Assembly: GCA_916610825.1 (NCBI GenBank)
Contig: OU744447.1
Location: 15,545,751-15,609,750 of the forward strand
DNA length: 64,000 bases
Direction of reading: 5' to 3'
From: Haliclystus octoradiatus
Lineage: Eukaryota; Cnidaria; Staurozoa; Stauromedusae; Haliclystidae
Positions 1-64,000 of the stretch are shown here, in pieces; within the stretch, counting starts at the first letter, position 1; each line of letters opens with the position of its first letter. The notes below the pieces were generated by a model. It saw only the letters and a list, made by a program, of their open reading frames with translations, searched no databases and was not told the DNA's origin. The position numbers and the translations under genes are program-made.

Positions 1-419
1 TGTTTGCTTGATTTGCTTTTTGACTCAATTATGGATTAGTTATTAGATTGGATTAGAAATTGTTATAGAGCACTGAAGCTGCTTAAATATCGCCAATTCA
101 TATTGCAAACGCTGTAAAGCTGCGTTTATGACTGGATTTATTATTAATATCTATTGACATTGTCAAATTACATCAGATTTGCTAAATTAAATTTCATTCT
201 TTGTATCACAAATTTGAAAATTCTAACTTGTGTGTCTATTGAGAGCCTCAATGTACCATAGATGCATAATTACTTCTATATGTCTCAGATCTATATACAA
301 ATATTAATGTTGTAAACGACTATAGCTATTTGCCAGCCAATTTTTTATTGACGAATAAAACCTACATATGTAAACATTCACTTATATAACGCTTAATTGA
401 TATGTTCCATTTATTTTAG
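1..419. other. Upstream intron of the giant gene (no exon seen)
   Basis: AT-rich sequence ending in a pyrimidine-rich stretch and AG at 418-419, the acceptor of the first visible exon. I see no open frame or domain here. Because the next exon starts in phase 1, at least one coding exon must lie to the left of the window. Confidence 0.6.
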
Positions 420-740
420 GTTCTATCCGCTCATCTTCCTCGAAATCAGATTCCTCCTCGTCATGCCGTGGCAGTCTAACTATCTTAGATGCAGATTTAA
501 GACTTGGTTTAAAATCTGGTCACCTTGTCAAACATGGCCGGGTTAGAGATATGACCAAATGCAAATCATTATGTTGTAAGAATGATAATTGTGATGTGGT
601 TTACATGAAAGATTATTATTGTTATTCTATTGACTGCTTCAGTGAAGACTATTGTCAATGGATTTCTGTAAAGGATCCTAACGCTGATATCAAGATTTCG
701 TATGTTGTTAGAGAAAAGACTTTTGCTGGTTTTGAAAAAG
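420..740 (+). CDS. Giant gene exon a: MANEC domain 1
   Basis: Phase 1-1 exon of 107 codons with a Ser-rich lead, then MANEC domain 1. It shows the [13 protein letters not shown] core, a YYCYSIDC segment and a final Cys in EDYCQW. The acceptor is TTTTAG and the donor is GTATGG. The methionine inside the open frame at 551 is internal and is not a start, since the open frame and half of the domain lie before it. Confidence 0.85.
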
Positions 741-3700
741 GTATGGGTAATTTACTATCGTTTATCATACAAGACCAGGAACACTGAAGTGCTGGATGAC
801 CTTTCCAATATGTTGTAGCTTCTATGGGGTATACATGTATTAAAATGTATTACTGAGTATCAAATTCTATATGAAGCATATGGATATTTAGCTCTTCCTT
901 ACAAATTTGATCTATTGATTGAAACTAATAGAAGTGGAAGAGTTGAAAGTTCATTAAAATTCCATTTATTCAAATATCAGAACAAAAAGATCTTTAGAAT
1001 TTTAAACAATACAGCAGAAATGCAAAAAATTATGATAATTTGGATTTATATTTAGATGGATTGGGCTTTCATCGATGCTACACTGATACGGTACCATATT
1101 TTTTTCTTACTTTCATACAAATTTGGTCTCTCCTCGAGTAAATGCCCGATTATTATAGTAGCAGCCACGACCGTAACTACCTGCTCCTGACTGGGCATTT
1201 CTAATTTTGCCCGTACAACATGGGCGTGTCCAGGCTTATGCTCGACTTCGAATTGATGATATGGATCTCAGCTCCCCTGTGAATGATAGTTTTATTGTAA
1301 AACTTACTTGTGATACTGAAGTAGATGATGATGGTAATGATAATGAAGCGGTAGCGTAAAGAATCCATTATTTGAAATATAATGTAATTATCCATCTTGT
1401 TCAGAGAATGAGGAAATTAGAATTATATTATGGTATATATATAGGATGAATTACCATAGTTTATATAGAGTTGTATATTAAAAGTGATTCTGGGCAGAAA
1501 GGCGTGAGACAACTTTCAAAAATAGTAGTTACGAGAGTGCCACTGTTAGGAAAATGCACTGACTCACAAGAAATGGAAAGTATCACATGTGCAAAATTGC
1601 AAAATGCGTGAATAAATCTTTCAAAACTCAAATATTGCAGCATCAAAATTTGAATTTTTATAGAATTTGACAAACCACAAGTTCCACAGATTTGATACCA
1701 TCATTGAAAAAATTCACAAGTCATCTTGAATTACCCCTTATTCTTATATTGAATAAGCCTCTTCGGAGTTTAAAAGTTCTTTTGTTCTAAGGTGGATAAA
1801 CAAATTCAGAAGAATTATCTCGCGTTTTTTCCCTGGGGACTGGTATTAACAATGAGTAATATGAAATCGACAAGTAACTCCGAAGAGGCTACAAAATATT
1901 TTCCGAGCTACAAACCTACAATGCAGTCAGGATGGCTGGAGCCATTACTGATACTCTATACTGATCTCGATGTCATTCCTGTGAAAAAGCAATTTAATAC
2001 TGTTCTCAGGAGTCAGGTCATGTATGCTTATCAGGTCCATACGGGGACGTACGGGAACTTGCCATTTTTAAAGGGTGCCTATTCCAGATTCTTGTGAAAT
2101 TTTACGGTTTCAATTTAAGAGACTTTCAAAATGTTAGAACTTTTCCTTTGTTTTGCTCGTTAAAACATGAAATTTTAGGGTCTTCATTCTCATTTGCTGT
2201 GAAATTTTACAGGTTTCCTTTATTTTTGAAAATGGCACACCCTCGTCAAAAATTACTTAAGTACCACCCCTCCCCCCCCCCCGACCCCGGATATCAGGTA
2301 TTTCTGACTTGATGATGATGATATGATGTAATTTTATATTTATTATTTGCAGATGATGAAAAGCAGCTGTATGACACGGGAAAGCCGAAAGCAAAACATC
2401 AAATCAAAAAGCAAAGCAAGCATCAAACGAAAGCACACCATAAAAAAAACAAAGAAGCTAATTTTGATGCTTTAGGAGATGCAATTGAGCAGGATTCAAA
2501 TCTTGTTATAGATGAAGAAACAAACCGAACAAGAGAAATGTTAAATGAATACCACAAAATAAGAAAAGCAGAGAACATCCCTGAAAAACCCAAACCTATT
2601 ACATCGTCCTATGGAGAAAATAGAACATTCTCTAATGAGTATGTTGATGATTCAGAAACACAGAGTGTGTTTGACAATGTTTTAAAATCCTTTCAAAAAC
2701 ACAACAAAAAGCAAAACATTACAATCGATTCTGCCAAAGAACAAGATAATAAATTCGATGATGCTATGTATCAGAACTCTAATATGCAAACAAAAACATC
2801 GTCTGATGTGCCAAAGAAAGATATAAATATAATCGATAATCGATTTTCAAGTAAATATAATACTACACCAACCCAATCTGTCGATTATCTCACAGATGTT
2901 ACAAATAGCGAAAATCATAAAAAAATTGAATTTGAATCCGGTCTGTTGAATGGACCTCAGCTAGAAATATCAGGAAGAGGTCAAGCAACAGAACGGCCAG
3001 AAGGGCAAAACAAATCTTCAAATCAATCCTTTTTAGGTCTAAATGACAGTGCTATACTTGATGGGTTTGAGAAAAAGGAAGAACTAAGTGACAGTCCAAA
3101 CCTTGGTAAGTTTATTATATGTATAGAATTCGTAAATAAGGAGTTGTATTTCTTCAGTAATTTGTGAATATCATTTGAATTTTGCACATCAAATAAATAA
3201 AGAAAAGTGAAAGTAGAAAGTTGAAAGATTAAAGTCTAGTAATCTAGTACTTTTCTATTGTTTTGTGTTTTCAAATGCTATCCCAGTTCATCATTCAAAT
3301 GATGTAGCATAAGTTCCATTTTGGTTTCTTCGTAATTTTCTATATTTTTCTATTTGTTGACAGTAATTGAGTTAAATGACATGACAACAAACAGACACGC
3401 TGACATGACAGGAAATCATCAACAGACAACACAATCGAACACAGCGAACGAATATAATACCACTCAAACGGTTAAACACGATACAAACAAACATTTTAGC
3501 AGCAGTTACCCCCAAAGATATGTTAACAAAATGCACAATGATAACACACCTGCCTTACCGGAAAGTAAATATCCCATACAAAAGCAAGTAATGGATTTAG
3601 CAAGAACACCTACAGAAAATATCACAAATACCATAAATCAGCAGTATAGTATGCATGAGCAACATCAATCAGTACGTTATGACCAACATAGACCTAACAT

Positions 3701-6700
3701 GTCAGAGTTGATTAGAGGAGACGGAGTATCTTCTGCGCTGAGTGAAAATGCTCTGAAAGAGGCTGTGGATGAATTATATGCAAATCTATCATCATCAGCT
3801 AAAGGGAGAAAATATTTACAAAATTATGCAAATTTAACAAAGTTTTCCAAGCAACTTCATCTCAACTTGACAGCCGCTTCTTATTCAAACAATGGGAGCA
3901 CCATAAAACCATTCAATACTGTAGAATCTCAACAGGAATATCAAACAACTCGTCTGCTAGCTCCGAAAATTATCAATCTAGCAACATATCAAGAAAACAG
4001 TACACATAATGCTGAAACAGAAATTCATGCTAGATCGATTTTAAATCAACTCCAAGTTATTGCTTCAAGAACTTTGCAAGATATTCCAAGAAAGCAGATT
4101 GGGAAAAATAAAAATGATTTCTTACATTTAAATGGCAATATCTCAGAAGAGATCACTGGATCCAGTCAAGCTATGCACTGGTCCAAAGCACGAAGAGATC
4201 ACATGAGTAAGATGATGTTATTAATTGGATTAGCTGCCCTTGAAACTGCAAAGGAAGTTGCGAAAGAAACTAATAAACGAAAGCAACGTTTACGTAACTA
4301 CTTCAAGAAGTTGCATGCTAAGAAGCAAACTATTGATCTATTGCTAAAAGCAATTAACATTGAAAAAAATTCAAAGACAACCAAAGACTTGAATAAATTT
4401 GGAAAAACTGCAATTGATGTAGCTAACAATTTAGTATCACTAGGAAATCCAAAGTCTAAGCATGCTTACGGCACTGTACAAGTAGATGGAGTCAACCCGT
4501 CTCCTATAATAGAAGATGATTATGCAGCTCACCTACTGAGAGCCCAACAATTACAGAACCCAACAATGAAAAGAATACCTCTATGTACACATGGTCATAT
4601 TCATGTAGGCGCATCACCAAGATATGGTCGACATTCTGGTAAAATGATTCTTTATAAAAACGTTCAATCAATATCCAAATGTGTAAAGTTTTGTTGCTCG
4701 CTACCATCTTGCGACATGGCATTCTTAATCAGAGATAAATGCTATGCCATTATTTGCAAGAATGCTATTGCTTGTCAACTTGTTAAATATTCTGGAAAAA
4801 GTAAAACCCAAGTAGCCCGCATGTTTAGAAGCGGTTTGAATCAAAAGGAACACGAAAATTCCTCTGGACATAAACCACAACTTCATCATAAGAAAGTAAC
4901 AACATCACCTCAACTCAAAAATCTATCTTTAGAATCAACCCTCGAAATGTTGAGACCAGTATCAAACCATAACCATGATGATCGTAAAGCTATTGACCAC
5001 ACAAGGCATGCTAATTCTAGAAGCTCATGGTTTCATAATAAGACACAAAATTCAAACAGATTTTCAGATACTGCAATCACAAGTAATGCAGAACAGGATA
5101 TTGAAGAAATAAAGAATCAAACTATACAATTCCATTCAAAATATGTCAATAGTAGCTCAACAAGAAAAAGTAAAAGCAATTTGAATCAAATTGCAAGAAT
5201 TCTAGGAAATTTAACTGCTTCTATTGAGAATACAAGACCAGGCCAAAATCAAACTGAGAATCGCAATGCATCAACCAATCAAAGTCAAGCATTATACCCT
5301 ATTAAACATGTTATAACAAATGTCAATTTAAAAAATGCAAGTTGCCACAGTACAACCCCTATCAGGAATGTAGTGCTTATTGGTGGCTTGAATGCAGGAA
5401 ACTTCAAAGTTATTGAATCAGGCAGATATAATTTCATCAAATGCATCTATTCATGCTGCCAAAGTAATAATTGCAGCCTTGCATATATGGTGAATGGTAA
5501 ATGCTACAATGTGCATTGTAAAGATAAACGATCGTGTATGTATAGCCGTATCCATGTTCCTGGTTATTCAGTTTCATTAGCCTATGTAAAGAATGTAACA
5601 AAATCTGAAAGCATCAACAGGGAGTATAATCAAACCGTATTTCAAAACAAAACAAACACAAATGAAACACACATGGATACATTGTCTCCTCTAAAAGTAT
5701 TAAATGATCTCAAGTTACTTTATCAAATATCCCAAGGACAAATAGGACACAAAGGCATTAATGTGTATAAGGATACCAAAGAATCTGTCTTACAAGAAGG
5801 ATTCAAGGCAATTGATGCTGATGTTGATGTCTTATCTGCTAAAAATCGTTCATATACTAGCGGATTAAGTTCATTCCCCAATGAGACATTGTGGAATACT
5901 GGTATTGTTCAGAGCATCCTAGGGAATGATGAAGACACTGCGCAAAAAAGTGATTCACGTGCATTTGCTCCAACTCAGAACTCATTACTTCAAGAGCCCA
6001 AATCAATATCATCAGTACCTACTGCTAATAATCATAAAATGATCAGTTCTTTCTATGGAATAGACAACACACCTAAACCAAATGATGATAGCAAACATCA
6101 TGGGAAATATAAGGACATTCTTGACTCATTCTTTACCACCAATCAGCTATCTGCTAATCAAAAGTCTCCAATAATAGATGAAACTGATTTAGAAATTGTA
6201 AGTGATAAGAAAAGTGTTATGGGTAGTAGAAAGTCATCGATTCCTAAAGATACTTTAGGGAACCAAACGTCAGTTGCCAACAAAAGCAAAGACTATCCAA
6301 ATGCTAGAGCCAGAACAAAATCTTCTAAGCAAGTTGATGTGATCAATGATAGTGAAAATGTATCCAAACCTGAAAGAATCCTAGAGGAAAGTCACCAAAT
6401 AACTAACACTATTAAACATACTACTTCTATCATTTCCAATCCAAACAAATCAGTGTTTAAACAAAATATAAGTCAATTATTTCATAATAACAGCCATACA
6501 GCCGTACCCGTAAAGAGTATGAACCATAGCTTACACAAAAAGAAAGATGTTCATGATTTTGCTGTGTCACATCAAAATGTAAGTAAGAAACCCATAATTC
6601 ACCAAGATATATTTACATCGAACCGCATCCCTATGCAAGCAAAAACTACTGCAAGCCATAATAATGTAACACATTTATTGAGATCATCAAATGCAAATAA

Positions 6701-9700
6701 ATTTATCCATGATTTCATTGATCTATTTAAAGATGGTCATATGTATAAGAATGGCACATACTCCCACATAGAAAACCCTCTGAATGTCACAACAGATGAG
6801 CAAACTCTAGAAAACCACAATTCTTTTCCCCAGTTAAACTCTTCAATTAAAGCACCAGTCACTGTATCACAGCTAGCATATAGCATTCCTACTACCTCCT
6901 CTATGTTTTATAAAAACTCAATCAAGTCTGTCCACGCGACTAAGTCTACCCAAAAAAACATTGCCAAAGGTGTTCAGACTACTGCTGGAGTAACCAAGTC
7001 AAGCCCTTCAATTACCCCAATTAACAACTACAATTTATATACACAGAAACCTAGTTCAACTGTTAGAAAAATGAAAGATGTTATGAAAATCACTACTACA
7101 GAAGAAACAAGCCTATACCCAAGCTCTCGATCCAGTACTCCAAAAATCCTATTAGTAAAACCTACTATTTCAAGCTACAACATATCACAAGAATATTTAA
7201 CAAGAAAAGTATATGTTTCAAGCTCAAATCACAATCAATTTGGTCCAAAAGACAGCTCTAATTTGACCGAAAATATCGATGCCTCAAACCCTGATTCTAA
7301 GATATTTAATTCCAACGGCTTATCAAAGTCATCTGCGAAACTTTCATTGCAAGACAACGTTGAAGTTAAAGCAAAATATATGGTCAATATGAATTCATTT
7401 AACACAAATACTACAGTGAAAAGAAATCCTGCAAAGAAACAAAAGCTAAAGTCATTAGTTGATCCTACTAAAAAGATAATTAGTAAACCTTTGTTTAATT
7501 CTGTTATTAGATCGACGAGAAAACGGCCATACTGGCTTCCAAAGTCAAGCGATTCATCAAAATTTGCCTACATGGCTAATAATAATGACATTGATAATTT
7601 GATTGAAACAGATAATTCTAAAAAAATTACTATTGGCACTGATACTAATAACAAGAAAACAGCTGTGAAAGTCGGGACCTCTAAAAGCAAATCTAAACCT
7701 CTAAAAGCAAAAGCAACAGAGGATTCTTCTGAAATAAATAAAGCTTTCTATTTTGCAAAAAATATACAGCATTCTTTATTTTATCCTATTTTGGAACATA
7801 ACAGTCAGCTTTCTCAAAATCTACTAAAATCACAGCCTGATAAATATGTCGATAAACATATCTCTGTCATAAATGACGGTGATGATAGCTCTCAAATTAA
7901 TGATAATGCTGATGGTTCCATAAATTTGAATCTTACATTAGTCAAGGGACAAGTGAATCCCACAAACATGCCCATCCATTATCCTGAAATTGAAGTTAAA
8001 AATGTTACAGTTTCTTCTCGTTTACATCAGAATTCCACACAAGCTCCCACCGTAAACTTTGATCTTGATAAAAATGTTTCCATGGATTTTGAAAATTATT
8101 TTCAGAACAAACCTGAAGAAATTGATAATTTGGCGGCAAATAATGACATAATGAATATAAATAAAAGTGCATCTATATCATCAGATAGTATAAAGTTAGC
8201 AAATGCCTCAAATACCCACATGTCAAATACCACTTCAAGTGTTAACGATACAGAGTTTCTTACAAACATTGCAGCAATTTCGCAGAATCAAAACCAGCTT
8301 TTATCTACAACGACCTCAAGAATTGGAACACATTTTACTTCGCATTCCAAAAATATAATAAAATTTCACAACTCAACATCATTTGAAAAACTTACTCCAC
8401 AATTATCCAGTCAGCAGTCAGGCGCAAAAAGACAACACAAAACTACAAAAATTAAAGAGTCTAGTAAACAAAATGATTTTTTTAGTTTGTTAGAGGAAAT
8501 AAATAATCATCTTAACATCAAATCTAAAACAAAGACCAAGAAACCACTTGAAAAATTAAATCGAAAACAGCATAGGTATCCTTCAAGAATTGAAAAATTG
8601 AAAACCATCAAGCCATTGAAAAGTCCATATCATGATTATAAACCTACAAATAAATACCATCAAGAGAAGAAAATAGAGAAGATAGAGGAGACTGCAAAAG
8701 AGGCATTACAATTACTTGAAAGTGTCTACAAAAAGAAGAAGGCGCATTCTCATGAAAATGCCACCATTGATAGATCAGTGAATCTAGTAAAGAACACATC
8801 TACTCAAAATCAAAAACCAAATATGTTTAGTAACGTAAGCAAGTCTATCAAAATCATATCTATAAAAACACCAACCAATACTAACCAGACAACATTCTTG
8901 AAATTCAATGATACTCAAGAAATTATATCAAAGTCATCTAGCAACATAAATATGAGTACATATGGTGGAAATATAATTAACTATCAAAACACATCAAGAA
9001 CAATTACAGTAAAACCAAAATTCCAAGACCCCATAACTAATGAAACAAATGGAGATACTGAAGATGGAATCAACAACAGCAGTTTACAGTCATTGAATCT
9101 AACAAGAAAACCAACTGAAACTCAAGTAGATCGTTTCTTAAAATTATTCTATGGTAACGAATATAAAGACAAGCTACTACAGCATCCTGTTACTCCAACA
9201 CTAAAATCTTCAAAATTCCCAATTCTGTCACATGTAAATACAAGAAAAGAAAAGGAGGTAGAAAGCTATGATGCTAGAAAACCAACACTTTCCACACTTC
9301 AAAATGCCCCAACAGATAGGAATTTTCCTTCAAAGCTACATGATGCTGTAGCATATGGTAATCAGAATGATGTAGATTGGAAGGTCAACAATGTGAACGA
9401 ACCTGCCTCTCTTGATCCTGACCAATCAAGCGATGCATCAAATATGAACTCAATGACAGAAAATATCAACAATCAATTTCTAAAAAAGGCATTCCCAATT
9501 AGCCAGATTTACAATAAATTTCTTAACTTACCAAAGCACTACACCTATAAAAGTACTCCTTATAAGCCGTTACAATTACCAATGAATGTGCAGCAGCCAG
9601 GCAAATTAAAAGATTCATATTACACTACTTTTCAGTCGCAAGCAAGTCTGCAGCAGCCAGATAACTCAAACAATGTACCTTCAACTACTCCTTTACAATC

Positions 9701-12700
9701 CTCGGTCAATCCACAACAGCGTTATATGTCAACAAATAACATACGCTATACCCCCGTGAAATCATCAGTCAATCCACAGCAACCTTATGCATCAGCAGAT
9801 AATATTTACAGACCCTTACAATCGTCAACCAACCCATCGAATAATGTTCAACAATTATATCCTCCAATAGATAGTCCAACCATTTACCAAACAGCAATCC
9901 AACAGCCCTCGTACAGTGGATATCTTATAAAGAAACAACCTGCTTTCCAAATGGGAGATAAGAAAACAGAACTAAGTGAATCAGGCATAGCTCATCCTAT
10001 TATACCAGCTAAACTTGGGAACTGCACAGGTTTAACTTTAATTAAAAACAGAATGTTTCGTGATGGATCCTTAGCTGGAAACTATACTCCTATCCTTGGT
10101 GTTAAATCAATCAAGAGTTGCGCTCTTCGTTGTTGTCAACATTTTCAATGTAACTTTGCAGTCCTCCATCTTGGATTTTGCTACTCACTTCATTGCCCAT
10201 ATCCTGATTCTTGTAAAATGGAAAAAGTTGACAAATCTTCCACAAATCCATTGATTGTTAGAGTACGTATACCTCAGCATTTAGCATTATCTGCTGTTAG
10301 CAGTCCATTGAAGAATACAAGAAATAAAGATAATAGCAAAGAAAAATATAAGAAGGTAGAGGACAATGATGAACCAGCTCGTGTTGAAGGTTCAGGAGAA
10401 AATATACCCAGTACTAATGACGCAGATGCTGTACTTGAGCACTCTAAGGCTGTATCTAGAAAAGTACTGCGTCCACTTAGAAAGCAAGAAAGAAAGGCAA
10501 AATCAATGAAGTTAAGTGAAAATGTTGTAAAACAGATAAGTAATATTTTAGAGCTTACACAAAGTGTTGGTAAAGATGACAAACAACAGATGTTACCAAA
10601 GCCAACAAAGTCAGTGCGAGATCAAGAAATTAGAAAACACAAGCATGATAAAGATGTTGAATTGAGTACAACAGTAAGTAGCTTGACAACACACACCAGG
10701 AGTCAAGCACAGAAGAGAACACAACCTGTAACTGTCACACCATTACCATTTAAAGTGAAAACACCAACTAAACAAGCAAAAAAAGATAGGAGCACTGTGG
10801 CAGGTAATAAACCTACTTTTACGACCACAACAAAAAATTATACTTTTGTAGAAGATTTGAATGTGCATGATATTTTACTAAATTCAAAAGCTGTATCTAG
10901 TGGTGCAGTAAGACCTTTTAAACCACAAGAAAGTAAACAGCACAAGACACTTTTAGACTTTCTTTCACAAATTCTTCATCACAATGAAAGTAATCTAACA
11001 AATAATGAGAAATCAAAAAGTAAACCAACCAAAAGTATGATACTTGAAGATTCAAAACTATTTCCTGAAGAAAAAGGCATCCCTCATCAAAGCAAAGAAA
11101 ACAACCTCAACTTAACGAAAAACCTCGAGATTCCTGACCTCTTACTCCATTCCAAGGTCATCTCTGGCAAGGTTTTGCGGCCGTTTAAGCACACTGAAAG
11201 AAACGACCATGACAAAGAGTTAGATTTTCTGTCAAGTATAGAACTTGATAATCAAGGCAATAACACAAATGCCCCTACAAAAAGACTTAAAGATGATGTT
11301 ACAAGTCTTAATAAAAGTTCACTAGCACTTCATATTCATGACTTACTCTTGAAGGCTAAAGCAGTATCTGAAAAGGCTGTTAGACCTTTCAAAGAGAAAG
11401 AAAAAGAAAAGTACATGAAAGAACTCAAGTTCTTTTCAAATGTTTTGAAGCAAAGAAAAAACTTTGAAGAAAGTTTGAAAGAAAAGAGTTCTGAAAATCC
11501 CCAAACACACAGCTCAACATCCAGACCCCTTATATCAGGGCAGGGTGACAAGACACCTGATGCAAATAAAACATCAATAAAGAACAATGAAGAATCAAAT
11601 AATTCATCCATTATTGAAGCTCATGATCTTTTAATGCACTCAAAAGTAATTTCGCCAAACGTTTTGCGACCATTGAAATTTCTTGAACACGAACAACATG
11701 ATAAGCAAATGGAGTTTATATCTAAGATAATTGCAAAAAAGATCCAGACTTCTCCTGACGATAAGAATGAAACAACAACAGATTCTGAACAGAAAATTGC
11801 TTCTTTACAAATACAAAGCACTATGATGCCAATTGTTAGTCCAATAGCAAGACAAATTACCAAGAATGACAGCAAGGGGGATAATATAGAGCTACATGAC
11901 TTATTACTTCATGCTAAAGCAGTTTCATCTAATGTAATAAGACCTTTCCTACCTAATGAAAAGAAATTGCATGACAAGCAGCTCGATTTTCTCTCCAAAG
12001 CTATACAAGTCCAGAATAAAGATGATGCTAAACGTAAAACAAGTGACAAACCTACGAAGAAGCAAAACAAACATACTACTAAGCATCTGAAAACTAAAAA
12101 GAATAATACTACTCATAAACGAAAGACAGCGACAACTCCCAAAGAAAAATTCAAAACCACAAAATTGACAAGCAAAAAGCTAATATCTGATAGAGACAAG
12201 AAACTTATGACTAAACTCTCTGGTTTGATAAAAACATTAAATCTTACCAAAGAGGAAAGTATACCATTTCTGAAAAGTATGTTGAAAGTAAATAAATTAA
12301 AACAAACCCATAAGGATATGCTAATAGAAAAAATTTTAGAACAGAAGTTTGACAATAAAGACATTTCAGAAAAAGTTTCAGAAGCATCGACTACTTCAGA
12401 AGCTACCCCATATCCATTTAAAAGCACTTTGCAACCAACAACAATACCTACCAAAGCTACTAAAGCTAATCATAAGATCAAGACTACTAAAAAGTTGAAA
12501 ATAAAGCCTACAGATGATAAAGAAATCGATATGTTTGTAGTCAACAATCAAAATAATAAGACTCAATCATTAACACCTAGTTTTTCAAGTTATCAATTCG
12601 ATATGGCTGAAGTTGAGAAAGTAAAGCAGAAAGAGAAGCTTATAAATCCGTATTATATGCAACAACCAGAAGATATTCCTAATCATGAAAATAAAACCGC

Positions 12701-15700
12701 TGCTCTTATAAACTTCTTTGAGATAACTCTTGGTCATAGAGGTCATAAAAAACCTGCCAGTCACAAACCAACAACTTCATATCATTTTGATCAACACAAA
12801 TTGATGTCGTCAGGATGGTTTACTAAAAAACAAGCAACGTGTCTTGCAACTGAGACTAGGAATAATGTAATGCTGAAAGGTGGGGATTTTGCTGGTGTAT
12901 ATCATTATCTTGGCAATGTTGAACACTTCTCAAATTGTCTTAGTCTTTGCTGCATGCAAGCTAAATGTGATGTTGCGTTTAAAGTCAATGAAAAATGTTA
13001 CTCTGTCATGTGTTCTACTCCAGAAGATTGTGAAACAAAACCGCCACCAAAGCATTCAAAATTTGAATTCACCCTTGCATTTCTACAGAGAAGTGTAACA
13101 TTTGATCTAAATAATAGCGGAGGGAAGATTAATCACATAGCATCCAACTCTAAAACCAAAGAAGCATCTTTATGTACACACAGTAATGTCTATGAAGGAA
13201 TGACGCTAACAGGAGGATATAATGCTGGTTATTTTTCATACAGAGGTGAAGTTCATGATGTTTACGAATGCTTACAATCTTGTTGTGAATATCCATTCTG
13301 TGATCTTGTATTTGTTATTAATAAACAATGTTTCCTTGTTTATTGCTATAACAAAGCTGGATGTAGTGTTGTACCTGCATATCATTATGAAACGTTTCGT
13401 CCGCAAGTTGCATATTTAAGAAGCAGGAGGAATGTTATGCTGGAAGGATACAGAGGACCTTCACCGGAAAGCCAAGCTCAAAAACCCGCAGAAACAGCTC
13501 AGCCAGTATACCCAATGGTCTCTCCTAGTTTGCCAAAAAAAGATGACCGTAAAGAAGCTACTGTTGAAACAATTCCGAAGCATTCTGTAGAGGTGTCTAA
13601 AAATATAACACAGGACAGTTCAGGTGAAAATGAAGATGCTGTAGAAATCATCCGACAAGACGACCCAACACCGATCCACCAAGGAGGATTAACACATATC
13701 AACAATGGACTAACGAAAGCTAAACCAAAAGAAATAGTTGCTTCAAGACGCTCTGATTCCAATATCTTTCCGGAGCTGATTAATAAATGCAATTCAACAA
13801 AGATTTTAAATGAAAAGACACTGAAAGGTGGAATTCATGCAGGAAAATTTGTTGACACAGGAGAGCAATCACTTGAAGACTGTGTAAAGAACTGCTGTAG
13901 TAACTCATTGTGTGATATTGCATTCAGGCTAAAATCAGTATGCTTTCTTGTAAATTGTCATACAAAAGAGTTGTGCGAGCCTATTGATGCAAAGAAATCA
14001 TCTTTTCAACCAACATTAGTATATGTTCGCCAATTCTATGAAGGTAAGTAATGTACCCATTATGGAGATTTTTCCATGACTACAGATTTGGATATTTATA
14101 AATAATGTTCAATAAACATTCCATTCAGTTTAAATTCATTCCATCAAGGTAGTTTTATGGAGGAACATCCAAGTCTTTGTTTCCTGGCAGGATAATTGCT
14201 CAGAATGATAGAATTCAATGTTAAAATTGTGTTAAATTCATTCCTGGGCAATAACTGAACTGTCCAGTCGATTGAAAAGCTACATGACCACAAAAGATGA
14301 TGACTATCTGGGAGATGAAATATCTGGTATCTTACATTACTAAAGCTCATGATATTTATCATGTCTTTTTTATAGCCTATTTATGATCTCCGTTGAAATG
14401 TGCATATCATAATTTGTGTTTCATTAATTATTGATTGATGTTGGTTGTTGATTTATCCTAGATGCACTATCAACTGCTAGTTCATCTGATAAAAGATTTG
14501 TTCTACCAAAACAAGAACAGCGAAGTAGGCATCCTAGCAGGAAAACAAGAAGAAATGCAAGACCCCTTGCTTCCCAAAGCAATGATAAGACAGTGAAGTA
14601 TGCGCGTGTTGATAATAAGGTTAGAAATGTACATAAGCCTGATAATGACAACAGTGTTTCATTGTCAACTAGGACCGATACTTTATCAAGTGTTCAGAAG
14701 AAAAATGAAAGCAACTTGGATATAAGTGATTTTGATGTAAATTTAAATACAAATGATGTGCCTTCAATTATCACAAATGTGGACAATGAAAAACGTACAA
14801 TAGAAACATCCAATAAAAATGACATCACAGATGAGAGATATTCTCAAAATGGTAGCCAAACCAGTACAGAAGTTGAAGAAGAAATGCCTAGTAACGATAC
14901 ATCTCTTGTATCTAATGAAACAGAAACTGAACTACTTGTAAATGAGACAGGACCTTTACTAGTAGGCATGACAACAAAACTATTAGCCAATGCCTCTCAA
15001 GATAAATTAGAGACACAACAACAAAAATTATCAATTGTTGCATCTAATAGTATCATCAGTTCAGCCTATCAAAAATTACGCACTGTTGCTACTTCCAAGT
15101 TTGATGCCCCTTTGTTGCATACAATGAACACAGGATCTAGAGTTGAGGAAATGATTCACCAGAGCTTGTATTTACCAACAATTAAAACTACTGTTAGCTT
15201 ACAGACAAGTTTTTCAAGCTACCAAAGTTTACCCCTGACAAACGAAATGACGATTAAAATGAAAGATGTAAGTACAATTGCAGCATTTATGTTGCAACCT
15301 CAAATACCAAAATATCAAACGTCATTATCAGAAAATGAAGTTTTGAACAGTCCATACAATGCCAACTCAGCTATAAAGCAATCAGACAGGCAATCCAAAG
15401 TTTCGCCAGATCAACCTGACAATAATTACTTATCAACTAAAATGTACACTATTATAGAGCCAACACCATCCAAATATGTTGTTAGTAGTCAAACAACTCA
15501 CAAGTTTTCTGGAAGCCAATATGTCTTGAAAAGCAGCCTATTTATCGTCAAGCCAGCACATACGCCAAATATCTTCAATAATCAAACATCAATTTCAAGT
15601 AATCTTTCAATAGAACCAACTACTTATCTTAATAATTTATCAGTTCCAACTTCAATGATGTCAAAAGCCAGTGGAAGTGCTTCAGTCTCCTCTCACATTG

Positions 15701-18700
15701 AACTAAAACCAACATTGAATGAACAAACGTCCTCTCGTTCTCTTATCCTTGAAAATGTTATTTCAATGTCAGCTGAAATAAAACCTACAATACCCTCATG
15801 GGGCAAAAGTTCAGTAACGGTAGAAGTGAAAGGTAACAAACGGGATGGCATTAATAATATGTTAAAGGTATCATCTACACTACCTGAAAAATATACGCAT
15901 TCGTTGGATAGTTACATGAAGTCATATGTGCAAATGTCAACTGATCAGCAACAAATCAACAACTTTTGGAATTTTGAGTCAAACTTTATTGAACCAACTA
16001 TGTCATTCAATAGCTTGAATCAGCAAACCGTTGCTCCTGGTGATACTCTGAAGATTGTTACTCAGTCAACTCCAGTTTTGGAAATATCATCATCACTCAC
16101 TACAGAACCCTCAATAATTGACGTTAGTCAAATTCATCCAAGTAAAGCTACAGCAATAAAAGCGTTAGTAACATCAAAGAACAGCAGCGAGCAGATGAAT
16201 ACAATTAGCCATGAACTACCCTCTATACCCCATAATAATGATACTTCCAGCTTCATTAACAGACTTTACAATGCTTCAATAAGCTCAAATGTGTCAATGT
16301 ATATTGATATCCAAAGCACGTCATCTATTAGACCAAGTGAGGCACATATAGATCTATCTCAAAGTTTGTACTTGAGCAACTATTCTAGCGAGATTCAGAA
16401 TTCTCAAACATCATCTATGGAGATGTTTCAAAGATCACATCCCTCTTCACTTCCCTCAGAAACTAGTGTCCTCATATCCAGTTCATCTATCAGTCCTACT
16501 ATGTCAATGAACGTAACTGTGTCTTCAATTAAAAATAATATAAATGTCACTGATTATAAAGTCATGGATCGTATATCAAACTATGTTGTCAAGCACCCAG
16601 CTATACAATCACTTGTTAAACAGATGAATAGCTTAGTTAATAATGAATCGACAAGTATCCATGCATTAAATAATATATCACATCTTGCTAATGTTATGAT
16701 GGAACTTGTAAAGAAAGAGCAATTTCTACAAAAACATTTTAAAGTCAATGAAAAACTACAACAAGAAGTACTCAATAATACTTTACAACCTTTACATCAA
16801 ATATTAGCCAATTTGGTATCATTTTCTAATAATATTATTACTGCTAAACAAACAAAAAGAAGTAACGTAAAGATGGATAAACACAATAAAGAATTAGCAC
16901 AAACATTACATAAAATCAATAAACTTATCAGACAGATGCAAGAACCGACAGATAATGACGTCAAAGTTCAGAAAGAATACCATATTATGAATACACAAGA
17001 GAGAAGAAATGAAGTTATTGGCACATCAATCAGTTTAGAACCCAATACTCATCAAATTATACCATCTTATACAGAAACCCCTAATTTTACGGCAACACCA
17101 ATTAATATAATATCTCCCGGAATTGTCCGTTCATCGTTTTGGCTGCCAACTCCACCTCTTACACCTACCCATTCAATGAAACAATTTGCTTCACAACATT
17201 TGAACAATGGTACTGTAAATATTATTCAATCTTTTTTAACAGATAGTCATCATGTGCAATATTCCAGTGATGACAGCTATGCATTGAATACTACATCTCC
17301 ATCTTCTATGAAGACCTCTATGTTTTCAAATTCAAGAACAAACATTGAAACAATTTATGCCACAGATTCATCAGTAATATCAAGAAACAATAGCAAATCT
17401 AATAATTATGTGAATTCTTCTGTAAAGAACATCTCATCATCACAGACAGATCCATTAGTCATTCGAAGTAATCTCTTTCTTTCGACATCATTGCTAAATT
17501 CAGTTCAATCATCTATATACCCTACAAGTACAACAAATCTACCCTTGGGAAGACCATCCAAGCATACAATGCATAACACTACTAGTGGGAAGTCGATGGA
17601 TGATATTGCAAGAACGTGTAATGCTAAATTAGAAATTTCTAAAGGGAAATCATTAAAAGGTGGATTTAGATCTGGTTTATTCTCTCATTATAGTGAAATA
17701 AATACAATAGAACGCTGTGTAGAGAAATGCTGCTCACGTAAAAGTTGTACGGTTGCATTGTTAATTAGTGATACATGCTTCAACGTTGCGTGTAACAACA
17801 AAGCACTTTGCAAACCAGTTGATAATAAAGTTTTACAAGTGACAATGGCATTGGTGAACAAAAATGCAAAGCCAGAGGTTTTCATGGTTGATAATGGTGC
17901 AAGAATGGATACGATAAAGTCAGCGTCAAATAATACAATTCAAAATCATTCATTTATAGATTCAAAGTCTAATGTGTATCCTATGTCTCAGTCACATTCA
18001 CATGTCCGTAAGTCCTCGTCAAGCTGTTATTCTTCCAAAATTTATTATGATACAGTCCTAGCTGGTGGTTGGCTGACAGGACAATATCGTCGTTATAGAA
18101 ATATAACACATACAATTGATTGTATAAAGATGTGTTGTGATCTCCCAAATTGTCATTTTGCTCTTTTAATGGTTCATTGTTATACTGTTACTTGTACAAA
18201 TATTACTGGATGTCATCCTTCTCCAGCCAAAATTACATTTTTTCGTCCAAGACTTGCAATTATACGGCAACCTGTTGCTAAAGACATCATACAAGTAACT
18301 TACGAAAGCTCAAGTAGTGCTGCTATGAAAATTATCATTCCAACATCATCGCTCTCAGTTATGAGTTTATCTGATAGATTACAAACTGCTATTGAACATT
18401 ATAATTTCAATGACTTGGGTGATACGAATGAGATGGAATTCTCCTCAAGAATAATGGCCTCGCCAGATCTCTCACATACTCTATCAAAAATTGAACCCAC
18501 TCCTACAACTCCTCTTTACACATTAGCAACTCTGATAGCAAAGAATTCGTCATATAGCTCTCATTCAGCATCTATAAAAAATTCAAATGAAACAATTGAG
18601 TTTGGCACACCACAATTATCCATTGTTACAGATGACGATGAATATGACCTACCTCTTGACAAAATAATGACCGTCCATAAAAAGACACCTTCGTTATCAT

Positions 18701-21700
18701 CAATACCATCAATTAATATTGATAATGATATCAAGAGGGCCAAAGTACCGGATTCTGATTTGATGCATGATAACTTCAATTTCACTTCAGTACTTTCAAA
18801 ATTGATCAGCCACACAATTACGGAAACACCACACGTATTGAAAACAACGATCAACAAAAGTCTTAATCTCTCAAGCAGAATTGTAAATTACACATTATCA
18901 TACTTTAAAAGTCATGAAGTAGTTCTACAGATAACTCCTACAGGTCATAAGAAACAACCAATCAATCAAACAGTACACAACATATCTTCATCTATTGCTA
19001 TAAACTCAACATCCTCTGGAATCCAACGAAAAACCATTCCTGCCCCTATTGTGAGTTCCCCTGTTGACACTCCAATTTCATCATCTCCTTCAATTCAATC
19101 TATCTCAAACGCCAATTCAATGTCAATTAATTCCTCATTTATTACTGAATCATTTCAAAGATCTTCATCTCATATTCAGATTAACAGCACAATCAAAAAA
19201 ATGCCAGAATATAAGCATAATGCTAAAGAAACCACAATAGTAAACATTCCTTCTAAATCTAAAATGGCTGTTTCATCATTATTGACATTGAAACCGGTGT
19301 CCTTATCCTATCAAATTCCTCCAAGTATTCAAAATAACTCATTTTCACCACATGTCAGTAATAAGCACTCCCAGACGGAGATTTCAGTTAACTCGGTTAT
19401 CTCCAGCTCACATATTTCTCAAATATCAATGCATTCTTCCTTTCCAAAACATGAAAATATGACATATATTAACAGTATGAACAAATGTGTAGTGCAGAAA
19501 TGGATAACAAATGCTGTTCTCAAGAAAGGAACACAAGCAGGCCTCTTTACAGACGAAGGGTCAGTACAATCACCTGATGAATGTGCTCAGAAATGCTGCT
19601 CTCGTCTGAATTGTAACTTGGCATTCATGCTTCGTACAAAGTGCTTTACAGTCAAATGCCATTCAAAAAAATCATGTTCAGTAGCAGCAACTAAATCCTC
19701 TTATTACACACCAAAAATTGTATTTGTTGATAGAATTACAAATACAACAAACCAATCCAGTATATTCCCTTCTTCTCTGCCAACTGTTGTATCCAGTATG
19801 GAAATATCAAATGGCCATCCAGAGTTATTTTCAAGTACACCCCTTCTACCAAGAGCTATGGCTACTTCATCATTATCTCAACAAGCTGCAACATCTACTG
19901 TATCTCTTCAAAGCAATGGTATGAAACATTCTGGTTATACTTCCTTATATAATCAATCATCTTCTGTTGTATCGTTGAGCTCTTCGATTGTACACAATAA
20001 AGGCTATAATGTAGACCATACACCTGATATGTCAGATATAATGAAGCAATTTTACCATCATAGGGAAAAATCTAACATAATCCAGAATAATCCAAAGGAA
20101 GAAAAGATCAACAGTTATAATGAAATATCAAAATCTACAAGTACTACCGCTAGTATGTCGCTAGTTTACTCATCAAAATTTATAAACCCTTCTTCTGTCT
20201 CTAACGAAGGCATCCAGCACACCCCATTCAATGTTCTTCAAGAGTATATTCCACAGAACGAAGATCAATCAAGAGCAGTTCAAAGAGACATGCTTATCCA
20301 TCCACCTATTCAAGTGACTATAGGACCTAGTCTAATTGCATCTCCAACTATGAATGTAACTCACATGGTAGGTAACACCACCAGCACCTCCCCCGTGCAA
20401 ACATCTAGCTTTGATCATCCCTTGCAAGGCACTGTATCAACCCCTTACTCTAGGAATGGTTTTGGAAACTCAGTTACACTTTCTTCCTACAAGTCAGTTA
20501 TTAAACCATCAGAAAACGTATTTCAATTTCCTAATTTTGATCTTGATTCCTATGAAAGTAGCTCGTATGAGCCAGTGACAATTTTGTTACATCCATCTAC
20601 ACCAATTGCTTTTGAGAATCACAGGAAAACAGCATCATCAGTTGTTAATGGAAATAGTTCTTCATCAACCCTAATGTTATCAGGAATCTCAAAGACCACT
20701 ACTGACTTATTTCCTTCCATCAAACAGAATAGCAATCATTCGTCAACAATCAACCCATCTTCCTCACATTCTATGCCTCAAACACCTGTTCCAGATGGTC
20801 TTCAATCCACATCACACCTTGAATTTCACCCAACAAAAACAACAAAACAATTACCTATAAATCAGAGTGCATATATACCTACACCAGCAATACACCCACA
20901 CCCAATGAGCTCTAGTCCTGCTATTTCAAAATCAAAACAGACAGAGATTGGAGAAGAGCAACTAGTTTATAACTTACTAAAGCATTATAATGATAAAGAT
21001 AAAAGAAGATTTCAAGATCTAATAGAAACACTCCATGGAATAAAACACGATTTATCAAAACGTACACAAGCTACAAATGTCACTAGCATCAAACCAAATA
21101 ATAGCTCTGCTAGTCAAAACATTTCATCTATAAGCATGGCACCTATCAAGTATCAAACAATGAGCTCCCTTGAATCAAGCAACATCCACACCAAAGAAGC
21201 AACAAGAAATCTCACTATTATGGTAAATTCTACATACCCTGGAACACAAAATAAAATAGTGTTACAATCTGGTCTTCATAGTTACCATTCTACAATATCT
21301 CAGCCGGCTAGCCATCCACATAGTGAGATATCCATGACTAGTTCATCAACGGCTAATTCTATCTTCTATCCGTCGCATAAAGATACATTTCAAGGAACAG
21401 GATTTGATCATGACTGGCTTTCAGATTTATCAAACAACTTCCAAAATCAAGATACAACAATTAATAATGTTCTTCACATGTCAACACCTCAAATTCATCC
21501 TAGTGCGTCATTATCTACCAAACTAACATCTACCACTCTGCTACATCAAGAGAAAGTAGCACCTAAAGAAAATAATGTAATCACACCTGACCGTGGCCTT
21601 TCAGTAATATCATTCACTCATTTAATATCCAAAGAAGAAAGTTTGCTCATAACCCCATCTCCTGTAACTGGCTCATCATTAAGCCAATTCGAACCTACAA

Positions 21701-24700
21701 TGGCATTAACATATAAGAATATAGTCCCAAGAGTAGTTATACCAAGAGCTGCATCAGTGATGCCATCAATCCCCAGTTTACCCAAACAAAACTTAATCAC
21801 GGTGTCATCTAGTGAAATACCTCCCCTAATGTTTAAAACTTTTCCAGAAAATAATAACATATCACCCCATAATATCTGCAAGCATTCTGATGTTCTTAAT
21901 GATTACACATTATTACAAGGAAAAGCAGCTGGGAAATTTGCAAATGTTGGAAGATTGAAATTCAATGAATGCCTTACTATGTGCTGTCAAAATCAAAACT
22001 GTGATATGGCTTTCATGCTTTCTGGGAACTGCCTTTTAATTCAATGTTTCTCAGAAGCAAGTTGTCAATCTGCACCTTCAAAAATGTCTGCAAGTAATAC
22101 AATTTTGGCATATGTTTTCCATGATCACGCTCCAAAAATTCTCAATGATTTGACACTTACACAAGATCTTGGTTCTGAACAACCTATTCCAACTTTGAAA
22201 GACCATATTGTTAATCATTCAATTGATCAAGTATCCTTACAAAATCCCATTTCTTCAATAAACCCATCTTGGTCGACAACACAACTACGGCCAACTCCCA
22301 CTCCTAGTCTAGAAATACCACCTTCAAAAGACTTATTTCATAACCCTCCATTGGATCATACTTTGCTTATTGGGCTGCAAAGTATGACTCCTGCTCCAAG
22401 CAAAACCTCAGCGGAAAGTACACCCCTGCTTGAGAAGAATTCAGAGGTTCAGCCCCTGTGTTCATTTAGCCCGATCTCTTACAATGTTACGCTACAGCAC
22501 GGCATTGGATCTGGGCTATTTGTTGACAGGGGTCTGCATCTCAGTATCTCTGAGTGCTCACAACTATGCTGCTCTGATGTTTCATGCAATGTAGCGTTTA
22601 TGCTAAATGGTGTTTGCTTCTCTGTAAAATGTCCTTCTACAGAGTCATGCAATGCCATGCCCAATTTGTATAGTCATGATAAAACTGAAATGGTATCTGT
22701 ATACAGATTTCATTCAACTCATGACTCGTTAAATTGGTTTAAGATCGAGAATGGGACATCAGTACTGCTGAGAACTGGTGTTGCCCCACTTCTCAATCGC
22801 CCAATTGGTGGGGTAGCAACAGATTCTCAATCTGACAGCAAAAATTCAAGCACCAGAGCTCTCTATCAAAATGAATCTAATTCTAATGTGGAAGATACAA
22901 ATCAAGCTGCAAAGAAATCACAACTTTCTAGCAAGAGCAATGCCACAGAATCAGATTCACTTTCTCCTACTGCCCTTGGAAGAAGTATGGATTTACGAAA
23001 ACTGCAGAGGAATTCATATTATCCAACTGAAAATCCTATTTCCTTTGTCAAGACTGCAGCTACATCAGAAATGCCATTATTCAACCAAAGAGAAACTAAT
23101 GTAGATACATCACAGACTCTTTCTGATGGTTCTGCCAAGAGATATGTCAATCGAAATGTTTCAATAAAAGATATAAATGACAGTAAATTAGCTGAACCAA
23201 ACACTCAATCATCTTTTGGAGATCTAGCTGCAGAATCCCATTTAGAAAGAAACGATGCAACACCAACAGTGCCTACTGTTACTAATGTTGCTGCCTTTGG
23301 TGATTTAGCAGATGATAACCCATCGCCAAAGACTACTTCATCTTCATCAAGAATATTGAATGAATTTCCAGGATTAAGATTAGGTCAATCAAAATCATCT
23401 ATGGGAGTAGTAGGTGATGTTATTGGTAGCAGAAAGTCTTTACAAGGTTATGCTAATGATGGTAATCTAAATATTAAACAATCTTCTCTCCCAGAGATGA
23501 CAGAAGATAACCACTCTTATGTAAATGGAATTAACAAAGAAAATTTAATTTCATCTAAACCAACGCAAAACCGAAAAGGAAAATATAATGATCTTGATGT
23601 AACTAACTACCCATCAAGTTCATGGAATAACCTATTCACAAAATCTGAAAAAGCAAAACCAACAGAAGAATATCATCCTACGGAACCTAAAACTAATTTC
23701 ATGGATGAGGCTACACTACCTCCTGACCTACCAGAAATAATTAAAAGTCAAGAGATTAGAATGACCAAAGATACTCCAATTATTAATATGACTGATATTC
23801 CTTCTGCTACTACTCAATCATTAAATCAAACTGAAAATATATCGCAATTTATTGAAATGGAAGTAGCTGATAATAGTTCTCAATCTACATATTTACCACA
23901 ACTTACGGAACATCAAACAATCGACACACAAACTAATACAAGTGATGATGGATTTTTATATTCTGATATCGAGAAGACACTTGATAGTATAAGCCAACCA
24001 AGTAATACATCATCAGATGGTATATCAATGGAAATCTATAATTCTAGTAATAACAAACAATATGAACAAGGTTCACCAGAAAATATTAATTCTAGAATAG
24101 AACAAGAAAAAACCTCGCAACAATTCTTTGTTCCTTCTGCTCAACCTACTACTTACGATTTTCCAAATTTTAAAGCAACAATGCAATCACATCAAAGTAC
24201 AGTGCGTACAACACCACCATCTAGCTACAAAGAAGAGTTCAATATCCCTACACAGCCAAAATTTGGTAGATCACATATCGAAAAGCCACAAAAAGAAGTA
24301 ACCAGTGATCAGCAACATGAGGAAGTATGCACTAAAAGTGAAACAATCCATGGCAGAATTCTGAAACGACGAAATGGAGCTGGTAAATTTATATGGCTAC
24401 CTGACAAAGTACACACAGAAGGCTGTATAGATGCCTGCTGCCAAGATAATAACTGTAATCTTGCAATGATGATCAACGAAAAATGTTATAATGTTTATTG
24501 TACAGATCAAAAATCCTGTCAATTACAAGACGCTTCTGATAAAGATGGTGATATTCAAATAATTTTCATATTTCATAAACAAGATGGACATTTTACAAAC
24601 CCTCAGCTAAGTAATTGTATAGATCAACCATATAGAAATGATATTTCATTTGTTGATAACGATAACAATGTTCTTCGTGATCTTGGTCCAGTTGAATCAA

Positions 24701-27700
24701 ACCAAAATTGTATTAATAAATGTTGTAATAGACAAGAATGTAATTTTGCACTTATGAAAGCCTCAAATTGTTTCATTGCAATCTGCAAAGAACTTAATCA
24801 ATGTCATTTTCAATCAAAACGAAACAATATTGATGATAATGAAAGAATATCATTAGTGCGACATTGGATATTCAATGATGATGATGATGACATAAGATAT
24901 ACAAAGAAACACCATATACCATATCCTTCCATTCAACCAAGATTGCAAGGTACAACTCCTAAAATTATAATTGTTGATCCATTCGCTGTTTTCTTTGAAA
25001 AAGATAGAACAGATTCAGACTTTGTTTCATCTCATAATCACAATCATGGACACAAAGACATCCAAACCGGCGTGAGAAAAGCAGATCTGCCTTCAAACAA
25101 CGAAGATGATGAAGAAAAAATGAAATATGTCTATCGCGCACATCCTACAGCTCAGCTTGTCACTCCATTTTCTGCTAATGATTTTCCTATGAATCAGGCT
25201 TCTGAAAGCCAGGCTACTCATCCTACTAAAAAGCCTGATGTTACTTTATCACAGCTAGAAATAAATCTTAAACCAACAGCGTATCCTACTCCTCCATACA
25301 ACCCCAAACCTCAACATTCCCCGAATGAACATGAAAATGATTTACCACAAATAGAGATATTCCGTCCAACACACTCACCAAGAGATGGTATACATGAATC
25401 ATCAAATGCTGAGTCTGGTGATATTGGTATGGTTATTCATTACCTACCAATTAAATCAATGATGAGTGGGTCAGGAAGTGGTGAAAGTGGTAACGCAGCT
25501 AGAGATAAGGATAAAGGTTCTCACGAGGTGTTGATACATCCAACAAGAGCAGCTATGAAAGTGATATCTCTGTCTAATGTTCACCGGAAGCATCGCATTG
25601 GAGTGGGATCTCCTGCAGAAATTAATTCAAGAATATCCTCCGGTGTAGATATTCTACCTGGAAACAGTAAGAGCAGATCAGAAAAAGTTGTCCCATCATT
25701 ACAGATAAACAATAACATCAATTATCATCAATCTTTTAAAGTTGATGACAATGACAAAGTGGGAGATCTTGGAGATGAAAGCTCAAAAGTTGTTGTACAC
25801 AGAAAGGAAAAATATCCTCAAACTACTGGATCACCTCATACAATGACCCACCCTACGGAATATTTCACAAACGAGCCATCATCTAGAAGAAGAATTATAT
25901 CTCCAACCCATGAAGATGCATCTCTTGATTCAGAACAGTATGAATTTACTCAAAACAGAAATTATAGACCACATGCATCCATTCACGAAGATACTAACCA
26001 TGACGAAGAAGCATATATTCCAAATCATCCAAAACATAATCGACATCATATCGGAACACCAAGAGATGAGACTGGATATTTTGAAAATGGAGATTCAGAA
26101 GAACGCAAGGCCAAAATTTACCGTGATAATAATCGACGTCATGAGTGGATAGTTAATGAAGATACTGTTGGATTGGATTTAGAACGTAATTTTCAACCAA
26201 CAAGACGACCAACAGAGAATGCAATTGCAAATATCGCTCAATCTACAGATAGTGATGATGGTTGGGATGACGAGTTAGATACATATGTGAATAAAAGAGA
26301 TGGAAGAAGATATCGAAAGAAACCTCAAATGACGAAATCCAAATTAAATTCACGCAAAGATATGTCGATTTTGCATCCTATTCATGAAGATGTACCTTTT
26401 GATGAAGAAAATTATGTTTTTATACCTAAAAGAAAGAATAATAAACATGCAATCAGTAGTCTACACGAAGATGAATTTCATGATAAAGTTCCTTACGTAA
26501 TGGTACCAAGATTAGGTGGAAAATATCAAGCAAATAGCCCTTGGCAACAACACTCATCACTTGAAAGTGACGTATTTGAAGATATAGGCGCCTCGAGAAA
26601 ATATGATAATACAGATAAGGATGAGTACAGAGATATTGACAAGAAAGTTAAATCAAATGATGATAATATAAAAAATGAGTTGAAAAAATTTTCAAGTCAG
26701 ATCGAGGATGATCTGCGAAAGTTATTCAATTCTACTAAACCATTCCCTATACCAACTCCGCCTACAATTACTAAAAGGCCAACTACAACTAAGCCACATT
26801 CAACTAACAAACACAAAGTAACTGAAAAGGCTCCCTCTGATTTTGGTAACAAATTACAAAAAGATGTTGGTCAAGACAGAAATCCTGTAATAGTATCAAT
26901 TAATGTTGAGAGCTTTCCAACAAAATCAACGCATAGCCATACCAGTAGTAAAAATCATAAAATCAAGCAAGTACCTACATCAAGGCCTCTTACAATTCAA
27001 CCAGGAGACAAAGCAATGGATAGCAACATACCATCAGCAAGACCAACTCATAATCTCCCTGAAAGGAAGGAGCCAACACCTTATTTATTATATCATAACC
27101 GTAACAAATTACACCCAACAACCAAGCCTATTTATAATTATGGCAAACAACATACACAATTTCAAAGGTTGAACAACATCCACCACACAACAATGCCACC
27201 AACTGTAACGAAACCATCAAATTATCCACAGAGCCATTTCCGCAAATCAGAGCAAGACAACTTTCTTCCTCAGCATGAAAAGTATGAGAAAGGTATACAT
27301 CGACAAAACTTTGAACAACGCCATCAGACTACTCCAATTCCACATAAATTTTCTTCAGGGCCCCATCATGTCAACTTTGCAGGACATAAACAATCAACTT
27401 TCCCAACACCTACGCATCGCCCAACAGCGCCAACGAAAGTGGTGAAGAAACATCGAACAACTAAGATACCAACCATATCAAGACCAACACAACACACTTC
27501 AAGAAAGCAGAAGCCAAGAAAAACCACTGTAAAGCCTACTCATACAAGAAAACATTCAACACATCGCAAAACATCTCCAACACCAACTCCAACCCATAAA
27601 AGAAAACACACATCAGCAAAACAGCAAAAGAAAACAAAACCAAGTAAAGTATTGACAATGCCCTCAAAACATGCCAAGGTGCATCAAGATATGGAAAAAG

Positions 27701-30700
27701 TAGAAAAAATTAAGTATCTTGAGTCTTTACTTTCATCCTCCAGGCATACTGGAGTTGATGACCCATTTGCATTTGATCTAGGATCAGCTTCAAACCATCG
27801 CAGGGAGGATCCAATCAACCCTCGTTTTGAACCCCTGCAACACCATTATACACATAGACCTTATTCATACGAAGAACTCTTCAGACGTAAACATTTGACT
27901 CCGACACCATATCCAACAACAGTACAGAACTTCAACAGAAGGAAAACAGCTACTCTCCCTACACAATCTGATGCAATGTCTTTCATAGATACTTGGAAAA
28001 CAGAAAAAGCTCCTATTGTTGTCAAACCCATTCCACCCCCAAAACATGTGATGAATGTGACATACTTGGATATACCCATAACAGAAAAAGGTAAGTCCAT
28101 GCTTATCAAAAATAAGATAGATCAGAGATTTAAATCAACAATAAAACACAGTGCATGCACATTGCTAGGGAAAAGCATAAAAAAACAACGCGATAGGGAA
28201 ACTGTTTTTTGTTGTTGTTGTGAAATAGATTGATTGCTCATATTTATTAACTTGATTTTTACTACAACCATATATTCTCATGTAGAAAAATATGATATTT
28301 TCAATAACCTTTTCCTTTATTCACACAAGTATAGCCTTCGATCTACATGTGATAAAATGTTTTAAATTTTTGAATGTAGGCATTTAGCATTCTATTTTTA
28401 AATGGAACATAAAATCTAAAATTAACAATGGATAGACTGTTAATATTTTTATTTCTTGATGCGTGATGAAATATGAGTCATCTTTGTTGAACAATTGATG
28501 ACATAGATATTTTCAAGGATTCTCGATAAACTACTGCACTCTGAAGTTTTGGAAGTTATACAGCATTTTTGTCTGCATCTCTACATACAAACTTGTGTCA
28601 TCTACATTCTACACTCATATTGTATTTTTATTAATGAAGTTATTTTAGGCTTTTAAATTGTTGATAATATAAATATATGGCTTTCGTCTTCATAGGATTT
28701 AACATATTTCAAGTTACACAGAAACCTAATAGTAATCGTAAGAATATAATACCATCAATACAAGCTCCTCAAAACAACGCAAACATTGCTGAAATCACAA
28801 AAGATTTATCAAGTTTAAGTCAAACAGTAAATAATCTTGATGCAAAAGTTAATAAGATACCAACACCAAAGATACTGAAAAACAAACCAGAAAATGAGGA
28901 TGATCTCCACATGGAAACTAAAACAACAATTTCAGCTGCAAGATTACAAGAATTAACACAAAGGGGAGAGCATTCAGAGGACTTCAGTATTGATACGACT
29001 GTAGATGAAGTCTCTGGTATCCATGAAGTCAGCAATCCTGAAAAAGCTGTAAGATTTTCTGGCTATGGTCCAACACTGTCCCAAAAACATCTTCCACATC
29101 CCACCATTAGGAAACTAAGAACACATGGTGTTGTGAATCCAATTCAGCTCCCTAGGCCTACAAAAACAAACCCAGATCTTTCTCAAAATGAAACTGAAAG
29201 AAATCAATCAAATATTGAGAACCTAGCAAACCCATCATTGTCTTCAATTCCATCTTTGAGTGCCAATCAAATGCAATTTGAAGGAGTGCCTAACTTGAAA
29301 GATGAAAGTGGGCATCAACGAGATGAAATACCTAAAGCGCATATTGCATTAAATTTACCTCGTGAGCATCCAACTATACGCAAACCTCTTCCACATCTGC
29401 CATCACAAGATGATTACCAATCTCCAATCAACATGGAAGAATTCCACCAAAGTATTGAAAACAAGACAATTGGTCAAGAAAATATGGAATTTCCTACCGT
29501 TAATCAAAATAATGCATCATACCAACAAGAAATTGCTGGGAATTCAATACTGCCAACCCAAAATCCAAGCAACCCTTCTACCAGAATACAATTTGATGAA
29601 TTTACGTTGGAACGAGGGACACACAAACCAAAAGAAAGAATTCATATCCCTACCACTAACAAAATTCAATTGATAACAGATCCATCTATGAATTCTACGG
29701 AATATACCAATCAACCTATGCAATCAGATGGTGTATCTGAAAGTATCTCTACTGAAGATATGCAAGCAATTGTTTCACATCGAATTAATAAAACAACAAT
29801 GTCGTCTGTAAGTTCGCCATCATCTCATTATGCAGATTTTGGGTCTGTACCTAACGCTAAAAAATCAAGAGTTCCAACTCCTAAAATTTTGCAACATCAG
29901 TTCCATCCCTCACCACGGTATCAATCAATGACAAGACACGCAAAACAATATATACCAGCAAATGCAGGTGAGATAGTTATTTACTATTCTTAAACTTGAA
30001 TTATGTTGAGAACATAGTACATTGTGTAAGCTTCTATTTGAAATAATTAGTTTAGCCTTTCTTGAGCTGGTCTTTGTTCTTCCTAATTTTGTTATTGGAT
30101 TAGTTTTGTATTTGCCATTTCATTGAAAAATATGTTGGTGAGAGGTGTATTATTTAAATTTTTGTAAATAGACAGTCGATGTATAGGGTAGTCACTTATA
30201 TAGATTCAAGTTACTCTTAACTCTGATCTTGGAAACACTCTAGAGAGAGTATTCCATATAGAATATCAGGTAACACATTGTCAAAACACATGGTCTGTAT
30301 ACAATATACATACAATTAGAATGAACCTTCATAAAACAGCAGAAATGATTTCAATTTCTGGGGATGGTTGGATCCTCAAAAGAACAATACAGCAAATGAC
30401 TAAAGAAGAAGATCTGTAAGACTACCTCGGTAGCATAACATTGTAAGAGATCTGTTTCAGACCTCTTGCAATGCTGTGCTCCCGAGTCTGTCGCAGAAAC
30501 AGAAATCTTTACATCAGAGCAATTTGCGTGAAACAACCGACAAATGTTGTAATGGAGTAGCTCTTTAATACCATGACAGGTTGATTTGGAAATGGTTTTG
30601 TCATCTGATACTGTTCATGTATCAGTGTGCAGTTCAAATGTTTTATTATTTTACTGTTTTGTAAACAGTTGCTGCAATTTATGATTTCTTACATTAAAAT

Positions 30701-33700
30701 GGATATTTCTGCTGGAATATCAGCCAGAATTCTAATGTTTTCTATCTCAAATTATCATTGTTGTATTATATAGGAGATGATGGTGTAGTAACCCATTATG
30801 GTTTTGAAACAATCAATTTGAATACAGTTGTTGATGAATCACCCGCTAGCAATAATGCAATACTTGTTAACGGTGCTCATATCAACAAAAAAGATTCCCG
30901 ATGTGGTGCTTCGGTTGAGTTATTTAATGGTGAAGTATTACTTAATGGACATAACTTTAAAGATAAACCAACACATGCCATCACTATAGCAATGTGGGTT
31001 AAACTTAAACGGGATGATGATAACCTATCATTCTTTACTGTACGTCCATCAACACTTGGTAAAGGAGCTACATATGATCTTGAAATTAAAAATGGAAAAA
31101 TTCATTGGAATCATGTTGATAGCGGTTTAAATACTGTTTTTGATTTATGGACAATGCAAAGTTCAACTCTACCGAAAGGGTTGTGGACACATATTGCTGC
31201 TACATATACTTCAAGAATGGGTCGTGCTAAGTTATATGTTGATTCGCAATTGATTGTTACTGGTAATGGTAATGGTCCATGTTCAACTGATTGGCAGGGA
31301 AAAGTAGCAATTGGTCTTGATGGAAATCTACCCGGATTAGTGGACGAGTTTTATATTTTTAATAAGGCTTTATCAGTAACAGATATGAAAGATTTACCAG
31401 AATTATGCAATCTGAATGCTGGTAAGTAACGTGTGTTTTTGAAAAATAAATTAATTGACTTTACTAGCATAATGACACTTTGTCTCTTTGAGTGTGCCTC
31501 TGACCTATTTTTTCCAATTCTGCCTGAACTATCAACCACCATCAATGATAGTGACTTAATGATCGCATAAATGAAGCCAACATCTCCCCACTCTGAGTAC
31601 TTTAATGTCTCTGCAAACAGTTTTGCCTTTGACTCTATCCCACTTATAATCAAGTATGCAACTGCAGAACTCCAATACACTATTATATAGAAATTTTAGT
31701 AATGATGCAATACAATATGCCACAACTAGGTTTTTCAATTCAGTGAGTTATGCTGTAACATAGTTAGAATTTGCAGACTTGTAATGTTATTTAATATGTA
31801 TTAAATTCATGTATACAGATTATCCAATCCCTATGGAGAATGGAGCATTCACAGGTCAGCCATCAGAGGAAGAAAAAGAGAAAAATATTAAAGATCATCA
31901 ACATTCACTTATTAAAGCAAATGAACCACCTGCGAAACAACTTTGTAAACCAAGCTCGATATTTTATGATACTGAATTAAGTGGTGGTAAAGCAAGTGGC
32001 CTATATACATACAAAGGAAAAGTTGGTGGTATCAGAGAATGTATGGACCAATGTTGTGAGGCTGATAAGTGTGATCTTGCTTATGTAGATAATGATTTAT
32101 GTTATCTGGTCACATGTCATTTTCCATCGCTATGTCAACCAGCAAAAGAAGGAAAGTTATTAATTACTGTTGGTTATGTTTTAAGAGGTGGAATTTCAGT
32201 TTATCAACAAGGTATGGTTTATTCTGCTAATTTGTAGACCCCTAAATTAGTAGCTGTCTTTGTGATGGCTTAGTTACAATTAAGATTGATTGCATTGAAA
32301 AGCTTTGGGTTAACTTATTGCTGTCAAGGAACAATAGTGCTCTTGGGAATAATACAGTCCAATACGTTTATAGCCTTTGAAAGTTTCATAGAAGATGTGC
32401 AATCACAATAAATCATTATTATAAGTACATGTAGTGAAACCTGTATACAACAGCCAGCTACGAGAGGTATATAAATTAACCATTATAGACAGGTGACCTT
32501 TATATACAGGTTTGATTCAATAGAAAAATACTATTTTAAACATTGCAAGTGACCATTATAGACAGGTGACCGCTGCATAGAGGTGACCATTATAATAGGT
32601 TTGACTGTATTTTTTCCTTTATATTGTGCTTTCAAGGCCTGATTCACAGAAATCTAATACTATTGTCTATTAAGTGCTTAGCTTATTGTTCTTACATTTC
32701 ACATCAAACAAAGCCCATACCCAATTCATTCTATCAAGTTCACACACTAGCTATCAAATATTTTGTTCAAATATGCTCGCAGCTGTTGCTTGCTAAAACA
32801 TAGTTATTATTGATATTATTTCCATCGTTATACAAGTTTATGTTAAACTTTCAGTTGCTCCAACTGGCGTTCCAGCCATTTCTCCAACTACACAGCCAAT
32901 AACTACATCACCACCTCCACCTCCTACTGCTTGCTTACAAAATATGGTTTATTTTGATGTTGCATTAAGAGGTGGTTGGACAGCTGGCAAATTTACAGAT
33001 AAAGGTTTTGTAACAAGTTTGAAAGAATGTGTTAAACATTGTTGTAACGATACAACATGTGATTTGGCAATGGTTTTAAGCTCAAAATGTTTTACTGTGC
33101 GATGTTATAGTCAGAAAAAATGTCAAACAACAGCTGAAGGGCATGCGCAAATTGCATCTGTGCTACGTCAAGGAGATTCAGACACACGTACGTACTACAA
33201 TTGTGTGATTTGGTATTCATCTTTGCATAAAAATAGAAATGTGTGAGAAGAATCTGAAACATTCATTTCATATGTCAGGTTTGATAATCATTCAAAATAA
33301 TAAGCTAAACTTGTAACTAGCAGTGTGTTTAATTTCATTCCGACCTTCTACATAAGTTGTGAACTCCAAGGCTAATTCAGAAATGAAATTACAATCTTGT
33401 TGTTGGTTTGCACAGAACTGTCAGATCTTACAGTGTCCAGCTAATATCCAAGCCTATCATTGTTCAGATTATCAGAATGCTTTGACCAGGCAAACAGTTA
33501 TCAATACATATTTTTCATTCATTAGGTCACGAAAGCCCACAAACACCCTCTCCAAGACCGAAATTCCATGAAACAGGAAAACCAACTAACAAACAATCAA
33601 CGTCCTCTCCAGTTATAACCTTACCTGGCAAAGCTATGGCTCTTCATTTAACATTTGATAAAATCGACGAAGATAGAATGATTGATTCATCTCTTTATGG

Positions 33701-36700
33701 GAATGATGCTACATTAACAACAGGTAATACACATATGACTTACATCATGACACTATTAACTCATATCACAGCAATGAGGATCCTTTCCTCTCCCCTTCTG
33801 TAAGCTCAGATATTAACCAAAGTAGTAATTGAGAGACAGTATCTTCCTGTCGATGGCACCCGTACAACTTCAATTCTAGAGGAGTGACTCTTCACGCTGC
33901 GACCAGTGCTGTTAAATACTCCTTATTGATCTCAGCCGCAACACTGCAAATCAATTTCAACAGATTTCATTGCAGATAGATAGGTCTTAATTCTCAATTC
34001 TCAATGCACAACAATGTGCCGCAGCTACTCACAATGTAGTTCCATTTGGACCATTCCATCCGCCATCCTAAGATGGTACTCATTTGTTGTTTAAGATAAA
34101 GTCAAGGCTGAGTTGACCTTGGAGGATTTGAACCACAGTCGAACAGATTTGATCAGGGAGTTTGGTTGCTCTGCCATCTGAGCTAATTCTCCCTTGCTTA
34201 TTGCCACATTGCTGATTCAAATTTTTAATAAATTAATTATTTTACAGGAGCTAATATCTCACCTGGAGGCGGTATCCATGGCAATGGTGCATTTTTATAT
34301 GGCGGAGATGTATTACTAGATGGTGAACATTTCCATCCAAAACCAAAAAGTGCTGTGACAATAGCAATGTGGATTAAATTAACAAAAATTGATGGAGTAC
34401 ATTCAATGTTTGATACAATAGGTAGCCATTCAATAAATAAAGAAGGGCAATATCATTTTGAAATTTCAAATAAAAAGATCCGATGGTTTCATAGAAATGA
34501 AAAAGCAAAGCAAGTATTTTCATTAGAAACAGGTCCAATTGTAACCAATAAAAAATGGATGCATATTGCTGGGACATACGATTCGAAAATTGGTGAAGCT
34601 AAAATTTACGTTAATGGTGACATACAGAGTGTTGGTGTAGGCAGTGGCTCATTATCTGATGATTGGGGAACTAAAGCTGGCTTTGGTACTCACTCGGATG
34701 GTAGAGCTATGTCTGGCTATATTGACGATATCTACATTTATACAAGAGCAGTATCACGGGATGAGATCAAGAAATATGTTAAAAAGTTTATTAAGAATGA
34801 AGTACATCCAACTATGACATCTAAGCAACCTCCAACTCATCCCCATACAAAACACACTAAAGGACCCAAACCAACACAAGCTTCTCCAGTTACTAAACGA
34901 ACAACAAAGACAACACCGTCAACTACGAAAGCCACCGTTCCTCAAACCACAGCACCAAAGTTACTTGATGTATGTAACGTTGGTACTGTGTATGAAAAGT
35001 CAGATTTGAAAGGGGGATTAAATGCTGGTAACTTTGTTGACAAAGGACCTGTTCAGGGGATCTTTACATGTATGGAATTGTGTTGTATGTCAAGAACATG
35101 TGACTTGGCTTATTTAATAACCGGCAGATGCTATCTTGTTGAGTGTTATGATGATGATATTTGCAGTGTGGTACCCAAAGGAGTTTCATCCCTTGTACCA
35201 ACCATAGGATTGGTGGACAGACCATGGAAAACAAGAGCATGTAAGTGTTTAGTAAAGGAGAGTTATTTTCTTTCAACCACTAGTTCATAAAACTTCATGG
35301 AGTTCATGAACAGTTCATCGGCAATTCACAATATTTTCATGTCTTTTGCATTTTTCAATGTGTTATCTTTGTAAATTGATAGACAAAGCTAGACTTGCTT
35401 AAGTAGACCTCTATATACCGATGACCTAGACAATATTTGAATACATTTATGAATGAAACATTGGACTATAGAATATTTCACTCTTTAGAAAGAACCATTA
35501 TGCATTTAATAATTGTATAGGGCGACCATTGTGTCAACCTTGGCTGTCTATAATTGAACACAGTTGAATTATGTTGTTTCTGGAATGTATTATTGAAAGG
35601 TTATGTGTTTTTAACAATTTTTTACTATAAAATACCCCTGATATATGTTTTATATATGCCTTTTTGATTCAGCAACTAAGCCAACTACTATCCCAACAAC
35701 AACAGCAACAACAACTATGCAATCTACAACAATACAAACAACACCAATAACAAATGCAACAACAATACCGACCACAACAATATCCATAGAAACAACTACA
35801 TTACCAACTACAACAATAAAACAAACAACAACGCCATCACCAACTAAAGCTAACACAACAACAAAACCATTAAACAAAATGGGAAAAACAACATCGTCAT
35901 TGTCTGAAGTTACTCAAATGAATGAATTACTCTCCCAGCTTGACGAATGTAGTTTTGGACATGTTTTACACCATACAACACTTACAGGTGGACTTAAAGC
36001 TGGCAATTTCTCTCATCAGGGTGCAGCTAGAAATATGGAAGAATGTAAAGCAAAATGTTGTAAACAAAAGTCTTGTGATGTTGCTGTGATGATGAGAGGG
36101 ACATGTTTTGCTGTCAGTTGTAAGAGTTTCATACTATGCAAACCAAGGAAAGCGTCTCTTTCTTCATTTAGTTTGGTGCTTTCTTACCGAAAGAGACCAG
36201 GACTTGAAGGTAAGCCTTACTATTTGACAAATACAGTATTACTGTAATATGTTAGATGTACATGGCAAAGAACTTGTTTTTGTCGATTTATGGATTCACA
36301 AAATGACTAGAGTTGGTACAAGTGTGTTGAATACATTGAGAATTTCAGTGATCCTAGTTACTAACTCATTAATAAGGTCTGTCAATTAACAATCTTTTTA
36401 GTTGACTTGAATTTAGTGTCAGTACTCAATAAGTCTTTAATAAGTCGATGTCTAGCAAATGCACATCCAAAGCATTTACCATTTAAGCTTTCAAATTTAA
36501 ATAATTATACTGTAATGCTTGCGCAATACTGTAGTTGTGTTTCAAAGCAAATGTACATTGTTTTATTATTTACCAGTGTTGTAGCTTGCACTTTGAGCAT
36601 TAATTTGACCCATGTAGCATTGGTCTGCCAAAACTTTATGCAACTTTGTTTTTTTCTCAAATTGACTGAGAAATTCATATATCATGAAATATATCAACTT

Positions 36701-39700
36701 GGTTTACTTTCTCTCTAAGAAATGTCTAAAGCCTATGAAAACGTCACAACAACCCACCAAGTTGAGACTCCACCTATATCACCCCAACTTGCCCAACCTG
36801 TATCAACTCAAATTAGACCAAGTGAAGCTGATTCAAGACACAACAATGGAACAGATGTTGATGTCATAGAACTCCCCAAGCCTCATTATTCCAGTGTTAA
36901 GTCATGGTGTACAACTGATTTTGTTCTTGAGGGCGTCAAATTAGCCGGTGGACTTCATTCTGGACCATACGTTGAAATAGGAAGATTAGATGATATGAAT
37001 GCTTGTCTACATCATTGTTGTCAGTGGAAAGATTGTACTATAGCATTTCTTAACCGTGGTACATGTTATTCTGTACATTGTACAGACCATGATTTATGTA
37101 AAGCTGCTGTTGCTGATTCATTCAGTAGTCTTGGTTATGTTATAAGAGACGGGAAAAGCTTGTACAAATCTGTTCAAGATGCGGTACATGAGAAAGTCTA
37201 CACCGCAAAACCACAAGAAGGACTTCATATATCACCTATTAAAGCACCTTCTATGGGATCAGTACCTTTAATGCCACAACCTGGAAATAAAATAACAATA
37301 ATCAATCCAAATGAGTACAATGCTGCAGCAAAAAGTGCGAATTTGTCAACATTAACACGCCGGCCAGAGATACCTGTACCAAATGTAGCACCTTTACCCC
37401 ATCCAGTTAACACAGAAAGAAATACTGAAAATTATTGTAGAAAACAAGATACATTGCATAATATGAGACTTTTGGGTGGATATCATTCTGGTATATTTTC
37501 TGACCACGGTGAAGTTAATAGTATTGAAACATGTTCTGATTATTGTTGTAAAGACACTGCATGTGATTTAGCATATTTAATATCTGGTAAATGTTATTCT
37601 GTTGCCTGCTTTTCTAAAGAATTGTGTGCAACGTTTAACGTGCGGAATGATTTGATCAATTTGGTTATTGCATTTGTGTCAAGAAACTCAACAGGTACGT
37701 CAAATATTTACTTTCAATTTCTGTCCAAAATATTCCCAACATAAGAATGTGTAAAGACCAATATTAAATATGTTATAAATTGACAACAGTAAAGTTGTCA
37801 ACCTGGAAGCAAATGCTCCGGTGAAAAAATTCCATGAGTTCATGAACGAAAAATTGCCAAATTATTCATGAAATTGTCATGACAGGTCATGCAATGTCCA
37901 TCAAGTGTTCATGAAAATTTGCACAAGTGATTGTTCATTAACCGATTCATGAAATTCTCATGAGCTGTTCACACAGTTTACATATTGCTCACAACCTGTG
38001 TTTAACCTGTTACATATGATGTTCGCAAACTGTTCATAAACTTGTAGAAATTTTCACAAGGAAATATTTTAATATTATTGTAATTTGTGATAAAAAAGTG
38101 ATAAAACCTATCCACGTCTATCCACTTTCAATAATATATATTTGTATTATGTATTATTAGTGTTATTGATATGAATTATATTCATTTAGAAACCACAATC
38201 ACTGATGTTCCAACATCATCAACAACGGTTGGCATAGACGAAACTACAGTTCACAAAGTTGATACAACATCAGAAACAATCCCAACAACTGCACCAACAA
38301 CTTCGACAACTAAGCAAACCACAACCAAGCCCATAACAACAACACCAACAACCATGTCAACAACACAAGTAACAACTGCATCATCAACACCAGTAACTTC
38401 TAAACTTATCCAGCAGCCAACAGAAAGTTTGAAGAAGCCAATTCCAATGAAGCCCACATCTAGACCAGTGACTCCTCCTAACAAAGCTGAGGCTAAAACA
38501 ACATCGAAACCAAAAATAACTCGGGCTAAAACAACACAAAAGAAAAAAATAACTCAACACAATCATAAACCAACAACGAAAAAACAAAACAAAAAACATA
38601 ATAAGAAGGATGCACCAAAAAAAGGCAAAAAGTTAACGAAAGAATATCTGAATTCATTACTCTCGCAACTGCAAGATGAAGACGACGAGTTCAGTGGATT
38701 AGAAATTATGGAAGGACAATCAGAAAAATCAAAAGCAAGGAAGATCAAACCAACCAAAAAACCTGGCTCATTACAAACACTAGTGCATAAGGTTGCATCC
38801 AAGAAAACCCATACAAATAAAAAGGCAAAACTCAAAGCAGTTCATAAGAAACCTGTACTTGTTGAAACAGCTAGCAATCGTAATAAATTACCAGTGCATA
38901 GAAAACCCATGCCTCTGTCATTGAATGATATTCAGACAATTGAAGATCTAAGTCCTGACCCACCAAGTGAGTATGATCTAGCATTTTATGACCATCCAAA
39001 TGAAAACAGTTCATTAACATTCCATTGACAGTTCATGAAAGCCAAATCATTCAAAGTTTATGAACTCAGTAAAAATAACTAGTAATCACGCCTACTACTA
39101 ATTGATTTACTTATATTTGGCTCAATAATCAGTAGTTATTAATCAATCCTTTGAAAAAGTTGATAGTAGATTTGTATAAAAATGTAATTGAAATGTTTTT
39201 GTTGAGTAAAGGATGAGAATGATGATATTGATATTGATAAAATTGCTTTCCATGCATTACCAAATTATAATAATAATAAAACAGCACTATATTACATGGA
39301 CGTGGACGTTTGAATTTATTTATCTTAATTTTAATGACAGTTAAATATACCAATTTCAATCACTCTGTAGAATACAACTTGTTCAGTAATGGTCACTTTA
39401 TAATGTTTAGAATCCGTTCTCTTAAAAGCCCACCTGTGTATAGTTGTCAAAGTATTCAGATCTCATAGATGATTAGAAAGATTTACTGTGTCTACAATTA
39501 CTGTTGTGTAATCACGCATTGCCCTGACTGTAACTCAATACTGTAACAAAAGTGCAGGTATTATCAAGCATGTGAATGTGATGTACTATCAGAACTCATA
39601 AATAACTGAATATTATCTAATTTTTATATGTTTATTATGTATCTGTAGAAGATGTTGGTCGTTGCCCTGCTGACCAGTTTGGATGTGAACATTTTTGCAT

Positions 39701-42700
39701 AAAACTAAAACATGGTGGGCACAGATGCATGTGTCATAGAGGATACAGACTATCTGAAGATGGAAGACATTGTATCAGTAAGTACAATGCTGACATTGCA
39801 TTGATTCTCACCCCTGCGAAAAACAGTTCAGGAGTTCATGAACAGTTCATGAAAATTTGGGGCCATTTAACGTTCATGAATTGTTCAAAAACTGTTCATG
39901 AACAGTCCATGAAGATATTTATTGTAGGCTATAATGGTCATACTGTATTGGTCTTCAATCAAAGGCATTCCACATCCATTCAAAGATTTGCGTTAAATTA
40001 TCTTTTATTGACTTTAGCCCACATGGGAATACAATGTTAATATTTGTGGGTTATTTGGGATTATGGTTGTGGTTGTGGGTTATTTATGGTATATGTTTAG
40101 TGGTGTAGGCTTTGATACCTGGATCATCAGAGGAGGTGCTGTCTCATGCTCGTCATCACCTTTGAAGTATACTTCTACATAAATCACGTAAATTAAAAAA
40201 AATCAGCAGAAAGGTATTAAAAATTGTCAGATAGCTATAAAATTTGGAGGATTTGGCCCCTACGAACTTGCAAAATTTATATTACATTTCACAACTTTCC
40301 AAATACCGTAATTTTCCAAATACAGTACTTCTATTCCAGACTGTTCAAGGTACTTTATTGAAATATGTAGCCATTTACCTGTTAATGTACTTGTGTCTTT
40401 CCTTGAAAAAATGTTTTATAACAGATATGATTATTGATGTAAAACATGAGGTGACTTTGAAGGCTCTAGCCCCAAAATTAATTGTGCGCCCCTTTTGCTC
40501 TCTCAAAAAATGAAGTTCTGTGTTTCTAAATTCTATTCTGAAAATTCTAAAGTTCAATGGAAGAAAAATGTTGGTCCTAACTGTTTCAAATGTCCTCCTT
40601 AAATGTCCTAAATGGGTATAATAATGTATTGGGCATGCCTGATGCAACAATCAATGTGACTGTTAAAATCAACTGAATATATTTTGTCAAATGTATTTCC
40701 ATTTCATTTTATTTCACTTTTAAATTACAGATCAAGTTGAATGTGATGCTAGAGCGCATGGCTGTGATCAATTCTGTGTTTATGATTCCAATGATTTTGT
40801 GTGCCAATGTCGATCTGGATTTTTTAGAAATAAGGCCAATGACGAATGCAAAGGTGAGAACTGTGTGACTTTTTGAGAGGGAACTGAACCAAGGGCCGAT
40901 ATTATCATTTTAAACATAACTTATAGGGCAAAAGGATTGGTGGGCTCTACACGTTTAGAATCACATGCATGTTTGTTGTTTGTATTGTTTCTGCGCCTGA
41001 AACCATGCTGAAACTTGACATTTGAAGCCATGCCGAACCCATGACTGACATTGATCGTTGAATTTATGCTAAGCATAATTCAAGTTGAGCTTGTAACAAC
41101 AGCTGATCAAAATTGCTCCTTCAAATGACCACTGTAATAATGCGATCTCTTTGTTGAGGTAAATTAACCCCTTTCATTCTTCAAAGTGCATGTAGCATTT
41201 GAGATAGTTATAATATTGCATTGAATTGAATGATTATGATGTGCTTGTTTTAGATCTTGATGAGTGTCAAATGGGTATTCATGGTTGTTCTCAAAAATGT
41301 TTAAATACGCTTGGCAGCTACACTTGTACTTGCGATGAAGGATTCCGTCTTACTGATGACAAAATGACATGCGAGGATCTAGGTATGAATGATATATGGA
41401 TGGTACATGATATTTTTAAACATTGAAATAGTAAATCAGATCTAAATCTAGCAAGATACAAATGGCTGCTTAGAAGTCATCTTATCAAGGTTGCCTATTA
41501 CTTCAACTTTAAATATACAGCAGCAGTGCTACGGACAAATCTGCTATAACGGCTATCTCTATATACCGAGCGCATGTTTATAATGCTCTTTACAGAAATC
41601 ATTATTATACTGAATCAACCCTGTATATCAAGGTAGCATGAATAATTGTATCAAGGCAACAGTAGTATACAACTTTCACTGTAATCAGAAGGCTGTAACA
41701 GTGCATGTTTTAAAATACTTGAATAAACAGTCTTTGGTAAATTCACTACTATGGTACATTTTTAAAACTATTTATGTACAGGGTATAAATTGATAGAACT
41801 GTAATTGAATTTGCATCTTTTAAAAGCTAGTGTTTTTGATTCCAGCTATTAATCACAATGGTAAAAAAAATGTTGTGGAAAAAGCTGAAGCAACCTTTTC
41901 TAGTAAGTGTATTTTCCTTTAATTTATATATTGATAATGTTAATATGCTTTTATCTAGTAGAGCATAATTTATGCTAAACGCTGTGTGCTCTTGACTTTA
42001 GCAATGTTGGAATAAAAATTTCTATTGACAAACTTTGAATTAAAGAAAGTGTAAAGTTTGTATTGAATAGACTTTATAAAATGATCATCTAATTTTGATA
42101 TCAATGTTTTATGTAAATCCTTTTTCTGTGTTCATACTATAATTGTTTTAAATACGCGTCAACAAGAAAGACAGATTCTAACTCTGCAATCTGATTGGCC
42201 AGAAGAGTGTGTAAAAAATATAAGATAATTATTGTTTTAAGGAATGCTAAGAAATTTAATTTAGAAACTTCTCTAGAGCTCTGTGAGAAAAGAATGAAGC
42301 ATTTTTAATTTAAATTTCACTTGGATTGCTAGTTAATAAAATTTCCTGTATCATTTTGTGAGTACAGTAGTCAAATCAGATTTCAAAGATTGTTTTTCAT
42401 TTTAAATAAAAGGCTACCACGCATAACTTGTTGTGTATTTTATTTCATACTACACTTTTTAGTTCCGGCAACTGTCTCAACATTCTACAAACATACAACA
42501 ATAAAACAAGGCTCAAACATCCTGTTATCATGTGATGCAAGAGGCTATCCAGCACCAAAAATAGCTTGGACATTAAACGGCGGTAATATCATCCCATCAA
42601 ATTCAGCAAAAAACCGTTATGTTGTCATGCCTGATGGTGGTTTATTAATTGAGCATACAAGAATGACAGACAGTGGTGCGTATCATTGTGTTGCGTCTAA

Positions 42701-45193
42701 TAAGGCAGGGAGTGCTATCTCCGAAGTTGAATTAAAAGTTAATGACATCGATGAATGCAATGATGGAACACACCATTGTGAGCAAAAGTGTACAAATTTA
42801 ATTGGGAATTATTCCTGTTCGTGTTATTATGGTTATATGTTGGCTGAAGATGGTTTCTCGTGTGAAGGTATTTCTAGTTTATTAGATCGTTACTATACAT
42901 TCTTGTATTCCATGATCATTTAACTTTACATAGATTAGATGGGTGTCATGTAAAACTTCCTTCAAATTACAGTTCATGGACATCCCTGCAAAAAATTTGT
43001 TGAGTTCATGAACTGTTTCTGTGTGAATTTTACGATCGTTCATGAACTGTTCATAAACACCTTATTAAAAAGAAAAGCACAGTTCATGAGCTAGTTCATT
43101 AATGTTGTTAAATTGTCTGGTTTTCATGGACTGGTTTCACAGGAGCAATACATAACGTTTTCATGAAAATGTTCATGAAAAGCAGGTTATTTATCATTTA
43201 TGAGCCGTTGATGAGGTTCGTAATTGGTTCATATTAGGTTCATGAAGTGCATTTTCAAAGGAATGCTGAAATATTTCAAAATCCCTCAAATGTTTAATAT
43301 AACCACCATACAAAGATCGCCTGATTAACATTTGACAATATAATCTGATCTCAAGACTAGCTGCTATATACAACTATACAATTCCAAGTGTGATATCTTT
43401 TTTTTGTTTTAAGATCTTGATGAATGCAGTGCAAGAACATCAACATGTGAACAGCTCTGTTTTAATTCATTGGGAAGCTATTCTTGTGGATGTCACCATG
43501 GCTACGAGCTAAGAAATAATGAAAAAACATGTGAAGGTAACATAATATATGATTTAACATTGTATGGTCATCATCCGCAAAAACAACCTCTAAGCGGTTT
43601 GCATTCACCATATATAATGTAACCCTCCTAGGTGTAAGTCGGAATTGAAACCATTTTCATATATTATGAATTTGTACTCATCCAAAATTATTTAGCTAGG
43701 ATTCAACTACAAAATGGTGTAAATATTTTTATATTGGTGATGAATTAGTTGAAATAATAAATAAATTTGTGAACTGGAAAGAGAGCATCTCAAATCTCAA
43801 AAAATCATTCAGTCTTGACTTTCTGAACCTCAACACGTACCATCTTTTGAGCTGTGGTGTGTGTGTATGCTACACCTTGTCAATCAAAACATATATGCCA
43901 TTAAATGTGTTGAAATTAATTGTATTGCGCATGATATCAGTAATGGATAGTTACAAACCACAAACTCATTCAAGAAATTAATTTCAGATTCTAACTGAGA
44001 ATAGGAAATGCTAAATTTAATTTAATGAGTTTCACATAATTCCTTCTTTCTATTTCAGATGTTAATGAGTGTCAAGAAAAAATTCATTTATGTGAACAAG
44101 TGTGCAAAAATAAAAATGGAACTTATGAATGTGGTTGTCAAAATGGTTATCATTTAAGAAATGATAATCATACATGCGAACGTAAGTAGAGAAATATTTA
44201 ACATGTTTTTTAACATAGTATCAGTTGCTTGTACTGATCAATAATATTATTTAACTAATAATAATTGAAGTTCAATATCATGAAAAGGTGTATTACGACC
44301 AGATATTTTGAATACAAGTAATAAAGGAGTAGGCCTACATCTGATTGAATTGTTGAATAAGAGATAGATGTACTGGCAATTATAAGATGAACTTAACGCC
44401 AATACAGAAAATAACTCATTTAGCATAACATAATAGCATTTATTTAATTGACATTTTATTGGTATCAAACATTCTAATTTAAGTCTGCAATGCCATTGCT
44501 AATCTCCTTTAGACAATTCATATTTCATATAATTTCATGTTTTGAGTTCATAGTGGGTACAGAATCTCCTCAAGATCATTAAAATATTGAAAGCATGCGT
44601 TCCTTTTTAAGAAACGCAACATTTGTTTCCCTTTGAAATGATGATCATCAAATGATTAAGTAATGATATTTTTATTTTTTATTTAATCAGGACTGCCATA
44701 ATCCAGTGTTTTACATTTGTAATTTAATTTACCATTTTTCTATTTGACACAGTAAAGCAAAACATTGTGATAATATGTGGGCTGTGATATTAGCTTGATA
44801 GAATGATAGATAGATAGCTTGATGGTTCTTTGGGGGTAGTATTAACACTATGAGATTTTAAAGTACTGAAATACTACTGAAAAACTGCTGAAATTTCAGT
44901 AGTTTTTCAGTAGCCTTGCTTTTTTAGTAGTTTTTCAGTAATATTTTAGTACTTTCAAATCTCATAGTGTAAATGGGCTATGATATTCATGTTTTTATTG
45001 TTTTATAGACATAAGAAAGGCTCACTTCTCCCTCATTCACGGTGAGGCTGTTGGAGCTGGTGCAAGCGCAATCATTTCATTGACAATTGTTTTATGTTTG
45101 GCATTCTTTTTCTCTGTGATTGTGTTTGTACGGCACTATTGGATACAACGAAAAAGAAAAAGACCTTTGAAGAATGATGTAGAACAAATTAAG
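420..45193 (+). CDS. Giant multi-MANEC transmembrane mucin/proteoglycan-like protein (5'-partial gene, 21 traced exons)
   Basis: Exons read: 420-740, 2353-3105, 3364-14043, 14462-28090, 28696-29967, 30774-31421, 31819-32211, 32855-33187, 33526-33723, 34248-35240, 35673-36209, 36720-37694, 38190-38966, 39649-39777, 40731-40853, 41254-41382, 41846-41902, 42463-42867, 43414-43536, 44059-44181 and 45009-45193. Every junction has AG/GT and keeps the frame, giving about 10,900 codons. Domain order is 14 MANSC/MANEC-type domains, LamG-like, two MANEC, LamG-like, four MANEC, basic Thr-rich stalk, three EGF, short linker, Ig plus EGF, two EGF, TM helix and a basic cytosolic start. MANEC domains are known from KIAA0319 and related membrane proteins; they are recognised here by C-x3-CC-x4-C-x(3-4)-A and later Cys. 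Linkers are rich in Ser, Thr, Asn and N-glycosylation sequons, so I infer a heavily glycosylated surface protein. No signal peptide is in the window, so the 5' end lies upstream. Function is unknown. Confidence 0.88.
741..2352. other. Intron, no gene recognised
   Basis: 1.6 kb AT-rich intron. It contains an inverted repeat of about 15 bases (near 1753-1768 and 1875-1890, built on CTCCGAAGAGGCT) and a C-tract near 2270-2283. Two open frames at 1792-2312 resemble nothing I know and overlap this inverted repeat. I treat them as chance frames. Confidence 0.5.
2353..3105 (+). CDS. Giant gene exon b: hydrophilic linker
   Basis: 251 codons, phase 1-1, between TTTGCAG and GTAAG. It opens with a Lys/His-rich stretch and continues as polar low-complexity sequence rich in Asn, Lys, Ser and Asp, with no domain I recognise. 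The frame joins cleanly to the exons on both sides. The ATG at 2538 is internal. Confidence 0.8.
3364..14043 (+). CDS. Giant gene exon c (10,680 nt): six MANEC domains, long linkers, six-copy novel repeat
   Basis: A single uninterrupted 3,560-codon exon, phase 1-1, bounded by TTGACAG and GGTAAGTA. MANEC domains lie at about 4584-4830, 5343-5590, 10023-10270, 12840-13090, 13173-13425 and 13788-14034. Each has the Cys-x3-Cys-Cys core; examples are [30 protein letters not shown] and [15 protein letters not shown]. Two helical basic islands sit near 3720-3870 and 4195-4440. The 4.4 kb between domains 3 and 4 is Asn/Ser/Thr/Lys-rich with many N-x-S/T sequons. A Gln/Pro-rich repeat covers about 9570-9890, and six copies of a 39-residue repeat cover 10428-12010. 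Acidic Ser-Gly sites near 10391 and 13620 could carry glycosaminoglycan. Confidence 0.92.
10428..12010 (+). repeat. Six-copy protein repeat of about 39 residues (HDLLLHSKAVS..VLRPFK type)
   Basis: Copies at about 10428-10557, 10863-10982, 11130-11250, 11334-11450, 11619-11736 and 11892-12010. They share HDLLLHSKAVS, then VLRPFK, then a charged heptad-like part and LDFLS. Examples are [38 protein letters not shown] and [18 protein letters not shown]. Copy 1 is the most diverged at its end. Copies are separated by variable Lys/Thr/Ser linkers of 25-100 residues, so the repeat is a discrete unit and not simple low complexity. I do not recognise it as a named domain. It has no cysteine and looks amphipathic and helical. 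Confidence 0.85.
14044..14461. other. Intron between the two giant exons
   Basis: A 418-base AT-rich intron with donor GTAAGTA and acceptor TTTATCCTAG. It separates the 10.7 kb and 13.6 kb exons. No gene or repeat is recognised in it. Confidence 0.85.
14462..28090 (+). CDS. Giant gene exon d (13,629 nt): seven MANEC domains in a Ser/Thr-rich mucin-like chain
   Basis: A single 4,543-codon exon, phase 1-1, between TATCCTAG and GTAAGTCC. A dibasic segment RKTRR lies near its start. MANEC domains lie at about 17617-17860, 18025-18270, 19486-19737, 21877-22122, 22459-22712, 24328-24576 and 24616-24870; cores include [15 protein letters not shown] and [15 protein letters not shown]. The seventh lacks the usual Gly-Gly before the core. 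The first 3 kb is Ser/Thr-rich, with a helical island at about 16560-16960. The C-terminal third changes to Pro/His/Lys/Asp-rich sequence. It carries a HED repeat (about 25900-26530), a Ser-Gly cluster near 25461-25491 and a very basic Thr-Pro-Lys segment (27400-27660). Confidence 0.92.
25900..26530 (+). repeat. HED repeat: about 25 residues, four clear and two degenerate copies
   Basis: Clear copies begin [47 protein letters not shown] and [17 protein letters not shown]. Two weaker copies between them start around [12 protein letters not shown] and [14 protein letters not shown]. The shared pattern is His-Glu-Asp, a spacer, Asp/Glu, Tyr and Pro, then basic residues and His-Ala. I do not know it as a named domain. 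It is acidic-aromatic, unlike the surrounding Lys/Thr-rich linker. Confidence 0.7.
28091..28695. other. Intron, no gene recognised
   Basis: A 605-base AT-rich intron with donor GTAAGTCC and acceptor TTCATAG. The open frame of the preceding exon continues to a stop at about 28233, but that part reads as unstructured intron sequence. I see nothing else in it. Confidence 0.7.
28696..29967 (+). CDS. Giant gene exon e: Pro/Asn/Thr-rich linker
   Basis: 424 codons, phase 1-1. There is no cysteine domain. The sequence is rich in Pro, Asn, Gln, Ser and Thr, with repeated HPTIRK motifs. A short segment near the start ([18 protein letters not shown]) looks like a weak coiled coil. The frame matches both neighbours. 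Confidence 0.82.
29968..30773. other. Intron with an imperfect hairpin
   Basis: An 806-base intron. An inverted repeat at about 30439-30473 pairs CATTGTAAGAGATCTG with CAGACCTCTTGCAATG across a 3-base loop, two mismatches in 16. Weaker complementarity extends outward over roughly 30400-30510. This is probably a decayed fold-back element. No gene is seen. Confidence 0.55.
30774..31421 (+). CDS. Giant gene exon f: LamG-like (concanavalin fold) domain 1
   Basis: 216 codons, phase 1-1. It reads as a full LamG-like jelly-roll domain. Visible features are [11 protein letters not shown], the [12 protein letters not shown] strand, [21 protein letters not shown] and a terminal [12 protein letters not shown]. 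This is the Laminin_G_3-type pattern found in many surface and matrix proteins that bind glycans or proteins. It is paralogous to the second copy at 33526-34760, but here the domain is not split by an intron. Confidence 0.85.
31422..31818. other. Intron, nothing recognised
   Basis: A 397-base intron with a good donor (GTAAGTAA) and acceptor ATACAG. Minus-strand open frames in it show no family resemblance. Confidence 0.7.
31819..32211 (+). CDS. Giant gene exon g: MANEC domain 15
   Basis: 131 codons, phase 1-1, with a short acidic lead and then one MANEC domain. It carries [35 protein letters not shown] and a final Cys in SLCQP. It closely follows the family pattern. Confidence 0.87.
32212..32854. 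other. Intron carrying a dispersed repeat copy
   Basis: A 643-base intron. The stretch 32434-32612 is a copy of the GACCATTATAGACAGG family described separately. The rest is plain AT-rich intron ending in AACTTTCAG. Confidence 0.7.
32434..32612. repeat. Dispersed repeat, GACCATTATAGACAGG family, copy 1
   Basis: It starts GTGAAACCTGTATACAACAG and contains three GACCATTATA-type units, ending AGGTTTGACTGTA. The same order of blocks recurs at 50937-51062. Confidence 0.6.
32855..33187 (+). CDS. Giant gene exon h: MANEC domain 16
   Basis: 111 codons, phase 1-1, with a Pro/Thr-rich lead (including five consecutive Pro), then MANEC with [27 protein letters not shown] and CFTVRC. The ATG at 32944 is internal. 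Confidence 0.86.
33526..33723 (+). CDS. Giant gene exon i: linker and start of LamG-like domain 2
   Basis: 66 codons, phase 1-1. A Pro/Thr-rich lead is followed by [20 protein letters not shown], the first strand of a LamG-like domain that continues in the next exon. It aligns with the start of exon 30774-31421, which supports its being coding although it is too short to stand out as an open frame. Confidence 0.8.
33724..34247. other. Intron inside LamG-like domain 2, with a SINE
   Basis: A 524-base intron that splits the second LamG-like domain. The equivalent place in the first copy has no intron. Most of the intron is occupied by a tRNA-derived element in minus orientation ending at 34193. 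Confidence 0.65.
33790..34193 (-). mobile_element. tRNA-derived SINE (minus strand)
   Basis: On the minus strand the element begins GGGAGAATTAGCTCAGATGG. That contains a polymerase III A box (TAGCTCAGATGG), and a B box GGTTCAAATCC lies at 34134-34124. The spacing between the boxes suits a tRNA promoter, but the acceptor and T stems no longer pair, so it is not a working tRNA. A non-tRNA body follows towards lower coordinates; its far end near 33790 is a guess. Confidence 0.6.
34248..35240 (+). CDS. Giant gene exon j: rest of LamG-like domain 2, Thr-rich spacer, MANEC domain 17
   Basis: 331 codons, phase 1-1. It has [42 protein letters not shown] and [13 protein letters not shown] of the LamG-like fold. 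A Thr/Lys/Pro spacer of about 45 residues follows, then MANEC with [29 protein letters not shown] and CYLVEC. The donor is GTAAGTG. Confidence 0.88.
35241..35672. other. Intron with decayed repeat fragments
   Basis: A 432-base intron. A short GTTCATGAAC fragment lies near 35295-35345, and a degenerate stretch similar to the GACCATTATAGACAGG family lies near 35395-35560. No gene is seen. Confidence 0.5.
35673..36209 (+). CDS. Giant gene exon k: Thr-rich mucin segment and MANEC domain 18
   Basis: 179 codons, phase 1-1. About 75 residues of nearly pure Thr/Pro/Ile sequence, a likely O-glycosylated stretch, precede a MANEC domain with [29 protein letters not shown] and CFAVSC. The codons of the Thr tract are ACA/ACT/ACC-rich and form an imperfect trinucleotide-like repeat. 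Confidence 0.87.
36210..36719. other. Intron, nothing recognised
   Basis: A 510-base intron ending TTTCTCTCTAAG. The plus-strand open frame at 36407-36718 inside it resembles no family and is best read as chance. Confidence 0.65.
36720..37694 (+). CDS. Giant gene exon l: MANEC domains 19 and 20
   Basis: 325 codons, phase 1-1. It holds two MANEC domains separated by about 90 residues. The first has [29 protein letters not shown] and CYSVHC. The second has [29 protein letters not shown] and CYSVAC. The donor is GTACGTC. The ATG at 36722 is within the exon and is not a start. Confidence 0.88.
37695..38189. repeat. Intron with GTTCATGAAC-family repeat
   Basis: The stretch from about 37835 to 38060 is dense in TTCATGAA and CATGAA words in both orientations and belongs to the fold-back family described separately. 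No gene is seen. Confidence 0.6.
38190..38966 (+). CDS. Giant gene exon m: Thr/Lys-rich stalk with a glycosaminoglycan-type Ser-Gly site
   Basis: 259 codons, phase 1-1, no cysteine. A Thr-rich first half is followed by a very basic Lys/Thr segment. An acidic cluster [14 protein letters not shown] is centred on the Ser codon at 38693-38695. That has the acidic-plus-Ser-Gly form of xylosylation sites in proteoglycan core proteins. The exon ends in DLSPDPP. The context is a stalk between the last MANEC and the EGF array. Confidence 0.83.
38967..39648. other. Intron, only repeat fragments
   Basis: A 682-base intron. A GTTCATGAA fragment lies near 38990-39065. The rest is AT-rich with no recognisable gene. 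It ends in ATCTGTAG. Confidence 0.6.
39649..39777 (+). CDS. Giant gene exon n: EGF-like domain 1
   Basis: 43 codons, phase 1-1. It has six cysteines in EGF order, including CEHFCIK and [16 protein letters not shown]. It lacks a calcium-binding D-x-D/N-E start. Confidence 0.85.
39778..40730. other. Intron with a GTTCATGAAC fold-back copy
   Basis: A 953-base intron. One of the clearest family copies lies at 39811-39920 and starts CCCCTGCGAAAAACAG. The rest holds small open frames on both strands with no family resemblance. Confidence 0.6.
39811..39920. mobile_element. Fold-back repeat copy (GTTCATGAAC family)
   Basis: It begins CCCCTGCGAAAAACAG and continues with GAGTTCATGAACAGTTCATG and several inverted copies of the same word. 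It shares both termini with the element at 45691-45850. It is inserted in an intron of the giant gene. Confidence 0.6.
40731..40853 (+). CDS. Giant gene exon o: EGF-like domain 2
   Basis: 41 codons, phase 1-1. The EGF pattern is [14 protein letters not shown] then [10 protein letters not shown] and a last Cys in DEC. It is too short to appear as an open-frame call, but the splice sites (AAATTACAG, GTGAGAA) and the phase fit. Confidence 0.82.
40854..41253. other. Intron, nothing recognised
   Basis: A 400-base intron ending TTGTTTTAG. No gene or clear repeat is seen. Confidence 0.65.
41254..41382 (+). CDS. Giant gene exon p: calcium-binding EGF-like domain 3
   Basis: 43 codons, phase 1-1. It starts [16 protein letters not shown], the D-x-D-E-C signature of calcium-binding EGF domains, and continues [16 protein letters not shown], which matches the hydroxylation-type consensus region. 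Confidence 0.87.
41383..41845. other. Intron, nothing certain
   Basis: A 463-base intron. The stretch 41540-41650 vaguely resembles the GACCATTATAGACAGG repeat but is too decayed to assign. Confidence 0.45.
41846..41902 (+). CDS. Giant gene exon q: 57-nt linker mini-exon (candidate)
   Basis: 19 codons, phase 1-1, between TGATTCCAG and GTAAGTG. It encodes a polar linker ([18 protein letters not shown]) between EGF 3 and the Ig domain. There is no domain homology to confirm it. Support comes from good splice sites and the matching phase at both ends. Confidence 0.6.
41903..42462. other. Intron, nothing recognised
   Basis: A 560-base intron ending CACTTTTTAG. The ATG at 42390 lies in this intron in frame with the following exon, but splice and phase evidence place the exon start at 42463. 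Confidence 0.65.
42463..42867 (+). CDS. Giant gene exon r: Ig (I-set-like) domain plus calcium-binding EGF-like domain 4
   Basis: 135 codons, phase 1-1. The Ig domain shows [17 protein letters not shown] (B-strand Cys and C-strand Trp) and [16 protein letters not shown] (the D-x-G-x-Y-x-C signature). It runs directly into [16 protein letters not shown] of a calcium-binding EGF. Ig plus EGF in one exon is typical of fibulin- or hemicentin-like arrangements. Confidence 0.88.
42868..43413. repeat. Intron with GTTCATGAAC-family repeats
   Basis: About 42965-43255 contains many GTTCATGAAC and TTCATGAA words and a CCCTGCAAAAA start similar to other copies of the fold-back family. No gene is seen. 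Confidence 0.6.
43414..43536 (+). CDS. Giant gene exon s: calcium-binding EGF-like domain 5
   Basis: 41 codons, phase 1-1. It has [16 protein letters not shown] and [15 protein letters not shown] with the final Cys in KTCE. The splice sites are TTTTAAG and GTAACAT. Confidence 0.86.
43537..44058. other. Intron, nothing recognised
   Basis: A 522-base intron ending TTCTATTTCAG. An open frame at 43769-43981 inside it has no family resemblance. Confidence 0.65.
44059..44181 (+). CDS. Giant gene exon t: calcium-binding EGF-like domain 6
   Basis: 41 codons, phase 1-1. It has [30 protein letters not shown] and HTCE. The D-x-N-E-C start is calcium-binding type. It is the last extracellular domain before the membrane. 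Confidence 0.86.
44182..45008. other. Intron with a 126-bp hairpin element
   Basis: An 827-base intron. The near-palindrome at 44845-44970 is described separately and lies only 38 bases before the transmembrane exon. The rest is AT-rich and unremarkable. Confidence 0.65.
44845..44970. mobile_element. 126-bp hairpin (MITE-like) element
   Basis: The left end starts ACACTATGAGATTTTAAAG and the right end is its near-perfect inverse, finishing CTTTCAAATCTCATAGTGT. The two arms stay complementary for about 50 bases each, leaving a loop of about 25 bases. No coding capacity is present. I cannot define a convincing target duplication. Confidence 0.65.
45009..45193 (+). CDS. Giant gene exon u: transmembrane helix and basic juxtamembrane segment
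   Basis: Phase 1 in, phase 0 out. After [18 protein letters not shown] comes a hydrophobic stretch of about 25 residues ([20 protein letters not shown]). [14 protein letters not shown] follows, a classic stop-transfer signal, so this is a type I membrane protein with a cytosolic C terminus. The donor is AAG/GTAACC. If unspliced, the frame would end after another 25 codons (45268). Confidence 0.85.
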
Positions 45194-45690
45194 GTAACCT
45201 TTTTTGTTGTTGAAATTTGTTTGTTTGTTTTGTCTATACGAAAATATTGTGTACATTCCTCTCTATAATTTATTACAACAAAACATTTAAAACGTTTTTA
45301 CTTTGAAACAACACTCGACATTAACCAATAGGTTGACACCTTTTGATATAGCTTACTTTATGAACAATGACATCTAATCTATGTTGCTTTAAAACAGTAC
45401 TATAAACTCTAAGTAACTCCTGAAAAATCATTTTAGCAGTCAGAGACTTTAGGACAATAGTTTATCATGTCTGCAAAAGCTGTTTTAATTTGATCTGAAA
45501 ATTTTTAAATGTTTATTAGAGTTAGGTAAACACTCAAAACGATACAAGATATTTGAAAAGTTGGAAAATAACTTGCTTCTGACAGTTTATGATTTTCTGG
45601 CATGTTTAGAACTGCTGTCTTGCCCTGCATCTCTCCTGTTTCTTTAAACTCGCATACTAAGGAAGAGTTAAATTTTTACTTGGACAAATT

Positions 45691-45850
45691 CCCCTGCGAA
45701 AAAGAGTTCAAGACTTCACGAACAGTTCATGGATGTTAAATGTCCCCTATTTTCATAAACTATCCATAAACTGTTCATGAACAGTTCATTAAAACTTGGG
45801 CCCATGTAACCTTTATGAACTGTTGATGAACTCCTGAGCTGTTTTTCTCA
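45691..45850. mobile_element. Fold-back repeat copy (GTTCATGAAC family)
   Basis: The left end is CCCCTGCGAAAAAGAGTTCA. Read on the opposite strand, the right end is AAAACAGCTCAGGAGTTCAT, matching the left end of the copy at 39811. The element is therefore a non-coding inverted-repeat element of about 160 bp filled with GTTCATGAAC words. Confidence 0.6.
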
Positions 45851-46425
45851 GAAACATAGATATGTAAATATGTAAAATATCGATAAATCTTTCACAATTT
45901 TAAATACTATTCATTTATCCTTAAAGATTTCTAGTGCAATCCTGTCTAAAATAAAGATCAATGTTGATATTCTTAAAAATCTAAAATAAACATTTTTCTA
46001 AATCTTAAAACTATTATCTCTAGATTGAAAGTAAAAGCAAAGCAATTTTCTCCTGGATGGACTAATGCTAATTAAAAATAATGGAACTATAATTTTTGAT
46101 AATTATTCATGTAAATAAACAATTAAAATTAATCAAGTTAGAAATCTAAAAAACATTTTTGATACATATATTTATAAATTGTGAATATGTACATAAATAT
46201 TTTAATATTAAAAAGTTTTTAAAATTCATCTATGATGTTAGACAAATGTGTAAATTAATAAAACTGTAAATTATATTTATATTAAATGCTTTTTATTTTT
46301 ATTGCCTTCTTAATTTCTATACAACTTGCATAAAAGTTAAATATTATTTAAATACTGCATTGTACTGGGATAATTGTTCTCTGGGGTTAGAAAATTACAT
46401 TTTGCAAATTGTTCTTTTTACGCAG

Positions 46426-46488
46426 CATTCAGAAATTGAACAGATGGATTGCATGAATTATATTATAATAATAATTTTACTACATTAA
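46426..46488 (+). CDS. Candidate last exon of the giant gene (cytosolic tail)
   Basis: A strong acceptor (TTGTTCTTTTTACGCAG) is followed in the needed phase 0 by HSEIEQMDCMNY, a run of Ile and a stop. The hydrophobic end is odd. A rival is 45437-45460, read as QSETLGQ then stop after ATTTTAG, which has the AATAAA at 46257-46262 downstream. Only transcript data can choose. Confidence 0.3.
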   Translation, partial: HSEIEQMDCMNYIIIIILLH

Positions 46489-46693
46489 TTATTGAGCTCA
46501 TATACAACTCTCACATGAACCTAAATAGTTCTGAATTTATCACAAATTGTTCATTACTGTTCACACGATTCACAAGTTTTCTTACATTATGAAAGAAAAG
46601 TGAAAATATTTTAAAATTGTTGCCATGAAGACAAATGAAATGATTTTGAATGGAGCGAGCACACAATGGCTTAGATACAGTTTTCTAATGTAA

Positions 46694-49099
46694 TCATATT
46701 TCCAGCGGTGTTTCATCGCCCTTTAATATTCTAGTGTCAAAAATTTGTATTTCACAAATTTGTAAAAGATCACTTTCACTAGCCCTTGTAACAACATTTA
46801 CATATCTTCCCAACAATCTCCATTGACATTCAACATTATTGATTATTGGACCAGCTCTTATGTTGACCGCCTTTGCACATCTAGAAAATATTATTTCAAA
46901 TGCAAATGAGTTCATAAACACTATATAGCCATGTTCTGATTGAATAGTTCAAAACATATGTTCTGCAACAGGGTGATTCCTTGGTGGAACTCTTTACCTG
47001 AGTCTGTCGTCATTCAAAAACAGTTCAGGGATTTAAAAAGTCACTTGATAAATTAGATTTATTGTTAAATTGTTAACTTTTCTGAAGTTATCTTGTTATA
47101 TTTTATTTTAATTTGTAAAATGGTTGTATGTAAGTGGAATTACTGTTGTGGTAATTCCCTGTTTTTGCCTGTCATTTTCATTTTATGACAAATAAATCAT
47201 ATCATAGCCCCATATTGTTTTTGAACGTTTTAGCAATGTTTCAACACAGTCCATATAATACTATAAAATGTTGCATGAAAATGTTTATAAAAGAGAAATT
47301 TCATATTCATCAACTCTCCATGAACTTCTCATGAAATGAGTATGAATAATTTTATAAAGTTCATTTGGTGCTAAATTCAAAAACAGTGTTTCGTGTCAAG
47401 CAAATGCATGTTTTGTTTTTCTTGAATTTTATATAGTTTTGAATAGTAACAGCGTTTTCCTATGGTGAGAAGATTATATTTATTGGGCGTAGTCAAATGG
47501 TTGCATTAAACTTTTGTTTAATAGAGAATCCCACTACTTCAAAAACAGTTCATGGCATCATAAACGTCTCCTGGAGGTTTCATGAACACTTCAAGCGTAA
47601 ACCTCGAAAATTTAAAAAAATTTAAGTAACTGTTCATGAAAAGTTGGGAAATTTCACTTTCATGAACCTATTAACTTTTTTACTTTGAAATAGCTTTTCT
47701 ATGCATTCTGCATCCTCAGATTAGATACGTTTCTAGGTATATTTTTTTCAAAGCTTAGCCATCTTCGGCTATTGCCAAGAACCAATAATAACTATTGCTG
47801 TATCAGAATAATAAAATAAGCAAGGAACTAATATTGATTTACAGCATGATTTAAACATGGATTTGGTTATACTCACATTGGGTTATTGTTTCCATTGGCC
47901 ATAGTGACTGCTCCAACGTAAAAATCAACATTTGTCTCCCTGTAAGGACAGCATGGATCCCTTTTTACAAATCTTATCCATCTAACACCATAAAATTTGA
48001 TTAAATCTAATCTCCACTATGCATTCCATATTGTTGTTGTATAGCTACAATATGGATGGACATAGTTACCATCAAGTGCTCGATCTGAAGTAGTAGCTGG
48101 ATCAAATGTCCTACTTTGCGTTGTTGGTTTATCATGTGCAAGATTTAAACCATCTTAAAAAAAATTGAACAATTTATATGCTAGGTTGTGGTTTGGATGA
48201 ACACTCTAGCAATCGGAATGCAGCAGTAGAGCAATATATAGACTGTTTGACCTAGTAAATAATCAGTATATCATAATGGGATCATAATCAAGGTTCAACG
48301 GTCAATTCAATCATCAAAATGATAAAATATTGTATTTCCTGTACAATAATAACGTTTCTCCTTAGCCTGCGTCACAAAATAAAACCTTTTTTACGTCTAC
48401 TAAACGATATGGGCTGGGACGCCGGCCACTTTGTTCTTACTTTTCTCAACATTTTCATGATCTGCAAATTAATATCTACTATACTTCTAAGATACTGGTA
48501 TTCCGCTTTAAGTTATATGAATATATATTGCAAGGTGTATTATGATAGATTGAGCCGTAAATCATCAAGGACGACCTCTCGGCGTTTGCATCCTACATGC
48601 AATGATTCACCATAATGAACCAGACAGTTTGGATAAATTTATCGCATCATGAATATCTACAACAGAATGTTATCTGTTTCCCTTTATGATTAAGAAAAAA
48701 ATTCAAAATTGAGTTGATTTTAGAAATTATTAATACTGTACCTGTTATGATTGACACTGAAACCTTTCTATAAGAATAGATGAGATCATTGTTTTCAGTG
48801 TACACTTCATTTCCAAAACAGTTCATACTTGCAGTACGGGTAGCATATAGGTAACATGTCTTATCATATTTTGAGTATCGAATTGATTTGCATGTCTCCA
48901 ATCTATTGCATTTATGATGACAGTTAATTAACGATTGAAAATGCTCAATATATGCTAAGCATTTTGTTTCAAAATTGTTCTCAGTATTATGAAGTTCATC
49001 AAAAAGAACCATAGAACTACATCCAATGTTTTGCCATAAGAATAAAATAGTAGATAGACAAATTAAATCTTTATTATTAGGCCAATATTGTGAATCCAT
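46694..49099 (-). CDS. Secreted PAN/apple plus F-type lectin (fucolectin) gene, with one in-frame stop
   Basis: Three exons on the minus strand: 49099-48742, 48153-47877 and 46880-46694, all with GT-AG and matching phases (1, then 2). Exon 1 has a signal peptide (LICLSTILFLWQNIGCSS) and a PAN/apple-like domain with CHHCKNR-like spacing (CHHKCNRLETCKSIRY, CYLY). Exons 2-3 encode an F-type lectin: NLAHDKPTTQSRTF, RALDGN, WRLDL, a vicinal Cys pair in RDPCCPYR, NGNNNPICAKAV and GRYVNVV with LQICEIQIF. F-type lectins bind fucose in invertebrate recognition. The expected Trp-Trp before RLDL reads stop-Trp: TAG at 48019-48017. Everything after it is intact, so this is a recent nonsense allele, an error, or recoding. 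An upstream ATG at 49147 is in frame, but 49099 gives the better signal peptide. Confidence 0.75.
46881..47876. other. Intron of the lectin gene with LINE tail and fold-back repeats
   Basis: A 996-base intron (minus-strand gene). It holds a LINE 3' fragment in plus orientation at about 46970-47210 and GTTCATGAAC-type repeats at about 47270-47370 and 47540-47665. No additional exon is needed for the lectin frame. Confidence 0.6.
46970..47210 (+). mobile_element. 5'-truncated LINE (non-LTR retrotransposon) 3' end
   Basis: An open segment to the stop at 47054-47056 reads IPWWNSLPESVVIQKQF, then RDLKSHLIN. W-N-S-L-P-x-x-V-V followed by F-x-x-x-L-K-x-x-L is the usual C-terminal signature of animal LINE reverse transcriptases. 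A short 3' UTR ending GACAAATAAATCATATCATA follows. Only the last 29 codons survive, so the copy is inactive. Confidence 0.65.
48154..48741. other. Intron 1 of the lectin gene
   Basis: A 588-base intron. A plus-strand open frame at 48319-48615 has no recognisable family and no splice support, and I leave it out. Nothing else is seen. Confidence 0.6.
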
Positions 49100-50936
49100 T
49101 TTCTTGATACGGCTTATAATTATTATGGTTTCATCAGGTAGCTGCATTGGAATGAAAATCTATATTTAGCTTGTTAAATTCATACCTGCTTGACTGTTTA
49201 TTTGTCTGTCTATGATATTTTTAATTTTCAAGCCAATTGTTTTCAATGAGTATGTATATAGTTTATAAATATGTTTGTACAACTCTATATGTTCGTTATG
49301 TAACTTTTTATAGAATTGAATTCCTTAAGATACCAGTTGAAGAGCCCAAGTAAAATGTTTCATCAAAAGATCAATTGGAGTGACTAAGTAATCACATCTG
49401 GTCTCTTGTTTAATTTTCAGAATGGGATATTAGGCCAAATAAAAAAATTACCGGTTTCTCATCAGAAAAATTTCAAAAAGAAAATGTTGCGGGAGGTTTT
49501 TGGCTTTTAAGTCGTGGCCAATAGAATTCAAAGCAAAATGTAGTATTTATATATCTTGGAAAACCAAAATACCTTGTGCTTCATGTATGTATAATATACG
49601 TTTAATGAAATAATATTTTGAATGATGATCAATATTTTAATATCGTATCAACTTTTATATAGTTTTGACATTGAGGTGATGAAAAAGGTGATTTTTTACA
49701 ACAAAAAATAAATAATATAGATCACCTTAAAAGTTTATGTATGATGCGATTGGCGATTTTAAGAGTTTTCGTCTAACTTCTTGGTTTCACTTTTGTTTAG
49801 AATGTTGGAACTTAACAAGTCAAATAATTTGTTTAATTTGACGCAGTTCCTGGATTCTTGAACTGATTTTAAAAATAATTTATGAAAATGATATCTGACT
49901 ATCTGATAATCCATAAATATTAACTGTATATTGAGATATATTTCAAATTTTCAAAACTTAAAAAGTAAATCTCAAATGTCTATATATATATACATAAATC
50001 AAACTAAAAATTAATAAATATTATATCTAATTAAAACAAAATAATTATTTAACTAATAATAAATGTATATCAATCCATGCGTAGTAATTAAATATCATAT
50101 AAATAATAGAACTATCGAAAAATGAAACATGCCCCAATAAACAGGCAAAAATTGCTTCTGGGGTTTCGTCAACAATGTTGAATAATAAAACTGTAAACAT
50201 ACTAAATAAACAACTTATGTATTTTATTTTTATGTATTTAAACTACTGTATATTATTCAAATTGTTATGGTTGGAAATAAACATATCTATTTGCCTATCT
50301 AAATCATTCATGATTTGCTCTATTCATGCTGTGCCTGCTATGAATAATTTAGAAGCTACACGTAAACGACATGTCAATCTTTCGTAAACTAATTTCAAAA
50401 TATTCATTACCGCTACCAAATCTACTGGGATAGTAACTTAACTGTTCACAGGCATGAGAAATTTCTTCCAATCAGCGGAATTCCTCCTTTTCTATAATCT
50501 CCAAAACAAAGGAAACACAAATCTAGCTATTGTTTTGATAGGTTTTCAAGGATTTTCCTCCGTTTTGACTGGACTTTATTCTCATGCATGAAACCAATTA
50601 CCAAAGTAAAATTAGCTCCTTAATGTTTGAACAGATTTGGTTGTTTATACACTTTGCTGTAAGTGATCATTCAAGTGGTTTTTTCGCATTATAGTACTTT
50701 TACAATGAAGAGTTAATGAAAAGTTCATGAACTTGATAAACATGATAAACACAGTCTACAGAAAATGTTCATGAGAAATTCAGATTAATTTCAGAAACGA
50801 GAAATTTCCATGAGATATGAGAATCTGTATGGAAATTCCTATAGAAATTCTAAGTAAGACCCCTTGGCAATTGAGACGTTTTCCATAAGGTTCTTAAAAG
50901 AATCCTTTAGGAATCATATCAGTATGTTATATACAG

Positions 50937-51062
50937 TGAAACCCGTATAGAACAACCAGCTATGAGACTTAAAAATACCATTTTAGACATATTAAGTGTG
51001 ACCACTATAGACAGGTGGTCGCTGTTAGAAGTGATCATTATAACAGGTTTGGCTGTAGCACC
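50937..51062. repeat. Dispersed repeat, GACCATTATAGACAGG family, copy 2
   Basis: It starts GTGAAACCCGTATAGAACAA, contains GTGACCACTATAGACAGG and ends AGGTTTGGCTGTA. It is collinear with the copy at 32434 but diverged. A minus-orientation fragment is at 55103-55190. Confidence 0.6.
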
Positions 51063-51307
51063 GACACAATTCTTATAAGATTATACATTTTCTGTATGAA
51101 GTCTATAAGAGCTCCATCAACATTCTTTTAAAACCCTATGCACTTTCTATAAAAAGTCTACACAAATACCGTAAATATGTATGCCGCAAAATGGAGGAAA
51201 GAATGTTTTATGGACTAATGCATAGACTGTATATTCAATCTGACAGGCACAATTCTCGCAGTACGTCTGACGTCTATTTGTGTTTATGTTTGCTACAAAT
51301 TACGCCC

Positions 51308-51358
51308 GTTAATATCACATCCAGCTTAATATCACAACCGGCTTAATATCACTAATTT
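51308..51358. repeat. Short tandem repeat, three units of 17 bases
   Basis: Three successive units of TTAATATCACA plus a CC(A/G)GC-like end, the third truncated. Non-coding, in the FBXO10 3' intergenic region. The unit recurs loosely near 51405-51425 (TATATCACAACC). Confidence 0.55.
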
Positions 51359-51894
51359 TTCAGGACCAGTTCTATCTCAAATATTTCTGCCCAGTTAGTT
51401 ATATCACAACCTGCTCATCATTACAGTTTTTGGCTGCAGAAAGGCAGTCATATTAATGAGGTTTACACTGTAATTCAAAATCTACTTTGAAAATCCCTGA
51501 ATAGGAATAACCATTGGATAAACAAACAATAATAGATATTTCTGGTAAAAAGAAAAATAATTAAGACCGATAACAGCAACAATGTTTTTCACTCTCTAAT
51601 CTTTCCCCATAGACATAAAACTCATTAAATCTGTATCTATACGAATGATAAATTATTTACTTTTGCAGAAACTAAACTAAGAGCCATCATGGCTATATAA
51701 CTCTATTATATACGGTATGTACATCAATTGAATACTCTCCTAGTTATTTACATAATTATCTTACACCTCATATAGATAATCAATATCCAATCATTTGAAA
51801 ACATTTCAAAAATCAAGTAGTTTCTAACTATTTTTCTAAATCACACATTTCTTTGCACTGTAGATGATGTGCTTGGATTCATTACTTCCATAAA

Positions 51895-54800
51895 TCACAT
51901 TATCAAGCAAATGCGACTCAGCACATTTGAATTATAAATAGTATTCCTAACTGGTTTGTCGTTTGCTGTATAAAACGGTGCAGTTCTTTCGTCAATTTCA
52001 TTCAAATGAGGACGAGGTAATGGTGATATAAAATGACGAAAATCAACATCACCTTTTTCTTTATACTCCAATCCAGCAACTTCTTTCACTTTTTCTTCTG
52101 CAGTTGTTATTACTTGAACAGGAAATTCTTCATTATCAGCCAAATGAGAGTTACTCAAATTATGATGTGATATATATTCAGATAGTTTTGAATCATAGTA
52201 AAATTGATTTGATTCAATAAATCCTCTCGCATCTCGTTCAATTCTTACACAAACAAAACCTCTTGAGAACATTCGATTTCTTACAATATGTGGATCACAC
52301 GATGGATTAATTTGTAAACATGGCGTATCGATAGAAATAATATCATTTGTCTTCACCATACCCATACCAGATAAACAGATACCAATGTCATAATTATGAT
52401 AAATACCATTCCCAGTAATAGTTGTGGTTACACCAATTTCGCTTAATATACCACAGCATTGATTTCCTGATATACGATTATTTTGTATCACTGTGTCTGC
52501 TGATGGACATTGCAGGTGAACACCATGTCTTCCATTGAACTCAATCATGTTCTTAGCAATCACAACCCCTTCACTTCCACTATAAACAATACCATGTCCT
52601 TGATTTTCACAAATTGTATTCGCTTCAATTTGTGGCAGATTCTTGTCCGATCTCGAAACTATCAACAAAAAACATTCACTTTTACTATGAAATACAGCTT
52701 AAGTACAATATATAACTTACTTTGATACCCAACCCTTGATTTGAATTAAATACCAAGCAAGTTTGGCAGTAGATGTTTATTAAATGTTAAGCTTCAAATT
52801 GTCATATTGTGTCATATTCATAATTGCAAATTAAATAAATGATGGGATCATGTAATAAATTGCCACAAATGACAGTTTAAACAGAGTAATGCACCGACAA
52901 ATGGTTGAGGTTTTGCCTATCAATCAGAAAATTATCAATTCCCTTTTGGATATGCTCTAGATTCCTTAAGTTTTGGATTTTAGGATGCTGCCTACCAAAC
53001 TTTTTCAGGACAAGTATACTTTGTACAGCTTAATTTAATTGACACTCTACTTAATTTTTGTTGTGTGCCAAACATATCTTTGATATTCAATATGTGAATT
53101 ACCTTGCATATAGCGAGATTCTGGATCAGTTTCTTGTGCCAGAGGAGAAACTATTTCATCATCATCACTACTTTCCCCAACAGAATCCTGTAACAGATAA
53201 GTTGATGATTATGAAACATTTATAGACCAAATGAGTATATCAAATCAAAAATCTATGACAAACTGTTCAGCATAGGAATACAAAAGCATTGTTTGATTTC
53301 ATTTCAAAGATGTATCTGTCATTAGTTTGATATTTTTTCCTTCCTGGAGATGTTGCAAAATACAAAATAAATGTGTTACAAAATGAGTACAAAACAATCC
53401 ATAATTAATGATAATTAATCAATAAAATAAATCCAAAATAATCTAGAAAATTGAAGCACTGCAAAGTAAAGATGTGAGTTAAATCAAACTCCAGAAAATT
53501 GACCACGGGTGCAAATCTGTGTTGAAAATAATGTATGATCCTAATTCAAAATTTAAATTTAAAAATTAATCCGATCTAGCTCCAAAGTTTACATTATGAA
53601 TCCGAAAAAAAAAGAAAAAATTGTAGTCAGTTAAACGATTCTGTACGTTGCAATTAGACTGCTATAGTAGATGATTAATAAGAAATTGTGCCGCAACAGT
53701 TTTGTAACCAGAATATGTAGGTTGATCAAATCAAGAAATATAAATGTGTAACAATGAAAACTGCAAAAACAATACAAATCAAACATTATCTCAAAATCTG
53801 TTTTAATCCCAGAGAATTGTATTAATCCGATCCGAGGCTGAAAATCCTTCTGATCCTAAATCAGGTCAGATCGCATTTATCTGGATTCGCACACCTCTAC
53901 TGTAAAGTGCCGTTGTGTTTTGTTTCTGATTGCTATAGCATATTTGACACTTCATGGCTCCCATTTCAAATCATAATTGAACAATGAATATTTGTTTAAT
54001 ATTTTTAAATAATCAAACCTGATGATGATCCTGTTGATGAAATTCATGTGCAAGGATTTCTTGATTGCCATGGTAATCACTATCGATATCACTCATAAAT
54101 GCAATGCCAGCATCACCTGATCGAATGATACGATTACTATGGATGACAGGATGTGCACCATCCAAAATCCATAAACCACATGCACCATTGTCTAAAATGA
54201 AATCATTTTCAATGAATTTAGAACCTAGATTATTTCAAACTTATGGTCGACAAATCACCAAGCATGTTCAAAGTTGAATACAAATAATTGCATAGATTTT
54301 AGACCTAAGGTCCATAATTTAACATTAAAATATCAAAACCTTTTTTCAAATTACCCTAGATCTTCAAACAGTGTTAAGCCTTTTGCCAAACATCCGTTAA
54401 TAATGAAACATAATTGTTGCAACTAGTCACAATTTCAATCCATTTCTACAGTTATTAAAAAATCTAATTTTATAGTCACAACAGACATCATCTATGGGAA
54501 GTTTGACCTTATGCTTATTCTAATATAAACGTAAATGAATAATTGTAACCAAATTCCATATTTAATGCAGGTGGAGAATGCAATTGAGAAGTTACTTATG
54601 AATCTAACCAATTATTCTTGAATTAGCCAAAGCAGTCATGTAACACTTACAAGTCTAATGCAGTATAATATGATGAAATTATGGAAAGCATTAAGCCTGT
54701 AACATGTACCTTCAATTGTGTTATCATATATCATTCCTTTTCCCCTTTTCCCAACAACAATACCATCAGCTTGTCCATTACGGATAACATTATGTGACAC

Positions 54801-57800
54801 AACAGGGTTCGCACCATGACGTATATCAATACCAGCCCATTCAGATCCAACAATTTCATTATGTGATATATGACCTTTTCCATCTTCTGTAATTGCAATC
54901 CCAGTCACCTGGCCACACATAATGTAGTTATACCTAACACATAGAATAAATAAACCAATGTTTCACCACATCCGTATTCACTTTAGTATGAATTTTATTG
55001 TAGGAAGAAATAATCAAACTGTTACCAAAATAGTAACGCTTACTGTCAGAAGAGGACTTTAGAACAACTGCACTTGAAATATGGATGATTGCTTTAAAGA
55101 GTCAAACCTGTTGTAATGGTCACCTCTATACAGTGGCCACATGTCAGTGGTCACTCTTTCTACGTCTAAAATAGTGTTGAGCCTCAATGTTGTGACTCAT
55201 TCTTATTTGGCACGCCAAAACTACTTCTGAAGTGCTCACGAAAACCGTGCAATAACGAGAATAATATTGTACATCAATCCACGGTGTTCTTTTTGCTTAT
55301 TTATTATTATTCTTGTCATATCGATAAAAACGAAACCATTCTATTTGCATCGCTTTTGCACGTATGTGGATGCTAAAAATCGAAAATAGTTTGTTTCAAA
55401 TCTTGAATGTCAATGCCATAATAATAATCATAATATAATAAAAGGTATAATCAAAAAGTAGTATTATTGTGATCTTTTAGTTCTATGCGGTATTTATTAT
55501 CTGGCATGTTGATAAATTAAAAATGCAAATTATTATAAAACCTCAAAAGTGAGGTAACTAAACGGGACTCGGACTTTCTTTGCAAAATAATATAAACAAT
55601 TTTTCAATGATTATAACACCAAATGTTTATTTTAATTTTATAAAATTCACAATAAAGAACACTACACTGCTCAAAAAGGCCCAAATTTCACAACAATATG
55701 AAAATTACAAGCAATGGCTGAACATACTCAAATTCTTGTACAATTTAAATCACAACTTTATCTGTTCTCAAAATCAATTAACAGATACTATATCACAGTG
55801 AAGAAAGAAATAATGTTTTAAAATAATTAATAATACCAATTGGCTTGCTCATTCCTCCATTTTTTTCTTTCTTTCTATTGAATCAACCCTGTATATAAAT
55901 GCCACCTGCTTGCAGTAGTCAATTCATCTAAAAGTTTCACTGTAACAAGACTGATACAAGACAATTGAACATGAATTGATGTTACTTACTTGACAACTGG
56001 GTTTGCTTTGTATAACACATAAACTCCAGCTTCTCTATTATTGAATATATCATTGAATCGAATTAGTCCACGGCTATTATCCAAACAAACAATACCAGAA
56101 CGCCTTCCACTATGTATAGCATTATGTTGGATGACAGGATTGGCACTATTACGTATATCAATTCCTGCTTCACCGCAACACAGAATATTATTAAAAGATA
56201 ATAAACCACCAGAATGATCGCGAAAAAAGAATCCAGATGTTTCGCAATTATTTACGATATTATTAAATGCAATAATCCTAGAACTCTGAACGCAACGGAT
56301 GCCGTAAACAAGATCTGTAATTTCGTTGCCTTCAATCCAACATTGTGACATGCGACAAACTGTTATACCACCACGACCTGCTGTAATTTTATTATTCCTT
56401 ATAACAACACCATGCATAAGTCGCAATGTTCTTTTTGTTTGAGCATCAATTGTATGATTTGATAATCCACTTTCTGTATTCGGATAACATGAATCTGAAA
56501 CTGGTGTCGCTAGAAGCATATTTGAATGAACAGCCCATGCGTTTGACAGTTTAGAAGGACTTGTACGAGATTCAAGCCTTTCATTAGAGCTAGTCTTGTA
56601 ATGCATTGTACAAATTGATAATTTACTAGCATAAAATTCTTGAATAGCAAGATCATTGTTTGCATTGAATAAAAGTGCTGGTCTTCCATGTGTGTCAGAA
56701 TAACGATCTCTAACAGGTAATGATAGTTCTTCAACAAGGATCCCAACTCGATCTGGTTTAAAATAATTATTTTGTACAACACTAAAAGGAACTGCTTTGA
56801 AACTGACATAAGATAAATTAAAAGAACAATAACGAATATTCAACGAGCCAGGTGATGTGACAAGCAGGTGACCATATTCTAGATTGCAGTGATCCATGTG
56901 CAGATGTCCAGTTATTACCTGTGGAAAGACAGATGAAAAAGTTCAGTTACAATATGCCATTGCACTACACAGTATATTTATTAAAAAGACTGTCATGCAT
57001 ATAGTTCTTAAATAACATTGGCCCTTAGAGATGAGACGATTAATCAGAACTAATCAGATTTACAGATTAATTGACTTGTTTTTAACGGTGATCAATTCTG
57101 TTATTGCAATTTGTAACGCATTTATTATGATTTAAAGAAATCCATTTCACATCCTTACTAAACTTTGATATTTGCGTGATTGAACTTCAAAAACTATAAT
57201 TTTCAAAGGATTTCAAATATTTTTCACATTTTTTTTGTTACTGATTAATCAATCGTTTGTTTTGAATATAGGCATAACAATTGGTACATTTTGTGATCAG
57301 CTCATCTCTAATCCACTTCCTTCTGAATTTGTGCCAGCCGCCTTTTGTAACTCTCAGTCCTGGAATCCTCTATTGTATTGGATCTTTAGCCTATATTTAA
57401 CGTAAGGCAATTATACGACTTCTCATTCAAAATATTAATTAATTTTCAACTTTATTTTCAATTTAAAATGGGAAAATTTGAAAAAAGGGACTGAGTACTA
57501 CACAGCAAAATTAATTCTTGGAATATATATTGAACAGTAACGAAAATGTAAATAAAATTTTTGTTTGACCTTGGTTTGCAAGAAGGCCCTTTCGACCTGC
57601 TCCATATCAAGGGCATGAGGGACTATCACCCCGTTGCCCCCTGCTCCAGTCTGTCAATGGAAGCATAATAGCCATGTAATTCACCATACAATTGCTACAA
57701 TCATCAGCAGCTGCAACGGCATGGGATAAATCTGATAGGTCTGAATTTATTGAAACTAATCCAAATTTATGCGAGTTTCAAATAAACTTTTGTTGTTCAG

Positions 57801-58625
57801 TATATAAACTAGTTAACCACATGATTCAGTGTCTATGTTGGGTAGGTCTAGTTCAACTACTTTACACTGTTTATCACAAAGGATTTATATGACTTATCCA
57901 GAGGAATGTGAATAGTGCATAGGCCTACGGGATTTTGATTTAAATCGTCATACCTTGACTAGTACTGATGAAGCACCTCTTGGCCTAGGATAATAAGGTC
58001 TGATAGTGATATTCGAAATCCGTGCCGTAGCTGCTTGCATTTCAATAGGCATCATTAGTGTGACTTTAGTTGCATCCGATGAGCCAACAATTTCAAGGGG
58101 AAATTTTAATACAAAGGGAAACTGTTCTTGATAGACACCAGATGACAATACAATCTTATCAAATGGAGACGCAGCAGCGAGCACGCTTTTAATTGTTAAG
58201 TATTTCTTGCCAAGGCCAACACGCAATGTCCTTCTTTCTCTTTTCCGTTTGAATACATTGAATAAGCCATAAGATGATGAACAAGACGTGTTAGTTTTAT
58301 AATTATTTAACCATAGTCGTGAATCTGAATACATTGTTTTATAAGCAGCTTGCCATGAAATAGGTTTCATTTTGGGTGCAATAGGCCAATGCGGTGGCTT
58401 CCATCTTTTACCAAGTTCAGCTTGGAAATACAATTCTTTCCAACGTGTTGCATCTAAACTTTCTATTAAAACAGCCCAATCTTTACATACTTGAGCGCAT
58501 CGACATAAATCTATTACTGAGAAATAAGAGAAGACAACACGCCATAGCTCCAATGGTAAAGCGTTGCACGGGCGACGAGCTCTTGTTGAAGTTATAGTCT
58601 TCTCATTTGAATTATTTGGAGCCAT
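51895..58625 (-). CDS. FBXO10: F-box only protein 10 (FBXO10) orthologue, complete, CaaX-ended
   Basis: Six minus-strand exons: 58625-57954, 56918-55990, 54933-54710, 54191-54019, 53187-53103 and 52658-51895. The 2,847 nt encode 948 aa, close to the roughly 956 aa of human FBXO10. The N terminus has an F-box (LPLELWRVVFSYFSVIDLC, then VCKDW), which recruits SKP1 in SCF ubiquitin ligases. The conserved RRRERRTL-like segment (KRERRTLRVGLGKKY) precedes a long right-handed beta-helix of PbH1 repeats (for example NPVIQHNAIHSGRRSGIV and NPVVSHNVIRNGQADGIVV), the presumed substrate platform. The conserved PRPHL motif lies near the end. The last four residues are CLIM, a CaaX box predicting prenylation. 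An acidic linker (GESSDDDE) is in exon 5. Start chosen at the first Met before the F-box; no upstream alternative fits. Confidence 0.93.
52659..53102. other. FBXO10 intron 5
   Basis: A 444-base intron with donor GTAATTC and acceptor TTTTGTTGATAG on the minus strand. No gene or clear repeat is seen. Confidence 0.65.
53188..54018. other. FBXO10 intron 4 with a hAT-like insertion
   Basis: An 831-base intron. Most of it (53467-53899) looks like a decayed DNA-transposon-derived element, described separately. Confidence 0.5.
53467..53899. mobile_element. Candidate decayed hAT-type non-autonomous element
   Basis: The termini are TAAAGATGTGAG on the left and, inverted, TAGAGGTGTGCG on the right (9 of 12 identical). 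Flanks are CTGCAAAG (53459-53466) and CTGTAAAG (53900-53907), an 8-base duplication with one mismatch, as expected for hAT. The interior is non-coding. Confidence 0.45.
54192..54709. other. FBXO10 intron 3
   Basis: A 518-base intron, AT-rich. I see nothing in it. Confidence 0.65.
54934..55989. other. FBXO10 intron 2
   Basis: A 1,056-base intron. A minus-orientation fragment of the GACCATTATAGACAGG-type repeat lies at about 55103-55190. A plus-strand open frame at 55580-55801 resembles nothing and is AT-driven. Confidence 0.55.
56919..57953. other. FBXO10 intron 1 with a possible inverted-repeat element
   Basis: A 1,035-base intron. The ends of 57026-57310 are inverse copies of TAGAGATGAG, with AATCAG-type words inside, suggesting a small DNA-transposon relic. 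I could not find a target duplication. Confidence 0.45.
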
Positions 58626-59305
58626 TTTATATGAACTTAAAACTCACCAAACTACCAACATGATACACTGTCTTATTAAGACATATCAGGAAGGATCAGT
58701 AGTGATTTTTCTCTGAAAAATTGAGAATCGTCATCTCGATTCCAATACTGCAATACAAATATCCACCGAAGAGGCTTTAATAATAGATTGTATAACTACC
58801 ATAAAATATTTCCAATTGTATTTTTATCGTTATTGATGCAGCGATAGATGATTAAAAAGAATAATCATGATGTAGCATCGCTTTTAACAGGTAGAGTTTA
58901 GTTAGAATTCAAAACATCTGTTCGTTTGTATTACTGCATGTCTTCTTCGCTTTTAATTCTTGTCGCAGCCTAAAAATCATGACCAAAGAGATTCCATTTA
59001 TTTGTTGTGACTGTAGCCTCGCTCGCAAACAAATCCAAATCACAGGGAAGCCAAAATAATTGTGTAATCATTCTCATCATCATTTCTAAATAATTTGCAT
59101 ATGTTCACGTGATTAGACCAATGGATTAGACGGCCTATGTGATACCTGATCTCTTTGTCAACTGAACTGATCTCTCAACTTCTTTCTTTTAGTTTAGGTC
59201 CTGTTACAAGGAGGGCGAGTAACTCGGGCAGGTCTTTGGGGAAAAGAGCAAACAGCCCCAATAAGTCTGACATTTAATCCTTACAAACAAGCTACCAGAC
59301 ACAAG
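58626..59305. promoter_or_regulatory. Shared upstream region of FBXO10 and the SLC17 gene (head-to-head)
   Basis: 680 bases separate the FBXO10 start codon (58625, minus) from the SLC17 start codon (59306, plus). The two genes diverge, so promoter elements for both must lie here. Visible candidates are a TCACGTGA E-box at 59105-59112 and a CCAAT word at 59118-59122. No TATA box is obvious. 5' UTR introns cannot be excluded. Confidence 0.6.
59105..59112. promoter_or_regulatory. TCACGTGA E-box (CLEAR/TFEB-type core)
   Basis: A perfect 8-base palindrome TCACGTGA, about 200 bases upstream of the SLC17 start codon. In vertebrates this is the core of the element bound by MiT/TFE factors in lysosomal gene promoters. 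Whether it works here is inference. Confidence 0.4.
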
Positions 59306-62300
59306 ATGACTTTCAAGAAAGACCGTCAACCTCTAATCCCTGCGCGTTATATTATGGCTGTACTAGCTCATTTTGGTTTTGCCTGTGTTTACGCTTTGAG
59401 AGTAAATCTGAGTGTTGCTATGGTAGCGATGGTTAATTCGACATATGTCAATCAAAAGTCATCAGCTGTTTCTGACCCTGAATGTCAAAGTACAGGATCT
59501 AATCATACTATGAAGGTACTGACCGTACTGCGATGAATGCTTTGCATACTGATTGTTATCATTTTGTAGGCCTTCTGACAGGGGTGGCACCAGGATTTCC
59601 CCGACAGGGGGCTATGCCAAATTTCCATGTTACATAGAAACAATTTGGCAATAGTCTCTAATACTGGAATGGAGCTAATTCCTATTATTTTTTACGAAAC
59701 TTTTTAAAAAATTCCCCTACAGAAAATTTAGTCTTCCCCGACGGGGGCTTTGCGTCCCCGACGGGAGGGCTATAGCCCCCTGCCCCCCTCTGGTGCCACC
59801 CCTGCCTTCTGATCTGATGTTCAAGTCTGATGTCTGATCTGTGAATTATCGCACATGCGCCAAATGTCTTTAAAAAGGGGCAGGGCAACTAAAGGTCCAT
59901 ATAATAGATCAATACAATAGAGGGCTTGTAGATGCACATTTAAATTTGTAAAGATCATGATGATGCTAATTGCCTCCAAATTTATGGTGGATAAAAAGTT
60001 TCTAACAGATTCAATTGTATGATATTCTATAAATAAAGCCTCTGTTCTGGAGAACAACAAGGTTGCATAACTTTGACACAGTCCTTATTATTGCGTTCTT
60101 ACCAGCTGTACATTTAAACCTTGGCTCTACAAAATGTTTCCTTGCTGCTGCTCTTGTGTGTCCGGTAACATGATTTTAACCATGTCTAAATCAAAATATC
60201 CATTTCAGTTATTAAATGATTAACCTAGTCAAATGTTTAAGGATTGCTTGGTAAAGGAAAATGCTCAATAGTAGTTGATTGCATTTGTTTTTCGTTCACT
60301 TCAGTCTTGTCATGGAAATGGAGATATTTAACATTCATGAGCTGTATCTCAGCAAGGTTGCTCAGAGCATTCTATGTAAAATGTTTACTGAACAAATGTT
60401 TTAGTTTTAGTCCATGATCGACCGGTCAATTTTGATTAATATGTAATCATAACTAGAATTTTAATGTATTTTAATGTATTAATAATGCAATTATCTGCTG
60501 CGTCTTTCTGCAGCAACGGGTAGAAATCACAGAGCTAAGCAGTTAGTACAGTTTAGAATTGACCACTGTTTGACGATATTCAACCAATCAAATGACTAGA
60601 TTTCGTTTGATCAATGACTAATGCATTTATATTCCGTGCATTTCTAGTTTAATCGCAATGAAATAGAATTGTGTATTGAGCTAACTCCAAAATTCACTAT
60701 CAAGTTTTACATAAAAGACTCTGAGATTGCTGGGTGATTAATTTTTGCGTTTTAAGACTTATAAATTCATAATGGTTAAATGTGCTGGATTATGTAGGCT
60801 GATTAAGATTTATAATTCTCATTTCACCAGTAATTGTCTGGTTAGTTCAATAGTAAGCGTTTGTAAACTTCCATTTTTTCAGGATGGACCATTTTTGTGG
60901 GATCAAAACTTACAGGGTGAGTTATAAAGGTCAAGGCCAGATCAATTATATCAGCGTCCTTGAAGGACTGCATAATAAAAGGAGGACTAATATGTTTTGG
61001 AAATGTTTTCATCCATATTTTATGAACTATTCTGATCTCATAATTTCATGACATATCAACAAAATGCTTCATGGAGTTTTTGAGCTGTTTAACATATTTA
61101 TACAGCCATCTATACGTCACTGTCTTCAATTTCTGTATGACTTCAGTTAATGTTAGGATTTTGTAACACATTAAATCATCATTTTTTTTCTGATTCAAAA
61201 GCTGTTCATGAACTGTTCATGAACTTTGAATTGATCCATATATTTCATGTAGGCCTATATTTTACAAATTGTTTACAAAGATAATTAGGTAATATAGATC
61301 CATGCATTGTTCATGAACTGATCATCCAGCTCATGAAATAATCAACCACCGTAATCAAAAGATTCATGAATTTCTTTTGAAAGAGATGATTTCCTTAGCT
61401 TTTTGTGAAAAAGTTGATTTCATTTTTTATGAACTTCAATTTCATGATTTGACTAAATTTTCACAGACATAAATAATTCATGAGCGTTTAGGCATGGGAA
61501 AATGCTCTTCACTGAAAATTCTGATCAGGATGAAAATGTCGCTTATCTGCAACTGGTTTTTGAAACCCTATAAACAGTTTTGTAGTCAAGTCCTTATTAC
61601 ACAATTTTGGATTAGGCCTAGTGCAAAGTCGGATAGATGCAATGAGAATTGTTTGCAACTTTGACTTGCACTTAAACGGGTTAGGCCTACACTGTAATTT
61701 ATGTATTTTATTTTTAAATCTTATCCTTTTTTAATGGTTTCCCTGTTATCATATATGACCTTGAAGTGGCCATATCAAACAAGAGTATTTAAATATGATG
61801 TATTCGATAAAGAAGGGAATATTGTACATTTTCCAATAAACAAAGAAAAATTTGGTTTATTTGGAAAATGGTTTTATTATGAGAATAAAATCAAAACTAA
61901 TTTGACAAATCTTAAAAATAAAATTATATACTATACTGATACTAATAAAATTATATACTATACTGATACTAATAATATGCTAATACTATACTGTACTGAA
62001 AATATTTATATGAGGCTATTCCCACTTTATCCTTCTATTTGAGAAAGGCCTATATATAATTGTTGTTTTCCAGCCGTTGTTTTAACAGGCTTCGATTTTT
62101 ATATCCGGCTTTCTATTTCGCGTAATTAAAGAAAATATAGGCCTACTGTTTCAGCTGAACTTTATTTATACTTCTCACATTCCGTCTATGAACGCAAACC
62201 GTCTGATGAACGCAAAGTAAACGCGTGAAACTCCGAGTAACGGAAAAGGCTTTTGCCTCATCTTTGTGTCTATTCTATAGTTCTCACATTCTATATCAAA

Positions 62301-63678
62301 TTCACCGGTATCGTGTGCTAGAATGCAAAACATAATTAAAACATTTGTTATTGTTAATTATGTTATTTAATTTAAATTAGCACAGCAACTCAGTTGACTG
62401 ATTGCTAGTATCCATTAGTGCCTAATTGAAACGAGCAATGACAGGTTTTTCATTACTAGATTAGGGACTGTTGAGAATATTATATAACTTAGATTTAGAT
62501 TTTATTGTGATATTGATTAACCTTTTGTCTCGTCTTATTTGTGTATGTAGATTTGTAGATTTGTTAGCGCAGCATGTAATGATTGTAAATGTGCTAATAT
62601 GTCGCGTAAATTATATATCCCACTGTTAATTTGTCCTGTAAATTTTGCCACTATTAACATTTGTTTTCTTGACATTGGCTAAATGAAGTCTGTTCTGCTT
62701 GGATTTTAGGTGTAATATTGTCATCATTCTTCTATGGCTATATATTTACACAAATTCCTGGTGGAATATTAAGTTTGAAATATGGCGGTAAATATGTCTT
62801 TGGATTAGGCATATTATCTACATCAATTCTGACTATCTTGACGCCACTGGCAGCAAATCATAGTCCTCATTTATTGATTGCTGTGAGAGTTTTGGAAGGA
62901 GTTGGGGAGGTAGGTGTATAAACATTTGATTGTGAAATTTCTAAGAATACTTTGTAACACCTGACTATATTGAAAAAAAAATCAAGCAATTACTATCTGA
63001 GAACATAAACTAAAAAAAAATAATTCAGGAATCGTCGCAACAAAAATTAAACACATTGACATAACTTAACTTTGAATCTCTATTTTGCCAGATTTGAAAG
63101 TGTCATTAATCAATTTCTCAAAACTACTTTCACAGTCGTCAAAAACCTTGCCAAAGTAAACAAGGCATAACATAGTAGCCTACAGAAAATTAAGGTGAAT
63201 ATTTTGAATTTTAATTTGTATGAGTCAACCCTATTACTTAAATCAATCTTGATTATATCAACTGATTATTATATGTTAACTTTTTCTATGTCAACCCAAC
63301 CTCATTCCATAGTTGTATCCACATGCAGTATAGTATCTATTAATATTAAACATCATGCCGGACGCCTGGCTCCTGCTTGTCCGCCATCAAACATAATACT
63401 GACTTTTCAGATTCAGCTTTAGTAAAAAAAAACTATATATTTCAGCATTTATGTTTGCATTAAAAATACTTTTAATCTACTTTCAATCCAATCTGTGAGG
63501 CTATAGCCAAATGCTCAATGTTTTACACGCAAGAGAAAATAGGAGCTATTCAACTGTTTGTCTCTATAATCCTTGTAATTCTTTATTTAGGGTGTGACAT
63601 TTCCTGCTGCCCATACATTGTTGTCTGCTTGGTCACCACCAATGGAAGTTTCAATGATGGGCAGCATCGTATATACAG
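59306..63678 (+). CDS. SLC17 family transporter, sialin-like (3'-partial, four exons)
   Basis: Exons 59306-59515, 60883-60916, 62710-62909 and 63591-63678 join in phases 0, 1, 0 and leave in phase 1; the gene continues beyond the window. The protein starts with DRQPLIPARY, which holds an acidic dileucine-type sorting motif as in sialin. TM1 follows, with AHFGFACVYALRVNLSVAMV. A lumenal loop has an N-glycosylation site (NHT). The short second exon gives DGPFLWDQNLQG, and exon 3 gives SSFFYGYIFTQIPGGILS, the family signature around TM2, then GGKYVFGLGIL and RVLEGVGE. Exon 4 gives GVTFPAAHTLLSAWSPPMEV. SLC17 members carry organic anions such as sialic acid, glutamate or phosphate; sialin (SLC17A5) is lysosomal. 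Closest match from memory is sialin, but subtype is unproven. Confidence 0.88.
59516..60882. other. SLC17 intron 1 with hAT MITE
   Basis: A 1,367-base intron. It contains the hAT-type MITE at 59579-59804. No exon or gene is recognised in the rest. Confidence 0.7.
59579..59804. mobile_element. hAT-type MITE with perfect 8-bp target duplication
   Basis: 226 bp with perfect 14-base terminal inverted repeats CAGGGGTGGCACCA and TGGTGCCACCCCTG. It is flanked on both sides by CCTTCTGA (59571-59578 and 59805-59812). An 8-base duplication with CAGGGGTGG-type ends is diagnostic of the hAT superfamily. The interior is GC-rich (CCCCGACGGGGG blocks), unlike the AT-rich host, and non-coding, so it is a non-autonomous copy. 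Confidence 0.85.
60917..62709. other. SLC17 intron 2 with repeats
   Basis: A 1,793-base intron. It holds GTTCATGAAC-family sequence at about 61020-61480, four of the six TAGGCCTA words, and a 27-base unit tandemly duplicated at 61921-61974. The open frame at 61701-62042 spans this duplication and has no family match. Confidence 0.6.
61921..61974. repeat. 27-bp tandem duplication
   Basis: Two adjacent identical units beginning AAATTATATACTATACTGAT. Perfect identity suggests recent slippage or duplication. It lies in an intron. Confidence 0.7.
62910..63590. other. SLC17 intron 3
   Basis: A 681-base intron ending TTCTTTATTTAG. I see no gene or repeat of note. Confidence 0.65.
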
Positions 63679-64000
63679 GTTAGTCAACATTTACAAGCTA
63701 CTTAGCCAACTTACTTACTCACTCACACTATAACGCTACACTACAGGATCTGATGCTATATAACAGATGGTTAACCAGCTTACTGGATCATTAAAGTTGT
63801 CGTCATGTATGCATGTATTGTTCGGCATTGGTGAATAACCGATGTTCGCGAAATCAATGGAATGAATGTGAGCTTCTTCCCCTTGCACTATCTCTACACA
63901 CTTAATTCGATCACACCTTCTCACCTGACAATCATGAGGTCTGAACCAATCCTGATATGTTTGTATCTTAATTTGGCTGTTTTCTAGCGAGGTTGGTTTT
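63679..64000. other. SLC17 intron 4 (runs off the window)
   Basis: Follows the donor GTTAGT at 63679. The next SLC17 exon is not visible before the window ends. No other gene is recognised. Confidence 0.6.

Follow-up and report, generated by a model that had tools for sequence, protein, structure and literature searches.

The stretch of DNA analyzed here (the window) comprises 64,000 nucleotides of chromosome 2 of Haliclystus octoradiatus, a stalked jellyfish (Staurozoa; chr2:15,545,751-15,609,750). Contig C33 of this genome carries cox1, whose frame stays open under translation tables 4, 5, 9, and 13, and the genetic code by itself does not single out the group. Along its forward strand we modeled a giant gene of 21 coding exons, in which all 20 joins are in phase 1, all splice borders are GT/AG, and the introns measure 258 to 2,856 bases. 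The reading frame runs through 10,928 codons without a stop, a count that takes in an exon 1 placed upstream of the window, and the original prediction of one continuous splice frame with more than 10,900 codons is thereby borne out. Positions below are those of the window, negative numbers lying upstream of it, and "module" denotes a copy of the cysteine pattern C-x3-CC-x4-C.

-2494..-2437 (chr2:15,543,256-15,543,313, upstream of the window), +: exon 1, probable signal peptide MKYGFYIILLLIFATLIHS, from hydropathy and donor
420..740, +: exon 2, module 1 (464-739)
2353..3105, +: exon 3, linker, no Pfam match
3364..14043, +: exon 4 (10,680 nt), modules 2-7 in long linkers (4578-4835, 5328-5615, 10017-10304, 12828-13112, 13161-13448, 13773-14042)
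14462..28090, +: exon 5 (13,629 nt), modules 8-14 in long linkers (17608-17880, 18013-18291, 19474-19752, 21862-22140, 22447-22725, 24316-24594, 24601-24891)
28696..29967, +: exon 6, linker, no Pfam match
30774..31421, +: exon 7, Laminin_G_3 domain 1 (match about 30941-31384)
31819..32211, +: exon 8, module 15 (31932-32207)
32855..33187, +: exon 9, module 16 (32920-33183)
33526..33723, +: exon 10, linker and, by eye, the probable first part of LamG 2; no Pfam match when scanned alone
34248..35240, +: exon 11, Laminin_G_3 domain 2 (about 34343-34771) and module 17 (34961-35236)
35673..36209, +: exon 12, Thr-rich tract and module 18 (35936-36205)
36720..37694, +: exon 13, modules 19 (36896-37168) and 20 (37424-37690)
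38190..38966, +: exon 14, Thr/Lys-rich linker, no Pfam match
39649..39777, +: exon 15, EGF 1; donor 39777 set by hand (39936 or later in automatic runs)
40731..40853, +: exon 16, EGF 2, below the Pfam cut-off
41254..41382, +: exon 17, EGF 3 (EGF_CA)
42463..42867, +: exon 18, Ig I-set (about 42474-42740) and EGF 4 (EGF_CA, about 42744-42863)
43414..43536, +: exon 19, EGF 5 (EGF_CA)
44059..44181, +: exon 20, EGF 6 (EGF_CA)
45009..45193, +: exon 21 (phase-0 donor), membrane segment at about 45068-45130, then the basic beginning of the cytoplasmic tail
45852..45875, +: last exon, a candidate picked on splice score alone (KHRYVNM, stop)

Downstream of these exons, the reverse strand carries a probable small gene (46,694-49,141) with a PAN match below cut-off, part of which we take to be fucolectin-like, and a gene that joins an F-box to a right-handed beta-helix (51,898-58,643), presumably the FBXO11 combination. 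Upstream, an EGF-rich gene with a signal-like start, judged by eye in an uncurated model, seems to run divergently on the reverse strand from about -6.8 kb outward; further out lie Laminin_G_3 matches at C2:15,511,906-15,512,160 (-) and, below cut-off, at 15,509,957 (-). A 10-base palindrome, GTTCATGAAC, occurs in 11 copies in the introns of the giant gene and in the flanking DNA (window positions 35302, 37838, 39834, 39894, 43004, 43038, 45773, 50723, 61204, 61215, and 61309). An ARAGORN search found nothing, and a near-identity search of the phage collection with 2 kb gave no match.

Gene model and the two ends of the protein

The exons were derived with a Viterbi gene finder (codon log-odds, GT/AG profiles) that was purpose-written and trained on the same gene, using its obvious exons; set by hand in the final model were the signal-peptide exon, the donor of EGF 1, and some choices between runs. 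At a gene boundary cost of -12, the retrained finder returned a single gene whichever of the four intron costs was used. With intron costs of -5 and -6, it agreed to the base with 19 of the 21 exons, the membrane exon among them, and placed the gene end at 45875. Its path departs from the final model by using -4743..-4662 as the first exon and 39936 rather than 39777 as the donor of EGF 1, and by adding an exon of 57 bases (41846-41902) that we left out. At -3 and -4, 16 and 17 exons were matched, and one or both giant exons were cut. All five earlier runs had stopped at 44582, short of the membrane exon, whereas the retrained runs include it. When the gene boundary cost was halved (-6), the path broke upstream of 1.9 kb and placed a stop at 39028 and, after a spurious piece, a start at 40641; a cost of zero gave a meaningless result.

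The break at 39028 and 40641 bears on whether all of these exons belong together. Two adjacent genes might lie here instead, one encoding a secreted matrix-type MANEC/LamG protein that ends at about 39.0 kb and the other a separate EGF-Ig-EGF membrane protein. Besides the finder result at -6, this would fit the observation that two of the five earlier runs missed the EGF 1 exon, whose donor was not set automatically, and the fact that any phase-1 exons, even from unrelated extracellular genes, will join in frame. However, the interval 38967-40730 contains no signal-peptide exon with a phase-1 donor, even at relaxed thresholds, and a start at 40641 would strand EGF 1 (39649-39777) without a gene, both of which speak for one gene. 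The 682-base gap between exons 14 and 15 is moreover an ordinary intron length within the range seen here, and the cost of -12 yields a single gene throughout. We consider two genes rather improbable and, as far as the sequence can tell, a single transcript for all exons likely, with the EGF-Ig-membrane end as the weakest link of the gene model.

The original prediction had left the N terminus missing. Since the divergent gene seems to lie from about -6.8 kb outward, the start of the giant gene is to be expected in the kilobases between. A signal-peptide filter (hydrophobic start plus a good phase-1 donor) picked out one upstream site, at -2494..-2437 (MKYGFYIILLLIFATLIHS; a second, nested ATG precedes it), and no phase-1 site inside 420-45008; its background was one site on the opposite strand of 57.5 kb. 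When any phase was allowed over -6750..45008, the filter gave four rows, two of which are the phase-1 site used. The finder's own first exon, in turn, begins MEGNNLDQKG and is not signal-like, and no modules were found in the 30 kb upstream. The N terminus is thus probably supplied by this one signal-peptide exon 2.9 kb upstream, outside the window, as judged by hydropathy rather than by a trained predictor.

At the other end, position 45193, to which the original prediction had drawn the gene, turned out to be a splice donor and not the gene end. The likely last exon lies at 45852-45875, so that the cytoplasmic end is probably KHRYVNM. Because the neighboring reverse-strand gene model ends at 46,694, the cytoplasmic tail should be short. 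Between the two ends, Pfam scans of the exons placed two Laminin_G_3 domains and one I-set Ig domain above cut-off, together with five of the six EGFs, each with some EGF-type model; EGF 2, the one below, holds six cysteines in 41 residues (14.6%). Apart from the signal peptide, hydropathy shows one strong membrane-like segment, which is C-terminal. The parts that had been predicted (a pair of LamG domains, six EGFs, a single Ig, and a TM segment) were all recovered, the TM segment by hydropathy, and the predicted type I surface molecule is supported by the combination of a probable upstream signal-peptide exon with a single C-terminal membrane segment, the same arrangement as in the KIAA0319/AAVR family.

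The modules and their relatives in the genome

Twenty modules were found on the forward strand of the window and none on the reverse strand. A strict spacing of seven cysteines gave the same result (20 on the forward strand, 0 on the reverse) and occurred in none of 30 dinucleotide-Markov controls. In a whole-genome profile search, all 20 window modules passed the curated cut-off of KIAA0319_N (PF23597), in agreement with the number originally claimed, and the exon scans distribute the module stretches over eight frames as 6+7+1+1+1+1+1+2, with E values of 4.8e-55 and 1.3e-53 for giant exons 4 and 5. The modules had been called MANEC, a label that was only partly upheld: rather than finding no match, the MANEC profile (PF07502) exceeded its cut-off in three of the eight module frames (both giant exons and frame 36719-37741), the other five reaching 20.4-24.4 bits against a cut-off of 25.5. 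Since PF23597 outscores PF07502 in every module frame scanned, KIAA0319_N is the better family label.

An alignment of the 20 modules shows eight invariant cysteine columns and little else in common, with identities of 16-33% to module 1 and of 19-36% to module 20. At such identities to module 1, and with the giant exons free of stops, a repeat or assembly artifact was rejected. A profile search of the PDB up to E 10 gave three matches, namely, HAI-1 twice, as 2msx (E 5e-5) and 5h7v (E 0.002), and MIC5 (E 0.37), of which the best is the HAI-1 MANEC structure 2msx. On these sequence profiles, the modules are predicted to be of an apple-like type with eight cysteines. The serial array of MANEC-type modules with LamG, EGF, and Ig domains on one long chain, as originally proposed, is supported by the domain matches.

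We then asked where else the module occurs in the genome (261.86 Mb, 33 contigs). PF23597 gave 57 matches and a single-module query 55, which merge into at least 61 places. Places less than 30 kb apart were joined, all PF23597 matches and six new or longer single-module ones being entered, and this resulted in nine clusters; some places are partial, one is half of an intron-split module, two contain a stop, and the counts are lower bounds.

This gene: 20 places
C2:16,439,136-16,474,013, both strands: 20 places
C11:1.17-1.19 Mb: 9 places
C1:25.63 and C2:36.59: 3 places each
C1:28.2 and C1:31.38: 2 places each
Two further clusters: a single place each

With module places forming nine clusters, the gene is not unique. 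The architecture that the original prediction had called unfamiliar is thus one of several module arrays in this genome. The portions of the open-licence PMC literature searched contain no description of a MANEC array; nor does any such term occur in the main text of PMC5080974 (on Hydra adhesion) or of PMC11299980. The second 20-place cluster on C2 comprises at least two genes, with a membrane-like exon after eight modules in an uncurated model. On C11 (1,161,001-1,181,000), several KIAA0319_N modules form a mosaic with F5/8C, Laminin_G_3, and CUB domains, WSC being below cut-off. The joins at this locus and at chr2:16.46 Mb are mostly in phase 1, again in uncurated models. Giant exons are likewise not unique to this gene, since long open frames with Ig or EGF matches also occur at C1:25,129,831-25,133,835 (2,831 codons) and C5:13,717,348-13,717,473 (3,877 codons). 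Retrotransposon pieces, which we take to be Ty1/copia-like, lie at C1:25,635,967-25,639,481, about 9 kb from a three-module exon.

In a tree of 52 distinct modules (of the 61 places), whose support is weak, only three of the 20 window modules have their nearest neighbor in the same gene. This points to duplication and shuffling at an early date rather than to a recent tandem burst, and recent tandem duplication was rejected on the same grounds. The family has probably grown by phase-1 exon shuffling together with old duplication of modules. The strong divergence of the modules, the number of places and clusters, and the rarity of nearest neighbors within the gene might also be read functionally, as the mark of a receptor that recognizes self or microbes and uses diversified modules as a repertoire rather than as an adhesive coat. 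We regard such a receptor as quite unlikely, however, given that the divergence looks old and not recent and that the branches of the tree are poorly supported.

Linkers and the mucin question

The linkers of exons 1-6 comprise 7,617 residues without a single cysteine, and their composition is rich in S (12.7%), T (8.7%), N (8.4%), and K (8.7%), with P at 6.4%. The whole model contains 185 N-x-S/T sequons and has a calculated mass of 1.22 MDa and a pI of 9.0. From this composition, it is a fair inference that the linkers are flexible and probably N-glycosylated. Under a strict mucin criterion (in 100 residues, S+T ≥40% with P ≥5%), 313 of the 10,928 residues qualify, all in two short C-terminal segments; a looser criterion (S+T of 30%) captures 2,306 residues. 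A mucin in the strict sense is thus rejected. What stands of the "mucin-like" chain in the original prediction are the two C-terminal tracts, the remainder being cysteine-free linker rich in S, T, N, and K, and what stands of its heavy glycosylation are the N-glycosylation sequons, the strict mucin test being mostly negative.

Giant membrane mucins such as MUC16 have very long exons and a long chain, anchored by a membrane helix, along which small domains recur. They differ from the protein modeled here in that their repeated domains are SEA domains and their tracts are true PTS tracts, whereas here the modules are of MANEC type and the linkers mostly fail the PTS criterion. A fully stretched residue measures 0.36 nm, and the linker residues of exons 1-6 would reach about 2.7 micrometers if fully extended. 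Within exon 4, at about 10,400-12,020 (+), we also observed six copies of a repeat of about 36 residues with the core DLLLHSK-x-IS..RPF, 68-147 residues apart from start to start; a Pfam scan of exon 4 gave no family above cut-off for this repeat.

A proposed multivalent tether

Modules of this kind in a cnidarian are in themselves no surprise, given that PMC6134521, in the excerpts consulted, notes numerous MANEC genes in cnidarians and places proteins with MANEC or LamG3 in nematocysts. The described MANEC proteins KIAA0319, HAI-1, and NSP5 have one module each (excerpts of PMC5905272, PMC12940448, and PMC6134521). KIAA0319 and KIAA0319L (AAVR) share the KIAA0319_N/MANEC module and the single membrane segment with the giant protein, but they combine one module with five PKD domains and a C6 motif in 1,052-1,072 residues, according to the consulted part of PMC5905272, where we find 20 modules with LamG, EGF, and Ig domains. 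Pfam scans of the 20 window exons, taken singly, gave no PKD match, a search in which a domain split between exons could be missed. HAI-1 (SPINT1), whose structure is the closest PDB match, shares the PAN/apple-type MANEC module and differs in having only one, alongside PKD-like, Kunitz, and LDLRA domains (PMC12940448, in part); among the matches listed in the Pfam scans of the window exons, there is no Kunitz or LDLRA domain. Membership in the KIAA0319 or HAI-1 proteins was rejected, with no PKD and no Kunitz listed.

Looser likenesses exist to two further groups. A table line of PMC12716839 names MANEC, beside EGF and LamG, for the ectodomains of adhesion GPCRs; unlike these, our model shows no seven-helix part and, by hydropathy, a single membrane segment. 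Cnidarian Polydom joins PAN/Apple to F5/8C and CUB domains, somewhat like the C11 locus, but it has a core of Sushi and pentraxin domains and no module array, at least in the excerpts of PMC12549020.

Taken together, we propose, at a probability of roughly 60%, that a single gene gives rise to a type I membrane protein with 20 modules and a mass of about 1.2 MDa, and that this protein, as part of the outer coat, works as a multivalent tether in adhesion or recognition. The chain would begin with a signal peptide, followed by the 20 KIAA0319_N/MANEC modules on cysteine-free, sequon-rich linkers, with the two Laminin_G_3 domains among the modules, and would continue through a tract rich in Thr, six EGFs accompanied by one Ig, the membrane helix, and a short tail. 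The EGF/Ig part may form a membrane-near stalk, and the linkers may hold the modules far from the cell. There, the apple-like modules and the LamG (ConA-like) domains would bind proteins or glycans, weakly as single units and strongly when acting jointly, which would make the molecule a multivalent tether of the outer coat, whose partner might be a neighboring cell, matrix, mucus, algae, or microbes. It is thus from its parts, i.e., the modules, LamG domains, linkers, and EGF/Ig stalk, that we infer an adhesion or recognition function. MANEC has been likened to PAN/apple domains and a role in protein-protein interaction suggested for it in the available sections of PMC5905272 and PMC12940448. 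Yet KIAA0319 constructs that lacked MANEC had the same effect on axon growth as the complete protein (PMC5905272, excerpt), which means that the activity does not have to reside in the module.

The cnidarian occurrence of these domain types also raises the thought that the protein belongs to the nematocyst (stinging capsule), its modules serving the capsule wall or its assembly. The MANEC protein NSP5 and the LamG3 proteins NSP1 and NSP2 share domain types with the giant protein and are nematocyst-specific in cnidarians, as given in the part of PMC6134521 at hand. There, however, NSP5 is described with one MANEC in the middle of the protein, and NSP1 and NSP2 with one LamG with or without TSP1, without any array. 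The giant protein, with its 20 modules, LamG, EGF, and Ig domains, and a membrane segment, departs from this plan, and we hold a nematocyst role to be very doubtful. A membrane-bound tether of the outer coat remains our preferred reading.

As far as the excerpted sources go, the MANEC/KIAA0319_N module occurs once per protein, the proteins including a dyslexia-associated protein, an AAV receptor, and a protease inhibitor. A chain of 20 modules, with dozens more in the genome, would be evidence that serial use, in the manner of EGF or Ig domains, is open to this module as well. The diverged copies also constitute a natural set for asking what the module binds. Moreover, non-bilaterian animals gain a 1.2-MDa candidate among their giant surface proteins. 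It is tempting to speculate, though we would not consider it probable, that staurozoans evolved a class of giant apple-module surface proteins without counterpart in the sources searched, which would serve as micrometer-long multivalent tethers, perhaps in algal attachment or self recognition.
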